Source of the DNA: Chloroflexota bacterium
GTDB taxonomy: Bacteria > Chloroflexota > Dehalococcoidia > Lucifugimonadales > SAR202-VII-2
NCBI GenBank assembly: GCA_003228115.1
Contig: QEVV01000011.1
Span: 1-64,000 of the forward strand
Reading direction: 5' to 3'
Length of the DNA stretch: 64,000 bases
Shown here: positions 1 to 64,000 of the stretch, piece by piece
Position numbering within the stretch: position 1 is the first letter of the stretch
Layout: each line of letters opens with the position of its first letter
Made by a program: the position numbers and the translations under genes
Notes under the pieces: generated by a model
The model's input: only the letters and a program-made list of their open reading frames with translations
Database searches by the model: none
Told to the model about the DNA's origin: nothing

Positions 1-498
1 GATTGCCGCGTTGAGGTATTGATCCCTGACTACCAAGGCGCAGCGCTGGAAGCCGTTCTTGGGGCTGGCCCAGCCGTGCTCAACCACAACATCGAGACCG
101 TCCGCCGCGTATTCACCGACGTAAGGGCCAAGGGTGATTACGACCGGTCCCTCGACGTGCTCCGCCAGGCAGGCGTCCTAGCGCCAAATATCCCAACCAA
201 ATCAGGCATGATGGTGGGCCTCGGCGAAGAATGGCACGAGATACTACAAACCATGGACGACTTGCGCGGCGTTGGGGTGGAACTTCTCACCATCGGACAA
301 TACCTGCGCCCCTCCGCTAAGCACGCACCCCTATCCCGGCACTACACTCCGGACGAGTTCGCCAGTCTCAAGGAAGAGGGCATGAGCCGAGGTTTCCGGC
401 ATGTCGCCTCTGGGCCTCTGGTTCGCTCTTCCTACCACGCAGACGAGCAGGCCGACGCGGCGCAGCGCGTCCCGACCCGCTCGTCCCGACCTCATTAA
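1..498 (+). CDS. lipA: Lipoyl synthase LipA, 3' portion (cut by left edge)
   Basis: This is the C-terminal part of a radical-SAM lipoyl synthase, which inserts two sulfurs into octanoyl groups on lipoyl domains. The reading frame is open from base 1, so the N-terminal cysteine cluster lies outside the window. The diagnostic stretches are present: [12 protein letters not shown], then TIGQYLRPS, and a C-terminal [16 protein letters not shown] segment. After that hallmark the protein carries an extra polar tail of about 20 residues. The product would modify the E2 lipoyl domain encoded at 5885-7159, which makes the local context coherent. Confidence 0.93.
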
Positions 499-593
499 GA
501 ACGAACTCTGGAATTAGACCCGCGTTATTGAAGCCTCGAAGCGCCGGCAACGAATCCTCTAAGCATCGACCATCAGCTTGAGGGACACCGCCT

Positions 594-1814
594 ATGAACC
601 TTGCGTCCCTCCTCTCCCCCACTTCTCGAGGTCTCGCCAACCTCTATATACCGTCACTGGCCATGAGCTTCGGCCAGGGCATGGTCATCCCTGCCATTCC
701 TGTTTTTGCCTCTGAATTCGATATCTCAGTGGGCCTCGCGGCACAGGTCGTGACCGCCTACGCCATTGGCAGAGTGGCCTCGCTGGTCCCTGCAGGCATC
801 ATGATCGACCGGATGGGCTCACGCTTTGCGATGGTGCTGGGCCCGCTGATGGTTGCCGCTGGCGTTGGAGCAATCGTCGTGACCCCCGTCTTCTGGGTCA
901 TCCTCGCCGCCCAATTCGTTGTGGGTATGGGCGACAGCTTATGGATGCTGGCTCGCGAAGTTACCGGAATCAACCTGGTCAAGCCATCCCAGCGCGGCCG
1001 GGTGATGAGCGGATTCATGGGCGTCACATCGGCGGGAATGAGCCTCGGGCCCGTTGTCGGCGGCTTGATCCTGGAAGAGGTCGGTTTGCGTACTGTCTTC
1101 GTCGCCTATGCGGGCATCGCCTCCGCGGTACTCCTCGGTTCAGTCATGTCCCGCCACTCCGAAGCCCGAGCCCCCAGGCCATTGCAGGTCAAGTCGTCAC
1201 CCTTTCAGTTTGGGCGTCTCAGCGAAATTGAACGCGCCTTGCGGCCTACCTATATCGCCTTGGTGGCGGCCACTTTCGCAATGATGCTTTATCGCATGGT
1301 ATTGCAGAGCATGATGCCGCTCTACATGGATTCCCAGCTTGGGTACTCACCGGTCCAGGTGGGCAGCATCTTCGGCATTTCTACAATCTTCATCTTCGCA
1401 ATGATCATCCCTGCTGGGTTCATAACCGACAAGATCGGCAGGAAGTGGGCCACGGTGCCTAGCACGATCATTCCGGCCTTGGCCTTCTTCGCCATACCCT
1501 TCGCCGACTCCATGCTGGAGCTTTCCATCATCGCCTCAGTCCTGGGCATGGCCAACGGTCTTTCTTTGGGGTCGGTGGCCACCTCCACCTTCGATGTCGT
1601 TCCTGAGCACGCCCGCGCCCGATTCCAGGCCCTACGGAGGGTGGTCGGAGAAATGGGAGGCGTGGCTGGCCCCTTTTTCGGCGGCATCATCGCCAACGCC
1701 TACAATCCAGGCATGACCTTCCTCATCTTCGCTCCCTTTATCCTTGTGCCCGGCCTATTGCTGGCTATTGTTGCCAAGGAGACCTTGGTGAAAAACCCTC
1801 CTTCAGAAAAGTGA
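594..1814 (+). CDS. MFS transporter
   Basis: The gene encodes a 406-residue major facilitator superfamily membrane carrier with about 12 hydrophobic segments. Residues around 60-75 (GRVASLVPAGIMIDRMGSR) match the MFS loop 2-3 signature, and a related loop, GFITDKIGRK, starts the second half. The start is ATG at 594, with GAGGG about 10 bases upstream. The substrate cannot be read from the sequence. Drug/H+ antiporter-like and metabolite efflux carriers share this architecture. The gene ends 93 bases before the Zn-ribbon OB-fold gene. Confidence 0.88.
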   Translation: MNLASLLSPTSRGLANLYIPSLAMSFGQGMVIPAIPVFASEFDISVGLAAQVVTAYAIGRVASLVPAGIMIDRMGSRFAMVLGPLMVAAGVGAIVVTPVFWVILAAQFVVGMGDSLWMLAREVTGINLVKPSQRGRVMSGFMGVTSAGMSLGPVVGGLILEEVGLRTVFVAYAGIASAVLLGSVMSRHSEARAPRPLQVKSSPFQFGRLSEIERALRPTYIALVAATFAMMLYRMVLQSMMPLYMDSQLGYSPVQVGSIFGISTIFIFAMIIPAGFITDKIGRKWATVPSTIIPALAFFAIPFADSMLELSIIASVLGMANGLSLGSVATSTFDVVPEHARARFQALRRVVGEMGGVAGPFFGGIIANAYNPGMTFLIFAPFILVPGLLLAIVAKETLVKNPPSEK

Positions 1815-1906
1815 TGTGGCGGGTAGTTGGCCTTGTCGCGCGGACCTCCTCGCCTTGACCGGCAACCTGGCAAGGTCTTATTCTTCACAGGACTCTCAAA
1901 CTCTTT

Positions 1907-2338
1907 GTGGGGGACTCCCTGCCCACAGGCACTCCGCACACCAGTTCCGCCCTGGATCTCGGACCGTTCTGGGAAGCGCAACACCAGAACCGGCTTGTTC
2001 TCCCCCAATGCATCGTATGTACCACTTGGCACTTCCCGCCTAAACCAATCTGTCCTTCCTGTTCTGTCGGCACCATGGATTGGGCCGAAGTTAGCGGTAA
2101 GGGCACCCTGTACAGCCTCATGATCGGTCATCCGAGGGCCACCGCCATCAACGCTGAGCCAAGCGTTATTGCCGTTGTTGAGCTGGCCGAAGGGACCAGA
2201 ATGATGGCGGAGCTGGTGGGGATAGAGCCGAACGCTCCCTCATTGAAGGTCGGCATGTCATTGAGGGCCGCTTTTTCTTCTGAGAACGATGGCGGCGGCG
2301 GCATGCCACTGAAGTTCCGGCCCGACGTTCGCCAATAG
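1907..2338 (+). CDS. Zn-ribbon / OB-fold protein (DUF35 type)
   Basis: A 143-residue protein with an N-terminal rubredoxin-like zinc ribbon (Cys35, Cys38, Cys49, Cys52) followed by an OB-fold segment. This is the DUF35 / ChsH2-like family, whose members usually act as small partners of thiolases or MaoC-type hydratases in acyl-CoA metabolism. No thiolase is adjacent here, so the partner is unknown. The GTG start at 1907 is inferred because the family begins shortly before the zinc ribbon; no convincing ribosome binding site is seen. The stop codon lies inside a strong hairpin. Confidence 0.8.
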   Translation: MGDSLPTGTPHTSSALDLGPFWEAQHQNRLVLPQCIVCTTWHFPPKPICPSCSVGTMDWAEVSGKGTLYSLMIGHPRATAINAEPSVIAVVELAEGTRMMAELVGIEPNAPSLKVGMSLRAAFSSENDGGGGMPLKFRPDVRQ

Positions 2339-2356
2339 CATTGGCGAACGTCGGGC
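2320..2356 (+). terminator. Hairpin overlapping the OB-fold stop codon
   Basis: Perfect 17-bp arms separated by 3 bases. The stop codon of the OB-fold gene sits in the loop. No long T-run follows, so it may be a terminator, an mRNA stabiliser or both. It separates the OB-fold gene from the dehydrogenase operon. Confidence 0.6.
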
Positions 2357-2420
2357 AACATGATGGGCTACAATGGTGGCCGACCGTAAAAACGAAATCG
2401 CTTTGTTTGGAGCATCGTGA

Positions 2421-3809
2421 ATGGCTGATTCCGACTACGACGTTGTAATTATAGGCAGCGGGCCAGGTGGCTACGTTGCTGGCATTCGCGCCGGGCAGCT
2501 GGGCCTGAAGACCGCCGTTGTGGAACGCGATGAGGTAGGTGGCGTTTGCTTGAACTGGGGCTGCATTCCCAGCAAAGCACTCCTTCGCAATGCTGAAATC
2601 CTGTCCCTTTTCAAACGGGGCGACGAGTTCGGGTTCACCTTTGATAACCTTCAGGCCGACTTCGGCGTTGCCGTAGACAGAAGCCGGAAGGTCGTCCAGA
2701 AGCTTACCCAGGGGGTAGCCTTCCTCCTTAAGAAGAACAAGGTGGACCTCATTCAGGGATCGGGATCCCTCCGAGACGCCAACACGGTTGAGGTGGCGCC
2801 AGAAGGAAGGATCCTCAAAACCAAGAGCATCATCATCGCCACCGGAGCACGGGCCAGGAGTATTCCACCCTTGCCCATAGACGAGAAAACAGTGATCACC
2901 AGCCGACAGGCGCTTGAGCTACGGGAAGTGCCAAAGCGAGTTGTCATTGTGGGGGGCGGGGCCACAGGGGCAGAGTTCTCCTATATCTACAACTCCTATG
3001 GAGCGAAGGTCACCTTGGTGGAAATGTTGCCGCGGATACTACCCAAGGAAGATGAAGAGATCAGCGCCACCTTGGAGCGGGCCTTCTCCAAGCAGGGGAT
3101 CGAGGTCATGACTGGAGCACAGGTAAAGGAGACGCGCCGGGACAAGGACGGCCTGACCGTAGTCGTCGATGGCAAGGATGGGGTGGTAGACATCCCCTGC
3201 GACAAGGTCCTGTCGGCAATCGGAGTCGACTACAACACAGAGGGTCTTGGCTTAGACAAGGTCGGCATCAAGCTGGAAAAGGGCGCCATCGTCGTTGACG
3301 ACCATCTGGCAACGACCGCACAGGGCGTGTATGCAATCGGTGACGTGACGGGTAAAATGCTTTTGGCTCATGTGGCCATGGCCCAAGGGGTCGCAGTGGT
3401 CGAACGCATCGCAGGCATTGACGTACCCTCCCTCAACTACACGCTCATGCCCAGGGCCACGTATTGCGTACCCCAGGTTGCCAGCTTCGGCCTCACGGAA
3501 GCGGAAGCTCGCGAGCAGGGTTACGAAGTGAAGGTAGGAAAGTTCCCCCTTCAGGCCAGCGGCAAGGCTTTGGCCCTAGCAGAGACTGAAGGGATGGTGA
3601 AGGTGGTAGCCGACGCCAAGCTTGGTGAGATTCTTGGAGGCCATGCAATCGGCCACGAGGCAACCGAGTTGATGGGAGAGCTAGCCATCGCCAATCTGTT
3701 GGAAGGAACGACAAAAGAAGTAGGCTGGTTGGTGCACGCGCACCCCACCATGTCCGAGGCCGTCAAGGAAGCTGCATTGGCTGCAGACGGCGAAGCGATC
3801 CACATCTAA
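2421..3809 (+). CDS. lpdA: Dihydrolipoyl dehydrogenase (E3)
   Basis: The 462-residue flavoenzyme reoxidises dihydrolipoamide on the E2 subunit and passes electrons to NAD+. Visible features are the N-terminal FAD Rossmann motif GSGPGG (12-17), the redox disulfide Cys43/Cys48 in GGVCLNWGCIPSK, an internal NAD-binding GGGATGAEF, the FAD motif AIGDVTG, and the C-terminal HAHPTMSE (His441, Glu446). Length is typical of the family. A possible -10 box (TACAAT) lies near 2371. It is the first gene of a compact operon followed by E1alpha, E1beta and E2, so it is probably the dedicated E3. Confidence 0.96.
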   Translation: MADSDYDVVIIGSGPGGYVAGIRAGQLGLKTAVVERDEVGGVCLNWGCIPSKALLRNAEILSLFKRGDEFGFTFDNLQADFGVAVDRSRKVVQKLTQGVAFLLKKNKVDLIQGSGSLRDANTVEVAPEGRILKTKSIIIATGARARSIPPLPIDEKTVITSRQALELREVPKRVVIVGGGATGAEFSYIYNSYGAKVTLVEMLPRILPKEDEEISATLERAFSKQGIEVMTGAQVKETRRDKDGLTVVVDGKDGVVDIPCDKVLSAIGVDYNTEGLGLDKVGIKLEKGAIVVDDHLATTAQGVYAIGDVTGKMLLAHVAMAQGVAVVERIAGIDVPSLNYTLMPRATYCVPQVASFGLTEAEAREQGYEVKVGKFPLQASGKALALAETEGMVKVVADAKLGEILGGHAIGHEATELMGELAIANLLEGTTKEVGWLVHAHPTMSEAVKEAALAADGEAIHI

Positions 3810-3845
3810 CCGCAGTCGTGGTCCGGGGCGCCCAGGAGGCAGGAC

Positions 3846-4823
3846 ATGACCCTGAAAGAGAAGCTAAACCAGCAGCAAGTCACGGAATACTACCGGATGA
3901 TGCTGTTGATACGCCGATTCGAAGACCGAGCCGCCCAGGCCTACATGATGGGCAAGGTGCGGGGATTCCTGCATCTCTATTCTGGAGAGGAGGCCATCGC
4001 CGTTGGCGTGATGTCCGTCCTCAAACCGCAGGACTATGTGGTCACTCACTATCGTGACCACGGGCACGCCTTGGCCCGCGGGATTGACCCGAAAGCCGCC
4101 ATGGCCGAGCTTTTCGGCAAGGCGACCGGGACTAGCAAGGGCAAGGGTGGGTCTATGCATCTCTTCGATGCATCCATCAACTTCATGGGCGGCTATGCCA
4201 TCGTTGGCGGACAGTTCCCCCTGGCGACCGGCTTCGCGCTTGCCAGCGCCTATAAGGGCACCGACCAGGTCACAGTCTGCTTCTTCGGCGATGGCGCCCT
4301 GAATGAGGGCGAATTCCACGAAGCAATGAACCTCGCTTCCGTCTGGAAGCTCCCGGTCCTCTTCCTGCTGGAGAACAACCTCTACGGCATGGGAACACGG
4401 GTCGACCGCACCTATGCCGGCGGCCACGACGTTTACAAAGCCTCCGAGCATTATGCGATGGAAGCGGGTGTCGTCGACGGAATGGACGTCCTGGCAGTCC
4501 GCGACTCGGTTACGGATGCTGTCGATTACATCAGGCAGGGCAATGGGCCCTTTCTCCTTGAAGCCAAGACCTATCGCTTCCAGGGCCATTCCATGGCCGA
4601 CCCCGGCGAGTACCGGGACAAAGAGGAAGAGGCAGAATGGCTCACCAAAGACCCCATCTCCAACATGCGACGCCAAATGCTGGAGGAAGACCTTCTGAGC
4701 GAGAAGGAAATCCAGGCGCTGGAGTCTGAGGTGGACCAAGTTTTGGACGAAGCCGTTCGCTTCGCCGATGAGAGTCCCTTCCCAGAACCCGAAGCCCTCT
4801 TCGAAAACGTGTACGTCGAATAA
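3846..4823 (+). CDS. pdhA: 2-oxoacid dehydrogenase E1 alpha subunit (pyruvate/acetoin type)
   Basis: This 325-residue thiamine-diphosphate subunit catalyses decarboxylation together with E1beta. The ThDP/Mg motif runs from GDG (148-150) to the Asn at 178. The length and the TGTSKGKGGSMHL segment fit the short PdhA/AcoA group rather than the branched-chain type. ATG at 3846 is preceded by AGGAGG. It lies 36 bases after E3 and 32 bases before E1beta. Pyruvate and acetoin dehydrogenases cannot be separated with confidence from sequence alone. Confidence 0.93.
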   Translation: MTLKEKLNQQQVTEYYRMMLLIRRFEDRAAQAYMMGKVRGFLHLYSGEEAIAVGVMSVLKPQDYVVTHYRDHGHALARGIDPKAAMAELFGKATGTSKGKGGSMHLFDASINFMGGYAIVGGQFPLATGFALASAYKGTDQVTVCFFGDGALNEGEFHEAMNLASVWKLPVLFLLENNLYGMGTRVDRTYAGGHDVYKASEHYAMEAGVVDGMDVLAVRDSVTDAVDYIRQGNGPFLLEAKTYRFQGHSMADPGEYRDKEEEAEWLTKDPISNMRRQMLEEDLLSEKEIQALESEVDQVLDEAVRFADESPFPEPEALFENVYVE

Positions 4824-4855
4824 AAACCGTACGCCTGAATGTTTAGGAGCATGCA

Positions 4856-5833
4856 ATGCCTGAGATAACAATCCGAGACGCCATCAGCCAGGGGCTCAAA
4901 GAGGCCTTGGACAATGATGAACGCGTCTTCATTATGGGCGAGGACGTTGGCTACTACGGCGGGGCCTACGCCGTAACCAAGGGATTCGTCCAGGAATACG
5001 GCGAGCGGCGCATCATGGATACCCCGATTTCGGAGTCCGTATTCGTGGGGGCGGGCGTCGGAGCGGCAATGGCAGGGCTCAGGCCGGTGGTCGAAATCAT
5101 GACCATCAACTTCAGCCTCCTGGCCATGGACCAAATCGTGAATCATGCCGCCAAAATCCACTACATGTCCGGCGGGCAGCTTAAGGCACCCGTCATTATT
5201 AGGACCGTGACCGGCGGCGGCGCAGGCCTGGCTGCCACTCACTCTCAGAGCCTTGAGGGTTGGTATGCGACGGTACCGGGCTTGAAGGTGATAACCCCAG
5301 CCACCCCCTACGACGCCCTGGGCCTCCTGCGAACGGCCTTCAAGGACGAGAACCCTATCATCTATGCCGAGCACGACCTCCTGTACCGCACCCGCGGGGA
5401 GGTGCCGGAGGAGTACTACGAAGTGCCTTTCGGTCAAGCAAGGATTGCCCGGGAAGGAACGGATATCACGATCGTCGCCAACTCAGGCATGGTGAGGGTC
5501 GCTGAGGACGCCGCGAAGAAACTGGAAGCGAGAGGCGTTTCGGCTGAGGTGATTGACCTGAGAACGCTACGGCCCCTCGACATCGACACCATCGCCAAGT
5601 CGGTGCACAAGACCAACCGATGCATCGTGGTTGAAGAAACGTGGCGCTTCGGCGGCTTCGGATCCTTCATTGCCAGCGAGATTCAGGAAATTGCCTTCGA
5701 CGACCTGGACGCTCCAGTGGCCCGGGTGGGTTGCGCGGATGTTCCGGCACCCTATTCGAAGCCCCTTGAAGACCTCCAGATACCCAACGGCGACACCATC
5801 ATCCGAGAGATCGAACGAGTCATCGGGCTGTAA
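4856..5833 (+). CDS. pdhB: 2-oxoacid dehydrogenase E1 beta subunit
   Basis: The 325-residue transketolase-like beta subunit forms the E1 heterotetramer with the preceding gene. It begins with the expected EITIRDAISQGLKEAL, contains FIMGEDVGYYGGAYAVTKG, the DTPISE segment, and the C-terminal transketolase domain (EVIDLRTLRPLDIDTI, VVEETWRFGGFG). Length is typical. A GGAG-type ribosome binding site precedes the ATG. The gene is in a fixed order and close spacing with E1alpha and E2, which supports one transcript. Confidence 0.95.
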   Translation: MPEITIRDAISQGLKEALDNDERVFIMGEDVGYYGGAYAVTKGFVQEYGERRIMDTPISESVFVGAGVGAAMAGLRPVVEIMTINFSLLAMDQIVNHAAKIHYMSGGQLKAPVIIRTVTGGGAGLAATHSQSLEGWYATVPGLKVITPATPYDALGLLRTAFKDENPIIYAEHDLLYRTRGEVPEEYYEVPFGQARIAREGTDITIVANSGMVRVAEDAAKKLEARGVSAEVIDLRTLRPLDIDTIAKSVHKTNRCIVVEETWRFGGFGSFIASEIQEIAFDDLDAPVARVGCADVPAPYSKPLEDLQIPNGDTIIREIERVIGL

Positions 5834-5884
5834 CAACGACCTCGCAGTCGTCCGAGGACCGAGCACCCATGGAGGACATAGCCT

Positions 5885-7159
5885 GTGGCTACTGAAGTAG
5901 TAATGCCCCAGATGGGCTACGACATGCAGGAAGGCAAAGTCCTGCGGTGGCTCAAACAAGAAGGGGAACAAGTCGCCCGAAGCGAGATCATCGCCGAAAT
6001 CGAGACTGACAAAGCCGCCATCGAGATGCCGGCTTACGCGGAAGGCGTCCTGGGCAAGATATATATTCAGGAAGGAATGACGGTTCCTGTCGGCACGGTT
6101 ATAGCCGTCATAACCGCCCCCGGCGAGGAGATCCCCGACGCTCCACCCGCCGATGCCCCTGCGGCGACGCCGTCAGAAGTGCCAGCCCCGGCTCTGGAAA
6201 CTGCACCGGCTCCTCCTGTCGTTACCCCAGTGGCCGCAGCCGTCCCGGCCACGGGCCAGATTAAAGCATCCCCTGTCGCACGGCGGCTGGCCGATGAACT
6301 CGGGGTAAGCCTGAGCCAGATTACTGGAACCGGGCCCGGCGGCCGCATCACCAAAACCGACGTCCAGGGCTTTTCTGCAAGCACCCCTGCCCCGGCAACT
6401 CCGGCTCCCGCTGCTGAGAAGACTAAAGAAGAAGCGGCCGCCCCTCCCCGGCTCACCATCGATCAGGTGCCGGAAACGATCCAACTATCACCCATGCGGC
6501 GCGCCATCGCCCGCGTCACCAGCGCCTCCAACCGGGACGTGCCCCACTTTTACGTAATGGGCGAAATCGAAATGGACGGCGTGATGGAGCTGCGTTCCCA
6601 GGTCAACCGCGACCTCCAGGAACAGGAAGGTTTACGCCTCAGCGTCAACGACTTCATCATCAAGGCTTCCGCCAGGGCTCTGGCCAAATTCCCCAACTTG
6701 AACGCTTTCTTCGAGGGTGACTCCCTCAAGATGAACAAGACCATCAATGTTGGTGTTGCCATGGATCTGAAGGGCCAGGGGCTCATGATCCCAGCATTAA
6801 TGGACGTCGGCAGCATGAGCCTGGTGGAGATATCCAAGGCGGTACGTCACCTGGCGGAGCGAGCCCGGTCCGGCCACCTCACCCAAGAAGAGTACACCGC
6901 TGGAACGTTCACCGTAAGCAATCTCGGTATGTTCAACGTCGACAACTTTGTGGCCATCATCTTCCCGCCTCAGGCTGCGGTCTTGGCCACAGGATCGGTA
7001 AAGAAAAGGCCCGTTGTTCGCGACGACCAGATAGTGGTGGGACAGGTCATGAACTGCACCCTGTCGATAGACCACCGCATCTCCGACGGCGCAGAGGCCG
7101 CTCAGTTCATGGGCGAACTCAAACGGCTCCTCGAGTCTCCAGCCCTTCTGTTGATGTAA
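5885..7159 (+). CDS. pdhC: Dihydrolipoamide acyltransferase (E2)
   Basis: A 424-residue E2 core protein. It has an N-terminal lipoyl domain with the modified Lys43 in ETDKAAIE, an Ala/Pro-rich linker (about 80-130), a peripheral-subunit-binding domain (about 130-165, ASPVARRLADELGV) and the catalytic domain (about 205-424) ending with HRISDG (His397, Asp401). The start is GTG at 5885 with a GGAGG site 10 bases upstream. It is the last gene of the operon and is followed by a strong terminator. Its lipoyl domain would be a substrate of the LipA at the left edge. Confidence 0.95.
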   Translation: MATEVVMPQMGYDMQEGKVLRWLKQEGEQVARSEIIAEIETDKAAIEMPAYAEGVLGKIYIQEGMTVPVGTVIAVITAPGEEIPDAPPADAPAATPSEVPAPALETAPAPPVVTPVAAAVPATGQIKASPVARRLADELGVSLSQITGTGPGGRITKTDVQGFSASTPAPATPAPAAEKTKEEAAAPPRLTIDQVPETIQLSPMRRAIARVTSASNRDVPHFYVMGEIEMDGVMELRSQVNRDLQEQEGLRLSVNDFIIKASARALAKFPNLNAFFEGDSLKMNKTINVGVAMDLKGQGLMIPALMDVGSMSLVEISKAVRHLAERARSGHLTQEEYTAGTFTVSNLGMFNVDNFVAIIFPPQAAVLATGSVKKRPVVRDDQIVVGQVMNCTLSIDHRISDGAEAAQFMGELKRLLESPALLLM

Positions 7160-7182
7160 GGCTCGAAACGTAGCTCTTGATA

Positions 7183-7215
7183 AAAGAGGCCCCGTTAATC
7201 CCGGGGCCTCTTTTT
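7183..7215 (+). terminator. Rho-independent terminator of the dehydrogenase operon
   Basis: A GC-rich stem (GAGGCCCC paired with GGGGCCTC, extended by A/T pairs) is followed directly by TTTTTCTT. It lies about 25 bases after the E2 stop codon. Confidence 0.9.
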
Positions 7216-7271
7216 CTTGTTCGCTCCTGAAACGGCCCACACTCAGGCGAGGCATGTGCGCGAAGGCGCAC

Positions 7272-8084
7272 CTATCTTTCTGAGAGAGTTGGTGTCGGAG
7301 TGAACGCAGGTGCGCCATCGTCGTGGGTTGGGATCGGCTCCCATTCCTCCGGCATTTGGACTGTGATTGGCTCGTTGAAGTCGAATAGATAATAGTCCTC
7401 TGTCCTTAGGTCAACCTCCGGCTCGCCGTTGCCTCCTTCCTCATCCAATGGGAAATACCCGGCCAAATCAACCGTTGTTTTGATCCGCATGAGGATCATG
7501 TCCTCTTGTCTTATATAGAGGTCGAACGTAGCAAGCGGCGCGTTGTAGCCTTCCGGCACACCAAGCAAGCGAGTCGCTGTAACGTGGTAAACAGCCTTAC
7601 CTTTCACCACTGCGTCTGGTTGCCACCGAGCGTCTTTCAAGTCAGCCAGCACGCCGAACCGAGGAACGAAAAGGGGCTTGCCCTGAGAACCGGTGGTCTC
7701 TTTCCAGACAATGTCCCGCTCCGCCACGCGGCGCAAAACCAGACCGGCCAGCGAGGCCCAGTCAGCCTGCACTGGTGTGCCATCCTCCATCCACCCATTC
7801 TCCCGCACATAGTAGGCGCCATCAGCCCACTCGCCATCTTGCTGCCGCCGCCAGGGTCGTTCAACCTCACCTTCGACCACCAGCGCGTTGACTTCGCCAT
7901 TGAAGCGATATGACTGAATCCCCTGCATCACTTGCCACGTCTGGGCCACCAGCTCGTCGGCAGTATTCGGACGGCCCTCCCCGGGGCCTGCTGCAGCATC
8001 AGCACCGCAGGCTGCCAGGAGCAAAGCCAGGAATGCCACATATCCAGCTATGGAATGACAGATGCCGCTCAATCTACTTATCAA
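7272..8084 (-). CDS. Secreted lipoprotein, LppX/LolA-like fold possible
   Basis: The 270-residue protein starts with a lipoprotein signal peptide whose lipobox is LLAAC. The mature part has an alternating hydrophobic pattern with SYRFNGEVNALVVEGEVERPW, YYVRENGWMEDG and a late LYIRQEDMILMRIKTTVDLAGYF segment. This resembles LppX/LprG- or outer-membrane-lipoprotein-sorting-like proteins that bind lipids. That assignment rests on pattern, not on a unique motif. It is convergent with the E2 operon and stands alone. Confidence 0.75.
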   Translation of the reverse strand: MISRLSGICHSIAGYVAFLALLLAACGADAAAGPGEGRPNTADELVAQTWQVMQGIQSYRFNGEVNALVVEGEVERPWRRQQDGEWADGAYYVRENGWMEDGTPVQADWASLAGLVLRRVAERDIVWKETTGSQGKPLFVPRFGVLADLKDARWQPDAVVKGKAVYHVTATRLLGVPEGYNAPLATFDLYIRQEDMILMRIKTTVDLAGYFPLDEEGGNGEPEVDLRTEDYYLFDFNEPITVQMPEEWEPIPTHDDGAPAFTPTPTLSER

Positions 8085-8213
8085 CGCAATTGCTCATACC
8101 GACCATTGTAGGCCAATAGTGGCCGCGGTCATTACCGCTAACGCGCTTCCACCCTCATGCCCTGCGTGGTAAAGTGACTCCGCTTTCTTCACCGACCTAT
8201 CGAAGGAGACGAC

Positions 8214-10466
8214 ATGACCACATTGAAGGTTGTTGGCCACCACACCCCACGGGTTGATGGGCCAGCCAAGGTAACCGGAAAGACCCAGTACTCGGCCGAT
8301 ATTTCGGTGCCGGGCATCCTGTGGGGCGCCATACTACGAAGCCCCCTGGCCCACGCCAAAATCATCAAGATCGACACGTCCAAGGCTGAGAAGCTGCCTG
8401 GCGTCAAGGCTGTGATCACCAGCGAGAACGTCGGCCGCCTCCTCATTGGACGCTACCTCAGGGACATGCCGGTGCTCGCCTTCGACAAGGTCCGGTTCAT
8501 CGGCGAACGTGTGGCGGCTGTGGCCGCCACCGATAGGGACACCGCTGAAGAAGCCCTGTCCTTAATTGATGTGGAGTACGAAGAACTGCCTGGCGTCTAC
8601 GATATCGCCGGGGCGTTGACTCCCGGCGCTCCCAACGTCCATGACGACCCCAGAGGCTACCCCAACTCCTACACGGACGCAGAGCAGCCTGACCTTCCCA
8701 ATGTCTGCGCTTTCGGTCATTGGCACCATGGCGACTTCAACGCTTCCATGAAGGAGGCTGACGAGGTCATTGAGCATTCGTTCCGTGTCCCCGCCGAGCA
8801 CCACGGCTACATTGAGCCCCACGCCGTTGTCGTGTCCTATGACCAGACAACCGGGCGAGCCGAAGTATGGCCATCCAACAAGAGCCCCTACGCGCTGCGA
8901 GGCCAGTTGGCCACAGCTTTGGAAATAGCTCCCGACACGATAGACGTACACTCCACCAGCATTGGCGGCGACTTTGGGGGCAAGGGCACGCCGATGGACT
9001 CGCCGGTGGCCTTCTTGCTGTCCAAGGCCGCAGGAGCCCCCGTCAAGCTCGTTATGACCTACACCGAAGAACTGATGGCGGCCAACACCCGCCACGGTGG
9101 TGTCATAAACGTCACCCTTGGAGTCAAGAAAGACGGACGAATCTGCGCGTTGAAGGCTGAGGGCCTGTTCAACGGCGGAGCCTACGGAGCCCACAAGCCC
9201 CTCCCGAACGTCAACCTGCACGGCGCGGATCAGGTAGGAAGCTGCTACCGGGTTCCCGCTATGGACACCACAAGCACCATCGCCTACACCAATATGGTCT
9301 CAGCGGGCCACATGCGGGCCCCAGGCGCCCCTCAGTTCACCTTCGCGGTGGAACGGAGCCTAGACATAGCGGCCCAAAGGCTGGGCATGGACCCGGGGGA
9401 GTTCCGCCTCATCAACGTCCTCGACAACAATGACCACCCTCACTCCGCCGCCGAGGGGTCGACTGTCCGAGCAAAGGAAACTCTTCAGAAGGCCCTGGAA
9501 GCCGGCGGATGGGGTTCTTCAAAGGAGAGCCGCTACATCGGGCGCGGCATCGCCATGTACGAACGCGGGGCTATCGGCGGCAACTCCAGCATGAGGATCG
9601 GCCTGGCATCCAGCGGCCAAATAACAATCCACGTCCCCATCCCGGACCCAGGGCAAGGCGGATACACCGTCGTCCAGCAAATAGCTGCCGAGGTTCTTGG
9701 AGTTCCCGCTAGCCAGATCACCATCGTAACGGCGCCTCCGGGTATGTTGCCCTTCGACATGGGTGTCGGCGGAAGTAGGACGACGTACGCCGTCGGCAAG
9801 ACAGCTATGGACTCAGCGGCAGCGTTGCAAGCCCGCCTCAAGCAAGTGGCCACCACACGCCTGGAGGTTCCCGAGGACCAGATGTCCTGGGAGGGAGCCA
9901 CGCTGGTAGCGGGCACCCAAAGGATCACGCTTGCCGAACTGGGTTCCTGGGCCGAAGAGATTGAAGGAGTGCCGCTGGAAGTCGACATTGTTGTAGAACT
10001 TCCCGTCTTCCCCGACAGCGCGATGTCTTTCACCGCTCAGGTGGCCGAGGTTGAGGTGGACCCAGAGACGGGCAAGATCAACCTGCGCCGCATGGTTACT
10101 GCCCACGACATTGGCGTCATCGTTAACCCCGTAGGTCACCAAGGCCAGATAGAGGGGGCATTCGTGATGGGCATGGGGTACGGACTCATGGCTGAAATGC
10201 CCTCAGAAGAAGGTCGCATCACAACGTTGCACTTGGGCGATTATAAGCTGCCCAGTCAGGGGGACATTCCTGAGTTGGTCACCGTATTGCTTCGTGGCGA
10301 GGAAGGCCCCGTGCCATTTGGTGGGCAGTCCATCGCTGAAGCGTCCAACGTTCCGGCGGCGGCGGCCATAGCCAACGCGGTCAGCGATGCCATCGGCATC
10401 CAGCTTGACCAACTACCCGTTTCGGCGGAGCGCGTTTACCAGGCGTTGCAGGGAAACGGCAAGTAG
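8214..10466 (+). CDS. Xanthine dehydrogenase-family molybdopterin subunit (orphan)
   Basis: A 750-residue large subunit of a molybdenum hydroxylase. It has the N-terminal alpha/beta hammerhead (TGKTQYSADISVPGILWGAILRSPLAHAKI) and the molybdopterin domains (GGDFGGKG, GHMRAPGAPQ, GVGGSRTTYAVG). ATG at 8214 is preceded by GAAGGAG. No FAD or 2Fe-2S subunit gene adjoins it, which is unusual because these enzymes normally work as three subunits or fused forms. It may share the CoxS/CoxM pair at 29.3-30.6 kb or use partners elsewhere. The oxidised substrate is unknown. Confidence 0.9.
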   Translation: MTTLKVVGHHTPRVDGPAKVTGKTQYSADISVPGILWGAILRSPLAHAKIIKIDTSKAEKLPGVKAVITSENVGRLLIGRYLRDMPVLAFDKVRFIGERVAAVAATDRDTAEEALSLIDVEYEELPGVYDIAGALTPGAPNVHDDPRGYPNSYTDAEQPDLPNVCAFGHWHHGDFNASMKEADEVIEHSFRVPAEHHGYIEPHAVVVSYDQTTGRAEVWPSNKSPYALRGQLATALEIAPDTIDVHSTSIGGDFGGKGTPMDSPVAFLLSKAAGAPVKLVMTYTEELMAANTRHGGVINVTLGVKKDGRICALKAEGLFNGGAYGAHKPLPNVNLHGADQVGSCYRVPAMDTTSTIAYTNMVSAGHMRAPGAPQFTFAVERSLDIAAQRLGMDPGEFRLINVLDNNDHPHSAAEGSTVRAKETLQKALEAGGWGSSKESRYIGRGIAMYERGAIGGNSSMRIGLASSGQITIHVPIPDPGQGGYTVVQQIAAEVLGVPASQITIVTAPPGMLPFDMGVGGSRTTYAVGKTAMDSAAALQARLKQVATTRLEVPEDQMSWEGATLVAGTQRITLAELGSWAEEIEGVPLEVDIVVELPVFPDSAMSFTAQVAEVEVDPETGKINLRRMVTAHDIGVIVNPVGHQGQIEGAFVMGMGYGLMAEMPSEEGRITTLHLGDYKLPSQGDIPELVTVLLRGEEGPVPFGGQSIAEASNVPAAAAIANAVSDAIGIQLDQLPVSAERVYQALQGNGK

Positions 10467-10484
10467 GAACAAACAGAGGGATAT

Positions 10485-10522
10485 CGTCAGGCGTTCAGTA
10501 GGCGCCTACTGAACGCCTGACG
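10485..10522 (+). terminator. Loopless 19-bp inverted repeat after the molybdopterin subunit gene
   Basis: Two perfect 19-base arms meet without a spacer and are followed by CGCTTTCTTG. It lies about 20 bases after the stop codon and probably works as a terminator or a bidirectional boundary against the convergent rRNA methyltransferase gene. Confidence 0.7.
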
Positions 10523-10607
10523 CGCTTTCTTGCCGAAGCGCTCCATTGTGCGCATGGGGTCCATGTGTGGGTACAAGCCACTATCAAGCGACCGACTTGC
10601 AGGCTAC

Positions 10608-11360
10608 CTAGACAGATGGCGGCGATTCTCGGCGTTGGCGCATTGCCTCGTACATGACAAGGGCAGCAGCGACCGACGTGTTCAACGAGGCGACCTGTCC
10701 CCGCATCGGAATCGAGACTAGGACGTCGCATCGCTCCTTTACCAGTCGGGGGATGCCTTTCCCTTCTGCCCCCATTACCAGCGCAGTAGGTTGGCGATAG
10801 TCGGCATCTGTGTAGTCAGTGCTCCCCTCCGGGTCGACGCCCACTACCCAAACCCCCTCTTTCCCCAGCCGAACTAATGTCTGAGCAATGTTCGCCACAC
10901 GCGCCACGGGCACATACTCCACCGCGCCCGCTGAGGCTCGGGCAACCGCCGCCGTTACCCCAACAGCCCGCCGTGTTGGAATGACGACACCGTGGACACC
11001 GGCGGCGTCCGCAGTGCGTAGAATGGCCCCAAGGTTGTGGGGGTCTTCTATTCCTGCTAGCACGGCGTAAAGAGGAGGCTCGCCTATTCGGGCGGAGGAC
11101 TCCAAGAGATCATCCAGGCCAGCAAACTCCATCGCGGACACTACGGCCAGCACACCTTGATCATGACCCGTGCGGGCTTGGCGCTTCATGACCTGGCTGT
11201 CCACGTACTCCACCGGAACACCCTGACTGGCCGCCATGTGCAGTATTTCGGCCACTGCGCTATGACGCCCAATGGTCCGCAACAAGAGGATCTTAAGCAT
11301 CGGGCGTCCTGCCCGGAGCGCCTCCAACACAGGCCGGCGCCCTTCAAGGTTTTCTTCCAT
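10608..11360 (-). CDS. rlmB: 23S rRNA (guanosine-2'-O-)-methyltransferase, RlmB/TrmH SPOUT family
   Basis: This 250-residue SPOUT methyltransferase starts with the RlmB-type substrate-binding domain (EGRRPVLEALRAG). It continues with the trefoil-knot domain: GIEDPHNLGAILRTADAAG, then LVMGAEGKGIPRLV and VSIPMRGQVASLNTSVAAA, the conserved SAM-binding motifs 1-3. Members 2'-O-methylate a guanosine in 23S rRNA. The exact site cannot be told from TrmH-like paralogs with certainty. It is monocistronic and convergent with the gene to its left. Confidence 0.9.
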   Translation of the reverse strand: MEENLEGRRPVLEALRAGRPMLKILLLRTIGRHSAVAEILHMAASQGVPVEYVDSQVMKRQARTGHDQGVLAVVSAMEFAGLDDLLESSARIGEPPLYAVLAGIEDPHNLGAILRTADAAGVHGVVIPTRRAVGVTAAVARASAGAVEYVPVARVANIAQTLVRLGKEGVWVVGVDPEGSTDYTDADYRQPTALVMGAEGKGIPRLVKERCDVLVSIPMRGQVASLNTSVAAALVMYEAMRQRRESPPSV

Positions 11361-11470
11361 ACAACCTTCTCCTTATCGGGTGGGGCTCAAGAAACCCACC
11401 TTAATTTCTGCAGGCATGCTAGCAGAATCGCAAAGCTAAACAAGCGCCCTAGTAGCAGTCAGGCGGAACA

Positions 11471-11507
11471 AAAAAAGGAGGCTGGCGCTGAGCGCCAGCC
11501 TCCTTTT
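11471..11507 (-). terminator. Rho-independent terminator for the amidohydrolase
   Basis: A 13-bp stem with one loop base (GGAGGCTGGCGCT and its complement) has A-tracts on the left side, which read as a T7 tract on the minus strand. It lies just after the stop of the minus-strand gene ending at 11523. Confidence 0.88.
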
Positions 11508-11522
11508 CCTCAAACGGGTCTC

Positions 11523-12590
11523 TTAGAAGCGGTAGAACCGCTTCGTGTTATCAGCCAATACTGCCTGCTTTTGCCCCTGAGTAAGTTCCTCCGACTCAAG
11601 CGTCTCCTCAATCTCGTGGAAAGCGCCCGCCAGATCTACCTCATGCGGATAGTCTGATGAGTAGGCGAATGCCTCGATGCCCACTTTGCCCGCGACGTAG
11701 GGCAGGCTGTCATCATTGCCCTCGCAGCCGATGAGGATGTTCCCACCCTGTAGGTACTCAGTGATGGATTTCCGGGCCACCGTCCCGAAGAACTCGTCGT
11801 CCCGAACCGTGCGGTCAATGAGCGGCACCAGCCAACTCGGCCCACCCTCCAGGAAAGCGAGGCGCAGGTCCGGGTAGGTGTCCAAGACTCCGTGGTACAT
11901 GTAAGAGATGAAAGCGTACATCAGAGGCACAGGATGATGCAGAACATGGGATCCGATGAAATCGGAGAACGTGTCTATGCCGATCGTTCTATTGGACCCG
12001 CCATGGATAGCCAAAATGCAGTCTAGATCGGCGGCCTCACGATAAACCGGATCGAAGAAAGCGTGACCCAGGTGCAGGGGCAAACCAGTTGAAGGAAGCA
12101 TAGCCCCTATTAGGCCCAAGTCCTTGACCGCCCTTCGCAGCTCAGCCACGGCAGCCGGAGGGTCCTGCATGGGAATGAGCGCTACCGGGTGAATGCGTGA
12201 GTCGACTTTGGCGTAACGCTCAGCTACGTAGTCGTTGTAAGCGCGGCACATGTAGTTGGCGTACTCATTGCTCTGTATAAAGCCGACGGCAAGGCCCATC
12301 GTTGGGAAGATCACGGTCTGCTCAATACCAGTCTTGTTGAGAAACTCTGTCCAGTCCTCCCCCGAACCTGTCCGTTCCTCACTGGCCGTTTGCCGGGGTC
12401 CGCCTATCCTGCCATCTACACCGCGGAAGTAGTTGTGGATGCCATCCAATGTCGGAAACGGCCCTTGCTGGGCGGGAAGGCCCCCCGACGCCACAAGTTT
12501 GATCTTGTCGTCGCAGTAAGCGTTGAGCTCCGTTATCGACTCGATCAAGTGGCCATCGCTATCCATGATGGTCATTCCGTTCTGGGCCAT
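11523..12590 (-). CDS. Amidohydrolase_2 family metal-dependent hydrolase or decarboxylase
   Basis: A 355-residue TIM-barrel protein of the amidohydrolase_2 (ACMSD-like) family. It begins with the family's DSDGHLIE motif near residue 10 and contains the mid-barrel IHGGSNRT and the C-terminal metal-ligand region YSSDYPHEVD. Members hydrolyse or decarboxylate ring-cleavage products and related acids. It is distantly similar to the paralogs at 18886 and 21418, which share the PMQEPQAAVEELRRAVNDLG-type segment (here PMQDPPAAVAELRRAVKDLG). The start codon is ATG. The substrate is unknown. Confidence 0.86.
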   Translation of the reverse strand: MAQNGMTIMDSDGHLIESITELNAYCDDKIKLVASGGLPAQQGPFPTLDGIHNYFRGVDGRIGGPRQTASEERTGSGEDWTEFLNKTGIEQTVIFPTMGLAVGFIQSNEYANYMCRAYNDYVAERYAKVDSRIHPVALIPMQDPPAAVAELRRAVKDLGLIGAMLPSTGLPLHLGHAFFDPVYREAADLDCILAIHGGSNRTIGIDTFSDFIGSHVLHHPVPLMYAFISYMYHGVLDTYPDLRLAFLEGGPSWLVPLIDRTVRDDEFFGTVARKSITEYLQGGNILIGCEGNDDSLPYVAGKVGIEAFAYSSDYPHEVDLAGAFHEIEETLESEELTQGQKQAVLADNTKRFYRF

Positions 12591-12819
12591 ATTCCTTCAC
12601 CTCCACTCGTATGTGGGCGGATTTTATCATGGAACCCGACCTGGTGCCTGCCCTCTAAGGCTGCCGACTAATGAAGCGCTACGAACTAGGGATGAGGGCA
12701 ACCTTAAGACCAATACAGGACGCATCGGCGTTGTGGCACGCGCTCCAGCGGTCTGATAGAATCCGCGCCGCACCTGGCCCCGGCCAGAAGGAACAAAAGG
12801 TCCCACCTAGGAGGTCTTC

Positions 12820-13881
12820 ATGAAAGCTGCCGTTCTACACGAGTTCCACACACCGCTGGTCATCGAAGAGTTTGACATGCCTACGGTTGGCGACGACGAC
12901 GTACTCATTCAAGTCGCTGCTTGCGGCATGTGCCACACAGACATCAAGGTACAAGAGGGCGAGATTCCCCTCCAGCTTCCAGCGGTGCTCGGTCACGAGA
13001 TCTCCGGCGTGGTGGTGGGAACTGGGAAGGGCCAGGCAGCTGCTTTCAAGGAAGGCGACCGTGTTACCGTCGGCATGCGCTACCGCTGCGGGCGCTGCAA
13101 GTACTGCATCTCCGGCATGGAAAACCTGTGCCAGACCCGCACACAGGGAACTCCTTACATCCAGCCAGGCGGCGCCGAGGTTACACGATGGAACCTGGGC
13201 GGCTTCACCCAATACATGACCATCCCCGGCTACATGCTCTTCAGACTGCCCGACGGCGTCGACATCGAGGAGTCCAGTGTGGTGGGATGCCGCGTGACCA
13301 CGGCTTACAACGCCGTGAAGAACGCCGCCCAGCTCGCGCCAGGTGAGTCTGCTGCGGTCATCGGCTGCGGCGGCGTTGGCCTCAATACCATCCAGTTCCT
13401 CAGCGTTTTCGGGGCATACCCCATCATCGCCGTTGACGTCATGGACTCCAAGCTGGAAGCGGCCAAGCGCTATGGTGCGACCCACACGATCAACGCTTCC
13501 GGTATCGACGCTGTGGAGGCAATAAAGGACTTGACCAGCGGAGGGGCCGACAAGAGCTTCGAAGCCATCGGCAACCCCATCACCGCCGACCAAGTCGTCC
13601 GATCAACCAGAGCGGGAGGAACTGCCACGTTGATCGGTTCTCTTGTTGGACAGCAGTTGCTCCTCAAGGATGCCGGTTTCGCCTTCCGCGAGGTCACCAT
13701 TCGGGGCGTCGCCATGCGCCGCACCACAGACGTGATTGAGGTTTTGGACATGGTGCAGCAGGGACGCATCGATATCAGTTCCTTCATTACCAAGCGCTAC
13801 CCCTATCAAGACATCAACACCGCCATCGACGACGTTCACCAGGGTAACGTGCTCATGGGCGTCGTTTTGTGGGGAGACTAG
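12820..13881 (+). CDS. Zinc-dependent alcohol dehydrogenase, copy 1
   Basis: A 353-residue medium-chain dehydrogenase. The catalytic zinc site is visible as AACGMCHTD (Cys38) and GHE. The structural zinc cluster is the four cysteines of CGRCKYC..GMENLCQ. The NAD(P)-binding Rossmann motif is GCGGVGLN. ATG at 12820 follows an AGGAGG site inside a small palindrome. A possible -10 box TAGAAT is near 12757. It is a tandem duplicate of the next gene, sharing most residues through the whole length. The substrate alcohol is not predictable. Confidence 0.93.
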   Translation: MKAAVLHEFHTPLVIEEFDMPTVGDDDVLIQVAACGMCHTDIKVQEGEIPLQLPAVLGHEISGVVVGTGKGQAAAFKEGDRVTVGMRYRCGRCKYCISGMENLCQTRTQGTPYIQPGGAEVTRWNLGGFTQYMTIPGYMLFRLPDGVDIEESSVVGCRVTTAYNAVKNAAQLAPGESAAVIGCGGVGLNTIQFLSVFGAYPIIAVDVMDSKLEAAKRYGATHTINASGIDAVEAIKDLTSGGADKSFEAIGNPITADQVVRSTRAGGTATLIGSLVGQQLLLKDAGFAFREVTIRGVAMRRTTDVIEVLDMVQQGRIDISSFITKRYPYQDINTAIDDVHQGNVLMGVVLWGD

Positions 13882-13934
13882 GCCCTTAAAGCGCCTTTGC
13901 CTCAACGCCAATTAAGGAAAAGAAAGGGGGAACA

Positions 13935-14993
13935 ATGAAAGCAGCGGTCCTACATACGGCTCACTCGCCTCTGGTAATTGAAGAATTCAACATGCCGATC
14001 ATTGACGCCGACGACCTGCTCATTCAGGTAGCGGCCTGCGGCATGTGCCACACCGACATCAAGGTGCAGGAAGGAGAGTTGCCCGCTCGGCTCCCCGCCG
14101 TGCTGGGCCACGAAGTAACGGGCCTCGTTGCCGGCGTTGGCAAGAGCCACGTGGGCTTCTTCAAGGAAGGAGACCGGGTGACCATTGGCATGCGCTATCG
14201 CTGCGGGCGGTGCAAGCACTGCATCTCCGGCCACGAAAACCGGTGCCAGACTCCGCCACCCGGAAAGGGGTTCATTCGGCCAGACGGCACTGAGGCCAAT
14301 CGCTGGAACCTGGGCGGCTTCACGCAGTACATGTCCATCCCTGGCTACATGGTGTATAAGCTCCCCGACGGCGTCGATATACAAGAAGCCAGTGTGGTGG
14401 GCTGCCGCGTCACCACGGCTTATAACGCCGTAAAGAACGGAGGCAAGATTGCCCCAGGTGAATCCGCCTTGGTCATAGGATGCGGCGGTATTGGTCTGAA
14501 CGTGATCCAGTTCCTGCGCCTCTTCGGCGCTTACCCCATCATCGCTGCAGATATCTCCCAGTCAAAGCTGGACGCGGCTAAGAAGTTTGGAGCGACCCAC
14601 ACCATCGACGCCAGCAAGGAAGATACCGTCGAAGCAGCAAAGGAACTCACCAAGGGCGGCGCTGACAAGACCTTTGAGGCAATCGGCAACCCAGTTACGG
14701 CCGACCAAATCGTTCGTGCGACCAGAGCTGGAGGCACGGCTACGATCGTCGGAGCCCTGATCGGCCAACAGCTCCTCCTGAAGGACGCTGGCTTCGCCTT
14801 CCGAGAAGTGACCATCACAGGCGTAGCTGCCCGCCGGACCACCGACGTCATTGAGGTGCTGGACATCGTCCAGCAGGGCCGCATCGATGTCAGCTCCCTC
14901 GTTACCAAGCGCTACGCCTTCGAGGACATCAACACTGCAATAGACGATGTAAACCAGGGCAACGTACTGATGGGGACCGTCATCTGGAACTAG
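13935..14993 (+). CDS. Zinc-dependent alcohol dehydrogenase, copy 2
   Basis: This 352-residue paralog of the preceding gene keeps the catalytic CGMCHTD, the structural zinc cysteines (CGRCKHC and following) and GCGGIGLN. The two proteins differ mostly at conservative positions and around the TRTQGTPYIQPGG / TPPPGKGFIRPDG loop near the structural zinc, which could change specificity. It starts 53 bases after copy 1 with a GGGGG-rich ribosome binding site and is followed by a terminator, so the pair is probably one transcript. Confidence 0.93.
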   Translation: MKAAVLHTAHSPLVIEEFNMPIIDADDLLIQVAACGMCHTDIKVQEGELPARLPAVLGHEVTGLVAGVGKSHVGFFKEGDRVTIGMRYRCGRCKHCISGHENRCQTPPPGKGFIRPDGTEANRWNLGGFTQYMSIPGYMVYKLPDGVDIQEASVVGCRVTTAYNAVKNGGKIAPGESALVIGCGGIGLNVIQFLRLFGAYPIIAADISQSKLDAAKKFGATHTIDASKEDTVEAAKELTKGGADKTFEAIGNPVTADQIVRATRAGGTATIVGALIGQQLLLKDAGFAFREVTITGVAARRTTDVIEVLDIVQQGRIDVSSLVTKRYAFEDINTAIDDVNQGNVLMGTVIWN

Positions 14994-15017
14994 GCAACCC
15001 ATCAACCAACGCAGAAA

Positions 15018-15051
15018 GTAAGCGCCACGCACCAAGAAGCGTGGCGCTTAC
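15018..15051 (+). terminator. Terminator-like hairpin after the alcohol dehydrogenase pair
   Basis: Perfect 13-bp arms (GTAAGCGCCACGC and its complement) around an 8-base loop, 25 bases after the stop codon of copy 2. No strong T-run follows. Confidence 0.7.
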
Positions 15052-15145
15052 GCGTTGGCTATACTGAGGAAGCACTCCAGACATCTAAACGACGCTCGCG
15101 CCCTTCGGCTGTCTCCCGCAGGGTCGCGAGACCAACTGTGAACAC

Positions 15146-16105
15146 TTGTCGCAAGAGTCCATAGGCGCACTTTTGGCTCTGCTCGTCCCTCTCTTGTTTG
15201 GGAGTGGGATGGTCGTTGCCAGAGTTGGGTTACACAAGGTGCCTTCCAGCACGGGAAGCCTTTTCTCTCTTGCTGGGGGGTGGGTGGTCGTGACGATAGT
15301 TGCGGCGATCTTCTACCCCAAGGCGCTGTTCACCCTCCCTGCCGCAGCCTACTTCTGGCTGTTCTTGACCGGGACGCTCAACTTCCCCATAGCCCGCTTC
15401 CTGAACTTCAACAGCATGAAGATTCTAGGAGTGGTTCGCGCCAACCCGATACTTGCCAACGCCCCGCTGATCTCCGCTTTCATCGCCATCGTTTTTCTTG
15501 GTGAGGAGTGGCGGTGGACCATAGCCCTGGGCACGCTCACCACCATTACAGGCATTGTGCTCGTAGTGAGCAATGACATGGGTTCCCGCCAACAACGCGC
15601 CGAGTCGCAGCCTGAACCTGTACGTGGAGCCGCCACCGAAAGCCGTGGGATTCTGGAACGACATCCGATCCTTGTGGGCTATGGGTCCGCTGCACTCGCG
15701 GCGCTCGCCTACGGAACGATTCCCCCCCTTGGGAAATACGTCACGACGAACTATGCCAACCCCCTGGTCGCATCTGTCTACACTTTCTTCTTCGGGACCT
15801 TGGTATTAGCCATCTTCATCGCTAATCGCGTTCCCGCCGACATCCGGGTGTCGCCGCCTAAACCGCTTCTTCTTGTCACCCTTGGCGGCATGTTGATGTC
15901 TGTAGGCGTTATTGTCCTTTATTACTCACTGGTCAAGGCTCCCGTCGTCGTGGTGGCGCCGATCTTTGCACTAAACCCGCTTGTGACTATGTTGCTGGTT
16001 CACATATTCCTTCAACGTCTGGAGCGGATATCTCCGCGACTGGTTCTCGGCACTGTGCTCACTGTAGCCGGCGTGGCCATTATCACCGCCACCGCTGGCG
16101 GTTAG
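15146..16105 (+). CDS. EamA/DMT-family membrane transporter, copy A
   Basis: A 319-residue protein with about ten hydrophobic helices arranged as two EamA repeats, each containing the GRFLNLAS-like or TAPLISAF-type segments typical of drug/metabolite transporters. The TTG start at 15146 is chosen because the homologous carrier at 17698 also starts with TTG at the equivalent place. Only 22 bases separate it from the hydantoinase-like gene, so the two are probably co-transcribed. It may import or export the substrate of that enzyme. Confidence 0.85.
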   Translation: MSQESIGALLALLVPLLFGSGMVVARVGLHKVPSSTGSLFSLAGGWVVVTIVAAIFYPKALFTLPAAAYFWLFLTGTLNFPIARFLNFNSMKILGVVRANPILANAPLISAFIAIVFLGEEWRWTIALGTLTTITGIVLVVSNDMGSRQQRAESQPEPVRGAATESRGILERHPILVGYGSAALAALAYGTIPPLGKYVTTNYANPLVASVYTFFFGTLVLAIFIANRVPADIRVSPPKPLLLVTLGGMLMSVGVIVLYYSLVKAPVVVVAPIFALNPLVTMLLVHIFLQRLERISPRLVLGTVLTVAGVAIITATAGG

Positions 16106-16127
16106 CGCCTTTCAAGGAGGGCCCAAT

Positions 16128-17531
16128 ATGTTTGACCTCGTTATATCCGGTGGCACCGTGGTGACACCGGCAACAAGCGAAGCTCTGGACGTGGCGGTGC
16201 AAGGCGAGCGGGTTGCAGCCCTGGGTGTGGCAGGAAGCTTTGCCGATCTAACGAAGGAGACCATCGACGCAAGCGGGATGTACGTCCTGCCAGGCGTAGT
16301 GGACACCCATATTCATAGCTTCGAGGAATGGCTAGGCGACAAGATGCCGGGATTCCGCGCAGAGAGCCTATCGGCTGCCTATGGAGGGATGACCACCTTC
16401 ATCGACTATGGCGACCAGCCTGAAGGCGTCTCGCTCCCGCAGGCCCACGACGAGCGTGAGGCGCTGTTCACCCAGGAGAAGGCCTGGATCGACTTCTCCG
16501 TCAACGCAATGATCTCTTACCCAACCTGGGACACCCTGGAGGAAATAGAACCGCTCCTGGATAGGGGCGTGACAAACTTCAAGATCTTTCTCAGCGGGCG
16601 GAGCAGCGAGCCTCCCGAGGAGGCCTGGTGCTTTGCCTTCATGAAACGGCTGGCGGAACGGGGCGGCGTATTGAGCGTCCATGCGGAAGATGCCTCCCTC
16701 TGCCGGTATTTCACTCGCCAATTGCTGGAGCAGGGCAAGACCGGATTGGAGTATCTGCCGCACGCCAAGCCCGCCCTTGCGGAAGCACAGTCTGTCAACC
16801 GGATCATCTTCCTCGCAGCCCATACCGGAGCAGCGGTCTTCTTTGTCCACCTGTGTAGCGCGGAGGCGGTGTCCTTGATCCGCCAGGCCCAAGCACGAGG
16901 GCTACCTGTGTACGGCGAGACCTGCCCCCACTATCTTCTGTTCAACAGCGATGTTTATAGCCAGGATGACGCTTTCCGGTTCATCAGATCCCCGGTGATC
17001 CAGGATGCCTCAAACCAGGCGGGGCTCTGGGAAGGTGTCATAGACGGCACCATCAATTCCATCGGGTCCGACCACGTTTCAGCCTACCTTTGGCGCAAGC
17101 GGGAACTTGCTGAAGGCAAACCTTTCAACGAAATACCGGGAGGCATGGCGCAGGTTGAGACCATGCTGTCGGTCATGTACACGGAGGGCGTAGCCAGCGG
17201 CAAGTTCACGGTCAACCGCCTGGTGGAACTCATGTCAGCCAACCCTTCCCGCATCTTCGGCCTCTACCCGAAGAAGGGAGTGATTGCCCCAGGGAGCGAC
17301 GCCGACATTGTCCTCTATGATCCCGAGCCGAAGCGGAAGATAACCACGACGGACCTCCACACAGGGCTTGACTACACGGTGTACGAGGGATGGGATTTCG
17401 TCGGTGCGCCGGTGATGACTATGTTGCGGGGTGAGGTAGTAGTGAGGAACGGTGAGGTTTTTGGTTCTCCCCGTGGTGAGTTCCTTCGACGTTCCCTGCG
17501 GCCAGAGATCTTCAAAGGCCAACTCCGCTAA
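16128..17531 (+). CDS. Dihydropyrimidinase/hydantoinase-like cyclic amidohydrolase
   Basis: A 467-residue TIM-barrel hydrolase of the cyclic amidohydrolase family (hydantoinase, dihydropyrimidinase, allantoinase, dihydroorotase). The full metal set is visible: His61 and His63 in DTHIH, the Lys152 expected to be carboxylated in NFKIFLS, His185 in SVHAED, His241 in VHLCSAEA and Asp315 in GSDH. Such enzymes open five- or six-membered imide rings. ATG at 16128 has an AAGGAGG site. It sits between two paralogous DMT carriers, pointing to uptake and ring opening of one compound class. Confidence 0.9.
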   Translation: MFDLVISGGTVVTPATSEALDVAVQGERVAALGVAGSFADLTKETIDASGMYVLPGVVDTHIHSFEEWLGDKMPGFRAESLSAAYGGMTTFIDYGDQPEGVSLPQAHDEREALFTQEKAWIDFSVNAMISYPTWDTLEEIEPLLDRGVTNFKIFLSGRSSEPPEEAWCFAFMKRLAERGGVLSVHAEDASLCRYFTRQLLEQGKTGLEYLPHAKPALAEAQSVNRIIFLAAHTGAAVFFVHLCSAEAVSLIRQAQARGLPVYGETCPHYLLFNSDVYSQDDAFRFIRSPVIQDASNQAGLWEGVIDGTINSIGSDHVSAYLWRKRELAEGKPFNEIPGGMAQVETMLSVMYTEGVASGKFTVNRLVELMSANPSRIFGLYPKKGVIAPGSDADIVLYDPEPKRKITTTDLHTGLDYTVYEGWDFVGAPVMTMLRGEVVVRNGEVFGSPRGEFLRRSLRPEIFKGQLR

Positions 17532-17697
17532 GAGGACGCGAGCCGCTCATCTAACGAGCTAACAGGATCAGAGGGCGGCAGGGTCCGCTTCATTTGTGTC
17601 CCTGTTGAACTCTCGGCAATAAGCGTCGGCCCTTATAGCCTTCATGTACAATGGCCTGCAGCCGTCCGCTACGCCGGTAGGGGTACCAGGAGGACAC

Positions 17698-18675
17698 TTG
17701 CCCCCTGAGATTATTGGCGCCTTTATGGCCTTGGGTGTGGGCTTTCTCTTCGCGGCGGGGGTAGTGATGGCGCGGGTGGGCCTAGTCAGCGTCCCGTCCA
17801 GCACTGGCAACCTCATTTCTGTGCTAAGCGGCTGGGTGCCCATTGCCGTCATAGCCGCCATCTTCTACCCCAATGAACTCTTCACCCTGCCTGCAGCTGC
17901 CTACCTATGGATGGTCGCCGTAGGAGCCATCAATTTTCCAATCGGGCGTTTCCTGAACCTGGCGAGCCTCAAGCTGCTTGGCGTGGCCCGCGCCAATCCC
18001 GTCATGGCAACCGCGCCCCTCTACTCCGCCTTCGTTGGTGTGGTCTTTCTGGACGAAAACATGACCTGGCCCATAGCCCTGGGCATCTTGATCACCATGG
18101 GCGGGGTTATCTTGGTCGTGACCTCGGCGATGAGGGGATCCCGCCCCCAGGCTCAGCCCGTCCCCAATGCCGGGGCTCCGGTTCCTGTAGGCGGCGCAAT
18201 TGCAACGACTTCCATCCTTTCCCGGCTCCGAACACCCTTCTACCTGGGATACGGATCAGCCTTCACCTCGGCGGTCGTGTACGGCATCATGCCCGCAATG
18301 AGCAAGCAGGCCATCTCCTACTCCGGCAACCCTATTGTCACAGCGTCCTTCACACTTCTGGCGGGTGGCTTGATCATGGCCCTGGCCATCGGCCCCCGCA
18401 TTCCTCGGGACCTGCGCATGTCGCCGCGACGAGGATTGGCCTTTGTGCTGGCCGGGGGGGTCACAATGACAGTCGGCGTCCTGCTGCTCTACAGCGCCGT
18501 GTTGCGGGCCCCGGTCATTGTGGTGTCTCCCATCGTCTCTCTCCAACCGGTTATTGCTCTCATAATGGCCCACTTCTTCCTACAGAAGCTGGAACGAATT
18601 ACCTGGCCGCTCGTCCTGGGGACACTCCTTGTCGTTGCAGGGGTCGTTGCTATAACTTTCGGCATTGAAACCTAG
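17698..18675 (+). CDS. EamA/DMT-family membrane transporter, copy B
   Basis: A paralog of the carrier at 15146, with two EamA halves and about ten membrane helices. Shared segments include RVGL.VPSSTGNLIS, IFYP.ELFTLPAAAYLW and NFPIGRFLN. The reading frame is open to 17644, but TTG at 17698 is preferred: it has a perfect AGGAGG five bases upstream and matches the N-terminus of copy A. A -10-like TACAAT lies at about 17647. The stop codon falls inside a short tandem repeat. Confidence 0.85.
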   Translation: MPPEIIGAFMALGVGFLFAAGVVMARVGLVSVPSSTGNLISVLSGWVPIAVIAAIFYPNELFTLPAAAYLWMVAVGAINFPIGRFLNLASLKLLGVARANPVMATAPLYSAFVGVVFLDENMTWPIALGILITMGGVILVVTSAMRGSRPQAQPVPNAGAPVPVGGAIATTSILSRLRTPFYLGYGSAFTSAVVYGIMPAMSKQAISYSGNPIVTASFTLLAGGLIMALAIGPRIPRDLRMSPRRGLAFVLAGGVTMTVGVLLLYSAVLRAPVIVVSPIVSLQPVIALIMAHFFLQKLERITWPLVLGTLLVVAGVVAITFGIET

Positions 18676-18701
18676 CCTTATAATTGAAACCTGGCCTTAT
18701 A
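18664..18701. repeat. Two tandem 19-bp repeats over a stop codon
   Basis: ATTGAAACCTAGCCTTATA occurs at 18664-18682 and again, with one mismatch, at 18683-18701. The first copy contains the stop codon of the DMT carrier. This is probably a recent slippage duplication. Confidence 0.85.
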
Positions 18702-18885
18702 TATGAAGAGAGTGAGTTGGGTCATCGCGCCTCATTTGCTCCGAATAACGTCCCTTGACTTGCTTGGGCCTAGTCGCTTCGTCAAAACCCACCGCACCAG
18801 GCCAAGGCCAAATAACTTGACAAGCAGACAAAGAATCATATATATCTACGCGGCAGTTGTGGCTTGCCGAGCCTAAGGAGGGATC

Positions 18886-20013
18886 ATGGCCAATCTAGAA
18901 ATCATCATCGACGGCGACGGCCATATATTTGAGGACATGGTGGAGTTGCGAAAGCATCTACCGTATCCTTTGAATAAGACCAACGTGACGCAGACCCTAA
19001 GCGTCTTTCCCCAGATTGATCACATCCATCACGGGCTGGGAATGAACCCTCCCGACACCTTCGGCATTGGCTCTGACGGCGTCTTCCGAAACCCAGGCGT
19101 TCCGGGCTGGCACGAGTTCATGGAGAAAGCCGGCATCGAGTCTACTGTCGTGTACCCCACGGCTGCCTTGGGTTATGGACGGATGACAGACGTGGACTAT
19201 GCGATCCTGGCCTGCCGGGCCTACAACGATTGGCTAGCAGAAGCCTATGTACAGAACGACAGCCGGTTCAATGGGGTAGCCCTCCTACCAATGCAAGAGC
19301 CCCAGGCAGCCGTTGAGGAGTTACGCCGGGCCGTAAACGATTTGGGGATGGTTGGGGCCATGCTTCCTTCCACTGGCCTCAAGTCGCCCCTCGGCGACCC
19401 GGAGTACTGGCCGGTCTATGCGGAGGCTGAGCGCCTTGGCTGTGCAATGGCCATTCACGGGGGCGCGCACCAAGACTTGGGAATGAACACCATGAACAAA
19501 GTGGGGCCCATCCATGCCATTGGCCACCCCACTGGTATCATCATCAACTTCGGCAGCATGATCTTCAATGGCGTTTTCGATAGGTTCCCAACGCTGAAGG
19601 TCGGATTCCTAGAGGCTGGGGTTAGCTGGCTTTTGGTGGCACTGGAGCGCTTCTCAGGGTCCTACCATGCCGTCGAGCCTTTCCCTCCTAGCAATGGCTT
19701 TCCGTACCGGCCCCACATGGACCTCCACGCAGGGGAAGAGGCCGCCGATTACGTCAAGCGCCTCATCAAGCAAGGCAACATTTTTATTGGGGTGGAGGGT
19801 GATGAGCTCACCTTGGCCTTCGCAGTGAAGGAAGTTGGACCCGAACCCTTCATATACTCCTCTGACTTCCCTCACGAGGTGAACATACACACCGTCCGTG
19901 ACGAGATCCAGGAGTTACTCGATAACGAGGAACTGACTGCGGAGGAAAAGGAAGGCATCCTCCACAAGAACTCGCAGAAGTTCTACGGCCTAACGCCGGT
20001 GGCTGCGGTTTAG
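18886..20013 (+). CDS. Amidohydrolase_2 family protein, paralog 1 of a pair
   Basis: A 375-residue ACMSD-like metal-dependent hydrolase or decarboxylase. It has IIDGDGHIFED at the N-terminus, AIHGGAHQDLG mid-protein and the C-terminal YSSDFPHEVN metal-ligand loop. ATG at 18886 is preceded by TAAGGAGG. It is strongly similar to the gene at 21418, and the TRAP binding protein gene lies between the two. The pair probably acts on the imported compound or its isomers. The substrate is not known. Confidence 0.88.
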   Translation: MANLEIIIDGDGHIFEDMVELRKHLPYPLNKTNVTQTLSVFPQIDHIHHGLGMNPPDTFGIGSDGVFRNPGVPGWHEFMEKAGIESTVVYPTAALGYGRMTDVDYAILACRAYNDWLAEAYVQNDSRFNGVALLPMQEPQAAVEELRRAVNDLGMVGAMLPSTGLKSPLGDPEYWPVYAEAERLGCAMAIHGGAHQDLGMNTMNKVGPIHAIGHPTGIIINFGSMIFNGVFDRFPTLKVGFLEAGVSWLLVALERFSGSYHAVEPFPPSNGFPYRPHMDLHAGEEAADYVKRLIKQGNIFIGVEGDELTLAFAVKEVGPEPFIYSSDFPHEVNIHTVRDEIQELLDNEELTAEEKEGILHKNSQKFYGLTPVAAV

Positions 20014-20059
20014 CACCATTGGCCGGTTCGCAATTCAATTTCGTCCGAAGGGGGTTTCG

Positions 20060-21247
20060 ATGAAGCGGAAGACGCTTTTGTTAGCAGTAGTAGCGGTTAT
20101 TGCCGCCTTGTTTGTGGCTGCCTGCGGCAGCGATCCTACGGCCGTGCCGGCGGCAACCAACACGCCCGCAGCTGGCGACCCTACTATGGCGCCAGACAGC
20201 ACCACGGCTCCAACGACAACACCACAGCCAACTAGCACGACGGCGCCCGGTCAGGCAACGCCGACGAGGGTAGTGCCAACGGCAACGCCAACAGCGGCAC
20301 CGGTGGTAGTGGAAGAGGTTAAGATCGACTTCCTGACCGCTTGGAGTGAACTCGTGGACGCGATCGGGGACGGGTACTTCCCGCTTCGTGACGCTATCGA
20401 GGGCCTCAGCGGTGGGGCCATGACGGTGAACACGATCGGGCCAGACGCTGTGCATGCTTTCGAGCAACTGGCTCCGGTGCGTGACGGCGTGTTCGACATG
20501 CTCTTCACACACGGTTCTTACCACGCCGACTTTACGACGCTCGCTTCGGCCTTCGACCTAGCGGCTGCCACACCCGCCGTCTGGGAAGAGTGCGGCGCCA
20601 GTGATTTGCTGCGCCAGGCCTACCAGGACAACGTAGGCGTCCGGTTCTTGGGCTTCCTTCCCACGGACTTGGGCTACCGGTTCATGACCAAGGAACTCCA
20701 GCCCATCCCCGACTTGACGGGACTGAAGCTTCGTGGCTCCGCAGCATTCGAGCCCCTGTACAGCGCCCTAGGCGGCATCACGGTGAACCTGCCGATCACT
20801 GAGGTTTACACTGCGCTTCAGAAGGACATCATCGACGGCTTGGCCATGGGCGCGCCTGAGGCGATCGCCTACAAGTTCAAGTTCTATGAAGTAGCCAGCT
20901 ACCTGTACGGGCCTCCCTTTAGCGCCAGCGGCATCACACTCATAGCCAACAACGACTGGTGGCATGCCCTGTCTGACGCCCAGCAGGATGTCATCAACCG
21001 TTCCGTTGCCCACGCCCAGACGGAGTACCGCAACAACTCCCAGTCGAAGGTTGGCGAATACCTTAGCCTGCTGGAGGGAGAGGGCGTGACTCTGGTGGAC
21101 CTCTCGGGGGCAGAGAACGCCGTGCTTCAGGACACCTACTTCAACTCCACCATGGACAAGTTCATCACCAATGCAGACCCGGTCTACGGCCGCCGCATGA
21201 CTGATATCACCAACTGTGCAAAGGCTAGAGAAGGTTGGCCCAACTAG
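20060..21247 (+). CDS. dctP: TRAP transporter substrate-binding protein, lipoprotein
   Basis: A 395-residue extracytoplasmic binding protein. The signal peptide ends in the lipobox VAAC (Cys22), and a Pro/Thr/Ala linker (about 25-85) ties the binding domain to the membrane, as expected in an organism with a single membrane. The DctP signature is present: LTGLKLRGSAAFEPLYSALG followed by LPITEVYTALQKDIIDGLAMG. Such proteins bind carboxylates for Na+-driven uptake. Its membrane partners DctQ and DctM are at 22589-24543, beyond an amidohydrolase gene and a terminator-like hairpin. Confidence 0.92.
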   Translation: MKRKTLLLAVVAVIAALFVAACGSDPTAVPAATNTPAAGDPTMAPDSTTAPTTTPQPTSTTAPGQATPTRVVPTATPTAAPVVVEEVKIDFLTAWSELVDAIGDGYFPLRDAIEGLSGGAMTVNTIGPDAVHAFEQLAPVRDGVFDMLFTHGSYHADFTTLASAFDLAAATPAVWEECGASDLLRQAYQDNVGVRFLGFLPTDLGYRFMTKELQPIPDLTGLKLRGSAAFEPLYSALGGITVNLPITEVYTALQKDIIDGLAMGAPEAIAYKFKFYEVASYLYGPPFSASGITLIANNDWWHALSDAQQDVINRSVAHAQTEYRNNSQSKVGEYLSLLEGEGVTLVDLSGAENAVLQDTYFNSTMDKFITNADPVYGRRMTDITNCAKAREGWPN

Positions 21248-21275
21248 GCCCGCCTCTTAGATTGCAATAAGCGGC

Positions 21276-21317
21276 GCAGTGCCCCTGTACGGCCGAACGG
21301 CTGTACAGGGGCACTGC
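21276..21317 (+). terminator. Strong hairpin after dctP
   Basis: Perfect 15-bp arms (GCAGTGCCCCTGTAC and its complement) with a 12-base loop that is itself partly self-complementary. No T-run follows, so it may attenuate transcription or stabilise the dctP message, giving excess binding protein over DctQM. Confidence 0.65.
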
Positions 21318-21417
21318 GTATCGAACGAACTGGAGAATGAAGCGCTGCTGACAGCGCATTTCGTCAACAGGTACGCGTAATCGCGGCGAAACGCGCCGCA
21401 ACGTTGTGGGAGGTCAC

Positions 21418-22518
21418 ATGGCTAACCTAGAGATGGTTATCGACGGCGACGGCCACATATTCGAGGACTACGAGGCTATAAGGAAGCACTTTCGCTATCC
21501 CCTGAACCAATCGAATATTGGCAGAATCTTCGGTGTCTTCCCGCAGCTGGACCATCTCCACCACGGCCTTATGTTCAATCCCCCTGACGCTTTCGGAATT
21601 ACCGATGGCGTGTTCACAGACCCCGGTCCCAAGGGATGGCTTGAGTTCATGGACAAGGCGGGGCTTGAAGCGGCCGTCCTCTACCCCACAGGAGCGCTCG
21701 GCTATGGAAGGATCATCGATGCAGACTTCGCCATCCAGGCTTGCGCTGCCTACAACGATTGGTTGTCAGAGGCCTATGTCCGAAGCGACTCCCGCTTCAA
21801 GGGCATGGCGCTCATCCCCATGCAGGAACCTCAGGCGGCAGTGGAGGAATTGCGCAGGGCCATCAACGAGCTTGGCCTGGTCGGCGCAATGGTGCCCTCC
21901 ACCGGTTTGAAGACTCACCTGGGCGCAAAGGAATACTGGCCTATTTACGAAGAGGCCGCTCGGCTGGGATGCGCGCTGGGGGTGCATGGTGGTGCTCACC
22001 AAGACATGGGAATGAACAACTTGAACGTGTTCGCCGCCATCCACGCAGTGGGACATCCAATGGGGATCATGATTGGCTTGGCCAGTCTTGTGTTCAACGG
22101 CGTCTTCGACAAGTTCCCCACGCTTAAAGTGGGCTTCTTGGAAGGTGGCGCCGCCTGGTTGCTCACTGCCTTGGAGCGGTTCAGCGGTTCATACGGCGCA
22201 TTTACGCCGTTCGACCCACGGGGAGAGCTGATCCAACTCAAGGATGGAGAGTCAGTGGGAGACTACGTGACTCGGCACATCAAAGCAGGACACATCCGTG
22301 TGGGTATTGAGGGAGACGAGCCATCCCTGCCTTTCGCAGTCAAGACGATCGGTCCTGAAGCCTGGATGTTCTCATCAGACTTCCCCCACGAGGTAAACCT
22401 AGCTAGCGTTCGCGGAGAGATTGAGGAATTGCTTGAAATGGAGGCCCTGACCTCCGACGAGAAACAGGCGATCCTCTATAGCAACTCTCAAGAGTTCTAC
22501 ACCGTCACCCCAGCCTAG
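21418..22518 (+). CDS. Amidohydrolase_2 family protein, paralog 2 of a pair
   Basis: About 366 residues, closely related to the product of 18886 along the full length (VIDGDGHIFED, LYPTGALGYGRI, GVHGGAHQDMGMNN, FSSDFPHEVN). ATG at 21418 is chosen over the in-frame start 12 bases upstream because it has a GGGAGG site and aligns with the paralog. It lies between dctP and dctQM, so it should be co-regulated with transport. The pair may act on two related substrates. Confidence 0.88.
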   Translation: MANLEMVIDGDGHIFEDYEAIRKHFRYPLNQSNIGRIFGVFPQLDHLHHGLMFNPPDAFGITDGVFTDPGPKGWLEFMDKAGLEAAVLYPTGALGYGRIIDADFAIQACAAYNDWLSEAYVRSDSRFKGMALIPMQEPQAAVEELRRAINELGLVGAMVPSTGLKTHLGAKEYWPIYEEAARLGCALGVHGGAHQDMGMNNLNVFAAIHAVGHPMGIMIGLASLVFNGVFDKFPTLKVGFLEGGAAWLLTALERFSGSYGAFTPFDPRGELIQLKDGESVGDYVTRHIKAGHIRVGIEGDEPSLPFAVKTIGPEAWMFSSDFPHEVNLASVRGEIEELLEMEALTSDEKQAILYSNSQEFYTVTPA

Positions 22519-22588
22519 ATAGGGGCGTTGGCTCACCTGACCTTCTAATTTGGCATGAAGGAAAGGAATCAAGCAGAGCGGATGAACT

Positions 22589-23137
22589 ATGCAAGAAACC
22601 TTTGAACAGGTTCTCAAGATAGCCGGCATCTGGTTTGACAGGCTCATGCTGGCAATGGCGGCCTTTGGGGCCGTCCTCATCCTGGCAATGGCGCTCATCA
22701 TCGGCTACGACGTCTTGATGCGCCGGGTCTTCGACTCACCAACAATCTGGGCGCTGGATGTCACCGAGTATGCACTGTTATACGTGACCTTTCTGGCTGC
22801 TCCCATTGTCCTGAGGAGGGAAGGTCACGTACGTATGACCGCTATTAGCGAAATCCTTAGGCCCACCCCACGAAAGGTCTTGTACATCGGGGGCATGATC
22901 GCGGCCTCCATAGCCAGCGGCATCTTGGCCTGGCAAAGCCTCTTCACATTGCTTGACCAGATTGAAAGGTCGTCTTCAATTCTTGGCGGCATCCGGGTCC
23001 CTCAGCCGCTGGTTTTCTGGATCATCCCCTTTGGTTTTTTCCTGCTCAGCCTCCAGTCAATGCGTATGGCAGTGGCCTCCCTGACAGCCTTCCTAAGGCA
23101 TGAGGAGACTGAGCAGAAAGCAAGCGCCGGTATCTAA
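22589..23137 (+). CDS. dctQ: TRAP transporter small membrane subunit
   Basis: A 182-residue protein with four predicted membrane helices. It contains the DctQ-type sequence IIGYDVLMRRVFDSPTIWALDVTEYALLY, the hallmark around the second helix. It forms the membrane complex with DctM, encoded 98 bases downstream. Position and family are clear. The substrate follows from DctP and is probably a carboxylate. Confidence 0.92.
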   Translation: MQETFEQVLKIAGIWFDRLMLAMAAFGAVLILAMALIIGYDVLMRRVFDSPTIWALDVTEYALLYVTFLAAPIVLRREGHVRMTAISEILRPTPRKVLYIGGMIAASIASGILAWQSLFTLLDQIERSSSILGGIRVPQPLVFWIIPFGFFLLSLQSMRMAVASLTAFLRHEETEQKASAGI

Positions 23138-23235
23138 AATCGTACCGAGTCTCGGAAGGCGGGTAGGAAGGCAGCACCCTTGCTATGCCACAGCGACGAA
23201 GGTTTAAACGAAGGTTGAAAGGCATGGAGCGATAG

Positions 23236-24543
23236 ATGGAGTGGTATTTCGTTCTCATCATTTTCTTCGCCATGTTGCTGGTATTCTTTGCCACCGGCAT
23301 GCCGGTGGCCTTCGCCTTTGCTCTGCTAAACATCGTGGGACTGGCCTGGTGGGTTGATGGGACCAAGGGTTGGCTCCTTCTCCCAGCCAGCGCCTATCGT
23401 TCCGTGGCAAGTTTTAATTTGATCGCCGTTCCCATGTTCTTCCTCATGGGTGAGGTCCTCTTCCAGTCCCGCGTCATAGAGCTGACCATCGATGTACTGG
23501 ACCGGTGGGTGGGCAAAATTCGCGCCCGTCTTTTGTTCGTTGCCCTTGGCGCAGGAACGGCCCTAGCCACTCTGAGTGGGGCCGGAATGGCAGATACAGC
23601 GCTCATTGGAGCAACCCTCCACCCTGAAATGGAAAAGCGCGGCTATGACCGCCGCCTAAGCCTCGGGACCATCATGTCTGCGGGCTTGCTGGCCGCCATC
23701 ATTCCCCCCAGTGCCCTTGCTGTGCTCCTTGGAAGCCTCGCCGAGGTGTCCATCGCAGCCTTGTTGGTCGGTGGACTCATTCCGGGCCTCGTCATGTCCA
23801 CCATTTACGCCATTTACATTTACACCCGTGTCCGGCTCAACCCAAGCCTTGCACCCGAATACGCCGCTGAAGGCGTCACGTGGAAATTCCGCTTGATCGG
23901 CCTTGTCCAGATATCACCCTTGGCCGTGATCGTTCTCATGGTCATGGGATTCATCATCTTCGGTGTCACGACTCCCAGCGAAGCAGCGGCCACGGGAGCG
24001 ATTGGAGCTTTCATCGTAGCGGCGATATACCGGCGTTTGAGCTTCTCAGTGACCCGCCGGGCATTGATGGGCACGCTCTACATCGCCGGTATGGTCTTCC
24101 TCATCATTACGGGAGCCACTGCCCTTGGGCAGCTTCTTTCCCTCACCGGCGCAACGCGGGAGTTTCTGCGAGTCCTCACCGAGCTTCCTGTTTCGGATGT
24201 CGTTCTCCTCATCATCATCCAGTTGGCCGTTATGTTGCTGGGATTCTTCATTGACCAGCTCTCCATCATGCTGGTGGCCATTCCCATCCTAATTCCAATC
24301 GTAAACGGGCTCGGCTTCGACCCGGTGTGGTTCTGGGTCATCTTCCTTATGAACATCTCCGTGGCAGCTATCACGCCGCCCTTCGGGTTGGTGCTGTTCG
24401 CCCTGAAGGGCGTTGTGCCCAAGGCGACCATGACAGACCTCTACCGAGCCAGTCTGCCATTCATAGCTTTGGACATTGTGGCGATTGGCTTCGTGATTGC
24501 CTTCCCCGGCATAGCTACCTGGCTGCCGAGCAAAATCGCCTAA
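23236..24543 (+). CDS. dctM: TRAP transporter large membrane subunit
   Basis: A 435-residue integral membrane protein with about 12 helices of the DctM/UIT family, the Na+-coupled translocation channel. Family features include GAGTALATLSGAGMADTALIG near residues 100-120, LSLGTIMSAGLLAAIIPPSA, and the C-terminal MNISVAAITPPFGLVLFALKG. The ATG at 23236 has a GGAG site. A terminator follows, which ends the transport unit. Confidence 0.94.
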   Translation: MEWYFVLIIFFAMLLVFFATGMPVAFAFALLNIVGLAWWVDGTKGWLLLPASAYRSVASFNLIAVPMFFLMGEVLFQSRVIELTIDVLDRWVGKIRARLLFVALGAGTALATLSGAGMADTALIGATLHPEMEKRGYDRRLSLGTIMSAGLLAAIIPPSALAVLLGSLAEVSIAALLVGGLIPGLVMSTIYAIYIYTRVRLNPSLAPEYAAEGVTWKFRLIGLVQISPLAVIVLMVMGFIIFGVTTPSEAAATGAIGAFIVAAIYRRLSFSVTRRALMGTLYIAGMVFLIITGATALGQLLSLTGATREFLRVLTELPVSDVVLLIIIQLAVMLLGFFIDQLSIMLVAIPILIPIVNGLGFDPVWFWVIFLMNISVAAITPPFGLVLFALKGVVPKATMTDLYRASLPFIALDIVAIGFVIAFPGIATWLPSKIA

Positions 24544-24565
24544 GTCTCCTAACGGCCTCGAATAG

Positions 24566-24599
24566 AGCAGAGGCTCCCATTCAGAAGGGAGCCTCTGCT
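24566..24599 (+). terminator. Terminator-like hairpin after dctM
   Basis: Perfect 13-bp arms (AGCAGAGGCTCCC and its complement) with an 8-base loop, about 20 bases after the dctM stop and before the next MFS gene. Confidence 0.75.
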
Positions 24600-24663
24600 G
24601 CTCTTGACGACAAACGAACCCTAGGACACGTTCTTTTCCTCACGTCGCAGGACGGAGCAGCCC

Positions 24664-25884
24664 ATGGCATCCGGCATCCGCACCCCAGCCGCCCCCGGAT
24701 TCTCAAGTCGTCAACGTTTGGCCTTCCTCGTTGTTGCTGTTCTTGGGCACCTAGTGAAGCATATCTTCGCCTCCGGGTTCTACATTGTGCTGCCCGAGAT
24801 CAAGACCGGGCTGGAGTTATCCAACGTCCAGGTCGGAACCATGTCCATGGTACGAAACATTGCGGGCGGCCTTGCCAACATACCAGCGGGCTTTTTGGCG
24901 GATCGCTACGCCCACCGGCGAGAAATCATCCTTGGCTTGACGTTACTGGCTACGGGTGTTTTCACTCTCCTACTGGGCCTAGCCACAAACTATTGGTACG
25001 CCATAATCGTCTCCAGCATCCTTATAGGCATCATCTCATTCTGGCATCCGGCAGCAATTGCTTCTCTTTCCAGCATCTTTGCCGAACGGCGCGGCTTCGC
25101 CCTTTCGCTCCATGGGACCGGCGCCAGTGCAGGTGAGGCTTTAGGCCCTGTCTTAGTCGGCGCCCTTCTGGGCGTGTTGTTCTGGCGCACGCTTCTTCAG
25201 GGGAGTATCGTCCCCGCTTTTCTCGTTGGAATAGCCGTGTGGCTGATCCTTCGATCACTGCCACGGCCAGAGGCCGCCTCCTTCACCATGCGGGACTATC
25301 TGGCGTCGATAGGCCGACTGGCGGGCAACCGTCGACTGCTCTTGCTGTTGGTGATAGTAGGAGGATTCGCGGGCGGGGGAATTGTCCTAGTGACCTTCAT
25401 GCCCATATACCTGCGCGAAGACCAAGGCCTATCGTCGCTGACGGTGGGCCTGTACCTGGCATCGGGGCAGGTTGCCGGAATTGGCGCTCAGCCAATCATG
25501 GGCTATCTTTCCGACCGCATAGGCCGCAAAGCTGTATTGGCCCCCGCCATGACCCTCCTGGCCTTGGGCTATACGGCCCTGTATTTTGTCCCGGACGGAT
25601 GGCCCTTCGTGCTGGTCCTCGTGGCCTCCGGGGCTTTCGTCTTCTCCCTGATGTCCATCATCCTCGCCGCCGCGATGGATGTCGTCGACGAAAGCGTTCG
25701 ATCCATCACTGTGTCGTTCATGTACGCGTCCACAGTCGGCTTTGCCGGGCTTGCGCCCGCCATTGGAGGCTTCGTGGCTGACGCTCACGGCACGCAGACC
25801 ACGTTCATCCTTGCTGGAGCCACAGTGGGGGTGGGAGCTGTCTTGGCCTGGGTCGCTCCCTGGCAGGCTCCGCGTGAGACCTAA
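24664..25884 (+). CDS. MFS transporter
   Basis: A 406-residue major facilitator with 12 hydrophobic segments. The loop motif GFLADRYAHRREI follows helix 2, and its second-half equivalent is GYLSDRIGRKAV. GTGASAGEALGPVLVG resembles the motif C of H+ antiporters. ATG at 24664 has a GGAG site. It overlaps the end of the convergent LLM gene by 4 bases. Its position suggests export or uptake linked to the catabolic cluster, but the substrate is unknown. Confidence 0.88.
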   Translation: MASGIRTPAAPGFSSRQRLAFLVVAVLGHLVKHIFASGFYIVLPEIKTGLELSNVQVGTMSMVRNIAGGLANIPAGFLADRYAHRREIILGLTLLATGVFTLLLGLATNYWYAIIVSSILIGIISFWHPAAIASLSSIFAERRGFALSLHGTGASAGEALGPVLVGALLGVLFWRTLLQGSIVPAFLVGIAVWLILRSLPRPEAASFTMRDYLASIGRLAGNRRLLLLLVIVGGFAGGGIVLVTFMPIYLREDQGLSSLTVGLYLASGQVAGIGAQPIMGYLSDRIGRKAVLAPAMTLLALGYTALYFVPDGWPFVLVLVASGAFVFSLMSIILAAAMDVVDESVRSITVSFMYASTVGFAGLAPAIGGFVADAHGTQTTFILAGATVGVGAVLAWVAPWQAPRET

Positions 25885-26816
25885 GCCCGGGATTCGACCT
25901 TGGGCACCACCGCCTCCGCAAAGTGCTCAAGCATACGAACGCAGTGGTCAAAGTCAGCGGTGCGGAAGTCATAGGTGAGTTGGTGGATTCCCATGTCCCA
26001 GCAGCGCAACACATCCTCAATAACCGCTTGAGTAGTCCCAACAACGGCTCCATTCGACTGAACTGTGCTTGCGTCAAGAATTCCTAGGTCTGTGAAATGC
26101 AGGCTTCGCTTCAGCGAGATTGCAATCTCGCTGAAATCTCGGCCCAACGCCTCAGTCCGCTCTCTTAAGTAGGGCAGCAGTCCTTCCACATACTCAGGCG
26201 TCTGACGGGTGGGATGCCAAGCATCTCCGTAAGCAACAGTTCTCTGAATGGCCCTCTTGGAATGCCCGCCTACCCAGATGGGAATGCAAGGCTTCTGCAC
26301 CGGCTTAGGGTAGGCAAGAACGCCATCAATGTTGAAGAACTGTCCCTTGAAGGTGAGGGGCTCGTCCGACCAGGCCGTCTTGAAAATCTGGAGCGACTCG
26401 TCTGTAAGGGCTCCCCTATCGGCGTAAGAAACGCCCAGAGCGTCAAACTCCTTTTCCAGCCATCCCACCCCTACACCACAAATCGCCCTGCCACCGGTCA
26501 GAACATCAAGGGTGGCCATCATCTTCGCCTGAAGCAGCGGATGCCGATAAGGAACGATGAGCACTGTCGTGCCAATGCGGATGCGCTTGGTGTGGGCAGC
26601 AACATAGCTGAGGAGAGTCACTACCTCTAGAAACGGTGTATTCCCAGGCCTAAAGGAGCCGTCAGTCGTGTAGGGATACTGGTTGGTGGGGGCTTCCGGA
26701 AGGACGATGTGGTCGCCGGCCCACAGCGAGTCGAAGCCAAGCTCATCTGCGGCCCTGGCGAACCGGCACAGACCGTCCACGTCAAGGGAATTGGGTAAAG
26801 CGAATCCGAAAAGCAT
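25881..26816 (-). CDS. LLM-class F420/FMN-dependent oxidoreductase
   Basis: A 311-residue luciferase-like monooxygenase-fold protein of the type usually annotated as F420-dependent (TIGR03619-like). Recognisable parts are GFDSLWAGDHIVLP, IRIGTTVLIVPYRHPLLQAKMMATLD and the GVGVGWLEKEFDALGV loop, then IPIWVGGHSKRAI. Whether it uses F420H2 or FMNH2 cannot be decided here. It follows the CoxSML operon on the same strand after about 120 bases, which may place it in the same oxidative pathway. Confidence 0.9.
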   Translation of the reverse strand: MLFGFALPNSLDVDGLCRFARAADELGFDSLWAGDHIVLPEAPTNQYPYTTDGSFRPGNTPFLEVVTLLSYVAAHTKRIRIGTTVLIVPYRHPLLQAKMMATLDVLTGGRAICGVGVGWLEKEFDALGVSYADRGALTDESLQIFKTAWSDEPLTFKGQFFNIDGVLAYPKPVQKPCIPIWVGGHSKRAIQRTVAYGDAWHPTRQTPEYVEGLLPYLRERTEALGRDFSEIAISLKRSLHFTDLGILDASTVQSNGAVVGTTQAVIEDVLRCWDMGIHQLTYDFRTADFDHCVRMLEHFAEAVVPKVESRA

Positions 26817-26873
26817 CAGGGAAAGACCCTCACCTTAATCCCCCCCCGACTACCGGAGAGGAGACCCGAATCT

Positions 26874-26894
26874 CTTCCCCCCACTTGGGGGAAG
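26874..26894. repeat. Small C/G-rich hairpin in the LLM-CoxL gap
   Basis: CTTCCCCC and GGGGGAAG flank a 5-base loop inside a purine/pyrimidine-rich intergenic segment. It looks like the dispersed REP-like hairpins of many bacteria and could act as a processing or weak termination element. Confidence 0.45.
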
Positions 26895-26939
26895 GCTAGG
26901 AAGGGGGTCCCCCTGTCCCTTTCCTGACACAGAAAAACG

Positions 26940-29243
26940 CTAGCGGGCTGCCTGCATAGCGCGCCACACCCGCTCAGGAGTGATGGGTGTATCCAAGTTG
27001 TCGACCCCCATCCCCGCCAAAGCGTCCATGATGGCATTCGCCACGGCTGGTGGTGATCCTACGGTCGGCAGTTCCCCCACGCCTTTGATGCCCATGGCAT
27101 TTGTCGGAGACGGCGTTTCCAGACTGTCGGTAACCAGAGTAGGCAACTCCTCCGCAATAGGTACCGCATAGTTCATAAGGCTTGCCGTGAGAGGCTGGCC
27201 ATCGGGGCTGTAGTACATCGCCTCATAGAGGGCCTGGCTGATGCCCTGCACAAGGCCTCCGTGAATCTGGCCCTCAACGACCATAGGGTTAATCAGAATG
27301 CCACAGTCATGCACGGCCGTGTAGCGGATCAGTTTCACATCCCCCGTGTCCCGGTCTACTTCTACGACAGCCACATGGGCGCCAAACCCAAAGGGGTTAG
27401 AATCGAGGGTGAAGCTGACCTTGGTATCCAAACCAGCCTCAAGGCCCTCCGGCAGCTTCTCCGGCCGGTAGGCCGCAGAAGCGAGCTCAGAGAAGGCCAT
27501 CGCCTGTTCCGGGTCGCTGGCGCTGTACACCTTTCCATCCTCAAAAACTACGTCATCGGCAGCGCATCCCAATATGTGCCCAGCTATTGCGGCCGCTTTG
27601 GCCCTTGTTTGGATGAGGGCCTCGTACATAGCCGAACCTGCAACAGCCAATCCCCTGCTTGAGGTTGTGCCGTGGCCGGACTCGAGCATATCGCTGTCGC
27701 TATGCAGAATAGTTATGCTTTCATAGGGCACACCCAAAGCATCCGCAGCAATCTGGGCAAAGGTCGTTTCCGTCCCCTGCCCATGTGGCGAAGCCTCGGT
27801 AGTAATCTTCACCGCCCCCGAAGGTTCGACGTAAACATCGGCGCGGGCGTTGCGTGTCCGTGCTGAACCTCCAGACGCCTTGACCGCGGCGGCAACGCCA
27901 ATCCCCAGCAAAGGCTCGTTCGGGCCTCGCTTTCGCTGGGCCTCGCGCCAGCCATCATGCTCAGACAACTCAAGAGCGCGGTCGAAGGCACGCTGGTAAT
28001 CGCCGGAGTCATAGGTGTAGCCCGTGGCGGTCTTATAGGGAAAGGCATCAGCTGAAATGAAGTTGCGCCGCCGCACCTCAGCGGGGTCCATCCCGATCAC
28101 ACCTGCCGCCACATCGATGATGCGTTCAGTGAGGAGCGCAGCCTCGGGGCCGCCAGCCCCTCTGTAGGGGCCGGTGGGCGGTCCATTTGTAAAAACACCC
28201 AAGACTTCAATGTCCATGACAGGTATGCCATAGGGCCCAGCGACTCTGTGAGCCGCGTTACTCAGTGGTCCTCCAGTGGACGTATAAAAGTACGCGCCCA
28301 GGTCTGCGATCATGCGGAACCGCATGCCCAGTATAGTGCCGTCGTTATTGATCGCCGCCTCGACATCGCTGGTGAAGGCCCTTCCATGCGTCGACAACAG
28401 ATTCTCGCGCCGATCCTCAGTCCACTTAACGGGGCGTCCCAGTTTCATGGAGAGAACGGACAGGGCCACCTCGTCTGACCAAAGCTCTATCTTTCTGCCA
28501 AAACCGCCTCCGACGTCCGGGGCAATGGCCCGCACTTGATCCGGCTCCAGGCCCAACATCGGGGCAAGATACCGCTTGATCTGATGTGGAACCTGGCTGG
28601 AAGTCCAGACGGTGAGCCGCTTCTCCTCGGGGGAGTAACTCGCCAACGTGGCCCTGGGCTCCATGGGAAAGGCAGAGATTCGAGGGTCGTCGTAACGGTG
28701 GCCTACAACGTGGTCAGCCTTACCAAAGGCCTCCTCTATATCGCCCTCACCTTCAAGCACCTTCATGACGACGTTGGTGCCGATATCTTCGTGCAAGATC
28801 ACCTCGTCCTTCATAGCCTGACGAGGGTCGACGACAGCGGGAAGAGGGTCGTATTCGACGACGATGTATTCCAGGGCGTCGAAGGCCAGGTACCGCTCCT
28901 CCGCCACGACGATGGCGATGGGCTCCCCGACGTAACGCACCCTGTCCGTGGCCAGAATGGGATGGGGGATCATCTTGTCTTCCTGCATCCCATCGCGCTT
29001 GACAATCATGGTCTTGTTGGGCACATCACCCAAGTCGGCTGCCGTCATCACGGCGACCACACCAGGGATGGCAAGACCGGCGGAGGCGTCGATGGACACT
29101 ATGCGGGCATGGGCACGATCGCTCCGCAGAAAGGCGGCGTGGAGGGTACCGGGGAGAACGATATCGTCGGTGAAGTTCCCGTTGCCAAGGAGCAGGCGCT
29201 CGTCTTCCGTGCGCCTCAGCGACTGACCTGTATAGGTTGCCAA
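26940..29243 (-). CDS. CoxL-like molybdopterin hydroxylase large subunit
   Basis: A 767-residue xanthine dehydrogenase/CO dehydrogenase-type large subunit. It has the N-terminal GNGNFTDDI and hammerhead domain, GGGFGRKIELWSDEVALS, and the active-site loop GPPTGPYRGAGGPEAALL. The loop is form-II-like (AYRGAGR in form II CoxL) but not identical and lacks the AYxCSFR of true CO dehydrogenase, so the substrate is probably an organic compound. The start is TTG at 29243 with GGGAGG five bases upstream. It is third in a CoxS-CoxM-CoxL operon. Confidence 0.92.
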   Translation of the reverse strand: MATYTGQSLRRTEDERLLLGNGNFTDDIVLPGTLHAAFLRSDRAHARIVSIDASAGLAIPGVVAVMTAADLGDVPNKTMIVKRDGMQEDKMIPHPILATDRVRYVGEPIAIVVAEERYLAFDALEYIVVEYDPLPAVVDPRQAMKDEVILHEDIGTNVVMKVLEGEGDIEEAFGKADHVVGHRYDDPRISAFPMEPRATLASYSPEEKRLTVWTSSQVPHQIKRYLAPMLGLEPDQVRAIAPDVGGGFGRKIELWSDEVALSVLSMKLGRPVKWTEDRRENLLSTHGRAFTSDVEAAINNDGTILGMRFRMIADLGAYFYTSTGGPLSNAAHRVAGPYGIPVMDIEVLGVFTNGPPTGPYRGAGGPEAALLTERIIDVAAGVIGMDPAEVRRRNFISADAFPYKTATGYTYDSGDYQRAFDRALELSEHDGWREAQRKRGPNEPLLGIGVAAAVKASGGSARTRNARADVYVEPSGAVKITTEASPHGQGTETTFAQIAADALGVPYESITILHSDSDMLESGHGTTSSRGLAVAGSAMYEALIQTRAKAAAIAGHILGCAADDVVFEDGKVYSASDPEQAMAFSELASAAYRPEKLPEGLEAGLDTKVSFTLDSNPFGFGAHVAVVEVDRDTGDVKLIRYTAVHDCGILINPMVVEGQIHGGLVQGISQALYEAMYYSPDGQPLTASLMNYAVPIAEELPTLVTDSLETPSPTNAMGIKGVGELPTVGSPPAVANAIMDALAGMGVDNLDTPITPERVWRAMQAAR

Positions 29244-29265
29244 TCTTCCTCCCGATGGGGCGGTT

Positions 29266-30135
29266 TTAGTCAGCGACCCGCTGAACGGCTTCGGCCAAAG
29301 CCCTCGCAGCGAATACGGAGGTCAGGTGCCTCCTATACTCAGCGGAGCCATGAATGTCTTCCAAGAATTCGATTCCGTGACCCGCTTTGCGGGCGGCAGT
29401 TTGGAAATTTTCCTGAGTTGGAGCCTTGCCTTCCAGATACCGCTCCGCCCTCTTGGATCGAGCGGCTTTGGGGCCTGCGCCGGTTATGCCCAGGCGCACT
29501 CGTTCACAAAGGCCGTCGGCTCCCAATGTCACCACGGCCGCCGCACCCACGACCGCGAAGTGAGACGCCTTGTTGGCAAACTTGCGGTACGAGGTTCCTG
29601 TCCGGAGGGGCAACGCAGGCAGCGTGATTTCAGAAATTACCTCTGACGGGCCCATTGCCGTGGTATAGGCATCGACAAAGAAGCGGTCCGCAGCAATGTG
29701 CCTTGCCCTGGCGCCTCCAGTTGTATTGATGCGCGCCTCAAGGGCCACCAGCAATGCCGGAAGGTCCGCCGCCGGGTCCGCGTGGGCTGCTGATCCGCCA
29801 ATGGTGCCCTTATTGCGCACTTGAACGTCAGCAATCAGATCAATGGCTTCCACGATGAAAGGAGCATACCGCCTCACGAGCGATGAGGCTTCCAATTCGT
29901 GGTAGGTGGTCATCGCTCCGATGGCAAGCCCCCCGTCCTGCTCTTTTATATAGGCGAGTCCGGAAACACGCCTCAGGTCTATCAGGTGGGGAACATCGGC
30001 AAGGCGCAGCTTCATCATTGGAATGAGACTCTGGCCACCAGCCAAGACCTTGGCGTCATCGCCAAAGCGGCGCATCAGAGCCGTAGCTTCTTTCAAGGTA
30101 GCTGGGGCGTGGTATTCGAAGGCAGCAGGAATCAT
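29266..30135 (-). CDS. CoxM-like FAD-binding subunit
   Basis: A 289-residue FAD-binding subunit of a molybdenum hydroxylase, starting IPAAFEYHAPATLKEA. It has the two FAD-binding loops, AGGQSLIPMMKLRL (about 32-45) and the TIGGSAAHADPAADLPA segment (about 111-127). It passes electrons from the 2Fe-2S subunit to the final acceptor. Its ATG overlaps the coxS stop codon (TAATG), which indicates translational coupling. It ends 22 bases before the large subunit gene. Confidence 0.95.
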   Translation of the reverse strand: MIPAAFEYHAPATLKEATALMRRFGDDAKVLAGGQSLIPMMKLRLADVPHLIDLRRVSGLAYIKEQDGGLAIGAMTTYHELEASSLVRRYAPFIVEAIDLIADVQVRNKGTIGGSAAHADPAADLPALLVALEARINTTGGARARHIAADRFFVDAYTTAMGPSEVISEITLPALPLRTGTSYRKFANKASHFAVVGAAAVVTLGADGLCERVRLGITGAGPKAARSKRAERYLEGKAPTQENFQTAARKAGHGIEFLEDIHGSAEYRRHLTSVFAARALAEAVQRVAD

Positions 30136-30611
30136 TAGGCTTCCTCACGCAACCTTCGGGCAGCATCTCGGGCCGACCTGACGATGTTTTCGTAGCCGGT
30201 ACATCTGCAAATGTTGCCTGCAATACCGTGACGTATCTCTTCATCAGTGGGGTCTGGATTGCGTTCCAGCACCTGGCTCAGTGTCATGATCATGCCTGGA
30301 GTGCAATAGCCGCACTGAAGACCATGCTCTTCATGGAAGGCTTCCTGGATGGGGTGGAGTTTGCCGTCCTTGGCCATCCCCTCAATCGTTACTATGGTTG
30401 CGCCGTCTGCCTGAACGGCGAAGGCCGTGCAGGATTTGATGGCCAGACCGTCCATCGTGACAGTGCAAGCGCCGCACTGGCTTGTATCGCAGCCGATGTG
30501 AGTACCGGTCAGCTCTAACACTTCCCGCAGAAAGTGAACAAGGAGAAGGCGCGGCTCGACTTCTCGAGTGTAACCGGTGCCGTTGACGGTCAAGGTAATC
30601 GTGTGCGCCAA
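30135..30611 (-). CDS. CoxS-like 2Fe-2S subunit
   Basis: About 158 residues carrying two 2Fe-2S clusters: the plant-type cluster [10 protein letters not shown] and the helical cluster C.YCTPGM...GNICRCTGY. It is the electron-transfer subunit of the hydroxylase. The open frame extends to 30710, but those extra 33 residues are not family-like. TTG at 30611 with TGGAG upstream gives the normal length (GTG at 30623 is an alternative). It is the first gene of the operon and is divergent from the gene at 30783. Confidence 0.93.
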
Positions 30612-30782
30612 AGGATGCTCCACTGCAGGATTCAGATCAATGCCACGAGACCGCGCTCCACGCCTAGCGGCAGTCGGCACCAAGATACCGGCACAAGGGC
30701 CGGATGTCAAAAGGAGACAGAGGCCGCCGCTTCCGCTAGAATGGCCCGCACATCAATGAAAGGTACGTATTGAGGAGGCCCC

Positions 30783-31526
30783 ATGGCTAGCGACGGAAAG
30801 GTTCGGATAGGCTTCATCGCACCCAGGTTCACCACACTCCTGGAGCCTCATCTGCTGAGCATCATGCCAGATGAAGTTTCTCTTGAAATTGAGTGCATCG
30901 GCGTCGCTGATGACAACCCCCTTGTTACAGACCTCTACGACCTCAGCGAGACGAAGGGGACTTACGTTGAGCGCACCGCCCAGGCTGTCAAGGATCGCGG
31001 TTGGGAGGGGGTCAATATCAGCGGCGCACCTGTGGAGCTGCTCAATCCAGGCCTGCTGGATGAACTGAGGCAGGCAATACCCGTGCCTGTCATCACCGCC
31101 ATCCGGGCCTGCAGGGCTGCATTGCAGGCCCTAGAGGTTAGCCGCGTACTACTCATCACGCCGTTCGACGACAACTTCGACGGTGGGATATCGGGGCTTC
31201 TAAAAGAAGGGGGAATAGAGGCCACCTACCCGACCTCGAAGCCCTTCACGCATTTCGGGGTGGGCTGGCAAATGAACAAGGGTGAGGCTCGCGTCTTTAT
31301 CAAGAACTGTTTTGACCAGGCCGGCAAGGTAGACGCCGTCTATTTCCAAGGCCCTCTTAGTGAGCACGTCGCGATGCTCCAGCAGGTCGAAGATGAGTAC
31401 GGTGTACCAGCCATATCTAGCCTGGCTACATGGTCGTGGTACCTGCTCTCAACTCTGGGGAAAAGCTATAGCCTGAAGGGAGCGGGCACGCTGTTCGCAG
31501 AGTGGCCCAAGCTGAAAGAAGCGTAA
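30783..31526 (+). CDS. Maleate isomerase / Asp-Glu racemase superfamily protein, no catalytic cysteines seen
   Basis: A 247-residue protein matching the maleate cis-trans isomerase / arylmalonate decarboxylase group in length and layout (start KVRIGFIAPRFTTLLEPHL, GVADDNPLVTDLYDL, PVPVITAIRACRAALQAL, GVGWQMNKGEARVF). The two usual active-site cysteine positions read NISGAP and YFQGPL here, without cysteine. It may use another mechanism or be a non-enzymatic binder. ATG at 30783 has a GAGGAGG site. It is divergent from the CoxSML operon and is probably controlled from the shared spacer. Confidence 0.78.
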   Translation: MASDGKVRIGFIAPRFTTLLEPHLLSIMPDEVSLEIECIGVADDNPLVTDLYDLSETKGTYVERTAQAVKDRGWEGVNISGAPVELLNPGLLDELRQAIPVPVITAIRACRAALQALEVSRVLLITPFDDNFDGGISGLLKEGGIEATYPTSKPFTHFGVGWQMNKGEARVFIKNCFDQAGKVDAVYFQGPLSEHVAMLQQVEDEYGVPAISSLATWSWYLLSTLGKSYSLKGAGTLFAEWPKLKEA

Positions 31527-31560
31527 GGAACGACAATCCAATTCCAGGACTCGAGGTTCA

Positions 31561-31936
31561 ATGTCTGGCACCTTGGCCATCGCGAACCGCTTCAACGACG
31601 CCATGAACAATCACGACGTGGACGCCTTGACGTCACAGATGGCTGAAATTGCACTCGAGAGCACCTCTCCCGCGGAACCGCTGCACGTCGCACATACAGC
31701 GTGAGGGAACTGTGGAAGGAGCGCTTCGCCTCGGGGCCACGTTCTCAGCCTATTACGTGATCGAAAGCGGCGACAGATGCGTAGTCCAGTGGCGCTACGA
31801 ATGGGTCGATGAGCGGGGAAGACCGGGCACATCCAAGGAGTCGACGTATTTAAGCGAGGGACGGGAAGGTGACGAAGAGGCTTTCCTACGTGAAAGGCTA
31901 CCGAAAAGGTGGTACTCCCGGCCGAATTTGAACCTG
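31561..31936 (+). pseudogene. SnoaL/NTF2-like protein, frameshifted
   Basis: ATG at 31561 opens a SnoaL-like start (LAIANRFNDAMNNHDVDALTSQM). The frame is then lost near 31700. Family-like sequence resumes in a second frame (CVVQWRYEWVDERGRPG) and in a third (RDGKVTKRLSYVKGYRK). At least two frameshifts are needed. The last reading ends at a TGA that lies inside the tRNA-Arg-like fragment, so the 3' end has been rebuilt by the island junction. Probably dead. Confidence 0.7.
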
Positions 31937-31956
31937 CGACACTCGGTTCCGAAGAC
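31910..31956 (-). repeat. tRNA-Arg 3'-part fragment, candidate distal attachment site
   Basis: Forty of 47 bases match the 3' part (CCA end, acceptor, T-arm, anticodon loop) of the intact tRNA-Arg at 63413-63488, in the same orientation. Similarity stops at the anticodon arm. The last 15 bases (CTCGGTTCCGAAGAC) are identical. A truncated same-strand tRNA 3' copy at distance is what tRNA-targeting integrases leave at the far end of an island. Confidence 0.78.
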
Positions 31957-32164
31957 AGGAATGGAACCCGCATCTACCCATGACTAGATAGGGGCATATA
32001 AGCCCTGCCCAACCCCTGAGGCGGGACAGCCACGGAGCGAGATGGAAGATCCGCACCGCCAACCTCAGGACGATAACTGGATGAATGGCCCCCCAGACTT
32101 TCGTGATCCCCTGCCGTGATCCAGTGACCCCGTGCCCAAGACCCTTTGACCATACCCTGCCAGG

Positions 32165-32386
32165 CTATCGTTGGCGCTCTAGTTCTCTCCTCTCACCCCT
32201 CCACTGCTCATAGGCCTCTGACCACTCAAGCGTGGCGTAGAGGCCCATAGCTATCTTCGTCACCCTTCCGCCCAATGCCATCCATCGCAGCCTATCCCTT
32301 ATGTTGGCGATCCCCAGGCCGGTTGCTGCCGCAATACCCTCGACCCCCGTAGGACCGTGCAACCGCAACGCCTCCAGGATCTTGCC
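32165..32386 (-). pseudogene. Winged-helix fragment of a mobile element
   Basis: An open stretch of about 73 residues, ILEALRLHGPTGVEGIAAATG followed by a recognition-helix-like IRDRLRWMALGGRV, is a helix-turn-helix module. It has a TAA directly upstream and no ATG; a TTG at 32368 is the only start. Such modules form the C-termini of phage or plasmid replication proteins. Its neighbour on the other strand is a RepA-like remnant, so both are read as decayed element genes. Confidence 0.5.
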
Positions 32387-33075
32387 TTACGTTGGCGCGT
32401 GTCCTTGTCATCGAGGCATCCAAGACCTCCATCCGGGATGTTCCTCGCAAAAGAGTGGCCAACCATGGAGCCCGGCTTCATCAAGCAGCTAGAGGGGTTC
32501 CTGGACGGCCCAAGGCTCATCGTTATAGATGTGCTCCAGCGGATACTCGTCCACAAGGGGCAGGGTAACGCGTACACGGAAGACTATGACGTCATGAAGC
32601 CACTGCACGAGCTAGCCCGAGCTAGGGGGATTACAGTCTTGGGCATCCACCATACACGCCAAGGGGGCCAAGTCGGATGACATCAAGGAGACTGTCAGCC
32701 ACTCCTTCGGCATCACTGGCGCAGCGGACAGTCTCCTTGTCCTAAAAAGGGGAGAGTCACGCTACGGCAAACTATATGTCACGGGTCGAGACATCGAAAA
32801 GGAGGAAGAGTTAGCCGTTTGTCATGTTAAAGATGACTACTGCATCATCGTGGGCGAGGCAGATCAGCAACCCAAAGGTGCCCAGCCGCGGGTAATCCTG
32901 GATCTCCTTGCACAAAGGAGGCGGATGACTCCCAGAGAGATCGCCGAAGCCCTCGAGAAAAACAGTTCAACCGGTCAAAACTCTTCTCGGTCGGATGCAG
33001 GAGTATGACTCGCTCGAAAATCAGGGAGGGCGGTACTCGTTGCCCTCGACTGAGGCCGACGAAGCTGTAGTCTGA
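32357..33075 (+). pseudogene. RepA/DnaB-like AAA ATPase of a mobile element, frameshifted
   Basis: The recognisable core is LFLDG-type RLIVIDVLQRIL (Walker B), ARARGITVLGIHHT, then after a frameshift near 32665 SDDIKETVSHSFGITGAADSLLVLKR and GKLYVTGRDIE. After another frameshift near 32968 comes VKTLLGRMQEYDSLENQGG, ending at TGA 33073-33075. This is the layout of the phage/plasmid RepA-like (AAA_25) ATPases with a C-terminal winged helix. The Walker A part is missing. It lies just inside the tRNA-Arg fragment, where replication genes of an integrated element would sit. Confidence 0.75.
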
Positions 33076-33303
33076 GTAAACCCTAGCCTCTGTCGACCCC
33101 ATAGCCGGGTCTATCTATCGCTACTGGAGGGAGAACCCGTCGCAGGCGAGCTGGTTTTAACTCAGGTGAATCTGCGACTTCGTCTGGGGATCGAATCTCG
33201 TTCGACGCCACGTCGGTCTACAGGGTTTACCCACGCCTACCCAAATCTACACGCTGATCAGAAGGACGTCGGTCACTTTCCTAAGCACCGTAACACCTCT
33301 CCA

Positions 33304-33383
33304 AAGCTGCTATGAGCCCGAGCGAACGCCCCAGCCCATCAACCCCAATGGTTTCCGATGTGTAGTAGCCCACCCTCATATCG
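33304..33383 (-). pseudogene. Inverted remnant of the 50-aa propeller repeat
   Basis: Read on the minus strand this gives VGYYTSETIGVDGLG and GLIAA, about half of one repeat unit of the lipoprotein at 58095-59618. No start and no surrounding frame remain. Confidence 0.7.
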
Positions 33384-33543
33384 CGGTGCCGGTTGCTTAT
33401 CCTAGTCTCCGTCTATTTTAGGGAAGGATTTTTAGACGTTCCTAGAGACTCGCGACCGACCACGCTGGGGGATGGCTGTGTCCAGACACATCTATGGTTC
33501 GGAGGAATCCCAGTAAGCTCGAAGCAACCAAAGAACCCTACAA

Positions 33544-33588
33544 TTCATTCGACCCCGGTTCTGCCAGGCAGAACCGGGGTCGAATGAA
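33544..33588. terminator. Perfect 22-bp inverted repeat downstream of the subtilase
   Basis: Two 22-base arms (TTCATTCGACCCCGG.. and complement) are separated by one base. It lies 55 bases after the minus-strand subtilase stop. No T-run is present. It could end transcription, form a cruciform or be a remnant of an element end. The rest of the 33.08-33.64 kb gap holds no other recognisable gene. Confidence 0.7.
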
Positions 33589-33642
33589 CGCCAAGCATCT
33601 AACGGCGCATACTGCGTCTTATCTCTCGCAGCAGGGAAAGGC

Positions 33643-36600
33643 TTACCCGAGAACGTCTCCCGGGCTTTCGCTGAGGCCCAGGTTCACCGCTATCCGGATC
33701 AAGTCCAAGATATCAATATACCCATCATTGTTCGCATCCCCGAAAAGGAGTTGAGCGGAAATAGTTCTGGTTGCTCCGCTGGCCAGATCAAAATCGACGC
33801 TCGCTGGCAAATGGTACGAATAGCTTGTGGAAGCGTTGTACGAACCGGGCGATAGCCACACGGAGAATCTTCCGTGTGGATCGGTCACAGCGGAAGCAGT
33901 TACGGGCCCCTCGAACTGCACGGCGATGCCGCGATGATCTGTTTGGCCCTGCAATGTGATGGTGCCAACCGCTCTTGACATTTGTATGCCCAAACTGACG
34001 GGCACAACAAGGTCGGGAGTACGGGGGTCGTTGCTCATGAAAACGATATCGGCACTGTAGGCGCCCCTTTCTAAGCCAGTGGCATCGATGGTCACAGTCA
34101 CGTCCAAGCTTTGTCCGGCCTCAATCTGCCCGGTAACCGGTTCTACACGCAACCAGCTTGGTCCAACGGCCCCTATTGCAAGGCCTGACACAGCCGGTAA
34201 CACACCGATTTCTCCTATAATTTCGCCGCTAACGGGGTTAACTATGACGTGACCCATAGTCTCACCAAAGCCCACTACCAACGATTCGCCGTCAAAGGCA
34301 AGGCCGTAGATCCGCCTGTTTGAATCCGCAAAGGCCACCCCTAAGACTTCGCCTGTACTGGTATCGATTTGAACCACTTCTTGGAATGCACTAACACCAA
34401 ACACTGTTCCCGCTGGTCCTGCGCCCAAGCCACCTATGAGGTTGCGATCCACGGTCACGGAACCCAAGACGGCCCCGCTATCTGGATCGATGGAAATAAT
34501 CTCGTCGTTGTCCGAGTCTTGGGCATACAGGACGCCATCTCCGAAGGCCAATCCATCAATCACGCCGTCTGAAGGAGCATCGAAGATTGCTACTACCACT
34601 CCGTCGTGGTCCATCTTAAATATTCGATTTGAACCCTGCGCATTGAGAAAAAAGATGAACTCACGATTGGCTGCTAGACCATCGGCCGCCATGCTTGCGC
34701 CTTCAGGGGTTGAGATTATCTCTACGCTCCCAGACCTAGGGTCCACGCGCCAGATGGTAGTTGGTCCTGTGATGGCGTACAGGTGGGCAGACAGCAAATC
34801 CACACCTGTCACGGGTGGCTGGACTTCCAAGGTTAAGGATAGCGAGCCAGAATCACCACCGTAGCCGCCCACCTGGAGGTAATAGTTTTGGCCGGCCACT
34901 GCCATGAATTTTATTTCAGACTGAAGGCCATCGGTATCGTCGTTGCAGGCCACAGATTCAAGGGAAGCAAGATCGTCCCCTCCTGTGTAGGCCGCCAAAA
35001 TAGTATCAAAGCCGCTTCCAAAGGTATTGGCAGTTAGGAGCCTGTCTTGCTGCAGGTTTATTTCGTACCACACCGTTTTACCTACGTTCACGCACAGCGG
35101 CTCGTTGTCTTCCATACCAGCCTCAGAGGTATCGACATCGTCCGAGAATGGAAGATCTTGTATGGCGGTGCCCGGGAACAGGTCATTGACAGCTAATGTT
35201 CGGGCCTTCCCAGCGAAAGAATAACCGGAGGTGCCCCGGGGAGTTGAAAGGGACGCAGGATTCGGCTGTGCACCGCCGTCGGCTTCAGGCGGCCGACTTG
35301 TTTCCCTGACTCCGATGTCAAAGGCCAGTGTGCCCTCTCCTGAATTGGAAACAGTCACGACGCGTGTAGCACTTTCGCCCTCGCCCAGCCCCACTTCGAG
35401 CGTCTCGGGCTCTACGCCGATATTGGGAGCCAGAAGGGTCATTTGGACAGCCACCGACACTCTCGGATCAACGGGGTCGTTGCTGTCGACAAAAACCTGA
35501 CCTTCGACCACCCGCCGATTTTCTCCCTGCTCCAGATCCACCCCATTGCCATTAAGCCTAATCTGGATTTCCACTGAGGAATCAGGGTCAACAAGACCCG
35601 ATGTTGGGTTCGTGGTCATCCATGTTGCGCTTTCATTTGTCGAGAGATCCACCGTGGACAGATCGAATCGGAGCACACCTGCCGCTTCGCCAGAAGAAGG
35701 GTTGCTTATCGTCATGGTAGCTGTCAGAGCCTGTCCCGCAGTTATTTCTTCTTCGAAATTCTCGGGCGTTACTTCAACATCAGGTGGTATTCCCTCACCT
35801 ACGGTAAGGGTTAGGGGAACCTGGATGGTTCCTTCATCTGGGTCGTCACTCTCTATGACAATCATCGCTTCGTGCGTACCCACTTCCAAGCTTCTGTCGC
35901 AGTTCAGCGTGACCGTCACCGCTTGACCCTCACTCGCCTGCAATGCTCCAGAAGACGGTTCGAAGCACAGCCAGTCAGGAGAGGACTGTATTTCTGCTTC
36001 TCCGAACGCCGCCTTGATTTGCTCGTCGATGAAGTCAAGGGAGGCACCCAGCGGTATGGGATATATGGGGATTGCGTTACTGTTCGAACGGGAGTCAACC
36101 GCAGATGACGCAGTCTGGCCTGTCTCATTTGCCCCTACGGAATAACTCAGCTCCCCAGCACCAACGTTATCAATCTGAAGGGTTGTGGTCTTAGTAACGA
36201 ATTGAAGAACATCTTCGTCGAACGAATCGGGTGACACTTCAATTTCCCCGAACTGTTCCAGTTTAAACAGATAGGGAACCGTCATCACCCCCATAGTCGA
36301 ACTGGCATCCATCACTCCCGCAGTCGAACTGGCGTCTTCTGTGAATTCGATGTGAATCCTTCCTTCGTACCAGCCTTCCACTTCATCACCTATAGGGCCG
36401 ACATCAAACGCGATGGTAGTCGTGCCGTCGGCATCCAGTGTGAGCGTAGTGGGTTCGACGCTAACAACCTCGGTCGTCGAGCCGTCTACAGTAGTAATGG
36501 CTGAAAGGTTCACGTTCATGACTTTGCCCGAGTGGTTTGAAAGGACAACAGTCGAACTGGCGCTTTCCCCTGTAGTTAGGAGCCCATAACTCAAGCTGGA

Positions 36601-38106
36601 TGGCACGGCTAGCAAGGGGGCGCTTACGCTCTCCGGCAAGGATATTCTGCCGGCTCCTTGATCCCACAGTTGGTTACCACTCAAGATTATTGAGTGATTC
36701 ATAAGGGCAGCCTTGACCATTGCTACGTTCCATTCTGGATGGGCCTGTATCACAAGGGCCGCTGCACCGGCCACGTGGGGCGCGGCCATAGAAGTCCCAC
36801 TGTAACTATCGTAGCCTCCACCGGGAACCGTAGATTTAATGTCGACGCCCGGAGCCGTCACATCTGGCTTTAACTTAAGGCCTGGGGTTGGGCCACGGCT
36901 AGAAAAGCCTGCTATTTGATCGGAATCATCGGAGGCGGCCACGCTTATGGCGGTCCGTGCCGTGCCAGGCGTGCCAATCGTAAACATGCTGGGGCCAGAG
37001 TTGCCCATGGCAATCGCAAATACCACCCCATTTTCTGAGGCGTAGTCCACGGCCAGGGTCATGGGATCCTCGTCGGAAGATGCGAATCCCCCCAGGCTCA
37101 TGTTGGCGACGTCGGCTTCATCACCTGTATTGGGTTGGCCGTCCGCACCCTCGGCGGCATACATGACGGCCTCGATAATCCCTGCAGATCCCCCCGAACC
37201 ATTTCGGTCTAGAACCTTCAAGTTCCAAAGGTGTGCCCCGGGGGCCACCCCAGTGAATTCGTCGTTCGTACCCGAAGTAATACCAGCAACGTGAGTGCCA
37301 TGGCTGTGAAGGTCGTTAGACGTCCCATCTCCGGAGAAGTCCCTCGCAAATAGCACCTTCGGGTCATCGGTGGCAGGGTCGTCGTCTAGGTCATCCAGGT
37401 CTGGGTGAGTCGCATCAACGCCAGTGTCGAGAATCGCTATTATGGTTCCAGAGCCATCGTACCCTGAGTTCCATACCTCAGGAGCCCCAATCAAGGGCAC
37501 GCTCACATCCAAGCTGGCATGAACCACTCGGTCCAGCCAAATCTTCTTTGTGGCGGCGGCACCGAGCAGAGCCTGAGCTATGCGGCCCACTTCCTCATAA
37601 GGAAGCGAAGCTGCCACAATGGCCAGCGCTTCGGATTGGTAGCCAATCTCCGCACCAAGCTCGTTTAATATCCTGTTCAATGCGGGTAGGTCGGCTGCGT
37701 CCTTGGCAACAATGATCACTGGCAACTCGCCCCGCTGCGAAAAGCCTTCATCAATCAAGTAGTCTATGTTGAAGAATAGGGTATCTACCTTATCCAAATC
37801 TAAGCCGCTTGGGATGACGTAAGTGCCAGCCTCTCCGCTGAAACCGTGGAAACTCTGGTTCAAAGAGCCACTAGCAGAATTGACTCTATAGCTCCTTTCG
37901 CCATCGGCTGCAACAGATACATTCACAATGTCGCCCGTAATCAGCGTTAGCTCATAAGCCCGAGCGCCCGAGTCAAGGCCCGCTGACCCACCATCTGCTG
38001 GATGCCCTTCATAGGCGCCAGGGCTGCTTAATGTGAAGCCTGAGGACAGCAGCACGCTAAGTGTGAGCAGTATCGATAAGACTGGGACGCCTCTGAATCT
38101 AAGCAT
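33643..38106 (-). CDS. Secreted multidomain subtilase (S8) with propeller and dockerin-like end
   Basis: A 1487-residue protein with a signal peptide (about 1-25), a propeptide region to about 200, and a peptidase S8 domain with the catalytic triad Asp227 (AILDTGVD), His269 (HGTHVAG) and Ser439 (SGTSMAAP). Then follow several beta-sandwich repeats of the ASPM/BACON type (LEVGLGEGESATRVVTVSN and similar), a PPC-like domain, a beta-propeller stretch and a carboxypeptidase-regulatory-like fold. The C-terminus is a dockerin-like calcium motif, GDANNDGYIDILDLIRIAVN. AGGAG precedes the ATG. It probably degrades extracellular protein. Confidence 0.92.
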   Translation of the reverse strand: MLRFRGVPVLSILLTLSVLLSSGFTLSSPGAYEGHPADGGSAGLDSGARAYELTLITGDIVNVSVAADGERSYRVNSASGSLNQSFHGFSGEAGTYVIPSGLDLDKVDTLFFNIDYLIDEGFSQRGELPVIIVAKDAADLPALNRILNELGAEIGYQSEALAIVAASLPYEEVGRIAQALLGAAATKKIWLDRVVHASLDVSVPLIGAPEVWNSGYDGSGTIIAILDTGVDATHPDLDDLDDDPATDDPKVLFARDFSGDGTSNDLHSHGTHVAGITSGTNDEFTGVAPGAHLWNLKVLDRNGSGGSAGIIEAVMYAAEGADGQPNTGDEADVANMSLGGFASSDEDPMTLAVDYASENGVVFAIAMGNSGPSMFTIGTPGTARTAISVAASDDSDQIAGFSSRGPTPGLKLKPDVTAPGVDIKSTVPGGGYDSYSGTSMAAPHVAGAAALVIQAHPEWNVAMVKAALMNHSIILSGNQLWDQGAGRISLPESVSAPLLAVPSSLSYGLLTTGESASSTVVLSNHSGKVMNVNLSAITTVDGSTTEVVSVEPTTLTLDADGTTTIAFDVGPIGDEVEGWYEGRIHIEFTEDASSTAGVMDASSTMGVMTVPYLFKLEQFGEIEVSPDSFDEDVLQFVTKTTTLQIDNVGAGELSYSVGANETGQTASSAVDSRSNSNAIPIYPIPLGASLDFIDEQIKAAFGEAEIQSSPDWLCFEPSSGALQASEGQAVTVTLNCDRSLEVGTHEAMIVIESDDPDEGTIQVPLTLTVGEGIPPDVEVTPENFEEEITAGQALTATMTISNPSSGEAAGVLRFDLSTVDLSTNESATWMTTNPTSGLVDPDSSVEIQIRLNGNGVDLEQGENRRVVEGQVFVDSNDPVDPRVSVAVQMTLLAPNIGVEPETLEVGLGEGESATRVVTVSNSGEGTLAFDIGVRETSRPPEADGGAQPNPASLSTPRGTSGYSFAGKARTLAVNDLFPGTAIQDLPFSDDVDTSEAGMEDNEPLCVNVGKTVWYEINLQQDRLLTANTFGSGFDTILAAYTGGDDLASLESVACNDDTDGLQSEIKFMAVAGQNYYLQVGGYGGDSGSLSLTLEVQPPVTGVDLLSAHLYAITGPTTIWRVDPRSGSVEIISTPEGASMAADGLAANREFIFFLNAQGSNRIFKMDHDGVVVAIFDAPSDGVIDGLAFGDGVLYAQDSDNDEIISIDPDSGAVLGSVTVDRNLIGGLGAGPAGTVFGVSAFQEVVQIDTSTGEVLGVAFADSNRRIYGLAFDGESLVVGFGETMGHVIVNPVSGEIIGEIGVLPAVSGLAIGAVGPSWLRVEPVTGQIEAGQSLDVTVTIDATGLERGAYSADIVFMSNDPRTPDLVVPVSLGIQMSRAVGTITLQGQTDHRGIAVQFEGPVTASAVTDPHGRFSVWLSPGSYNASTSYSYHLPASVDFDLASGATRTISAQLLFGDANNDGYIDILDLIRIAVNLGLSESPGDVLG

Positions 38107-38914
38107 TGCTGACTCCTAGTGTAGTTAACAGGACTGCCCACGCTCTGAACGCGGATATCGGACTAGCGGCTGCGTTAAAGCGAAACTCAACGCGCCCCGG
38201 ATGATCCTGACTGATCCACAAACCTTGCGTGTCTGTGGATTAGTCGCCGTTCTCGTGCCAGGCAGTGTCTGCACTCCGAAGGGGTATTGTATCACCGCAA
38301 ACCATGCTTTATCGAGGATATATCTGATCTTCCTGAGCGCACGATCGGCCGATGGACAACGGGTACTACGACTGGGCCCCCTCCCCCAGCGAGAGCGTCT
38401 GACGTGGCTGGAAGGGAAAACATCGCCCTTTGCTCAATCGCCCACGTTGAATACAACGAGCCTAGCGGCCTCCGTAGGCACCCAGGCTGCTGGTTATCGG
38501 CCAAGTCTTGCTGGATCGTGGTCACTCCCCTCCATCCAGGGGGTGCCTGGCCCACCGTCGCCGATACGTCCCTTATATGCCAAGACTGTCCCAGCGTATG
38601 GAGCAAGGTAGCTACCAGAGGGTAATGGAGCATTCCATTGGGGTTGGAGAACTTCGGACAAAACCCCACTGTCCGGACATGTCCTAGAAAAGGAAACAGC
38701 CTACCTGAGACCACGATCTTCTGGTTATTCCCCAGGTAGTTATTCTGCCAGGTGGGGTTTCCCTTTGCCCCTCCAACTCACCGCCACCCTGCTTTCCCAA
38801 GCCTCAACGATGCCATGGCTACTAGCTAGGCGTTCCCTCTCGCTGCTTCCGTAAATAAAAATTGAGTTTTTCCATTGCGAATGGTAAGTCGGCCCCTCAC
38901 CTATACATGGGGTG
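38107..38914. other. Intergenic region, no gene recognised
   Basis: About 800 bases between the divergent subtilase promoter side and the DUF805 module. Short open frames exist on both strands but overlap each other, lack ribosome binding sites and show no family features. The subtilase promoter must lie at its left end. Confidence 0.6.
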
Positions 38915-38934
38915 CCTGGCCCTGACTACCCATG
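38915..38934 (+). repeat. 20-bp direct repeat, left copy, flanking DUF805
   Basis: CCTGGCCCTGACTACCCATG. It recurs with one mismatch at 39541-39560, so the DUF805 gene is bracketed by direct repeats 626 bases apart. Confidence 0.75.
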
Positions 38935-39003
38935 GGGGGTACGATTCAGTTGGGAAGGATGCTCATCCCAACCACAAATTACGGAAGAAGCGCAGAGGTT
39001 GAT

Positions 39004-39501
39004 ATGAAATGCCCCGCTTGCGGTAGCGACAATTCTGAGAATGCTCAGTTCTGCGGTATCTGTGGTGAAACCTTGATTTGGGATGCAACCTCCATCAGAA
39101 CAAGGTTGCCAATGATGGGTTTCGGCGAAGCCGTCAACAGAGCTTTTAGACAATACTTCACCTTCAGTGGACGAGCGACTCGTGCCGAACACTGGTGGTT
39201 TGCGTTGTTTGTCACGATTGGAAGGATAGTATTCGGGGGTATTGGCGGGTTTGCCGGCCTACCGGGTGTGTTGGACGCGGTGTGGGTGATAGTCACATTT
39301 ATACCTTCACTTGCTGTCGGTGTAAGACGGCTGCACGACATCAACAGGACTGGCTGGTGGTTATTATTGTGGCTCGTTCCGGTTCCGGTGGTTGGAGGGA
39401 TAGTGATTGTTGTGTGGGCATGTAGGCAAGGTGATGGCGGCCCAAACAAGTACGGCCCAGACCCACGTCAACCTGCCTCACAACAGCCTTATAAGCCCTA
39501 A
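39004..39501 (+). CDS. Zinc-ribbon DUF805 membrane protein
   Basis: About 165 residues. The N-terminus is a double-CxxC zinc ribbon (MKCPACGSDNSENAQFCGIC). The C-terminal DUF805 domain has three to four membrane helices and the family's FSGRATRAEHWWFALF and RRLHDINRTGWW segments. ATG at 39004 follows AGAGG and begins exactly at the zinc ribbon; the in-frame codons upstream are not needed. The function of DUF805 is unknown. A 30-nt copy of its 3' end occurs at 62066-62095. Confidence 0.85.
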   Translation: MKCPACGSDNSENAQFCGICGETLIWDATSIRTRLPMMGFGEAVNRAFRQYFTFSGRATRAEHWWFALFVTIGRIVFGGIGGFAGLPGVLDAVWVIVTFIPSLAVGVRRLHDINRTGWWLLLWLVPVPVVGGIVIVVWACRQGDGGPNKYGPDPRQPASQQPYKP

Positions 39502-39540
39502 TAGCCTCCTCACTATTCACCCAGTAGGCCTCCCTCTGGG

Positions 39541-39560
39541 CCTAGCCCTGACTACCCATG
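39541..39560 (+). repeat. 20-bp direct repeat, right copy, flanking DUF805
   Basis: CCTAGCCCTGACTACCCATG, 19 of 20 bases identical to 38915-38934. Confidence 0.75.
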
Positions 39561-39728
39561 CCCCCTAGATTCAACGTGGAGTCAGGCATTGGATAGGCGT
39601 CAACTGGGCGTGCGCTGTGCCATTGGCGAGGTTCGGGAGAATAGCTTGTCTTCCAGCATCCCGCCGCTTAGCCTATAGGCACGCATCGTTCTGAACCGCA
39701 GTCCTCATCCATTCGTCTCGGGAGATCC

Positions 39729-40209
39729 ATGAAGTTCCTTTTGCCAGTTTGCCTTCTGCTCGCAGCATTGCTGCTCGTCGTTTCCTGTTCAGGCTCCGTA
39801 GGAGAGGATGGACCACGTGGTCAACAGGGAGTGGCGGGAGAGCAAGGTGACCAGGGACACCAAGGCCCCGCTGGTGCTACTGGCGCCGAGGGTGCCCAGG
39901 GGGAGCAGGGTAAGACCGGAGCCACCGGTGCACAGGGCTCGATGGGGTTGCGGCGGTTCCCGGGAACCACGGGTTCTGCGGGAGCGGATGGAACAGATGG
40001 AGCCACGGGCTCTGCGGTGTATCGTGCGATACCCGCTGACAACACAACAACCACCCTGGACAGCGAAGGGAGTGTGGGCCGGGACATATCCGATAACCAT
40101 TGGGGCTGATGGACTTGGCCTCATCAGCTACTGGGACCTTACCAACGCTGACCTAAAGGTAGCCCACTGCGAAAACGCCTTCTGCTCACCGCATTTTAGG
40201 CGGAGATAG
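39729..40209 (+). pseudogene. Truncated, frameshifted copy of the collagen-propeller lipoprotein
   Basis: The first 30 residues ([20 protein letters not shown] and on) and the last 20 ([17 protein letters not shown]) are the same as in the intact gene at 58095. In between, the collagen-like stalk is shorter and only one propeller unit remains. A one-base insertion near 40085 puts the C-terminal part in another frame. About 60 bases upstream of the ATG are also conserved between the two loci. This is a deletion derivative or a seed copy of the larger gene. It ends just before a tRNA-like 3' end. Confidence 0.85.
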
Positions 40210-40235
40210 CCTTCTCGCCTCAGCCTTCAGGGCAA

Positions 40236-40281
40236 CCAATCTGCAACGAGGGAGTTCGTGGTTCGATTCCATTCCCCCCCA
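40236..40281 (+). repeat. tRNA 3'-half fragment A (Cys-like, GCA loop), degenerate
   Basis: An anticodon-loop-like CTGCAAC, a T-arm (GTGG TTCGATT CCAT) and a seven-C acceptor strand plus A73 are present. No matching 5' acceptor strand exists upstream. The stem pairing is poor, so the amino-acid assignment is tentative. It is followed by a hairpin and a weak match to the motif found after fragments B and C. Confidence 0.5.
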
Positions 40282-40297
40282 ACTGCTGGTTATTAGC

Positions 40298-40343
40298 AAC
40301 AACGAAGCCCCCGGTTCCGTCTCCGATGGCTTCGTTGTTTTTA
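40298..40343 (+). terminator. Rho-independent terminator
   Basis: AACAACGAAGCC pairs with GGCTTCGTTGTT around an 18-base loop and is followed by TTTTA. It ends transcription from the truncated lipoprotein / fragment A side. Confidence 0.85.
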
Positions 40344-40500
40344 GGCCTACTTATAGACGACACTGATTAGCTCCATCGCCAGGCGATGGACAAAGTGAAG
40401 AGACATCAAGGGTCGGCTTGACATCCCGTTTCAAATAGGCGTTCCATAGTTTTTGGGACCATATCTCAATAGTCAAATTTCCCCATAGGGCAACAGAGCA

Positions 40501-41718
40501 TTGAATTCAGGCGAAACCCACGCGGGATCATACCGCTGGCTATTAATGGCATTGTGGATGTGTACGCACTCCACGGGATGGGTTGTCGTGCTGAGCATTG
40601 GAATCCTGTTACCCTCTATAGCCGCAGAGTTTCATCTATCTTATGGTATGCAAGGTTTATTAGCGTCCGGGCCTCTTTGGGCCAATACAATTCTCTACCT
40701 ACCGCTTAGTATATGGCTTGTTCGATACTCCCCTAGGCTACTCACAACTATTACCATTGTCCTAGGGACGCTGTTCGTGTTACTTCAGGCATCCAGCTCC
40801 CTTTTTATTGTCCTACTGATCTCTCGATTCGCCCTTGGCATCACCTTAGCTGCTAGAGAACCAGCTAGGATGCTTCTCATGCAACAGTGGTTTCACTCCC
40901 GAGAGTTCTTGTGGGTGAACTCCATTACCGTATGTGTCCTTTCCTTCGCATTTTTCGGCGCTACTCTGGCGACACCATATGTCTTAACTTTCTTCGGCGA
41001 TGATTGGAGATCAACACTCTATTTCTTTGGGGGACTGACGGGCGGACTGGCCATCCTATGGGTCATATTAGGCCGGGAGAGAAAAACCCACCAATATCTA
41101 TCATATATTGCCCAGTCGAGCACAGTCAATTGGCAAAACGTTCTTCGGCATAAAGAACTCTGGCTGGCAGCATTGGGACTCTTGGGTACAAATATATCAG
41201 CCTCTACCTTTATTGCCTTTTATCCAACGTTCATGTTGGAGAGGTACGATTTTCCATTGAAATATAGCGCTTTCATTCTTTCGGCCAATTGGCTGGTTTG
41301 TGGCCTAGCTGGTTTGATTGTTGCCAGATTAGCCACCAATTGGACCAGCCGTTCAAGAATCCTGTACACATGTGGTTTAATCCTTCCTTCCAGTTACTTG
41401 CTCCTCATATTTACGGATTCCTTGCCATTACTCTTTGTGGCCTTAATCGCCAATGGGATCGGATGGTGCTTTTTCCCAATATTGTTAACTATAACCCTTC
41501 ATCTGCCTGGTATTCATGTCAAGGAAGTACCCGTCGCACACGCTTTCTTGTTCGCATCCGTCTCTTTTGGGTTGGCAATGGGACCATTACTGGCAGGCTT
41601 CGCATTGGACACTTTGGGCAATCCTCTAGTGGTATTAGGCATCATGAGCCTAGCTTCATTGAGTGTCATTGGTTCAGGGATTTCAGCGAGAATATTAACG
41701 GAAACTGCCATTTCCTAG
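40501..41718 (+). CDS. MFS transporter in an AT-richer cargo module
   Basis: A 405-residue major facilitator with 12 hydrophobic segments (for example GWVVVLSIGILLPSIAAEF, SRFALGITLAAREPARMLL). The TTG start at 40501 is uncertain; an internal ATG lies at 40549. Codon use and base composition are visibly AT-richer than the flanking operons at 1-31 kb, suggesting transfer. It is the only gene between tRNA fragments A and B, so it may be the cargo of one module. The substrate is unknown. Confidence 0.85.
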   Translation: MNSGETHAGSYRWLLMALWMCTHSTGWVVVLSIGILLPSIAAEFHLSYGMQGLLASGPLWANTILYLPLSIWLVRYSPRLLTTITIVLGTLFVLLQASSSLFIVLLISRFALGITLAAREPARMLLMQQWFHSREFLWVNSITVCVLSFAFFGATLATPYVLTFFGDDWRSTLYFFGGLTGGLAILWVILGRERKTHQYLSYIAQSSTVNWQNVLRHKELWLAALGLLGTNISASTFIAFYPTFMLERYDFPLKYSAFILSANWLVCGLAGLIVARLATNWTSRSRILYTCGLILPSSYLLLIFTDSLPLLFVALIANGIGWCFFPILLTITLHLPGIHVKEVPVAHAFLFASVSFGLAMGPLLAGFALDTLGNPLVVLGIMSLASLSVIGSGISARILTETAIS

Positions 41719-42035
41719 ATTCAGCCACTCTAACCGTGACACATCCTCAACAACAATTTCCACAGCAACGCCGAAGGGCACCACTGCACACGAACGGGTG
41801 GTTAAGGTCTCCTTCCAGTCATCTGAAAATACGGGCGAGCAAAGCGTCTCCCTCTGCCCCCTCCTTTCCAAGCAGGGCTTCAGGGGCCCAAGTTTTCTAG
41901 ACCTCCTAGCTGTCCAAACACCTCAAACGCCAGATCTTCTTTTTATCCTTCACAATTTTTTAGGGCTGGGCACTAACACAGTCAATGTAGAGCATAACGG
42001 CTTGGGGTCCCATGGGGAGGGGGGGCTAGAGGGAC

Positions 42036-42085
42036 TCGGCTTTGCAACCAGGGGGTCAGAGGTTCGAGTCCCCTCAGCCTCATCA
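42036..42085 (+). repeat. tRNA-Ala(UGC)-like 3'-half fragment B
   Basis: The anticodon loop TTTGCAA (UGC), the variable region GGGTC, the T-arm GG TTCGAGT CCCCT and an acceptor strand CAGCCTC-A followed by TCA are in order, as in bacterial tRNA-Ala. The 5' half (acceptor strand GAGGCTG and D-arm) is absent. This looks like an attachment-site remnant rather than a working tRNA. Confidence 0.75.
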
Positions 42086-42165
42086 CGTTTACCCGGGACT
42101 TTGTCCCCTGAGACAAGATCGGGGAACTTAGTCTTCCACCCTAGTCCCATAAATAGTCTTGCAAT
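42086..42165 (+). repeat. Conserved post-tRNA block, copy B
   Basis: Directly after fragment B the order is a CTTTGTCCCC.. hairpin-like segment, ACAAGATCGGGG, and then GTCCCATAAATAGTCTTGCA (42144-42163). The same order follows fragment C at 44237-44350. It is non-coding and precedes the stop of licD on the other strand. Confidence 0.65.
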
Positions 42166-42169
42166 TTGC

Positions 42170-43105
42170 TCACATTTCTGAGATTTCCAAGGCCATAGCC
42201 CGCACTCCGCCCTTATAATGTTGCTCTGGGGTAATTATTGGCCCTGGGCGATAAATGTAATTAATACTAGGTGAAAGCCACTCTTCATAGAGAATCTCTT
42301 GGTGTTTTTCATAACGGATGACCATTGCGTAGCAAGCTGTATGAGGGACATAGAATTTTGCTACCCCATATCTATCGGTCTTCGAACGGTCAAGACCGGC
42401 GACTATTACCTCCGCTCCTCTAACCAACCGTCCGTCCCGATCGAATACTTTCACACTACTGTTGGCACGAGGAAACTTACCCACACTCAAAGCCCGCTGA
42501 AACTTGTTCCAGCGACTAAGGTTGTCGCCGTCCCCAATCTTCATCACAACGTCCGCCTCGAACCCTGGCCCTTTCGGCGTTAGCCATTCAGATCCATATT
42601 TTAATCTCAGATACTCTTCTGGTGGGCTTGGCACGAGGAACTTTTGGCCAATAAATTCAATTTTTTTCGGCTGGGTGAATAAGTGCAATGGAAGTTTTAC
42701 CCCAGGAAACTCAATAGCACCTCCATCAACAATACGGTGGCAGGTCCAGTCAGTTCGTACACCATCCTTTATGAACGCAACACTCATGTACTGGGGATTA
42801 CTTCTGATGCGAGGGTAGAACCCATTTTCCTTGAATACATCGCCCATTCGATAAATCGTTTCTTCGTCTAGGCCATGCATCCCGATTATTGAGGCCGTGT
42901 CAATCTCGTCATCCCATGGAATGAATCTATTTTCCCTTATGCAACCAAGACAGGTACCTGAACCAAGCCAAAACACGACCTTCTGGTCATCAAAAATGCG
43001 TTTGACTTCTTTGAGCCTGTTGGCCGCGATCGCCGGATCCAAGGGGGTTGGAGATATAATGGTCTTTTGGTAGGCTGCCTCGTCCGCTTCGTTATTCGTT
43101 ATCAA
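42170..43105 (-). CDS. licD: LicD-family phosphotransferase
   Basis: A 311-residue protein with the LicD signature at residues 46-70 (FWLGSGTCLGCIRENRFIPW followed by DDEID). The paired acidic residues are typical of this nucleotidyltransferase fold. Family members transfer phosphocholine or other phospho-alcohols from CDP-activated donors onto glycans or teichoic acids. Residues from about 220 form a separate C-terminal beta-rich region. The TTG start at 43105 is likely. It lies 23 bases after the nucleotidyltransferase gene in a two-gene, AT-richer operon. Confidence 0.85.
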   Translation of the reverse strand: MITNNEADEAAYQKTIISPTPLDPAIAANRLKEVKRIFDDQKVVFWLGSGTCLGCIRENRFIPWDDEIDTASIIGMHGLDEETIYRMGDVFKENGFYPRIRSNPQYMSVAFIKDGVRTDWTCHRIVDGGAIEFPGVKLPLHLFTQPKKIEFIGQKFLVPSPPEEYLRLKYGSEWLTPKGPGFEADVVMKIGDGDNLSRWNKFQRALSVGKFPRANSSVKVFDRDGRLVRGAEVIVAGLDRSKTDRYGVAKFYVPHTACYAMVIRYEKHQEILYEEWLSPSINYIYRPGPIITPEQHYKGGVRAMALEISEM

Positions 43106-43128
43106 TTCTTATTCCCCATCCCACTCTG

Positions 43129-43857
43129 TTAATTATGGTGACCACTACCTGTCTGTAGACGCTCCAGGTCTTCTGGATTGTCTATATCGTGCCAAAATTC
43201 TCCGGATATGTCACAGCTTTTGAGAAGTCCGCCCTGATCTATAAAATAGGCCAACATTTCACCGAGTTCATATCGTCCCGAGTCATCGCAATTAACCCAT
43301 TGATTGATTACTTCATAAATTTCGGATGTGAACCTGAAAACCCCGGAGTCGACACCGTTCCATATTTTTATGTGCTTTCCAATTGAGCAAATTGTTTCTT
43401 TATCCTTCACTAGCACCCGAGTGGCCTCCTGTGCATGATACGAAGTTATATTAAAGTCAACACCTAACACATTGCCCTGGTAATCTCCGTCGAACTTCAT
43501 CACATTGGTTATAAGGCTAGATGAGGCCATATGATCACCCATAGCAAGTATGAAATCTTGACCGTCTGCGAAAGATTGAGCCATTTGAACGGAAAGAGCG
43601 TTTCCAAATCTATAGTTCTTATTAAATATAGTCTCAATTTTGAGTCCATACTGAGATCCATCGCCTACCCAGTCGTTAATTCGATCGGACATAAACCCTG
43701 TAACTAACCCAACATTAACAATGCCTGCCTGAGAGAATGCCCAGAGCGTATGATCGATAATGGGGAAATCTCCTACCGTTAGAAGAAGCTTATGTTCTTT
43801 CTCGGTATACGACCCAAATCGCGAACCAACACCCGCTGATAAAATCACTCCCTTCAC
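43129..43857 (-). CDS. NTP transferase (LicC / sugar- or polyol-phosphate nucleotidyltransferase type)
   Basis: A 242-residue Rossmann-like nucleotidyltransferase. It starts with KGVILSAGVGSRFG, has the conserved Lys of KLLLTVGDFPIIDH and the metal-binding Asp in LAMGDHM. Relatives make CDP-choline (LicC), CDP-inositol or NDP-sugars. Its pairing with LicD suggests it makes the CDP-activated donor for that transferase. It is the upstream gene of the pair, and its promoter side faces tRNA fragment C. Confidence 0.85.
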   Translation of the reverse strand: MKGVILSAGVGSRFGSYTEKEHKLLLTVGDFPIIDHTLWAFSQAGIVNVGLVTGFMSDRINDWVGDGSQYGLKIETIFNKNYRFGNALSVQMAQSFADGQDFILAMGDHMASSSLITNVMKFDGDYQGNVLGVDFNITSYHAQEATRVLVKDKETICSIGKHIKIWNGVDSGVFRFTSEIYEVINQWVNCDDSGRYELGEMLAYFIDQGGLLKSCDISGEFWHDIDNPEDLERLQTGSGHHN

Positions 43858-44180
43858 TCTTAACCACCTCCATGTAATTTGATTTCCTAGACAGCATTTC
43901 CCTGCTCACGCTGACGTTCCTTCGCAAAATACTATCAATTGCGAGATATACAACTCCTAGACCAATCCACGCAGACACAGCAGGCACTGAACTGAGGAGA
44001 GACCTCTTTAACCCTGACCCCGAACGAACAAGGGTTCTTCTACTATCGGATTGCAACATATGCTCCTTAGCTTTGCCATTAGTTGCAATATGGGGCAAAA
44101 CGCCCTGTAGCGACCGTAGCACCACCTGAGTATTCGGGGTTAACTATATGGGTTTACGTGGGCTTACGTGTACTGACAGA

Positions 44181-44236
44181 GGAGCGTCTAGTTTACACGC
44201 AGGAGGTCATTGGTTCGAGTCCATTACCGCCCACCA
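44181..44236 (+). repeat. tRNA-Val(UAC)-like 3' fragment C with CCA
   Basis: GGAGCGTCT, the anticodon loop TTTACAC (UAC), CGCAGGAGGTC, the T-arm TGG TTCGAGT CCA and ACCGCCC-A-CCA are in order. The 3' half is well preserved, while the 5' half is replaced by a sequence containing two TTACGTG repeats (44154-44170). An encoded CCA end is present. It is read as an attR-type remnant at tRNA-Val, not as a functional tRNA. Confidence 0.78.
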
Positions 44237-44350
44237 TCTTTTTAGCTACGGATTTGCCCCCTCGACAAGCTCGGGGGGCTTTCCATATCCCCTCTGACTA
44301 ATCATCAGAGGGCCATTCTTTTGGCCTTGTCCTACAAATAGTCCTACAGT
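44237..44350 (+). repeat. Conserved post-tRNA block, copy C
   Basis: It contains GATTTGCCCCCT..ACAAGCTCGGGG, an 8-bp hairpin (CCCTCTGA/TCAGAGGG, not in copy B), and then two direct GTCCTAC heptamers separated by AAATA (44329-44347). The order matches copy B. The paired heptamers look like protein-binding sites. It has no coding potential. Confidence 0.65.
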
Positions 44351-44395
44351 TTGAAAGAATTTCTGGTTCGGGGTGACCCTTTGGCTAGGGCGACG

Positions 44396-45190
44396 TCATT
44401 CCACCAGGCCGCGCATCACCCCGCGACCGGCATCGCTGTTGATGACCCCACCCGTCATCGTGCGGGACTCGTTCGATGCAAGAAAGGCGTAGGCTCCGGC
44501 ATGGTCCTCGGGCTGGACAGCCATTTGCAGAATGTTGCGTCCATGGTTACCAATAGCCAGTGCACCAGTATCGCCGCCCTGGCCGCCGGTCCGGCGCAAC
44601 GACGGCGCGGCCGCTATTCCCGTCTGGGTTCCCGAGGGCGCAACGCCATTCACGCGAATATCGGGGGCCAGCTCATTGGCCAGCGAACGCACAATGCCGA
44701 GCGTGGCATGCTTAGATGCTACATAGATGGGGCCGCCACCCCCAATATAGTAGGCCGACGTAGAGAGGGTGAAGATCATGCACCCCTTCGAACGCGATAG
44801 CTCCGGGACCGACGCCTTCGCTCCAAGCAGGTAACCCTTCACGTTAATCCCGAACACCTCGTCAGTACCCTCATCCAGCTCCTCCTCGGTGAGGTCGGTG
44901 AGGCTAAGTCCGCCGTCCGAAACACCTGCATTTCCCACCAAGATATCGAGAGACCCAAAGGCTGAGACGGCTCGCTCAACAGCCCTCCGGTTGTCCTCAA
45001 AACACCGCACGTCCCCGTGGAACGGGATCACACCGTCACCGAGCTCCCGCCGAAGCGCCGCCAGCCGCTCTTCGGAGATGTCTAGGGCGACGACCGACGC
45101 TCCTTCTTCGAGAAAACGCTGGGTAACGGCCTTGCCGATGCCAGAACCCGCCCCGGTGATGAGCGCAACCTTGCCAGCTAGCAAACCCAT
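44396..45190 (-). CDS. Short-chain dehydrogenase/reductase
   Basis: A 264-residue classical SDR. It has the cofactor motif ITGAGSGIGKAV near the N-terminus, NAG in LVGNAGVS, and the active-site Tyr and Lys in IYVASK. Asp after the second strand (ALDISEER) suggests NAD(H). A strong AAGGAGG precedes the ATG. It lies directly after the conserved post-tRNA block of fragment C. The substrate is unknown. Confidence 0.9.
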   Translation of the reverse strand: MGLLAGKVALITGAGSGIGKAVTQRFLEEGASVVALDISEERLAALRRELGDGVIPFHGDVRCFEDNRRAVERAVSAFGSLDILVGNAGVSDGGLSLTDLTEEELDEGTDEVFGINVKGYLLGAKASVPELSRSKGCMIFTLSTSAYYIGGGGPIYVASKHATLGIVRSLANELAPDIRVNGVAPSGTQTGIAAAPSLRRTGGQGGDTGALAIGNHGRNILQMAVQPEDHAGAYAFLASNESRTMTGGVINSDAGRGVMRGLVE

Positions 45191-45503
45191 GGAGCCTCCT
45201 TCAAACCTTCAAATTTACCATCAATCGCGTTTCTAGGGCAATGGAGCAAGTTCATAGTAACGGCAATACCAACCAATGGCCCTGGTGTTTGGAGCAGAAG
45301 GGACGGGTCAGTACACGACCGTTGCGATATATTGGCCTCTGTACGGATGCAGAAGCTGGTAGCTTCCTTGCACATCGCCGGCGCTGCAACTCTCATAATA
45401 TACGAGGCTTTACAGCAACGGCGTAGGTCATAGCCAGTTAGCTCTACATGCTTCCGCTCTTCGTTTTAGCAGGATTCGGACCACTGGGATAGGATCTTTT
45501 GCG

Positions 45504-45537
45504 AAAGTATCAACGTTAGTTAAAAGTATCACCGTTA
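45504..45537. promoter_or_regulatory. Two 15-bp direct repeats upstream of the epimerase gene
   Basis: AAAGTATCAACGTTA (45504-45518) and AAAGTATCACCGTTA (45523-45537) are spaced 19 bases start to start, 12 bases before the gene's start. Equal spacing on nearly the same helix face suggests a dimeric regulator site. No regulator gene is adjacent. Confidence 0.55.
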
Positions 45538-45549
45538 TAGGGAGAGGTT

Positions 45550-46557
45550 ATGAATATCCTCGTCACAGGGGGCCTCGGCGTGAACGGCTGTTGGGTAACC
45601 CGGGAACTCCTTGAAATAGGCCACAATCCGATTGTCTTCGACATCCGACCCGATTTTTCGCTAGTCTCGGATATATCCAACGATATCGAAGTCGTACTCG
45701 GTGACGTATCTGACTCCGCTGCAGTCCTACGTGCGCTCAAGCACCACCAAATCGAGCGTATTTGTCACTTGGCAGCAATCTACCCGGACGCGGCAGATCA
45801 AAATCCGGTTCGGGGATTCCAAATCAATGCCAGCACCACTGTTCAGATCATGGAAGCTGCTCGGATCATGGAGGTCGATCGAGTGGTATTTACGAGTTCT
45901 ATCGCTGCGCTTTCCCCTATAACTCCAGAGTACCTGGGTTCAGGCGCGAGACCCATCGCTGAGGACTTCCCCGCCTACCCCTCTGGAGGCAGTGTCTACG
46001 GAGCCACCAAAGTTGCCAGCGAACTTATGGGCCTCAACTATGAGCGCCTCTACGGCATCAAGTTTGTGGCGCTTCGTTTCGCAACCATCTACGGGCCTGG
46101 CAAGAACGCACCAAGACACGGCAACATCAATGTGGTGTGGAACAGGATCATGGAGCATGCCCTTCTAGGGAAGCCTCTGCGCTTTGACAAAGGCGGCGAC
46201 GATTCTTACGACATGACCTATTCTCGGGATGTCGCCCACAGCGTGGTATTGGGGTGTCTGGCGCAGAGGCCCCTGCACAGCGTCTTTCACATCGGCAGCG
46301 GGCGAAGCCATACCCTCCGAGAGTTTGTAGACAGCGTCAAGGAGATTATTCCCAGCGCACCATTAGAGGTGGGGCCCGGCCAAACTGAGCCAACTGGCCT
46401 TCAAGGGCAGTTGGCAGCGAATCCTGGTTGGCTCTTCGACACAAGCAGGGCCAAGACAGAGCTTGGTTACGAGGCTCAATATCTACCCCGGGAAGCGGTA
46501 AAAGACTGGCTTCACTGGCTCGAACGCCTTAACTTAGAAATTGTCCCTTCAGACTAG
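45550..46557 (+). CDS. NAD-dependent epimerase/dehydratase
   Basis: A 335-residue extended SDR. It has the N-terminal NAD motif VTGGLGVNG, TSSIAAL, and the catalytic YGATK (YxxxK). The substrate-binding part ends in GYEAQYLPREAVKDWL, as in NDP-sugar epimerases. ATG at 45550 has GGGAGAGG. It is 80-90 bases upstream of the large lipoprotein gene on the same strand, but no functional link can be shown. The sugar specificity is unknown. Confidence 0.88.
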   Translation: MNILVTGGLGVNGCWVTRELLEIGHNPIVFDIRPDFSLVSDISNDIEVVLGDVSDSAAVLRALKHHQIERICHLAAIYPDAADQNPVRGFQINASTTVQIMEAARIMEVDRVVFTSSIAALSPITPEYLGSGARPIAEDFPAYPSGGSVYGATKVASELMGLNYERLYGIKFVALRFATIYGPGKNAPRHGNINVVWNRIMEHALLGKPLRFDKGGDDSYDMTYSRDVAHSVVLGCLAQRPLHSVFHIGSGRSHTLREFVDSVKEIIPSAPLEVGPGQTEPTGLQGQLAANPGWLFDTSRAKTELGYEAQYLPREAVKDWLHWLERLNLEIVPSD

Positions 46558-46640
46558 GCAGTGCTGCAAGCAGATCAGCGTCTGTTCCCTTGAGTCAATC
46601 CAGCTATGGGGAATTAGTTGCAATGGGGGAGGGTATTGAG

Positions 46641-49600
46641 ATGGGACCAAAGTCCATATCGCTACTCCTGCTACTCGCAGCATTAACAGTGATGCCGACA
46701 GGTTGTGCGGGTACTCAGACGGCAGATACCCCGGCCCCTGAGGCCAAAGTGGTGGCGAAAGAAAGGGGTAAGGCTACCACTCAGGCAGCGCCTACGCCCG
46801 CACCGATACCTGAGCTTATCGCAACACCAACAGCTGTGCCCCCGATCGCTCCTACAACTACGCCGATGCCCCCAGCCACACCGACTCCAACTCCTAGTGA
46901 ACCCCGCTACAGCGAGGATTTCGAAGACGGCCACGCCCAGGACTGGTCGTTAGGAACCGGCTGGCAGATGTCCAAGGAGGATGGAAACACGGTGCTGCTT
47001 GGTCGAGACCATTACTGGGCGAACCTGACTCGAGGAGCTGACTGGACCGACTATGCGTTCAAGTTCCGTCTTAAAGTGCGCTCCGCGGCCGTGCATCTCA
47101 ACTATCGAATAGGGGCAAACCCATTCTCGCGCTACTTCCTCAGCTTTAGTAAAGAAAGACTCACCCTGACCAAGCAGCTTGGGGACGACTTCACTGACAT
47201 GACGGATAATCGGACTTCCTATCGTCTGAACACCTGGCACACGGTGGAGATCAAGGGTTTTGCAGGGCACCTGCAGGTGTTGGTAGACGGCGTGCTCGAG
47301 CTGGACCTGACCGACGAAGAGCCTTTGCTCCAGGGAACGATCGCCTTCGAGTCCCTCCCCGGCTCCGAGGCCCTCATCGACGATATCGAGATTTGGCGAC
47401 TCACCGAGCCCCTGACCACACCGACTCCAACACAGGCGCCACCGCCACCCATACAGAACAGCCTCGCAGGATCAGTTACGGACCTCTCCAGCGAATGGAT
47501 CGATCCTACCGCCGACCACAACTACACATATCAGGATCGAGACGAGGTACCTATAGCCTCTCATATTGTGATCTCTGGTCCCGACTCCAGCGGGTATGTA
47601 ACCGTCACAGGGGCACCTGGGGCCATACCAGCCAGCGCGGGAATAACCCGGAAGGACAGGCTCCGCCTCGCCAGTGTCGACTGGGGAGTGGAGACCTGTG
47701 TCTCCTACAATCGGGACGGATCGTTTTCCGCACGTCTACTGGCCGGTCCGGGAACAACCATTATCTTGGGAGCCGTGGTCGAGGCCAGTTGTCAAGGCCA
47801 GTGGATTGAAAGCATGGCCTCTGCGCTCGTCCGTGTACCTGAGGGTGTTAACCATGAAGACCCGTCCGTGCCATTCTCCATCTCTGGTCGCCTGTGGTCG
47901 GCTACGGGAGAGCTACAGGGGAACGCTCCGCATATGGAGATCAAGGTGTCCGCCGCTGATCCTTTTGGATGCCTGGTTCCACGGCTACACATCTACCGCC
48001 TGTTTGACGAGCATGGGGAGTACGCTGGACAGGTCAACCTGAACGTCCACGGACCCGTGATGACCCCTACCGGTCAGCCTATAGAGACTGACCAAGGCCC
48101 ACAGGGGTACTGGGATTTAATCAAGCCCCTTTCCTCACCGTGCCTGAAAAGCTCCTTATCTCGCTATGAACTAGGAGACTGGACTGCCTCGTTGGAGCCT
48201 GGATGGTATGGGCCTCGACTTGCCTTTTACACCGTCGACCCTGTCGATCCCAGAATAGAGCACCTCCAGGAGAGCTTGTCCCAGCCGCTCTTCGGCGTTG
48301 AGGCGAACACGCACATTGGCTACCTACCTCTCCTCAAGGTTGGATCCGCGCAGACGCTGCAGATTCCAGCGACGTTGTTGAACGAAAGCGTGAGCTGGGG
48401 CTCGGGCGGAATTCGAGGTATCGTCGCCAAGGAAGACGCAGAGCGCTTCGCCCTCGGGAGTCGCAGGTCTGCACAGGGCCCGTTTATCGCGTCGCCCAGA
48501 GACCCTCTATCTGGAAGACGTCTAACGTACCTACTGGAGCCCTATCTGCCAACCATCGCCTACACAGGTTTCACTCACCTTCAGCCACAGATCCCGCTGA
48601 TTGCTCTCGATGAGTCGTCACTTGGGTGGATCTCCGTGTCACTCACCAAGCCAGGGGGAGAAGCAATGGTGCTGGCGAGCAAGGCGCCGATCGTCCAATC
48701 CTTTCTCTCCGGGTCCCAAACCAACGCCTATCCAGTCGAACTCTCGTTCGCCGGGCCTGGCAGGACCTACGGCGTGACGACAGGTCTTGACTCTTTGGAG
48801 GTCGAATTCGACCAGTATGGGCTCCACACGGTGCAACTGGAGGGCATCTTGCGCACCCTGTGGGGGCAGGAACTCGAGATAAGAGGCACGTATGAGGTCT
48901 GGGTCGCCGAGCCCCTGGACCTGTCCCTCGGGACATTCGAGGGTACGCCCTTGGAGGTGGGAGACCAATGGAGCCCGGTGGTGGTGATCGAGCCTGGGGT
49001 GCCAGCGCAAGTGGGGGTCACCATCGACCACTATGTTGATGGGGATCCAGGCAAGAAGAGGTCCTTCAGTACGACCGGAAACGCAAACGCCTTCGGCTAT
49101 TTTGTCGCAAACGACACTTGGGCTCCGGATGCGCACGGTGAGTACATTACGCGGGTGATCGCGAGCTACACCGACCCGGAAGACAGCACGTTGTGGATGG
49201 GCTCAAGGGCTGGGGCGTCTATTGTGGCTACCCCCCGTTCGCCCTTGGTGGCCCATGGAGTACGGGATTCCCAGATCGCCGTCAGTCTCCGGGAACAGCA
49301 CCAAATAGACGACACCGTTCTCCGCCCATGGTTCATTTTACGTTCCTTCGACATTGAACCCATTGGTCTCGAGTATCCATTCTTCAGAGGTGACATCGCC
49401 TGGCTGGAGGATGCGCGGCCGATCGGGCCTTTCATAACGCTGGATGATCCCCAGGGGGTTCTTGCCACTATCGCACCTCAGGTAGCGGCCAATCGCTTCT
49501 GGGATGTAGGTGGCCATGGGGTCGAGGCCTCAGACATGAAAAAGCTCACGATGCAGACGACGGTCGGCCAGGGAGGTCAACACCGGAAAGATGCAATAGA

Positions 49601-50810
49601 TTCCTGGGGTTACTGGTATGCAAGTGCTGTTCGTCCTGACATCAGCATTCAGCATACGGTTTCGGAAATAGGAGCATTCCATGACCACTGGTACGGTCAC
49701 GACTCCTACAACTGTCAGATTGGCCTACCCTGCTTTGGAGCGTGGTTGTCTGCAGACCAAGGCGGTCGCAACGGTGATGAAGAGGGTGACATAAAACTGC
49801 TCTTTGGTGGGGCGGTCATCAAGAACGCTGATGAACAGTACTTTGTGCCCTATGCCAGCATGGCGACGATCATCCCTGAGCCACTCATCGACCCTGCGAC
49901 TGGGATGTTGGTCCCAAGAGACCCTCTAGGCTCGCGAATCTGTCCGCCTTACCAGGGGGCTGCTGGCGGGCTCGCGACGTGTGGTCCTATCCTGAACATC
50001 CAGGGCAGAGACGTCGACCTGTTCGTCACTCCAACCGGGACTCGCCCCGGATCCGTTCTCGAAATAGGCGATAGATTCGTTTTCAGCGGCCAGGCATGGC
50101 CCACTCTAGACGTCGGAGTTGAAATTACGGTCACTGGACCGAGTGGCAAGGTTCACTCAGCTTCGGGCAGGGCCAACCAAATAGGATACATCGATGGTAA
50201 AGACAAGGCCTTTGTCGTTGAAGAACCTGGAGTATACGTCGTACACGTAGCGCTGACCCAGGATAGGCCGGTGCCGTCAACAGGCCTAGCGCCGGATCCG
50301 CCCGTAGTTGCAGACGGGCAAACGCTCCTCAGCGAATACGGTTATAGCAACCCACTCTCCGCCATCCTGGGGTCCCTCGACTCCACTTATCGGTTCTTCG
50401 TGGTCGAGTCGAGCTACGACGTGCCCGCCAAGACCCAGATAGAGTTAGGAAAGTATTATCAGGACGAGTGGACCTGGCATAGAGTCCCCAGTTCGATAAC
50501 GGTTACATTCGCTTTCCCTGCTGGAGCGAAGCCAGCGTGGCAAACCGTGACCATCCCAGGCCTCATAATAGCGGATGGGGCCGTATCTGAGGATGCCTCT
50601 GAGTTGACGGTCAGACTGGACAGGGAGGACCTGTACACCCAGGGTTATACCAATGTGGTCCTAGGAGCCGAGTCCTTGGAGATCACGGTGGTGGGTACCC
50701 TTAACGGCCAATGGTTTGCCAAGGTGGTGAACTTGCGAGGCGTATCCCCACTTGGAGGGGCACCGGCCACGGTTGTGATTTCGGACATCGAGAAGCGCCC
50801 GGGCCGGTAG
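46641..50810 (+). CDS. Very large beta-rich surface lipoprotein with lectin-like domain
   Basis: About 1389 residues from ATG 46641, which has GGAGGG eight bases upstream; the frame is open from TTG 46590. A signal peptide ends with lipobox TGC. A Pro/Thr linker follows, then a concanavalin-like (LamG / 3-keto-disaccharide hydrolase-like) domain from YSEDFEDG to LIDDIEIWRL. The remaining roughly 1100 residues are beta-rich with Ig-like strands (QVGVTIDHYVDGDPG, VEITVTGPSGKVH) and a His/Asp-containing central part. I do not recognise a family for that part. It is probably cell-surface anchored. Confidence 0.8.
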   Translation: MGPKSISLLLLLAALTVMPTGCAGTQTADTPAPEAKVVAKERGKATTQAAPTPAPIPELIATPTAVPPIAPTTTPMPPATPTPTPSEPRYSEDFEDGHAQDWSLGTGWQMSKEDGNTVLLGRDHYWANLTRGADWTDYAFKFRLKVRSAAVHLNYRIGANPFSRYFLSFSKERLTLTKQLGDDFTDMTDNRTSYRLNTWHTVEIKGFAGHLQVLVDGVLELDLTDEEPLLQGTIAFESLPGSEALIDDIEIWRLTEPLTTPTPTQAPPPPIQNSLAGSVTDLSSEWIDPTADHNYTYQDRDEVPIASHIVISGPDSSGYVTVTGAPGAIPASAGITRKDRLRLASVDWGVETCVSYNRDGSFSARLLAGPGTTIILGAVVEASCQGQWIESMASALVRVPEGVNHEDPSVPFSISGRLWSATGELQGNAPHMEIKVSAADPFGCLVPRLHIYRLFDEHGEYAGQVNLNVHGPVMTPTGQPIETDQGPQGYWDLIKPLSSPCLKSSLSRYELGDWTASLEPGWYGPRLAFYTVDPVDPRIEHLQESLSQPLFGVEANTHIGYLPLLKVGSAQTLQIPATLLNESVSWGSGGIRGIVAKEDAERFALGSRRSAQGPFIASPRDPLSGRRLTYLLEPYLPTIAYTGFTHLQPQIPLIALDESSLGWISVSLTKPGGEAMVLASKAPIVQSFLSGSQTNAYPVELSFAGPGRTYGVTTGLDSLEVEFDQYGLHTVQLEGILRTLWGQELEIRGTYEVWVAEPLDLSLGTFEGTPLEVGDQWSPVVVIEPGVPAQVGVTIDHYVDGDPGKKRSFSTTGNANAFGYFVANDTWAPDAHGEYITRVIASYTDPEDSTLWMGSRAGASIVATPRSPLVAHGVRDSQIAVSLREQHQIDDTVLRPWFILRSFDIEPIGLEYPFFRGDIAWLEDARPIGPFITLDDPQGVLATIAPQVAANRFWDVGGHGVEASDMKKLTMQTTVGQGGQHRKDAIDSWGYWYASAVRPDISIQHTVSEIGAFHDHWYGHDSYNCQIGLPCFGAWLSADQGGRNGDEEGDIKLLFGGAVIKNADEQYFVPYASMATIIPEPLIDPATGMLVPRDPLGSRICPPYQGAAGGLATCGPILNIQGRDVDLFVTPTGTRPGSVLEIGDRFVFSGQAWPTLDVGVEITVTGPSGKVHSASGRANQIGYIDGKDKAFVVEEPGVYVVHVALTQDRPVPSTGLAPDPPVVADGQTLLSEYGYSNPLSAILGSLDSTYRFFVVESSYDVPAKTQIELGKYYQDEWTWHRVPSSITVTFAFPAGAKPAWQTVTIPGLIIADGAVSEDASELTVRLDREDLYTQGYTNVVLGAESLEITVVGTLNGQWFAKVVNLRGVSPLGGAPATVVISDIEKRPGR

Positions 50811-50980
50811 GCCGGAAACAAATCCGAGAGTGAAACGGGAAAGAAGATTTCAGGAAAGTGCATACGCAAAGCGGTATGCCACGTTCCCGAAAGCAAGGCC
50901 GGTTCACCGACGAGGAGCGAAAGAAGACCTAGGCGGCCTGTCGGCCCCTCTAGTAGTTCGATCCATCATGGTTGTAAAGA

Positions 50981-52903
50981 CTACTTGCCTTGCAGTTCGC
51001 TGAATTCTTTCTCAGTTAGTGGCAGTGCCAACAAGAAGGCTTCAAGAGCGGTCAGCTCGGCGTCAGAGAGGTGCGATGTTGTCCCGTGGCTATCGTCGAT
51101 ATTGAAGCCTACAAGCACGTCTCTCAGTATCATCGCCCGGCCATCATGCAGGTAAGGAGCCGTCAGCCAGAGCTCCCGAAGACTAGGGGTGTCAAACGCA
51201 GTTCCCATTCTCTCAGCTATCTTCTCGCCTATGTTATTTGGATCATCGTGAAATGGTTCTCCCGTGCCCACATCGTGCATCTGTTGGTCAGTGAACCGTG
51301 GCGGGCTGTGGCAAACAGCGCAGCCTGCGCGTTGAAAAACGTCAGCGCCCTCGATTGCCGCCTGCGGAAGAGCGCCGTCCGGCTCTCGTAGAGGGCTGGT
51401 GAAAGGCTTAAGGTTGTTCAGATAAGCAGCCAGTGCATCAAGGTCTAACTGGGAGAGACCCGTTCCACCCATCAGTTCAGTGAACGTTTTCTGGAACGAC
51501 TGCACGTTAGGCCGATCCCCTGACCAGTGCAGTGGCCCGGTGCCACCGATGCCTCTGAGGATAGGAGTATTGCGTGCCCCATCGTTAGTTCCTAACCAGA
51601 TCTGGCCATCAGAACCGCCGTTGAAGTGGCAGGAAGCGCATGCTATCCAGTTGTCCCGGGCAATCTTGTCCGGACGGCTGGTGAAAAAGATCCGTTCCCC
51701 CTGCTGGATGATGGCCGGTCGTGGGTCGTGGGCCAGGGCAAGGGTGTCCACCACGGTTAGCGTATCGGTGTCCACCACGCTGATGTCGTCGGAGACCAGG
51801 TTGAGCGTGTACAGGCGTTTCCCATCTGGTGAGAGAGCTAGGTCGCGAGGATGATGGCCGACGACCACATGCCCTACTCCTAGACCCTGAGCCAAGTCGA
51901 CCACGGAAAGATCATCGCTTACGGCATTAGCCGTGTAGAGACGCGTCCCATCGAGGCTCAGAACGACGGCGATGGGCATGCTCACTGGCGAGTCCACCGA
52001 ATCCAGGGCCAGCGCCTCCCTCCTGATGGGCCGTAGCTGCTCGGTATCCAGGGTGCTGACCATGGGGAACACAGTGTTATCGAATAGCCTTGCCATGTTG
52101 GTGACGTGTTGGCGCTGATGTGGAACGTAGGCGCGGCTCCGGTCCGGGTGGAGGGTCGCGCTTTCGGCCAAGGCCGCCTGGAGCCCTATTTGAATGGCAC
52201 CCAGCGGGGCCAACGTTTGGGCATCGTAGACTCGCAAAGAGGTGTCAAGCAGGTGGACCACATACAACCGGTCCTTCTTCAGGGCTAGCCCCCGTGGTTG
52301 TCGGCTTGTGGCGGTGCGTGCTATCTCAGCCAAGGTATCGGCACGCAGAGCGAGCAGAGCCCCTTCGTGGGCCAAGGTCACGTACACGCGACCCGCGGCA
52401 ATGAGTACGCCATAAGGCCCGTGGCCCACCCAAACCCGTGCCAGGATCTCACCACTCTCATCGCTAAGGACGACCAACTCGCCTGAGTCGAAGCAAGCTA
52501 CGAGCAGGCGCGACTCTGCGCGTGCCAAAGTCGCTGGATCGCACCCAATCTCGGTCTGCCACTCCCGCTGGCCATCGGGCAGGCCTAGGCGGGTGACGGT
52601 GTGGCTGGTAGGGTGGCCAGCCCATAGGGCATCATCGTTAACTATAATCCGCCTGCTGCGTAGCGTGTGTTCAGGCGGCTGGAAAGGCGGGATGGAGGCA
52701 GAGGTGGCTGCTGGCTGAGGGGTTGACGCAGGAGGGGACGTGCTCATTGGAGAGACCATCGGCAGGGACAAAGGCGTCGCTGTCTGCAAACGAGAGGCCA
52801 TAGGCGTTGCCGTGGGAGTAGGCGACGACGCTGGCATGGTACACGCTGCCAGTAGCACGGCACCTAGTGCAAAAACAAAGGACCAACATGAGGCTCCGAC
52901 CAT
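50981..52903 (-). CDS. YVTN-type beta-propeller fused to a di-heme cytochrome (MauG-like) lipoprotein
   Basis: About 640 residues. A lipobox LLAAC anchors the protein; a Pro/Ser/Thr linker and a YVTN-like propeller follow (repeats such as LSPDGKRLYTLNLVSDDISVV). The C-terminal third has two c-type heme sites, CASCH and CAVCH, in a MauG/di-heme peroxidase-like layout with the later HDVGTGEPF and LWLTAPYLHDGRA. ATG 52903 is preferred to 52945 because a TATAAT lies only 6 bases upstream, which also suggests a leaderless message. It is probably an extracytoplasmic redox enzyme. Confidence 0.87.
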   Translation of the reverse strand: MVGASCWSFVFALGAVLLAACTMPASSPTPTATPMASRLQTATPLSLPMVSPMSTSPPASTPQPAATSASIPPFQPPEHTLRSRRIIVNDDALWAGHPTSHTVTRLGLPDGQREWQTEIGCDPATLARAESRLLVACFDSGELVVLSDESGEILARVWVGHGPYGVLIAAGRVYVTLAHEGALLALRADTLAEIARTATSRQPRGLALKKDRLYVVHLLDTSLRVYDAQTLAPLGAIQIGLQAALAESATLHPDRSRAYVPHQRQHVTNMARLFDNTVFPMVSTLDTEQLRPIRREALALDSVDSPVSMPIAVVLSLDGTRLYTANAVSDDLSVVDLAQGLGVGHVVVGHHPRDLALSPDGKRLYTLNLVSDDISVVDTDTLTVVDTLALAHDPRPAIIQQGERIFFTSRPDKIARDNWIACASCHFNGGSDGQIWLGTNDGARNTPILRGIGGTGPLHWSGDRPNVQSFQKTFTELMGGTGLSQLDLDALAAYLNNLKPFTSPLREPDGALPQAAIEGADVFQRAGCAVCHSPPRFTDQQMHDVGTGEPFHDDPNNIGEKIAERMGTAFDTPSLRELWLTAPYLHDGRAMILRDVLVGFNIDDSHGTTSHLSDAELTALEAFLLALPLTEKEFSELQGK

Positions 52904-52945
52904 CGACCTATTATAGCGGGCAAGCTGGCCCACGCCTTTGCTCAC

Positions 52946-53693
52946 TACCTAGACCGGCTTGCTTTCGAGTGTGTCCTTAGGGACGTGAAACAAGACGAGT
53001 GATGCTCTTCCATCCTCTAATCCCTGTTACATAATGGATGGCCGACGAGGTCCATTTTACCCGCCCAGTGTAGACCCTTGAGGAAGCCTCGCGGCCTGTG
53101 GCGCTGCTCGATTCCGGCGCTGGGCCGGATGACCTGCCGGTGTCCACAACTGGATGGCCCGGTACTGTGAGCATGCTCACAAGAAGGCCAATGCCGCCTT
53201 TGCTGAGGCGGTGACCCACCACAAGGCTTCCCTCCAGCCCTGAGTGCTGGCTTACTAGGTGGCTATGGTGAAAATCAGTTGACCACCCTCCCACTCGCCA
53301 GTTTTACTCCAACTGCTGACTTCCCCGCAGGTGAAATCCCCAGGCAGGCGATCGCCAAGGGGCTTCTTGCGACCATGTTGGAGACGGGGGAGCGTCGATC
53401 CATTCTGTGAACACTGGGCCGTTTCATCACTACATATTGCGTCACCACTTGACGCGTCTGCCGTTCAAGCCGGACGGCCTAGTGAACGTCCGAAGAACGG
53501 CGGGCCCAGCATTATGGGGATGTCCGTTGCTTTCCCTATTTTAGGAGGAGGCAGCCCATCTTCCTTGCCTATGAGGGATAGGTGGGAAATGGGGGGGGGG
53601 GTACACGGCGGTAGCGAGGTTCCTGCCGTAGAGGTTCTAGGTTCGATAGCCCAGCAATGGCCAGACAATCTGGCCATCTTCTGAGTCATCCGG
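52946..53693. other. Intergenic region with one possible decayed coding tail
   Basis: No complete gene. On the plus strand 53137-53247 reads HNWMARYCEHAHKKANAAF and on to a stop, which looks protein-like, but a TGA closes the frame just upstream. It could be a remnant of a lost gene. A 38-nt dispersed repeat (53601-53638) and a G-run near 53591 are also here. Confidence 0.45.
53601..53638. repeat. 38-nt dispersed repeat, copy 1
   Basis: Matches 59657-59694 at roughly 30 of 38 bases around GCGAGGTTCC. On the minus strand both copies read as LY.RNLAT.V, so it may be a coding remnant. Confidence 0.55.
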
Positions 53694-54683
53694 CTAACTA
53701 AACTGGTGGTCAAGGGTGTTTGGGGCGAACAATTCCTCAATTGCTGGCTCTCGAGCCGCAAGGTTCTGCTCGTAAAGATACTGCGGCAGTGCCTCCAGAG
53801 AAACTCTGTTGCGGTTGATACCGTATGGCCAAAAGTCATGCCCCATGATTCGGCGAGTTTCCTCCATCTCAGCAACAACCCAAGGAAGCGTAAGCTTCAG
53901 AGCGTCTGTTTCGATAAGTTGGCTGTATGCCCAATCTTTCGCTTTCACAAAGGCTTCGTACAGGCTCGTGGCCGCCCACGGGTAAGCTTCGTATATATCT
54001 CGCCTAAGTACGACGGTGTGCATGATGGGAAAGATCCCGGTTTTCGCGAAGTAATTCTTCTCGGCTTGTCTGTAATCCTCAAAGAGCCTTCGCACCGGAG
54101 ACTCGCTCCGATCCAAGGCTTTGGGTGCGTTGGGACTGATGATTGCATCAAGTTCTCCGGTCTCCAACATGGGTCCCATGTCCCGTTCGAGTGGCATTCG
54201 GTGAAGTGTCACATTCTTGAGTTCGAAGTCGATCCGGGAGGGACGTTGCAAGCCATCCTGCGTACCACTGAACCATTCAATGGTCTCCGGTTTGACACCG
54301 TACTCGTGAAGTAACATGCCCCTGGCGAATACGGCCGCGGTCATCGAGTATTCGGGCACTCCGATTTTCTTTCCGATGAGGTCTTCAGGGGTCTCAATTC
54401 CAGCTTTCTTGTTGACATAAATACAGGAGTGGCGAAAGAGCCGAGAGGGGAAAACAGGAATTGCGATGAATGATTCATCGCCTCGAGCGCGCAGCATCGT
54501 ATAGTTAGCAAAGGACAGTTCCGATACTTCGAATTCCTTATGGCGTAGCATTCGGAAGAAAGTTTCGCTGGGTCTCGAGATTATCGGCGTGATCTCTATA
54601 CCTTCCGGCTGAATAGTGCCGTCCATTAGCGGACGGACGCGGTCGTAGTCCCAAAATGCAGTCGTCAGACGTACTCTAGCCAC
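53694..54683 (-). CDS. 4,5-dihydroxyphthalate decarboxylase-like / NMT1-fold periplasmic-binding protein
   Basis: A 329-residue protein of the family usually annotated as 4,5-dihydroxyphthalate decarboxylase, which has a periplasmic-binding-protein fold of the NMT1/THI5 type. Typical parts are GIEITPIISRPSETFFRML, FEVSELSFANY, IYVNKKAGIETPEDLIGKKIGVPEYSMTAAVFARG. It has no signal peptide. The start is GTG at 54683 with GGGAG six bases upstream. No ABC transporter genes adjoin it, which favours an intracellular enzyme or sensor role. The substrate is uncertain. Confidence 0.85.
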   Translation of the reverse strand: MARVRLTTAFWDYDRVRPLMDGTIQPEGIEITPIISRPSETFFRMLRHKEFEVSELSFANYTMLRARGDESFIAIPVFPSRLFRHSCIYVNKKAGIETPEDLIGKKIGVPEYSMTAAVFARGMLLHEYGVKPETIEWFSGTQDGLQRPSRIDFELKNVTLHRMPLERDMGPMLETGELDAIISPNAPKALDRSESPVRRLFEDYRQAEKNYFAKTGIFPIMHTVVLRRDIYEAYPWAATSLYEAFVKAKDWAYSQLIETDALKLTLPWVVAEMEETRRIMGHDFWPYGINRNRVSLEALPQYLYEQNLAAREPAIEELFAPNTLDHQFS

Positions 54684-55191
54684 GATATCTCCCTAAAACA
54701 GTAGTCGAAGATTATCCAAGAAACGCATCATTAACCAAATATGGCGGGGCATTGCAGAGTCTCTCCTATCGTTAGGGCCCCGGTGCCAATCCTCCAAAGC
54801 GACAGAGATCGGATAATCTCAACGGATTCAACCAGAATGAAGTTGCCACCATATACGAAAGGGTGGGGTACAGTTCTTTGCGGAACTGGTTGAACGATTC
54901 TATCAGTTTGTAGGGGGCGACCCCTCTCTACGAACCCTCTATCCCGAGGGTCTCGAGCCAAGCAAAGTCCGCCTAGCCGCTTTTCTGGCACAGTGCCAGG
55001 GCGGCCCGCCCCAGTATACTCTGGGGTGAGGTCACCCTAGGCTTCGACAGCGTCACATGGCATTTCCTATCGGTTCGAAAGAGAAATGCCCATGGGCAAC
55101 CTACATGGGCACCGCTTTAGACTCTAGGGAGAGTTCAGTGGATGTGGCTGTGCTGATGAAGGACTACTCCAGGAGCACAGCCCCTTGATAA
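54684..55191. other. Intergenic region, no gene recognised
   Basis: About 500 bases without a convincing reading frame. A short palindromic stretch (CCCCAGTATACTCTGGGG) lies near 55011-55028. The promoter of the binding-protein gene must lie at the left end. Confidence 0.55.
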
Positions 55192-55434
55192 TCAATCGTC
55201 GGAGCATTGTGCTGGCACTGTCAGCCTCCAACTGAGCCGCCTAGGCTCTGCCGATTGGCCGCGGATCGTTTTCAGGCGACCCCTAAAGTCGTGGGCGAAC
55301 TCAAGGGCTTCGGCCTCTGTTGCGAATTCCCCGAGGTGAATCTGGGAGCCGTAGAAGGGTCGCTTAATCCGGTACCGCAGACCATCCACTGTCTTGACCG
55401 AGGCTACATTGATCGTAAAGACTGGCTCAGGCAT
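55192..55434 (-). CDS. Small hypothetical protein (about 80 aa)
   Basis: ATG at 55434 follows a GGGGG site in GGGGGTCTTTCT. The product starts PEPVFTINVASVKTVDG and contains YGSQIHLGEFATEAEALEFA. The latter recalls the three-stranded DNA-binding fold of AP2-like or integrase arm-binding domains, but the match is weak. Isolated between two non-coding stretches. A short coding gene is plausible, not proven. Confidence 0.45.
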   Translation of the reverse strand: MPEPVFTINVASVKTVDGLRYRIKRPFYGSQIHLGEFATEAEALEFAHDFRGRLKTIRGQSAEPRRLSWRLTVPAQCSDD

Positions 55435-56152
55435 AGAAAGACCCCCTTTGTTCGAAGGGGGGAATGACTCGCAAGATGTGCTGAGGAAGATGCCACTCTG
55501 ATGAATGCATACAGTGTCCAGAGGCATTTGGATCCAGAGGCATTTGGCAGCCACTACTAATTGCCGGGCTCAGATACCCTCGGTTCCGACGTCTAAGGCT
55601 CACCTTCGTGCTCCACGAGGTTAGCCAAGGGTTTAGGACAGAACGCAAAACCTCTTGCCTCTCAATTCGTAGCTTTGAGAGTGTATGCTGATGGTTGATA
55701 GAGGGGGGGGGCCCATGCTCGTTACCAACCATGGGCCGGTTGAATTGGGCCGCGGGTACTTCAGGCTAAGGACAGCCCTCGCGGGACTATCACCAGGGCT
55801 TCCGACGTCTCTGGCCCGGCGTCGTTTCATAGAGGCCTTCAGGGGATAATTTCGGAGTTGAGCCGAGGGTTGGTGCTGGCTAGATGGAGCCTCAGCATAC
55901 CCTATGCCTTGACTCGCCTCCCACGAATGGCTAGAGATATTGGGAGGCCAAGAGAGCAGGAGAAGATGGACGATGCAACCATGGCCGGCCTCAAGATGTG
56001 GGTCTAGCGCTCCGAGTGAGAGCCAAGGGTTAGTTGAACGCGGAGTGATTGGGAAGATTGTGAGCCTCGTCGGCCGGGGCAGACAACAGGAGCGGATTAT
56101 GCCGGAAACGGAGGAGTCAGGGCAAGACGGAGCGAGGACGAGGGAGTAAGGC
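55435..56152. other. Intergenic region with a small hairpin
   Basis: About 700 bases without a supported gene. GGCCCATG and CATGGGCC (55710-55717 and 55730-55737) form a hairpin with a 12-base loop after a run of nine G. Open frames on the minus strand lack start signals and family features. Confidence 0.5.
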
Positions 56153-56509
56153 ATGAGTGGATTGCTCAGGCGGCTAGGAAACAAGGACGGCGACCCGAAT
56201 TTGTTTGGCCTCGTGTCTCTTTTTACAGTCGTGATCATTCTCATAGTTGGTGGCGGGATCGCTTCGGTCATTGGCCTCATGTGGATCGGAGGGTATTTCG
56301 ATAGGATCGGCTGGGAAATTGCGGCAGGAATAACGAAGGTTGCTTGCGGCCTTCTCATAATCCTAATACTTATCGTTGTTCGTTTGGGCTCGGTTTGGGT
56401 GCGCTATTTGAAATCCGGAATGACCTCTTCTCCAAAGAGCCGTAGGCCAATCTCTCTATCTGGCCTCGCGCAGACAATCGTGAAACTGGTTAGGTTACGC
56501 AGGCCCTAG
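56153..56509 (+). CDS. Small two-helix membrane protein, hypothetical
   Basis: A 118-residue product with two long hydrophobic helices (SLFTVVIILIVGGGIASVIG and ITKVACGLLIILILIVV) and a basic C-terminal tail. ATG at 56153 is preceded by GGAG-like bases (GGGAGTAAGGC). No family is recognised. It stands alone upstream of an MFS gene on the same strand. Confidence 0.55.
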   Translation: MSGLLRRLGNKDGDPNLFGLVSLFTVVIILIVGGGIASVIGLMWIGGYFDRIGWEIAAGITKVACGLLIILILIVVRLGSVWVRYLKSGMTSSPKSRRPISLSGLAQTIVKLVRLRRP

Positions 56510-56652
56510 TGTGCTTGATGGACTTGGTGCTACTCCTCTCCTTCTCTTTGCTTGCCCCGGCCTGCAACCAGGCGGCAACGGCCACGCCAGGCCCAGGCAC
56601 GGCCAGAAGTCCACGGGCAAGATTTTCTTGTCCAAAGACTGTCCACCTTCGC

Positions 56653-56658
56653 TATAAT
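56653..56658 (+). promoter_or_regulatory. -10 box of a probably leaderless MFS transcript
   Basis: A perfect TATAAT ends 7 bases before ATG 56666, so the expected transcription start falls on or next to the A of the start codon. A possible -35 (TTGTCC, 56628-56633) is 19 bases upstream. Confidence 0.6.
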
Positions 56659-56665
56659 CCGCGGT

Positions 56666-58000
56666 ATGTTGGAGTCAGATGGTCATGAAATGAACAACTC
56701 TTCAAGCTCTTCAACGGACTCCGGTATCTTCTACGGTTGGTGGGTCGTCGCCACCTCCTGTGCCGTCCTTACCGTTTGGTCATGGACAGGGTTCTACGCT
56801 TTCGGCAACATGTTTATTCCCCTGGAGGAGCAATTCGGCTGGACCCGGGGGCAAATAGCAGTTGGCGGGTCTCTATTCATGATCTGCGGAGGTGTGGGCG
56901 GGGTCTTCATGGGCCGGTTGGTATCGCAGTACGGGATCAAGCGGCTAGTGGTGGTTGGCGGGCTGATCCTGTCCACATCGATGTTCCTTTTGAGTACCAC
57001 AAACTCGTTATGGCAGTTCTACATCTTCTATGGCATGGCTGGGATTGGAGGAGCTTTCAGTGGCGTAGTGCCCTTTGCCACGGTGGTCTCTAACTGGTTC
57101 CGTGTTAAACGGGGCCGGGCGATGGGACTCACTATGATGGGCTTGGCGGTGGGTGCCCTCATTTTCTCCCCAATCACGGCGTTGATTATCGGTGAGTACG
57201 GTTGGAGGGTCGCGTTTGTCGTGATGGGCATTGGGGTTCTCTGCGTCAACTTCCCGGCCACCTTGATTCTCAAGACTAAGCCCCAGGACATGGGGCTTCA
57301 CCCTGACGGGGTCATCGCTGACCCGCAGCCAGTACAGCCATCGGTGCCTGTCCCGGGATCCAGTGAACCGGCGGGGTTGACCAAGGAACGCAGCGCCTTC
57401 TCCATAGCGATGGGTAGCCCCGCTTTCTGGTTTCTCGCTGGGGGATTTTTCTTCATGGGGGTCGGTACTCTTGGCATCCTCAACCATCTCGTACCCTATG
57501 TCCGGGACATGGGTATTTCCGTTAAGACCGCAGGTTTGGTACTTGGGATTTTTGGAGGGGCCGGAGCGATTGGAAAGATAGGATTTGGGTTGCTGTCGGA
57601 GAAGTTCTCCGTGCGGTACGCCGTTATGTTGTCTTTCAGCCTTCAGGTGACGGGGGCCTTCATTCTCCTTCAGGCGACCAGCCTCCCAGTGGTCTGGCTT
57701 TTCGTGGCCGTGTCGGGGCCAGCCGGAGGGGGCGTTATGACCTTGCTGCCGCTATCGGTGGGCGCGCTCTTTCCTCTGCGCGTCTTCGGCACGGTTTTTG
57801 GAATGGTGAATCTCGCATTATCGGCGGGGGCGTCCCTCATTGGGCCACCGTTGGCAGGGTTTCTCTATGACCACTATGGCTCCTACGACCTTCCTTTCAC
57901 GGTATTCATCGGCATGTACCTCTGTGCCATTGTCCTAATCTACTTTGCCTGGGGTATCAGTCCTCGCCTGCGAGGCTCCAAAGTAGCCTTCGAGGGTTGA
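56666..58000 (+). CDS. MFS transporter (monocarboxylate/OFA-like)
   Basis: About 444 residues from ATG 56666 (the frame is open from 56552 but upstream codons look non-coding and cover the promoter). Twelve hydrophobic segments; the start FYGWWVVATSCAVLTVWSWTGFY and IPLEEQFGWTRGQIAVG are typical of the OFA / monocarboxylate-porter branch. GLVLGIFGGAGAIGKIGFG marks the second half. Probably carries organic acids. It ends about 95 bases before the collagen-propeller gene. Confidence 0.88.
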   Translation: MLESDGHEMNNSSSSSTDSGIFYGWWVVATSCAVLTVWSWTGFYAFGNMFIPLEEQFGWTRGQIAVGGSLFMICGGVGGVFMGRLVSQYGIKRLVVVGGLILSTSMFLLSTTNSLWQFYIFYGMAGIGGAFSGVVPFATVVSNWFRVKRGRAMGLTMMGLAVGALIFSPITALIIGEYGWRVAFVVMGIGVLCVNFPATLILKTKPQDMGLHPDGVIADPQPVQPSVPVPGSSEPAGLTKERSAFSIAMGSPAFWFLAGGFFFMGVGTLGILNHLVPYVRDMGISVKTAGLVLGIFGGAGAIGKIGFGLLSEKFSVRYAVMLSFSLQVTGAFILLQATSLPVVWLFVAVSGPAGGGVMTLLPLSVGALFPLRVFGTVFGMVNLALSAGASLIGPPLAGFLYDHYGSYDLPFTVFIGMYLCAIVLIYFAWGISPRLRGSKVAFEG

Positions 58001-58094
58001 CGATTTTCCACCTGACTACCATTCAAGTTAGGCGATAAGCACGCACCGTGCCTGAATCGAAACCCTCATCCCTTCCCTGACTATCGGGAGATCC

Positions 58095-59618
58095 ATGAAG
58101 TTCCTTTTGCCAGTTTGCCTTCTGCTCGCAGCATTGCTGCTCGTCGTTTCCTGTTCAGGCTCCGTAGGAGAGGATGGACCACGTGGTCAACAGGGAGCGG
58201 CAGGAGAGCAAGGGGCTCAGGGAGACCGAGGCCCCGCTGGTGCTACTGGTTCGCAGGGAGAACAGAGTGAGCAGGGTAAGACCGGAGGCACGGGGGCAAC
58301 CGGAGCAACGGGTGCCGTAGGCCCTGGTGGGTCTACTGGACCTGCTGGGAGTCAGGGAGCACAGGGTTCTCAGGGCGAGACCGGGGCTAGCGGTGAGTCT
58401 GGGGCTACCGGTGCAACAGGAAATGCGGGTGCGCAGGGAGCACAGGGGGAGACCGGGGCTACCGGTGAGGCCGGGGCTACGGGGAGTGCGGGACCGGATG
58501 GAGCAGCAGGGCCATCGGGGTCTGCTGCGTATCGTGCGATACCCGCTCTCAACACGATAAGCACCCTGGACAGCGATGGGAATGTGGGCTGGTACACGTC
58601 GGTGACCATTGGGGCTGATGGGCTGGGCCTCATCAGCTACCAAGACGCCACCAACGGTGACCTGAAGGTAGCCCACTGCTCGGATGCTGCCTGCACGGTT
58701 GCCACAAAGACTATTCTCGACAGTGCAGGGGATACGGGCTGGTACACCTCGGTAACCATTGGGGCTGATGGGCTGGGCCTCATCAGCTACCAAGACGCCA
58801 CCAACGGTGACCTGAAGGTAGCCCACTGCTCGGATGCTGCCTGCACGGCGGCCACAACAACCACCCTGGACAGCGATGGGTGGGTGAATTCGAACACCTC
58901 GATAACCATTGGGGCTGATGGGCTGGGCCTCATCAGCTACTACGACAACATCAACGCTGACCTGAAGGTAGCCCACTGCTCCAATGCTGCCTGCACAACG
59001 GCTACAACGGCCACCCTGGACACCGATGGGGAGGTAGGCGGGCACACATCGATAACCATTGGGGCTGATGGGCTGGGCCTCATCAGTTACTCAGACAACA
59101 CTAACCGTGACCTCAAGGTAGCCCACTGTTCGAATATTGAATGCACGGAAGCGACAACAGCCACCCTGGACAGCCAAGGGGATGTGGGCCAGTACACCTC
59201 CATTACCATTGGGGCTGATGGGCTGGGCCTCATCAGCTACTTCCACTGGAGTAACGACGAACTGAAGGTAGCGCACTGCTCCAATGCTGCCTGTACGGCT
59301 GCCACAAAGACTACCCTGGGCGGCGAAAGGGGCGTGGGCTTTTACACATCGGTGACCATTGGGGCTGATGGGCTGGGCCTCATCAGCTACGTCGACTACT
59401 CCAACCATGAACTGAAGGTAGCCCACTGCTCCAATGTTGAATGCACAGAGGCCACAACGGCCACCTTGGACAGCGCAGGGTATGTGGGCGTTTACACATC
59501 GATAACCACTGGGGCAGATGGGCTGGGCCTCATCAGCTACCGAGACGTCACCAACGCTGACCTAAAGGTAGCCCACTGCGAAAACGCCTTCTGCTCCCCC
59601 CATTTCAGGAGGAGATAG
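58095..59618 (+). CDS. Lipoprotein with collagen-like stalk and seven-repeat propeller head
   Basis: A 507-residue surface protein. The signal peptide ends in lipobox VVSC (about Cys20). Residues about 25-150 are an uninterrupted series of Gly-X-Y triplets rich in GAT, GAQ and GET, as in bacterial collagen-like stalks. Then come seven tandem 50-residue units (150-nt period), each with [19 protein letters not shown] and a second Cys four residues later. Seven equal beta-rich units with a cysteine pair per unit suggest a seven-bladed propeller with one disulfide per blade. It ends with FRRR. Likely a cell-surface adhesin or binding protein. Confidence 0.85.
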
Positions 59619-59656
59619 CCTTTCCTCCTTTAAGCGGTACGGGGAAGGGATGGGGT

Positions 59657-59694
59657 GTGAACGGTGGTGGCGAGGTTCCGGTCGTACAGGTCCT
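59657..59694. repeat. 38-nt dispersed repeat, copy 2
   Basis: Partner of 53601-53638. It sits about 40 bases after the collagen-propeller stop codon. The minus-strand reading is KDLYDRNLATTVHTPSLP, the most protein-like part of this gap. Confidence 0.55.
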
Positions 59695-59949
59695 TAAAAC
59701 AAAGGTTTTCAGGGAAAGGCCGCAAGTGGGAAGGAGCAGGGCGGGGATGGGAAACAGATGCGGGTGAGACCCGGACAATACGGCAGCCAGAACCTCGTCT
59801 GTTTTGCAGGAGGTTCTCCTTGATATCCAAATCAACGCCCATGGTTCTTACAAGGAGTATCTAGACCTATCCGTGGGGGATGAACCGTGAGTTGCATGGG
59901 AGAGGCCTGAGAGGCTCGCATCTTCGACGCCGACCTTCACGACTTCTAC

Positions 59950-60062
59950 GCCACCTCTGTACAGGTCACATTCGAGCAGTGCGCACCTTCAAGTCACTGT
60001 TGCTAGAGTCTAAGTAGCTGATCAGGCCTAGCCCATCAGCCCCAATGGTTACTGATGTATCC
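59950..60062 (-). pseudogene. Inverted remnant of one propeller unit
   Basis: On the minus strand it reads [22 protein letters not shown] and DLKV; then after a one-base shift AHCSNVTCTEVA and a stop. It is a single broken copy of the unit in the adjacent gene, in opposite orientation, with no start. The remainder of the 59.62-60.24 kb gap has no gene. Confidence 0.75.
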
Positions 60063-60242
60063 CTTTACGATGTATCCCTTGAGGTCTTGCGCTGCGGAAA
60101 TCGCTTCTGTGGCCCCACGCCTCCACCAGTGGTGATTTCACCCTTAACGGCTAGGAGTCCGATGGAGGTTTTGTAGTAAGTGAATGTTTGATAAGATACC
60201 TGGGCATGCAAGCATAAAAAGTGGGTACAAGGAGGTCAGCAT

Positions 60243-60653
60243 ATGGCAAGCGAAAAATTGGGTTCCATCAAGGCTGTTTCTACGACTAAAACACTTCCAG
60301 CAAATGGCACTCTTCCAAGATTTGAAGTGACTGTACCAAGTGGGAGCGGGACTATCGCGGGGGTAGATATCTTCCAGATGATGGCTACCTATTCAGCTGA
60401 AATGAGAGAGGATGGAACACTTTACGGAGAATGTCCGAATTCGGGTCTCCTTTTGGCTGCAGACGGAGTGGCAACTTTCAGGGCTACTGGCGTTGGGACC
60501 TTTACAGAAGATGGAGGAGTTGCTTTCAAGGGAATGGTCTATTTCCAAACATCAGCTCCTTCCCTTGCGAGCTTGAATGGGGCTGCTATTGTTTACAACT
60601 GGGATGTGGACGCTGAAGGAAATGCAGCATGGGAACTTTGGGAGTGGAAGTAG
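60243..60653 (+). CDS. Conserved-looking small protein (136 aa), unknown function
   Basis: The ATG at 60243 has a perfect AAGGAGGTC, 5 bases upstream. The product is beta-rich with no signal peptide: VDIFQMMATYSAEMREDGTLYGECP, GVATFRATGVGTFTEDGGVAFKG, and the C-terminus AWELWEWK. The glycine-spaced strands resemble a small beta-barrel. I do not recognise a named family. The region is AT-richer than the left part of the window. A -10-like TAAGAT lies at about 60194. Confidence 0.72.
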   Translation: MASEKLGSIKAVSTTKTLPANGTLPRFEVTVPSGSGTIAGVDIFQMMATYSAEMREDGTLYGECPNSGLLLAADGVATFRATGVGTFTEDGGVAFKGMVYFQTSAPSLASLNGAAIVYNWDVDAEGNAAWELWEWK

Positions 60654-60701
60654 TCAATTAACTTAAGAACTTCCAGGACGTTTACTCCCGTGCCTCCCCC
60701 A

Positions 60702-61205
60702 CCTACGTCCCATACGATAACTACCCTGGACCGCGAAGGGGATGTGGGCTAGTACACATCGATGACCATTGGGAATGATGGGCTGGGCCTCATCAGCTAC
60801 TACGACTACACCAACCAGGACCTGAAGGTAGCTCACTGCGGGAATGTTGCCTGCACGAAAGACCCGTTCACGCCCACCGTTCAGATCGAATTAGGTTTGC
60901 TTCCCCCGTCGGTCCTCTTGGACGACTACCTGAGGCCGAGCACAGACACCCTCGCCTATGCACACCGCGACGTATGGGAATCCGAAGCCACCGTGACGAA
61001 GTTCTTCATTGCCACAGAGACAGGAAGCTACGATATCGGCTATTCGCTAGCGGGAGTCGCAGTTGCTGAGTTGGATATCGTGGTCACTCGGCACGTACCC
61101 GTCGTGCCCCTACCAGGCGCAGGTGATACCAACGGTGACAACAACGTAGACGTCCTCGACCTGGTCACCGTGGGGAGCAACTTGGGTAATTACTACGGGC
61201 CCTAA
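60702..61205 (+). pseudogene. Propeller unit plus dockerin-like tail with in-frame TAG
   Basis: The frame starts ITTLDREGDVG, then a TAG at 60750-60752 where the intact gene has a Trp codon, and continues [20 protein letters not shown].. with DLKVAHCGNVAC. After that it is unlike the other copies: a Thr/Val-rich domain and a C-terminal dockerin-like calcium motif, GDTNGDNNVDVLDLVTVGSN. No start codon or signal peptide precedes it. A shorter gene could start at ATG 60762, but without a secretion signal this is unlikely. Confidence 0.7.
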
Positions 61206-61260
61206 GGAGCACCCACGGGCTTTCGGGCCTGAGTAGAGGAAAGCTCGATAGCATGGTTTA

Positions 61261-61300
61261 GAAAGAGAGGCCCTGGCAACTCATAGCCGGGGCCTCTTTC
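61261..61300 (+). terminator. Terminator after the dockerin-like fragment
   Basis: GAAAGAGAGGCCC pairs with GGGCCTCTTTC with a small bulge and a 15-base loop. The T-tract is inside the stem's 3' arm. It lies about 55 bases after the stop codon at 61205. Confidence 0.65.
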
Positions 61301-61503
61301 TGTCATTGGCGAGGTTCCAATTTCAGTTCCGGCATCCTTGGCAGATTGGGCACCAGAAGTGATGACCGCAGCAGGGGCACGCGTGAAATTAACTACAACT
61401 GGGCTTTTTAAGCAGGAGTCTGAGTTTGAAGTTTCTGGACTTCCGCGCTATTGCAGTCGTTCTCTCAAAACGACACACAAACACTAAGCTACGCTTAACA
61501 AGG

Positions 61504-61509
61504 TATAAT
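61504..61509 (+). promoter_or_regulatory. -10 box upstream of the SnoaL-like gene
   Basis: A perfect TATAAT, 35 bases before the start codon. It leaves a short leader containing AAAGGAGGAAGG. The -35 region is poor. Confidence 0.5.
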
Positions 61510-61544
61510 GGCGCACGAGGTTGAGGAACGCAAAAGGAGGAAGG

Positions 61545-61916
61545 ATGACACCCAAAGAAATAATTGCAAAGAACTATGAATGTTTTAGGACGGGAGATAT
61601 GGAGACTTTTGTGTCTTTATATCACGACGATGTAGTGGTCACAATTAATGGCATGCACAGATTTTCTGGTGTCCACAAAGGCATTAGTGCCTTTATGGAA
61701 GTATTGGGTGGAATTCCCCCTAGGTATGAAAATTTCAGCGTAACCCCCACGAATATGATTGCAGAGGGTGATCAAGTGTTTACCCAGGTGCACGCAACAG
61801 CTGAGGGAATGGACGCAGATTTTGGTCACTATCATAGACTAGTGGACGGGAAAATTAAAGAATTTTTGGTGTATGATGATAGCCAAAAGATGGCTCATGT
61901 AATGAAAGCTGTATAA
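61545..61916 (+). CDS. SnoaL-like / NTF2-fold protein
   Basis: A 123-residue cone-fold protein: PKEIIAKNYECFRTGDMETF, SLYHDDVVVTINGMHRFSG, and HYHRLVDGKIKEFLVYDDSQ. This is the usual SnoaL/ketosteroid-isomerase-like layout, including the FxGxxxI-type loop (FSGVHKGI) and C-terminal DGKI. ATG at 61545 with AAAGGAGGAAGG is preferred to the in-frame codon at 61521. Enzymatic role unknown. It is not closely related to the broken SnoaL-like gene at 31561. Confidence 0.85.
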   Translation: MTPKEIIAKNYECFRTGDMETFVSLYHDDVVVTINGMHRFSGVHKGISAFMEVLGGIPPRYENFSVTPTNMIAEGDQVFTQVHATAEGMDADFGHYHRLVDGKIKEFLVYDDSQKMAHVMKAV

Positions 61917-62065
61917 CGTTACAAGGGTTGATCGCACTATGTAGTTTTAGCTTTGCAAGCAGGTGGGTGGAGTGAGGCTCTTACAAGCTGAAAGATAGAA
62001 CCTAACGTCCAAGAGTCCCATGAAGGATTAGTTCAACGGGGGGCGGGCATGGGAATATATCACAC

Positions 62066-62095
62066 ACCTACCTCACAACAGTCTTATAAGCCCTA
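62066..62095 (+). repeat. 30-nt copy of the DUF805 gene 3' end
   Basis: Twenty-eight of 30 bases match 39471-39500, the last codons of the DUF805 gene. Here it lies in non-coding sequence, so it marks a lost second DUF805 module or recombination junction. Confidence 0.7.
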
Positions 62096-62190
62096 TTAAC
62101 AGAAGGTTCTAGCCCCTACCCCACGAAGGCGACTGTTGGTCTTCCGTCGGTGAGAGGATGCTGCTAAGCGAGTGGTGCACTTGAGTCATT

Positions 62191-62778
62191 ATGGGAGATA
62201 TGCGACATAACGCCATAGCCATACTTCTACTTGCCACGGCCCTAATGCTGTCGGGCTGCGTTAAGGAGGTTGAAGTACCTGTAGAGAAGGTGGTCACGGT
62301 GGTGGTTACGGCTACTCCCACTGCTACATCTGTCGAGCCAGCACCTCCGCCTACGCCTGGTATAGAAGCCAAAGTAGAGGCCACGAACAAGGGAAGTGAA
62401 TTGGACTCTGCGATGAAAGAGGAATTGCTTGAGCTGGCAAATAATCGGGACGCATGGTTCTTGGCCAGCGATATCACCACCGAGGCGGTGGAAGGGTTGT
62501 ATGGTAGCTGGTCTGTAATATGCCGAAATGAGACTTCCTTGGCTGACTACAAGGAGGCGGTGTATGAGTTTGTAAGGCCTTTGGTTCTGGACGGTCTGGA
62601 GATGGCATTAAAGGATGTCCAAGAAGCCAGCCGATATTACAACACGGACGTAGAAAGTTGGAGTCCTCCATGGGCTTACGTCGAACAAACATGGAAGCTT
62701 GGCGTCAAGATAGTCTTAGGACCTGCACGTCAGTTGTATGTATTAGAATCAGGTGCGTGGCGCTATCACGACTGTTAA
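62191..62778 (+). CDS. Lipoprotein, unknown function
   Basis: A 195-residue protein. The signal peptide ends in lipobox LSGC. The mature part starts with a Val/Glu-rich stretch (EVEVPVEKVVTVVVTATPTAT), a spacer common in Chloroflexota lipoproteins. The rest is helical with WFLASDITTEAVEGLYGSW. No family is recognised. The start at 62191 is not supported by a clear ribosome binding site, and ATG at 62200 is possible. It lies near the right end of the island. Confidence 0.68.
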   Translation: MGDMRHNAIAILLLATALMLSGCVKEVEVPVEKVVTVVVTATPTATSVEPAPPPTPGIEAKVEATNKGSELDSAMKEELLELANNRDAWFLASDITTEAVEGLYGSWSVICRNETSLADYKEAVYEFVRPLVLDGLEMALKDVQEASRYYNTDVESWSPPWAYVEQTWKLGVKIVLGPARQLYVLESGAWRYHDC

Positions 62779-63120
62779 GTCAGCCACAACATAATTTTGC
62801 CCTGACGATTCACCGTTCTTCCTAGGGCGTAGGCACTAGGACTCAGCCGCTTTCAACCTCCGTCAATTCCCCTCACCAGGCAAATTGGTGCCAGAATTGG
62901 AGCCAATGAAATGTGTGGGCTATGGCTTGCTTTCTGGGTCCCACTAGCCAACAATCCCATGTTCCTATTCAAATTCCCTCTCCAAATTCATGCCCCCGAC
63001 TAGTGAGAACCAGTACCGCTCTTTAGCGTCTAGAACTGCCATCGTCTGCCCCGGCGTCCATGACTTTACCTTTGCTGCCAGCCGCTTACCGTCAACGCTT
63101 TTCTGGGCTGCCAACTCCTC

Positions 63121-63267
63121 AAGGTGGTCCAGGAGCGCCTGGGGCATAGCAGCATCGCTATCACCCTGGACACCTACAGCCATGTGGTTCCAGGCCTCCA
63201 GGAGGCCGCAGCCAGGGCCATCGACGAGGCTCTCACTAGGAAGGAGGTCCCGGTGACAAGCCAGTAG
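63121..63267 (+). pseudogene. Tyrosine recombinase (integrase) C-terminal fragment
   Basis: The frame reads KVVQERLGHSSIAITLDTYS then HV and about 25 more residues to TAG. This is the family's hallmark C-terminus with the conserved GH and the nucleophilic Tyr in DTYSHV. Upstream of about 63118 the sequence is no longer integrase-like, so only the last 48 codons remain. It points toward the tRNA-Arg 146 bases away, the normal position for an island integrase. Confidence 0.85.
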
Positions 63268-63296
63268 GAGACCCCCCCTACGGCCGTTGCAGCAAA

Positions 63297-63323
63297 AAGC
63301 CCACGATCGATGATCGTGGGCTT
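63297..63323 (-). terminator. Terminator downstream of tRNA-Arg
   Basis: A 12-bp stem (AAGCCCACGATC and complement) with a 3-base loop. On the minus strand it ends in GGGCTTTTTGC, so it terminates transcription coming from the tRNA. Confidence 0.85.
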
Positions 63324-63412
63324 CGGCTTTGGTGGCTCGGCAGGAGATCGCACCTGTGATCTCGTTCGTGATCCGTCCGGCCCTCAGCAGCTACGATTCT
63401 ATGTGGATTGAG

Positions 63413-63488
63413 TGGTACGCCCGGAGGGATTTGAACCCCCGACCCTCGGTTCCGAAGACCGATGCTCTATCCCCTGAGCTACGGGCGC
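63413..63488 (-). tRNA. tRNA-Arg (anticodon UCG), CCA encoded
   Basis: All four arms fold. The acceptor stem is GCGCCCG with CGGGCGT (one G-U pair), the D-arm has TAGCTCAGGGGATAGAGCA, the anticodon loop is CTTCGGA, giving UCG, and the T-arm is GGGGG TTCAAAT CCCTC. CCA is encoded at 63413-63415. The gene reads leftward, so its 3' end faces the integrase fragment and the island. Confidence 0.95.
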
Positions 63489-63514
63489 ACGAAGGCTGCA
63501 TTGCCTCTGCTGCT

Positions 63515-63544
63515 ATTGTCGCACGCTTTCCATGCCAGCGACAA
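63515..63544 (-). promoter_or_regulatory. Promoter of tRNA-Arg
   Basis: On the minus strand TTGTCG (63544-63539) and GACAAT (63520-63515) are spaced 18 bases. The predicted start lies about 20 bases before the mature tRNA 5' end. Confidence 0.6.
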
Positions 63545-64000
63545 CGATTGTAGTCACCTTGACCGGCGTTTCAACTGCCCCTTGTTTGATACCCGCCAGG
63601 CTGGGGCGTCCAACCCCTGCGAACCCAGATTGAAGCCTAAAAATGCAACTCGAACCTCTTGACGCACTTTGTTACAGCCCTTACCGTCGGCTACAGGCGT
63701 CTTTCGCTGCTTAGGCTATGCCACGCCCAGCCGCCAGGGGCGGGTACAATAAGCAGCACCAACACAGTCTTTTAGACACCTTCAAGGGCACAGTTGATAG
63801 AACAACATCGCGAATCGATGGGAGCACAGCGCAAATTCTGGCTCTATGCCGTGTAACTCCTGGCTCTTGCCGGGATGGCTGCGGGAGCTTTGGTATTCGC
63901 ACCCGCTAGGGAAGACGATCGCCCAGAGCCCCGACGTATTCTGCGGCGATCCCCCAACCCCTTGTTCCAGGACGGCGCGCATCATGAGATTTTGGCTCCT
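63545..64000. other. Right end, no supported gene
   Basis: Nothing certain. On the plus strand 63821-64000 reads MGAQRKFWLYAV, a TAA, then LLALAGMAAGALVFAPA. This would be a membrane anchor if the TAA were absent, so it may be a broken or misread gene start continuing beyond the window. Confidence 0.3.

Follow-up and report, generated by a model that had tools for sequence, protein, structure and literature searches.

Ends of the interval and their gene remnants

An intact tRNA-Arg(UCG) gene, recognized by ARAGORN and by RF00005 (67.6 bits), lies on the minus strand at positions 63413–63488 of the window, the whole 64,000-nt stretch of DNA analysed here. A displaced 3′ half of this gene, corresponding to its positions 30–76 with 40 of 47 nt identical (E 8.3e-9 in the own-genome search), occurs on the same strand at 31910–31956, 31.6 kb away and downstream of the gene. 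The intact gene represents the target site of the proposed element and the 47-nt copy its far end. Among 15 tRNA genes of the same genome, Arg(TCG) gives the copy its top score, 33, and none of the remaining 14 exceeds 17. The adjacent 29 nt, on the 5′ side of the copy, agree with the tRNA 5′ half at 7 positions, and 992 of 2000 shuffles score equally well; with no 5′ half beside it, the copy is thus a 3′ half and not a worn whole gene. Such a same-strand 3′ half without its 5′ half is the geometry left by tyrosine-integrase insertion. The 47-nt partial copy on the strand of the tRNA, described in the initial annotation, is therefore borne out by ARAGORN, RF00005 and the own-genome search. A lower-case ARAGORN call of type "tRNA-???" at 31945–32019, overlapping the half, is not a gene by Rfam, and the Rfam scan gave, besides tRNA, only chance-level matches.

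Each end carries a direct-repeat pair on its inner side: GTGATC-N6-GTGATC at 63356–63373 on the right and GTGATC-N7-GTGATC at 32103–32121 on the left, both on the plus strand. These are the only two matches to GTGATC-N(6–7)-GTGATC in 519,596 examined bases of the 2.78-Mb genome, against a shuffle mean of 0.25. The motif was first spotted by eye and tested afterwards; in a blind test, a tandem 6-mer was common to 15 of 20,000 random window pairs, and the left end shared one with 40 of 20,000 random windows. The pairs may be integrase arm sites.

The remnants next to these ends agree with the initial annotation, which had placed an integrase C-terminus beside the intact tRNA and replication remnants beside the partial copy. 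The C-terminal remnant of a tyrosine integrase (63088–63264, plus strand) points at the tRNA 3′ end; it matches the PHROG integrase family at E 8.7e-9 and PF00589 positions 147–168 at E 0.006, below Pfam's cut-off, and has relatives at 33 IMG/VR loci. An overlapping ORF (62990–63253) is without a Pfam match. At the opposite end, a RepA/DnaB-like replication-gene remnant (32450–32677, plus strand), whose Walker-A half is missing, matches AAA_25 positions 143–194 at E 6.6e-8, over the Pfam cut-off, and a PHROG DnaB-like helicase at E 1.8e-9. The gene continues in another frame at 32655–32981 (plus strand) to a helix-turn-helix-like end (weak matches, E 0.02), and this continuation has one IMG/VR relative (34%) and three plasmid records. 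A minus-strand fragment at 32168–32386 has a winged-helix look, judged by eye. The rep gene was not found in 249 other genomes of the order at E <= 1e-7, and an AAA_25 gene on contig C3, a candidate intact parent gene, gave no significant match to the remnant. Among the interval ORFs scanned there are no phage structural, packaging or conjugation genes, and the replication remnant alone does not decide membership among prophages or phage satellites.

Probable cargo, decay and inner tRNA halves

Between these ends lie probable cargo genes. A subtilase (S8) family secreted protein of 1487 aa (33643–38106, minus strand; PF00082, E 2.2e-57) is followed by an MFS transporter (40501–41718, plus; PF07690, E 1.4e-29), a LicD family protein (42170–43105, minus; PF04991, E 2.8e-12) and a nucleotidyl transferase (43129–43857, minus; PF00483, E 3.2e-16). 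A mostly intact stretch at 44396–54683 encodes an SDR, an NAD epimerase, a 1406-aa protein, a cytochrome/beta-propeller protein and a periplasmic binding protein. Further right are a second MFS transporter (56552–58000, plus; PF07690, E 5.8e-52) and a collagen-like lipoprotein with 150-nt tandem repeats detected by TRF (58095–59618, plus; PF01391, E 1.8e-16). Partial copies of the lipoprotein lie at 33330–33401, 39729–40209, 59954–60058 and 60714–60861, and all copies found on the 77.5-kb contig (E <= 1e-3) are inside the interval.

The contrast drawn in the initial annotation between a decayed interval and a compact 1–31.5 kb holds on the left: frames of 150 or more codons occupy 0.937 of positions 1–31526 and 0.754 of 31957–63412. 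The right flank (63489–77539 on the contig) differs less, at 0.824. Closed ORFs of 90 aa or longer, a measure that omits frames running off the contig end, cover 0.923 of the left flank, 0.804 of the interval and 0.69 of the right flank. A possible SnoaL-like remnant with a weak DUF4440 match (E 0.063) lies just outside the left end, at 31561–31701. The expected shift in composition is likewise seen at the left border, with a G+C change point at 32740, and is blurred at the right, where the change point (65940) falls 2.5 kb outside the element. G+C is low inside the interval, but host-like at 46–54 kb.

Three further tRNA 3′ halves, all on the plus strand and missed in the initial annotation, lie inside the interval. 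The first (40242–40281; nhmmer E 0.0013) is ambiguous as to its tRNA, the best own-genome candidates being Val and Ala with a score of 16. The second (42040–42081) is of the tRNA-Ala(UGC) type, with 95% identity over 40 nt (E 1.2e-12; nhmmer E 5.1e-6), and the third (44191–44236) matches Val(CAC) with 88.8% identity across 45 nt (E 5.3e-11; nhmmer E 5.1e-7). They belong to other tRNAs than Arg(UCG) and lie on the opposite strand to it. The ambiguous and Val halves stand at the bounds of a low-G+C block (0.469; 40321–44360) containing the first MFS transporter, LicD and nucleotidyltransferase genes, and the Ala half lies within it. Change points in G+C, computed without using the halves, fall at 40,320 and 44,360, beside the first and third of them. 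The interval contains every one of the four tRNA halves detected in the window, and the inner ones seem to record further insertions.

A probable insertion at tRNA-Arg(UCG) and competing explanations

Neighbourhoods in related genomes bear on how the interval arose. An empty site, the first check proposed in the initial annotation, did not turn up in the relatives available. None of the 58 nearest genomes is in the same family; apart from itself, the left-flank racemase DNA matched a single 28-bp stretch among them (E 9e-4), and no relative of the racemase protein was confirmed in the genome contigs searched. The right-flank SDR has ~70% relatives among 249 other genomes of the order, in another family, where they show no synteny and have neither the tRNA nor any further flank gene beside them. 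Relatives sharing the whole interval in order did not appear: 34 neighbourhoods of intact tRNA-Arg(UCG) genes in the order gave scattered low-identity matches only. In 23 of these 34 loci, tRNA-Arg(UCG) has a tRNA-His at most 3.4 kb upstream; in the present genome the two genes are on different contigs, so the locus is rearranged in ways that the insertion account leaves unexplained.

Comparable arrangements exist elsewhere. Relatives of the rep gene occur at 20 loci in named genomes, with an integrase match in 10 and a tRNA gene or 3′ half in 13. Two Chelativorans loci (L241 and L242) present a tRNA-end repeat, a plus-strand AAA_25 rep gene, a plus-strand integrase and a minus-strand tRNA over ~10.3 kb, matching the interval in order and orientation. 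Unlike the interval, they carry phage portal or terminase genes and are one third of its length, and their end repeats (16/16 and 15/15 nt) are confined to the tRNA 3′ end, whereas the repeat here is longer and reaches the anticodon arm. In the genome itself, tRNA halves with integrase or rep genes are similarly arranged at tRNA-Arg(UCU) and tRNA-Ser(UGA), split by contig ends, those of C5/C4 and C3/C13 respectively. Contig C5 carries tRNA-Arg(UCU) at its end, together with an integrase ORF that extends to the contig boundary, Arg(UCU) halves lie at the start of contig C4, and a TTGATGCCAA-type repeat is common to both loci. Downstream of a tRNA-Trp integrase on contig C1, no partial tRNA-Trp copy was found in 67 kb searched.

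Because of the half geometry, the shared repeat pair, the integrase and replication remnants and the same-layout elements elsewhere, an island at tRNA-Arg(UCG) is supported. The 31.6-kb interval is probably (roughly 80%) a decayed tRNA-Arg(UCG) mobile element that later became a composite, immobile island. The initial annotation's element with ends at the tRNA and the 47-nt half is thereby retained; its single 31.5-kb island is not, because the block at 40.3–44.4 kb has other tRNA halves and G+C change points, and G+C is host-like at 46–54 kb.

The strongest competing explanation, though a doubtful one, involves two unrelated events, in which a small tRNA-Arg element with an integrase, rep and a few genes inserted and rearrangement moved ordinary chromosome between its ends, making up the greater part of the 31 kb. 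The host-like G+C at 46–54 kb, the broken His–Arg tRNA tandem and the mere ~10.3 kb of the Chelativorans elements suit this account; the expected order of element repeats and remnants at both ends, together with the confinement of the lipoprotein copies and tRNA halves to the interval, argues against it.

An unlikely alternative treats the three plus-strand halves and their one- or two-gene spacers as cassettes of one recombinase system using several tRNAs. Consistent with this are the G+C change points beside the first and third halves and a motif common to the plus-strand DNA 3′ of the Ala half (42144–42163) and of the Val half (44329–44348), whose similarity score of 24 exceeds the shuffled maximum of 20 and is reached by 0 of 200 shuffles. 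This motif has two matches in host DNA, being derived from these same two sites. The first half, however, is ambiguous as to its tRNA and lacks this 3′ likeness (scores 8 and 13.5, reached by 199 and 36 of 200 shuffles), and no integrase carrying the motif was found in the host stretches searched. Somewhat less likely still is the broader idea that more than one tRNA is open to the integrases of the lineage, which would assemble arrays of cassettes with one or two genes each, ending in tRNA 3′ halves and needing no integrase of their own. It is hinted at by three different halves ~2 kb apart around the low-G+C block, by the similar sequence that follows two of them, and by the start of contig C4, where two Arg(UCU) halves enclose a single-gene unit of 1.16 kb; if true, tRNA halves would have a role close to that of recombination sites in integron cassettes.

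Taking the 47-nt match for a stray piece of tRNA-Arg left by another element, in an interval that is only decayed chromosome, is a very improbable reading. Halves are frequent (ten in the 518 kb examined, nhmmer E <= 0.082), and a tRNA-Arg(UCG) half also occurs in another genome of the order (G034). This copy, however, is the 3′ half of the expected tRNA, Arg(TCG) being its best own-genome match; its side and strand are also the expected ones, and its repeat pair agrees with the one next to the intact tRNA. An unrelated remnant without an island did not appear.

Under the preferred reading of a decayed and later composite element, a circular mobile element of phage, phage satellite or integrative plasmid type, presumably replicating as a circle, would have entered tRNA-Arg(UCG) through its tyrosine integrase, with a crossover probably in the anticodon-arm region. 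The attP of the element would carry the tRNA 3′ half, leaving the gene at 63413–63488 whole, with a host 5′ half and an element-supplied 3′ half, and displacing the host's own 3′ half to 31910–31956. Integrase and rep genes would stand at opposite ends of the element, and the repeat pairs inside each end may serve as arm sites. Loss of the integrase would render the element unable to excise, after which its middle would have been replaced or enlarged. The low-G+C block, with the other tRNA 3′ halves at its bounds, may have arrived by one or more further events, the repeat-lipoprotein copies would have multiplied and then decayed, and the present state would be an immobile composite island of cargo genes.

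Known islands and a possibly layered flexible genome

Tycheposons of Prochlorococcus reportedly have a deep-branching tyrosine recombinase as their hallmark; only a C-terminal integrase remnant is present here for comparison, and no relationship to the interval is claimed. They share with it a tyrosine recombinase, tRNA ends and metabolic cargo, as described in PMC10872708. In Islander islands, a whole tRNA gene and a displaced same-orientation downstream 3′ fragment, 2–200 kb apart, mark the ends, and an integrase gene is required within the island (PMC4383910). The interval shows the whole tRNA and 3′ fragment at an anticodon-type site, but the integrase survives only as a C-terminal remnant. 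The ssrA-specific islands of Dehalococcoides are tandem units split by 3′-end repeats of the RNA gene, with 15 of 31 lacking an integration module (PMC3146451); they resemble the interval in these respects and differ in using tmRNA and a serine recombinase instead of tRNA and a tyrosine integrase. In additive flexible islands of Methylophilaceae (PMC10872708) and Alteromonas (PMC5217437), cassette-like additions lie beside tRNA genes with tRNA-end repeats. Those repeats are of one tRNA, whereas the inner halves here come from at least two other tRNAs; several same-orientation 3′ repeats of one tRNA, the mark of additive arrays, are absent from the interval, which has one Arg(UCG) half only.

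Islands targeted to tRNA genes and additive arrays are thus already known as a kind, and it is the leftover pieces of other tRNA genes that set this example apart. The flexible genome of this uncultivated bacterium may consist of layers: an old element borne by a tRNA would have stayed in place after losing its integrase and served as an entry site for further DNA, with tRNA halves as readable marks of these later events. Elsewhere in the genome such halves lie near contig ends, which could make them useful for locating and arranging such islands where metagenome assemblies are fragmented.

A probable tRNA-Arg element and its two ends

The interval 31910-63488 is most likely a dead tRNA-Arg element that was later made composite. 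Its target-site end is an intact minus-strand tRNA-Arg(UCG) gene (TCG in DNA letters) at 63413-63488, and the same-strand 47-nt partial copy reported in the initial annotation is confirmed at 31910-31956 as the 3' half of this gene, covering tRNA positions 30-76 with 40 of 47 nucleotides identical, among them an uninterrupted 15-nt match in the anticodon arm. This copy lacks the 5' half: 7 of 29 nucleotides match there, no better than in shuffles. With the tRNA gene on the minus strand, an inserted element should extend leftward from it and have the displaced half as its far end; this is the layout observed. The integrase C-terminus proposed beside the intact gene and the replication-module remnant proposed beside the partial copy were also borne out. 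The former (63088-63264) belongs to a tyrosine integrase and matches a PHROG integrase at E 8.7e-9 and PF00589 at E 0.006, the latter below the cut-off. The remnant adjoining the displaced half comes from an AAA_25 gene, of which the C-terminal half survives (32450-32677, plus strand; E 6.6e-8) and continues in a second frame at 32655-32981.

On its inner side, each end carries a direct-repeat pair first seen by eye, GTGATC-N7-GTGATC at 32103-32121 on the left and GTGATC-N6-GTGATC at 63356-63373 on the right. Host DNA totalling 519,596 bases, sampled around integrases, tRNAs and contig ends and not at random, contains two matches to this pair with a gap of 5-8, and these are the two element ends; 20 shuffles gave a mean of 0.25 and a maximum of 1. 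Since the motif was picked after inspection, a blind test was run in which 250-bp windows were compared for any tandemly repeated 6-mer in common; one was found in 15 of 20,000 random window pairs and in 40 of 20,000 comparisons of the left end with random windows.

Relatives of the replication remnant

None of the 249 other genomes searched within the order has a relative of the AAA_25 remnant at E <= 1e-7. In named genomes, 20 loci were found at 40-48% identity, with one exception at 39%; from their record titles, we take 19 to be alphaproteobacterial and one Bdellovibrionales. The fetched DNA contained an integrase match in 10 of these loci and a tRNA gene or tRNA 3' half in 13. Against phage records, the remnant gave 388 matches, all below 60% identity. 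Two Chelativorans loci, L241 and L242, combine a tRNA 3'-end repeat, the replication gene, an integrase and a tRNA in the same order and on the same strands as the element studied here, within ~10.3 kb. Within-locus searches place the repeat at 16/16 nt (E 3e-4) in L241, which has a phage portal gene, and at 15/15 nt (E 0.001) in L242, which has a terminase.

Inner tRNA halves, composition and cargo

A search of 518,339 bases with 47 distinct tRNA genes from the sequences examined and a profile of 3' halves yielded 10 halves at E <= 0.082, the best in one shuffled set being 0.2. The window holds four of the 10. Besides the Arg half, these are three plus-strand halves: a tRNA-like 3' half at 40242-40281 (E 0.0013), a tRNA-Ala(TGC) half at 42040-42081 (95% over 40 nt) and a tRNA-Val half at 44191-44236 (89% identical to Val(CAC) over 45 nt). 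The intervals 1-31.5 kb and 44.3-63.4 kb contain none of the 10. These inner halves derive from different tRNAs, are spaced ~2 kb apart and bound two low-G+C units, one with a single MFS gene and the other with LicD and nucleotidyl transferase genes. On their 3' sides, the Ala and Val halves have similar flanks (score 24 versus a shuffled maximum of 20), and the flank of the first half resembles neither. A hairpin-like stretch was noted by eye on the 3' side of each inner half.

Segmentation of contig C11 by G+C, done without knowledge of the halves, placed cuts at 32,740, 40,320, 44,360 and 65,940. The two middle cuts therefore miss the first and third inner halves by 39 and 124 bases, respectively, and the block 40,321-44,360 has a G+C of 0.469 versus 0.586 on the left. 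The predicted composition shift at the borders was found on the left, 0.8 kb inside the element, but is blurred on the right, where the cut lies 2.5 kb past the tRNA gene and the tRNA end is unmarked. Measured in 4-kb windows, G+C is reduced over 32-44 kb and again over 58-64 kb, and is close to that of the host between 46 and 54 kb. Thus, of the 31.5-kb island proposed initially, the tRNA-Arg element is supported, whereas a single island does not agree with the inner halves, the low-G+C block and the host-like stretch.

The intact cargo genes include those for a subtilase, a DUF805 protein, two MFS transporters, LicD, a nucleotidyl transferase, an SDR, an NAD epimerase, a cytochrome/propeller protein and a binding protein. 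C11 also carries, all within the interval, four partial copies of the gene for a collagen-like lipoprotein with 150-nt repeats (58095-59618). Further copies occur at, or close to, the ends of C2, C3, C8 and C13; tRNA halves are likewise located there on C2 and C13. These repeats may break the assembly at contig ends.

Genomic setting and comparison with known islands

C11, of which the window takes up bases 1-64000, measures 77,539 b in an assembly of 2.78 Mb (18 contigs, 92% complete). The 58 other genomes nearest to it share its order, but not one shares its family. No empty site at tRNA-Arg(UCG) was found in searches of these genomes and of the wider order. Across the order, tRNA-His lies <=3.4 kb upstream of intact tRNA-Arg(UCG) in 23 of 34 fetched loci, some of which end at contig ends. 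In this genome, tRNA-His is on another contig (C1:171465-171540) and no other tRNA gene occurs in the 14 kb right of tRNA-Arg(UCG) on C11; the locus has therefore been rearranged.

Elsewhere in this genome, four further tyrosine integrase genes, at C1:233058-233646, C4:177708-178336, C5:190281-190967 and C12:30386-31151, lie <=0.3 kb from tRNA-Trp, tRNA-Arg(CCG), tRNA-Arg(UCU) and tRNA-Thr(CGT), respectively. TTGATGCCAA-type tandem repeats are common to the DNA after the intact tRNA-Arg(UCU) at the end of C5 and before the Arg(UCU) half at the start of C4, and we infer that the two form one element. That intact gene, with its integrase, stands at the end of C5, and positions 290-1493 of locus L186 (C4:1-20000) hold a 1.16-kb unit between two tRNA-Arg(UCU) 3' halves (100% and 96%), with a single gene named methyltransferase-like by eye. 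An AAA_25 gene and lipoprotein-repeat copies lie beside tRNA-Ser(UGA) at 1-6388 of L148 (C3:1-20000), and a tRNA-Ser(UGA) 3' half adjoins lipoprotein repeats at 4565-4626 of L188 (C13); the two may be parts of a single element that the contig ends have divided. Two further families of the order also have tRNA 3' halves: an Arg(UCG) 3' half occurs at 6919-6963 of L101 (G034:C7) and a Thr 3' half at 453-497 of L082 (G025:C63), the two clear matches in 67 loci (883,490 bases).

Comparable arrangements have been described. The Islander account gives a tDNA and its displaced fragment as the island signature (PMC4383910), and a duplicated tRNA 3' end is presented as a sign of one integration in Alteromonas (PMC5217437). 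In Dehalococcoides, islands at an RNA gene are described in tandem, roughly half of them lacking an integration module of their own (PMC3146451), and in Methylophilaceae, additive islands with tRNA-end repeats (PMC10872708). The initial observation is real, and its kind is an ordinary one; what deserves follow-up is the set of inner halves from other tRNAs.

Follow-up and report, generated by a model that had tools for sequence, protein, structure and literature searches.

Orphan tRNA 3′ halves and common arm-type repeats delimit candidate integrase-less cargo modules within a putative tRNA-Arg(UCG) island of a SAR202 genome

The 64-kb stretch of a SAR202 genome analysed in this work (hereafter, the window) contains three tRNA 3′ halves in tandem, denoted A, B and C, which flank two small modules of cargo genes (Table 1). 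These modules are likely to be decayed, integrase-less, CIME-like segments that were stacked by tandem accretion within a larger, also decayed island at tRNA-Arg(UCG). According to this scenario, tRNA-targeting elements with tyrosine integrases would pile up in tandem, with A, B and C being leftover attachment-site cores: each element would carry a terminator and a tandem 12-bp arm site in addition to a tRNA 3′ half spanning the anticodon loop through CCA, and integration would leave one tRNA half per junction. The MFS and LicD/nucleotidyltransferase modules would have ends without an integrase and might owe their movement, in cis or in trans, to related elements, as in the CIME model, and the differing tRNA identities could stem from related integrases with common arm sites that are paired to different tRNA cores.

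Table 1. Features of the candidate modules and of the putative enclosing island (positions in the window)
Feature	Position	Strand	Description
tRNA-Arg(UCG) 3′ half ending in CCA	31910..31954	-	27.1 bits, E = 3.6e-5; candidate right attachment site
A	40240..40281	+	probable degenerate tRNA 3′ half, isoacceptor not assignable
MFS transporter	40501..41718	+	PF07690, E = 1.4e-29; cargo between A and B
B	42041..42085	+	tRNA-Ala(UGC) 3′ half from the anticodon loop
Arm-type tandem repeat after B (TAGTCCCATAAATAGTCTTGCAATTTG)	42142..42168	+	second best motif match of the window
LicD-family protein	42170..43105	-	PF04991, E = 2.8e-12; cargo between B and C
Nucleotidyltransferase	43129..43857	-	PF00483, E = 3.2e-16; cargo between B and C
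C	44192..44236	+	tRNA-Val 3′ half with CCA, from the anticodon loop
Arm-type tandem repeat after C (TTGTCCTACAAATAGTCCTACAGTTTG)	44327..44353	+	best motif match of the window, 19/20 specified bases
Tyrosine integrase C-terminal remnant (KVVQERLGHSSIAITLDTYSHVVPG...)	63121..63264	+	beside the tRNA-Arg(UCG) 3′ end
tRNA-Arg(UCG), intact	63413..63488	-	Rfam 67.6 bits, ARAGORN; candidate left attachment site

Scores for partial tRNAs come from a covariance model that was built on the 3′ halves of 37 host tRNAs (45 nt, anticodon loop to CCA, T-stem paired). In the window, C scored 44.6 bits (E = 5e-10), B 34.8 bits (E = 2.6e-7) and A 19.8 bits (E = 0.004, or 0.17 genome-wide), all above the best background match of 11.4 bits; under the same model, the intact tRNA-Arg(UCG) reached 47.1 bits. 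The original prediction, made from the sequence alone, described three orphan halves, Cys-like, Ala-like and Val-like with CCA, respectively. Two of these stand as described. B is an orphan half of tRNA-Ala(UGC), identical to the host gene at 40 of the 45 positions vs 31 for the next best tRNA (blastn E = 1.6e-13), and C is an orphan half of tRNA-Val, with 40 of 45 positions identical to the host tRNA-Val(CAC), its own loop being UAC. The weak match at A makes it a probable tRNA 3′ half, and its assignment to Cys has to be abandoned given that the best gapped scores were obtained with Val (16) and Ala (15), compared to a background 99th percentile of 12. As expected from the original prediction, no 5′ halves were found, and neither ARAGORN nor Rfam at the gathering cut-off recognized a full tRNA at A, B or C; between 32.1 and 63.4 kb, these programs likewise detected no intact tRNA, the sole real tRNA of the window by both ARAGORN and the Rfam gathering score being tRNA-Arg(UCG). 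The genome also has an intact tRNA-Ala(UGC) gene and three tRNA-Val genes, located on other contigs of the fragmented assembly (estimated contamination 4.6%). At the level of identity given above, the halves are not exact copies of host tRNA 3′ halves, which the original prediction had suggested looking for.

The two modules are small (about 1.8 and 2.1 kb), and the only Pfam domains between A and C are those of the MFS transporter, LicD and the nucleotidyltransferase, distributed between the modules as initially reported. No integrase or transfer genes were found between A and C, and the genome-wide integrase search yielded no match inside the window, in agreement with the earlier statement that no single module contains an integrase; the scanned ORFs of the window did not include a transposase. 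The AT-richness of these genes was borne out as well. The GC content of the A–C region, 46.9%, is the minimum among all 3.9-kb stretches of the window, vs 58.6% left of the island, and GC3 of all three A–C genes falls between 0.40 (nucleotidyltransferase) and 0.49 (MFS transporter), vs about 0.7 for the genes left of the island (0.68–0.73 in five genes). Because GC climbs to 58% directly beyond C, where the adjacent dehydrogenase gene has a GC3 of 0.69, C marks a sharp right border of foreign composition.

Behind both B and C, at 56 and 90 bp past the CCA, respectively, there is a 27-bp repeat made of two 12-bp, TAGTCCTACAAA-like units. The repeats after B and after C are identical at 21 of the 27 positions, a level that was reached by 13 of 19,816 random 150-bp pairs and by none of the 16,899 pairs drawn from the AT-rich stretch. 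The best candidate after A, with 12 of the 20 bases and rank 54 in the window, is at the background level, and no right-hand arms above background were detected upstream of A, B or C. CIMEs are bounded by attL and attR; here, tRNA halves bound both A–B and B–C, left arms are present at B and C, and right arms are at background. Thus, no module with both ends is demonstrated because there is no above-background arm pair upstream of A, B and C. Judging from their position and recurrence, the TAGTCCTACA repeats probably bind integrases, that is, the repeats would be integrase arm sites, and the halves would be attachment cores.

This interpretation can be calibrated against other elements of the same genome. 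On contig C5, tRNA-Arg(UCU) is followed by GATGCCAATATTGATGCCAA and then by an integrase at the contig end, and, at the beginning of C4, a similar arm pair precedes an orphan Arg(UCU) half, resulting in matching GATGCCAA pairs at the tRNA and at the orphan half. On C3, TTTGACCACCATTTTGACCACCATTTG follows tRNA-Ser(UGA), and the orphan Ser 3′ half on C13 has an identical pair in front of it; tRNA-Trp has TTGGCACCAATTTGGCACCAATTG beside its integrase. Given the pairs, halves and integrases at the Arg(UCU), Ser(UGA) and Trp loci, a tandem 12-bp arm pair together with a tRNA half marks the ends of integrated elements in this genome. Altogether, orphan halves were identified at C4:290, C4:1449, C2:633139, C13:2110 and C13:4582, in addition to the four on the contig of the window. 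The interval from C4:334 to C4:1449 contains one methyltransferase gene, flanked by two Arg(UCU) halves, and no integrase. The arms after B and C sit where the other elements of the genome carry theirs, which supports tRNA-targeted, site-specific integration behind A–C, as originally proposed, and we infer that the modules were mobile. The more specific claim of serial insertion at different tRNA genes is not supported because there is no cognate intact tRNA nearby (tRNA-Ala and tRNA-Val are encoded on other contigs) and right-hand arms were not found. Serial insertion in some form and the transfer of modules that were capped beforehand, both raised in the original prediction, are candidate origins of the mixed identities.

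The A–C segment appears to be nested in a larger structure. The tRNA-Arg(UCG) gene reads leftward, and a 3′ half in the same orientation, matching it at 38 of the 45 positions (29 for the next best tRNA), is located at 31.9 kb; A, B and C are on the opposite strand. The integrase remnant next to the intact tRNA is 53% identical over 36 amino acids to the integrase at tRNA-Trp of the same genome (pairwise E = 1e-11); it is short, and its match to Pfam PF00589 (E = 0.008) is below the cut-off. The intact tRNA-Arg(UCG), the remnant beside it and the Arg(UCG) half at 31.9 kb suggest that A–C lie inside a single 31.5-kb tRNA-anchored island (31910–63488), of which only the integrase remnant survives. 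In tRNA islands of the Islander type, an intact tRNA is accompanied by a cognate 3′ fragment, with the crossover at the anticodon (PMC4383910). The 31.9–63.4 kb segment resembles these in that the intact tRNA and the downstream cognate fragment have the right orientation and order and the crossover would fall at the anticodon, but differs in that the integrase gene is reduced to its C-terminal part, so that the integrase filter of Islander would probably reject it. The Arg(UCG) fragment on the minus strand is a fourth half that was absent from the original prediction.

Other SAR202 genomes are informative with regard to the mixing of arms and cores. In the complete genome G108, both ends of an element at tRNA-Ala(UGC) (748.7–760.7 kb) carry GTTACAGCGA arms, and both ends of an element at tRNA-Gly(UCC) (880.2–892.4 kb) carry GACACC arms. 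The Ala element has its own integrase, and the Gly element also includes one; these Ala and Gly elements, with their different arm types, have separate integrase genes that are 51% identical. GACACC arms are also found after the Ala half at 760.7 kb, after the intact tRNA-Gly(CCC), and before another Ala half, at 704 kb, together with a fragment of an integrase that shares 70% identity with that of the Gly element. Because GACACC arms and the 70% identical integrase C-termini occur at both, sequence comparison indicates that a single arm/integrase type goes together with both Ala and Gly cores in G108. Furthermore, G108 contains a 16.7-kb module between identical Ala(UGC) halves (704 and 687 kb). 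This module is on the other strand relative to tRNA-Ala, which is 44 kb away; it follows tRNA-Asn at a distance of 3.4 kb, and the break carries an IS3-like copy. The missing integrase N-terminus was not found beside another IS copy in G108, and IS-mediated inversion is not proven. Insertion of one core type in a half of another type was not seen in G108, where each traceable arm/core combination is either at its own cognate tRNA or displaced from it. Both core exchange and relocation have precedent as routes to a mixed neighbourhood.

The B/C arm type, with one mismatch, is present in one further genome of the order, SAR202 OSU_TB57, in which it is located behind an intact tRNA-Gly(GCC); the 25-bp core pattern of the C repeat differs by one mismatch from the sequence after this tRNA. 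OSU_TB57 also offers a further case of an integrase-less module: one gene for a restriction-like protein (McrB_N and NOV_C domains) is enclosed by two arm pairs, and another 115 bp on, the contig ends. The same arm type is found behind different tRNAs in sister genomes. When the arm pattern was searched for in the 393 class genomes, allowing at most 2 mismatches, the other matches mostly looked like repeats or chance.

Vertical inheritance of the arrangement was examined using LicD. Homologues are present in 67 of the 247 genomes of the order, the closest (63–65% identical) coming from another genus (g2). In the 16 LicD loci of the order that were scanned, no tRNA half was found within 1.5 kb, and hence the arrangement of a half and a gene, whose conservation in relatives would have pointed to vertical synteny, was not seen conserved. 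Scanning genome contigs for nucleotidyltransferase relatives, and viral contigs for LicD relatives, gave no matches.

Several alternatives to tandem accretion merit consideration. The least plausible of these, to which we give almost no credence, is that the halves function as split or trans-spliced tRNA genes: they do begin at the anticodon loop, but no 5′ halves were found, the genome encodes intact tRNA-Ala(UGC) and three tRNA-Val, and both B and C contain T-stem mismatches. It is also very improbable that the halves are chance T-arm-like sequences. The window contains 7 occurrences of the bare T-loop pattern with one mismatch, vs 4.9 expected, and a chance origin is possible for A, at just 19.8 bits; for B and C, it is refuted by the E values, the clear isoacceptor identity, the position of the CCA end and the arm repeat of each. 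A single promiscuous integrase that would insert small cassettes at any tRNA-like core, the halves serving as a general cassette attachment site, could account for the same arm repeats at B and C despite the different tRNA identities, and for GACACC arms with both Ala and Gly cores in G108. We nevertheless consider this unlikely: the G108 elements with different arm types have separate, 51% identical integrases, traceable elements stay with their cognate tRNA, and arrays elsewhere are homotypic (Arg-UCU, Ala). The most far-reaching possibility, an integron-like cassette system of SAR202, with tRNA 3′ halves and a conserved arm repeat as attachment sites, single-gene integrase-less cassettes captured in trans, one recombinase family using several cores, and mixed arrays growing away from tRNA genes, is a speculation with a small chance of being correct.

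The remaining alternative, that the modules acquired their caps at cognate tRNAs elsewhere, in this or in another genome, and were subsequently assembled by chromosomal rearrangement or by transfer of larger pieces, so that the mixed identities would result from relocation and not from integration at mixed cores, deserves to be taken seriously even if we do not favour it. It has a parallel in the displaced Ala(UGC)-bounded module of G108, with the IS3-like copy at its break, and in Thermococcus, where a tRNA fragment was parted from its tRNA by inversion (PMC9897764), and it fits with the location of the intact Ala and Val genes on other contigs. However, bringing three same-strand halves together at 2-kb spacing requires several moves to one spot and in one orientation, a transposase was not found in the scanned window ORFs, and relocation alone leaves the arm type common to B and C unexplained. 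Tandem accretion is, in turn, weakened by the fact that only B and C share arms, A being weak and without arm repeats. That the mixture of identities arose by heterotypic accretion rather than by later relocation is a tentative preference that falls somewhat short of an even chance.

Stacked, RNA-gene-bounded islands are known in other systems. Dehalococcoides belongs to the same class as SAR202. The Dehalococcoides ssrA-specific islands are arranged in tandem and bounded by repeated 3′ ends of the RNA gene, and 15 of these that lack the integration module have been interpreted as cis-mobilizable elements that move via accretion (McMurdie et al. 2011, PMC3146451); these islands have a single target (tmRNA), 20-bp repeats and a serine recombinase, in contrast to the several tRNA identities and tyrosine-integrase-type arm repeats of A–C. 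CIMEs are attachment-site-bounded segments that have lost the integration and transfer genes and are stacked by accretion (PMC5704250). The A–C modules are similar in having candidate attachment-site ends and no integrase or transfer genes, whereas CIME tandems use one common attachment core, and the cores of A–C are mixed, their ends being candidates, with right-hand arms at background. In the additive flexible islands of Methylophilaceae, which can be as small as a single gene, the last 20 nt of the tRNA gene are repeated before the island (PMC10872708); all these repeats come from one tRNA (Lys), unlike the Ala, Val and unassigned halves here, with Arg outside. Tycheposons of Prochlorococcus, as outlined in PMC10872708 after Hackl et al. 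2023, also consist of tRNA-bounded cargo linked to tyrosine recombinases, and a relation to these had been left open in the original prediction. Measured against the features given in that outline, namely an intact tRNA at the module end, a tyrosine recombinase in the element and a size of 4–200 kb, the modules have neither an intact terminal tRNA nor a recombinase and span only about 2 kb; the A–C modules are not tycheposons. Overall, stacks of RNA-gene-bounded islands, some of them integrase-less, and single-gene islands at tRNA-Lys are already known (PMC3146451, PMC5704250, PMC10872708); the mixed tRNA identities with common arms, and one arm/integrase type paired with different cores, are new.

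If the same arm-binding integrases indeed pair with different cores, tRNA specificity would be a replaceable part of the element, which would explain both the occurrence of one element family at many tRNA genes and the presence of cargo far from an intact tRNA. The combination of a 3′-half model with the tandem arm repeat provides a practical search for integrase-less cargo, which island finders that require an integrase would be expected to drop. SAR202 is an abundant, mostly uncultured marine lineage in which, to our knowledge, gene gain has been little studied, and in a literature search, we found no paper dedicated to integrases, tRNA and genomic islands in SAR202.

Arms of this kind are also found in other bacteria. 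Among viral contigs, the arm-pattern matches are mostly low-complexity coding repeats (PSPT-type) rather than attachment sites, and only a few are near an integrase end. In Idiomarinaceae, AGTCCCACAGTTAGTCCCACA arms follow an intact tRNA-Arg(CCG) in two species and orphan Arg(CCG) halves in three; no integrase was recognized in the ORFs examined near these arms, and the nearby cargo includes AbiEii. In Alphaproteobacteria, the B/C arm type is located behind tRNA-Ser, and in an alphaproteobacterial MAG, a second arm copy lies 7 kb away, where an integrase gene that encodes an arm-DNA-binding domain begins.

PICMI-like gene sets appear, judging by gene content, to occupy tRNA sites in SAR202 bacteria, at tRNA-Ala(UGC) and tRNA-Gly(UCC) in the complete genome G108 and on contig C12 of the genome that contains the window. 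Such a set comprises an integrase and its overlapping neighbour gene, together with a DUF3987 or primase-type gene and, in the G108 elements, an HTH_17 (AlpA-type) protein; the C12 set is judged on the genes other than the HTH one. PICMIs have been described in Vibrionaceae, where they occupy fis. Also on C12, an intact tRNA-Thr has an integrase and an arm pair (tandem 12-bp repeats, putative integrase arm sites) on the upstream side, before its 5' end, whereas the other elements carry them downstream of the tRNA 3' end.

A minimal integrase-less module is present in the same genome, on contig C4, where a single methyltransferase gene lies between two tRNA-Arg(UCU) 3' halves. In OSU_TB57, another SAR202 genome, an intact tRNA-Gly is followed by an arm pair, a sole restriction-like gene (McrB_N/NOV_C), a second arm pair and the contig end. 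In Idiomarinaceae (L116, L121, L122, L123, L132), arms follow tRNA-Arg(CCG) or orphan halves of it. The cargo there is AbiEii, UvrD-helicase or weakly NACHT-like, and none of the ORFs examined near the arms was recognised as an integrase.

A repeat protein (23-residue sequence) recurs close to element ends; a 14-residue C-terminus is common to the C13 copy and the copy cut off before the degenerate tRNA half A.

Coordinates of modules, gene sets and repeat protein copies
Feature	Sequence	Position
PICMI-like set, tRNA-Ala(UGC)	G108	748.7-760.7 kb
PICMI-like set, tRNA-Gly(UCC)	G108	880.2-892.4 kb
PICMI-like set	C12	10532-14147
tRNA-Thr with upstream integrase, arm pair	C12	around 10384-10530
Methyltransferase module	C4	334-1449
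tRNA-Gly, arm pairs and McrB_N/NOV_C gene	OSU_TB57	6777-8145
Repeat protein	Window	39808-40209
Repeat protein	Window	60762-61205
Repeat protein	C13 (L108)	1-681
Repeat protein	C13 (L108)	2665-3591

The source organism may use selenocysteine, because ARAGORN predicts a tRNA-Sec gene on contig C1 near 493.6 kb.

Follow-up and report, generated by a model that had tools for sequence, protein, structure and literature searches.

A putative lipoprotein of a Chloroflexota bacterium with a collagen-like stalk, a predicted seven-blade propeller head and signs of blade turnover

The window analyzed in this study (the whole stretch of DNA, 64,000 nucleotides of contig QEVV01000011.1 of a Chloroflexota bacterium) carries a gene, at positions 58095–59618 of the forward strand, whose product joins a lipobox, a collagen-like tract and a series of repeated units in a single chain. 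The locus raises the question of what such a protein might do, and of how the number of its units relates to the evolution of the units themselves. The analysis supports the view that the parts are of known kinds and that what is new is the combination of stalk and propeller, together with a nearly locked number of blades in the face of blade turnover.

Anatomy of the gene and predicted fold of the head

The gene (ATG at 58095, stop codon at 59616–59618) encodes a product of 507 amino acids, whose features are listed in Table 1. A scan of the locus for promoters and terminators gave nothing above the level of shuffled sequences.

Table 1. Coordinates of the gene, its parts and the other blade-unit copies in the window
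Feature	Positions	Strand	Basis or remark
Shine-Dalgarno-like GGGAG	58086–58090	+	Sequence; identical bases precede the second copy at 39729
Signal peptide and lipobox LVVSC, putative lipid-anchor Cys20	58095–58154	+	Sequence
Collagen-like stalk, residues 22–144, 41 triplets, one Gly replaced by Ser	58158–58526	+	Pfam, NCBIfam, repeat analysis
Linker, residues 145–153	58527–58553	+	Sequence; low pLDDT at model residues 1–5
Blade unit 1	58554–58703	+	First strand (residues 154–159) read as closing strand of the last blade
Blade unit 2	58704–58853	+	88% DNA identity to unit 1, 94-base exact tract
Blade unit 3	58854–59003	+	Repeat spacing, AlphaFold2 model
Blade unit 4	59004–59153	+	Repeat spacing, AlphaFold2 model
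Blade unit 5	59154–59303	+	Repeat spacing, AlphaFold2 model
Blade unit 6	59304–59453	+	Repeat spacing, AlphaFold2 model
Blade unit 7	59454–59603	+	Repeat spacing, AlphaFold2 model
C-terminal FRRR and stop	59604–59618	+	Basic C-terminus recurrent in the family
Broken second copy: near-identical signal peptide, short collagen stretch, one frame-split blade, FRRR	39729–40209	+	
Isolated blade unit, in-frame TAG at variable position 13	60702–60860	+	
Inverted, decayed blade-unit fragment	59954–60064	−	
Weak decayed blade-unit fragment	33284–33412	−	

A sequence-only reading of this DNA had claimed a lipid anchor, about 125 residues of Gly-X-Y and exactly seven 50-residue units, each with a Cys-4-Cys pair, and all three elements were found. 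The lipobox follows a hydrophobic stretch, and by this signature the protein is a lipoprotein, with putative acylation. The stalk consists of two Gly-X-Y runs (12 and 28 triplets) separated by a single SEQ triplet; the Collagen model of Pfam matches it with an E value of 1.8e-16 (60.1 bits against a cut-off of 27.2; best stretch, residues 22–75), and a near-uninterrupted Gly-X-Y tract in an exported protein is the feature by which bacterial collagen-like proteins are recognized. The units start at residues 154, 204, 254, 304, 354, 404 and 454 (six spacings of 50) and span residues 154–503, Tandem Repeats Finder reports a period of 150 (6.8 copies, 0% indels), and every unit has its two cysteines at positions 42 and 47, which accounts for all 14 of the propeller. 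Units 1 and 2, described earlier as almost identical at the DNA level, share 132 of 150 bases, for which that wording is slightly too strong, but have in common an exact tract of 94 bases (58605–58698); the longest exact runs in the other five adjacent pairs are of 24–38 bases. The architecture is more than chance, because it recurs in many genomes.

The head was modelled with AlphaFold2 together with 10 related heads. The resulting model (pLDDT 93.2, pTM 0.92) contains 28 strands (7 × 4), in which, according to DSSP, strand D of each blade is formed by the first six residues of a unit, so that the opening strand of unit 1 should complete the last blade. The completion of the last blade by an N-terminal strand is the usual way in which propellers are closed. 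DSSP found the first strand (model residues 10–15) to be paired, which we read as closure, and the head is therefore predicted to be a closed seven-blade beta-propeller, as the sequence-only reading had anticipated.

No credible Pfam or NCBIfam model covers the blade units, and the only Pfam families above cut-off on the whole protein are Collagen and DUF1936. The latter reaches 45.1 bits (cut-off 25), and was rejected as a repeat artefact because its best stretch within the repeats is of 13 residues and no stretch passes on its own. In the PDB, the only match by sequence was a weak one to LolA (E 0.13), which was likewise rejected.

Across 513 family units, the CxxxxC pair is present in 439 and both cysteines are missing from 72, with one unit containing a single Cys and one with another spacing. 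The pair is nearly always kept or lost together, which supports a predicted disulfide within the blade. Among the 49 seven-unit open reading frames (ORFs) described below, all seven units carry the pair in 43 and six of the seven in the other 6.

Distribution of the family and number of units

The search for the unit in Chloroflexota proposed by the sequence-only reading located it there, and also in MAGs of other phyla. With the genome of the window included in each count, the family is present in 15 of the 59 genomes of a first sample, in 52 of 250 genomes of the order (E ≤ 1e-20) and in 7 of the 400 genomes of a phylum sample (E ≤ 1e-40). The 19 named loci belong to Chloroflexota MAGs (SAR202, Dehalococcoidia and others) and, as single loci, to MAGs labelled Thermoanaerobaculales, Nitrospira, Saccharibacteria, Nitrosopumilus, Jettenia, Brocadia, Spirochaetales and an unplaced bacterium; such taxon labels can be wrong.

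Unit numbers were obtained by running a unit profile over all stop-to-stop ORFs of the fetched loci, and were counted in 56 distinct ORFs of at least 290 amino acids that were uncut by the end of a stretch and whose best unit scored at least 50 bits. A lipobox pattern was found in 38 of the 56, together with at least 10 Gly-X-Y triplets in 36, and at least two Lys or Arg are present among the last four residues in 37. The basic ends that recur directly after the last blade are FRRR, VRNR and FKR, while the second g66 paralogue ends with PYGG or PYGD instead. Some relatives, within and beyond the phylum, have no stalk or no Cys pair, and the head thus also occurs without these parts. In the Saccharibacteria MAG (locus L054, 1–4266), a seven-unit head is embedded in a longer protein, truncated at its start and not less than 1422 residues in length, the C-terminus of which is tail-fibre-like (PHROG tail fiber, E 8.5e-8).

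The sequence-only reading had asked whether the number of units is always 6–8. Seven units are present in 49 of the 56 ORFs, the window protein included, and the exceptions have 4, 5, 5, 6, 6, 13 and 14, the last being a Nitrospira protein that amounts to two sevens. In a later phylum-wide sample, 11 of the 14 ORFs listed qualified by being uncut and no shorter than 290 amino acids; 9 of these have seven units, among them versions with Cys-less units of 47 residues, and the other two have 4 and 5. The set of 56 leaves out cut, short or weak ORFs, among them (i) ORFs with seven units that are cut (L047, L054, L060, L085, L099 and L119) or weak (the third ORF of L059, L082, L134 and L135), (ii) L053, where a stop divides the gene into 3 + 4 units, and (iii) L057 with 9 units (cut), L062 and L080 with 5, L083 and L084 with 6, L077 with 3 and L081 with 2. 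Some ORFs of the family have 3–6 units. In genome G148, a six-unit orthologue (L126, 2638–4401, minus strand) was found in a genus in which seven is the rule, and may reflect either a real deletion or an assembly error.

A five-unit paralogue from genome G026 was also modelled (pLDDT 91, pTM 0.88). The model has 19 strands, the first strand being unassigned and unpaired, and 244 residues superpose on residues 64–312 of the lectin PLL4 at 2.6 Å. The missing strand and this partial superposition make the paralogue look like an open five-blade arc, and this copy is predicted to fail to close. Its list of structural matches also contains many sialidases (Z about 20 to 21.5, 3.5–6.1 Å), which are six-bladed propellers. 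Taken together with the counts, we infer that selection keeps functional copies at seven. The three checks proposed by the sequence-only reading (structure prediction, search for the unit and count of units) all support that reading.

Probable blade turnover, and variation of the outer loops

The nearly constant number of units does not mean that the units themselves are stable. When blades were compared by position, the window protein had no positional orthology to any of 20 other seven-blade proteins (diagonal minus off-diagonal values at most about 0.03); orthologues within one genus keep such orthology (0.69–0.93 versus 0.40–0.42). Because it is absent from the window protein, its seven blades were probably re-amplified or homogenised after the split from every relative compared, with the reservation that for the more divergent pairs saturation could mask a positional signal.

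Comparison of the blades within the genome of the window (one genome, no alleles) pointed in the same direction. A 33-base core occurs there in 22 copies (up to 3 mismatches; 11 exact) on 5 contigs, as against 0 for a reversed-pattern control, and six of the seven window blades find their closest DNA match, alone or in a tie, in a blade from a different locus. Among the window blades, synonymous change (pS) in codons 18–29 is 0.06 versus 0.40 elsewhere, and a 12-codon minimum as low as this was reached in 4 of 2000 column shuffles. The dip is less marked in all 14 relatives, with 85 of 2000 shuffles for the ERR599008 protein, 133 for that of Thermoanaerobaculales and 260–1949 for the other 12. 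These patterns suggest an exchange of blades between loci, and the blades of the window protein would, judging by their sequences, turn over while their count holds at seven.

The remaining family loci of the genome lie on contigs C13 (two), C3 (two), C2 and C8. At least three own-genome loci are placed at contig ends, where assembly could distort the counts, so that the unit numbers within this genome are not all certain; copies with a number other than seven look broken or partial. Of the earlier statement that copy number is evolving, what stands is the existence of partial, broken and odd copies, whereas seven units, constant in number but with blades that turn over, are the usual condition.

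A second architecture was noticed, in which the conserved region [LI]ELGLLPPSV[IL]LDD comes after blade units and precedes an end that is dockerin-like, NGDNNVDVLDLVTVGSN (window 60762–61205; L066, 2–676; L068, 5276–5794, minus strand). In the window, the isolated blade at 60702 runs into this IELGLLPPSV...dockerin-like tail, for which Pfam gives dockerin only at E 0.09. The piece at the start of C13 may be the N-terminal half of a gene of this architecture, severed by the contig end.

According to DSSP, the loops of the model occupy unit positions 7–10 (D-A), 20–24 (A-B), 32–35 (B-C) and, as counted, 43–50 (C-D). Four antiparallel strands per blade place the D-A loop on the same face as the B-C loop. 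From this strand topology the stalk should enter on the opposite face, where the N-terminus, the C-terminus and the Cys loops would also lie in the model. The D-A and B-C (outer) loops of the seven window blades show a pN/pS of 0.389/0.311 and a dN/dS of 1.37, compared with 0.42 for the A-B and C-D loops and 0.44 for the strands. From 20 own-genome blades, 3 with a non-repeat N-terminal part were dropped, and the resulting 17 gave 1.58 for outer loops, 0.63 for other loops and 0.59 for strands; the values were 1.48, 0.50 and 0.54 with the 16 blades in register, i.e. without the blade of L067, which has an insertion and is partly out of register. Site bootstraps of the outer-loop dN/dS extend over 0.61–3.30 (7 blades), 0.79–2.90 (17), 0.67–3.02 (16) and, with rim positions, 0.90–2.28. 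Because these intervals include 1, diversifying selection on the outer loops is suggestive at most.

A comparison with random columns gave a related result. The outer-loop pN of the window protein was matched by 8 random columns in 52 of 5000 draws, and that of 14 relatives in 3 to 1252 of 5000. A between-blade excess (at most 5% of draws) was seen in 9 of the 15 proteins, the window protein included, and no clear excess in the other 6; this comparison used only units that have both cysteines in place and no indels, so that 11 of the 15 proteins are under-represented (4–6 of seven units, or 13 of 14).

Between orthologues, the picture is mixed. An outer-loop excess was obtained for the main g66 paralogue (0.405 versus 0.276 for the rest; 3 of 5000 draws), in which strand D, at 0.456, and the C-D loop, at 0.405, are no less variable, and for the G044/G007 pair (0.268 versus 0.153; 160 of 5000). 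The excess is weak in the second g66 paralogue (0.403 versus 0.346; 463 of 5000) and there is none in f17 (0.263 versus 0.280; 3223 of 5000). Positive selection was accordingly rejected as a general feature of the outer loops between orthologues; these loops separate the blades of one protein more than they separate orthologues.

The rival reading that draws most on these data is a recognition receptor diversified by recombination, which would be the counterpart, on the surface of bacteria, of the fungal HNWD propellers, and in which the shuffling of blades among paralogues would alter the outer face and serve the discrimination of kin, phage or prey rather than the binding of a single fixed ligand. 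The dispersed core, the best matches at other loci and the synonymous dip speak for it, and the loops that vary are those that vary in HET-D/HET-E of Podospora (PMC1805685). We nevertheless regard it as unlikely, given that the dN/dS interval includes 1, that the core signal is weaker in every relative and that unit number is mostly fixed, while the repeat number of HNWD proteins ranges from 2 to 15 in a table of that paper (Table 2).

Proposed function and comparison with known systems

The reading that we prefer, and consider fairly probable, is that of a multivalent adhesin or recognition head carried on a trimeric collagen stalk, i.e. a lipid-anchored surface "lollipop". It would operate as follows: (i) the chain would be exported and lipid-anchored at Cys20, (ii) three chains would form a triple helix of the collagen type, which keeps the heads at a distance from the membrane, (iii) each chain would end in a closed seven-blade propeller, the ring being shut by the N-terminal strand and each blade pinned by its Cys-x4-Cys disulfide, (iv) the strand order would put the disulfide loops and the C-terminal tail on the same face as the stalk, leaving the D-A and B-C loops, the most divergent between blades, on the outer face, (v) this outer face would probably be a multivalent binding surface for glycans or proteins of other surfaces, making the head an adhesin or a recognition receptor, and (vi) blades would be homogenised and exchanged within and between the several gene copies of the genome, while selection would hold functional copies at seven blades. 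In this scheme, the anatomy of the sequence, the spread of the family, the unit counts and the missing positional orthology of the blades are observed and the ring is predicted, whereas ligand binding by the head, the trimer, the disulfides, the facing of the loops, the exchange of blades between loci and the selection for seven blades are presumed. A stronger version is offered tentatively, as possible rather than probable: in it, Dehalococcoidia-type bacteria would display a trimeric collagen-stalk receptor whose head changes as blades are exchanged with paralogues and with isolated blade remnants, the outer loops being under diversifying selection, as a seven-locked bacterial counterpart of the HNWD proteins, by which fungi recognize non-self.

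The genomic setting was compared for 12 loci and the window. Neighbours are common only within genera, with one exception: a presumed dehydrogenase-like protein is encoded beside the family gene in both G044 and G007, and a relative of it lies 13 kb away from the window gene. With so few conserved neighbours beyond the genus, operon partners were rejected, and the gene fits a stand-alone surface protein. At the g66 locus the neighbours are metabolic and redox genes. The window also contains two other lipoprotein-like ORFs, one of 1406 residues with a Pro-Thr-rich start (46590–50810) and one of 654 residues (50981–52945, minus strand), the latter presumably a propeller of the YVTN type that carries two CxxCH motifs for c-type haem.

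A stand-alone gene with few conserved partners, and a propeller that occurs also without a stalk, could also belong to a structural spacer or coat protein that has no specific ligand and in which the ring would merely cap the trimer or act as a building block of a matrix. In such a protein, neither the concentration of between-blade change on one face nor the near-constant seven blades would be expected, and we judge this explanation unlikely.

A stalked extracellular propeller enzyme, either a lyase or a glycosidase, appears improbable. The structural scores in its favour are high: VIA-align 2 places CylK at the top (Z 36.2, 2.8 Å, 340 aligned), followed by virginiamycin B lyase (Z 33.1, 2.8 Å, 298 aligned) and PLL4 (Z 32.6, 2.5 Å, 316 aligned), and polysaccharide lyases and sialidases also score highly. 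These matches are a likeness of fold, and a shared fold shows no function. No enzyme family of Pfam or NCBIfam reached its cut-off, the sialidase Asp-box (SxDxGxTW) was found in 4 of 513 family units, the outer loops vary between blades, and the near seven-fold symmetry seems to leave no obvious unique active-site residues. The cation loop DxDxDG of VCBS/integrin-type propellers was found in 0 of 513 units.

Collagen-like and tail-fibre-like stalks occur in phages, and the Saccharibacteria relative has a tail-fibre-like C-terminus, but a phage-derived receptor-binding domain co-opted by the cell is very improbable, as 50,697 phage records gave no match at E 1e-5, viral contigs contain one confirmed locus, and the lipobox and the chromosomal spread within one order argue against it. 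PHROGs gave nothing usable for the window head, and the viral structure library gave generic propellers (7–17% identity among the matches listed). Prophage collagens are mentioned in the abstract of PMC3368898.

If the adhesin or recognition-head reading holds, a collagen-like stalk and an amplified propeller have been joined in one chain in widespread uncultured bacteria. The family would also offer a natural experiment on the preference of propellers for seven blades, since most copies keep that number although their blades are overwritten, and the paralogue with five units is predicted to stay open. With its approximate seven-fold symmetry and possible disulfides, the stalked head could moreover be of practical use as a scaffold that displays seven variable sites per chain.

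The pairing of a collagen stalk with a propeller was not found in the literature searched, the titles and abstract openings of which describe neither a collagen-propeller protein nor the blade repeat. In PMC3192720, the one paper in which Chloroflexi, a propeller and the word "collagen-like" occur together, passages use that word only for an integrin peptide ligand; the words propeller, collagen-like and stalk appear together in PMC6750898, on a tectivirus vertex.

Like the adhesins Scl1/Scl2 and Lcl, the window protein has an exported Gly-X-Y stalk and a separate domain, but it differs from them in its C-terminal propeller head and in having a lipobox instead of LPXTG. The NCBIfam Scl2 model matches residues 22–144 with an E value of 1e-21, and the Scl1/Scl2 and Lcl-type models remain far short of their curated cut-offs (77.4/325, 75.1/400 and 62.8/500 bits).

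Passages of Pereira and Lupas (2022, PMC9218822) describe recently amplified propellers that arose independently from single blades in many lineages, with a median of seven blades in WD40-like lineages. The window head resembles these in its probable amplification from single blades and in the typical seven; the words "collagen", "disulfide" and "PLL" do not occur in the main text of that paper.

For the WD repeats of HET-D/HET-E, passages of PMC1805685 and PMC2873952 report concerted evolution within and between loci, and the former places four selected codons in the d-a loop and b-c turn. The window protein is like them in that its blades resemble one another, that exchange seems to take place within one gene and among paralogues, and that change is concentrated in the d-a and b-c loops. 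HET-D/HET-E are intracellular NLRs with WD40 units in variable number, whereas the window protein is exported and mostly seven-bladed, its positive selection is suggestive only, and no WD40 model was among its Pfam matches at E ≤ 1.

By Foldseek, the closest structural likeness is to the PLL-family lectins of Photorhabdus (PLL, PHL and PLL2-5), which also have seven blades of four strands each. The best 21 Foldseek matches listed against the PDB are all seven-bladed sugar-binding lectins of this family (E 1.7e-15 to 2.8e-13, TM 0.73–0.82, identity 12–16%), and phmmer of PDB sequences at E ≤ 1 retrieved no PLL chain. The window protein differs from these lectins in its lipid anchor, its collagen stalk and the Cys pair in every blade; in PHL, according to passages of PMC5584973, a disulfide joins two subunits. 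The same passages place Trp-based fucose sites between blades, in the half of the propeller with the termini, and galactose sites in the other half. The conserved Trp of the fucose sites are absent from the window head, which has only four, scattered at positions 13, 13, 10 and 32 of units 1, 2, 3 and 5; for this reason the PLL fucose site is considered missing and membership of the PLL family is not claimed. By analogy with these lectins, it is possible that the window head works like a multivalent lectin.
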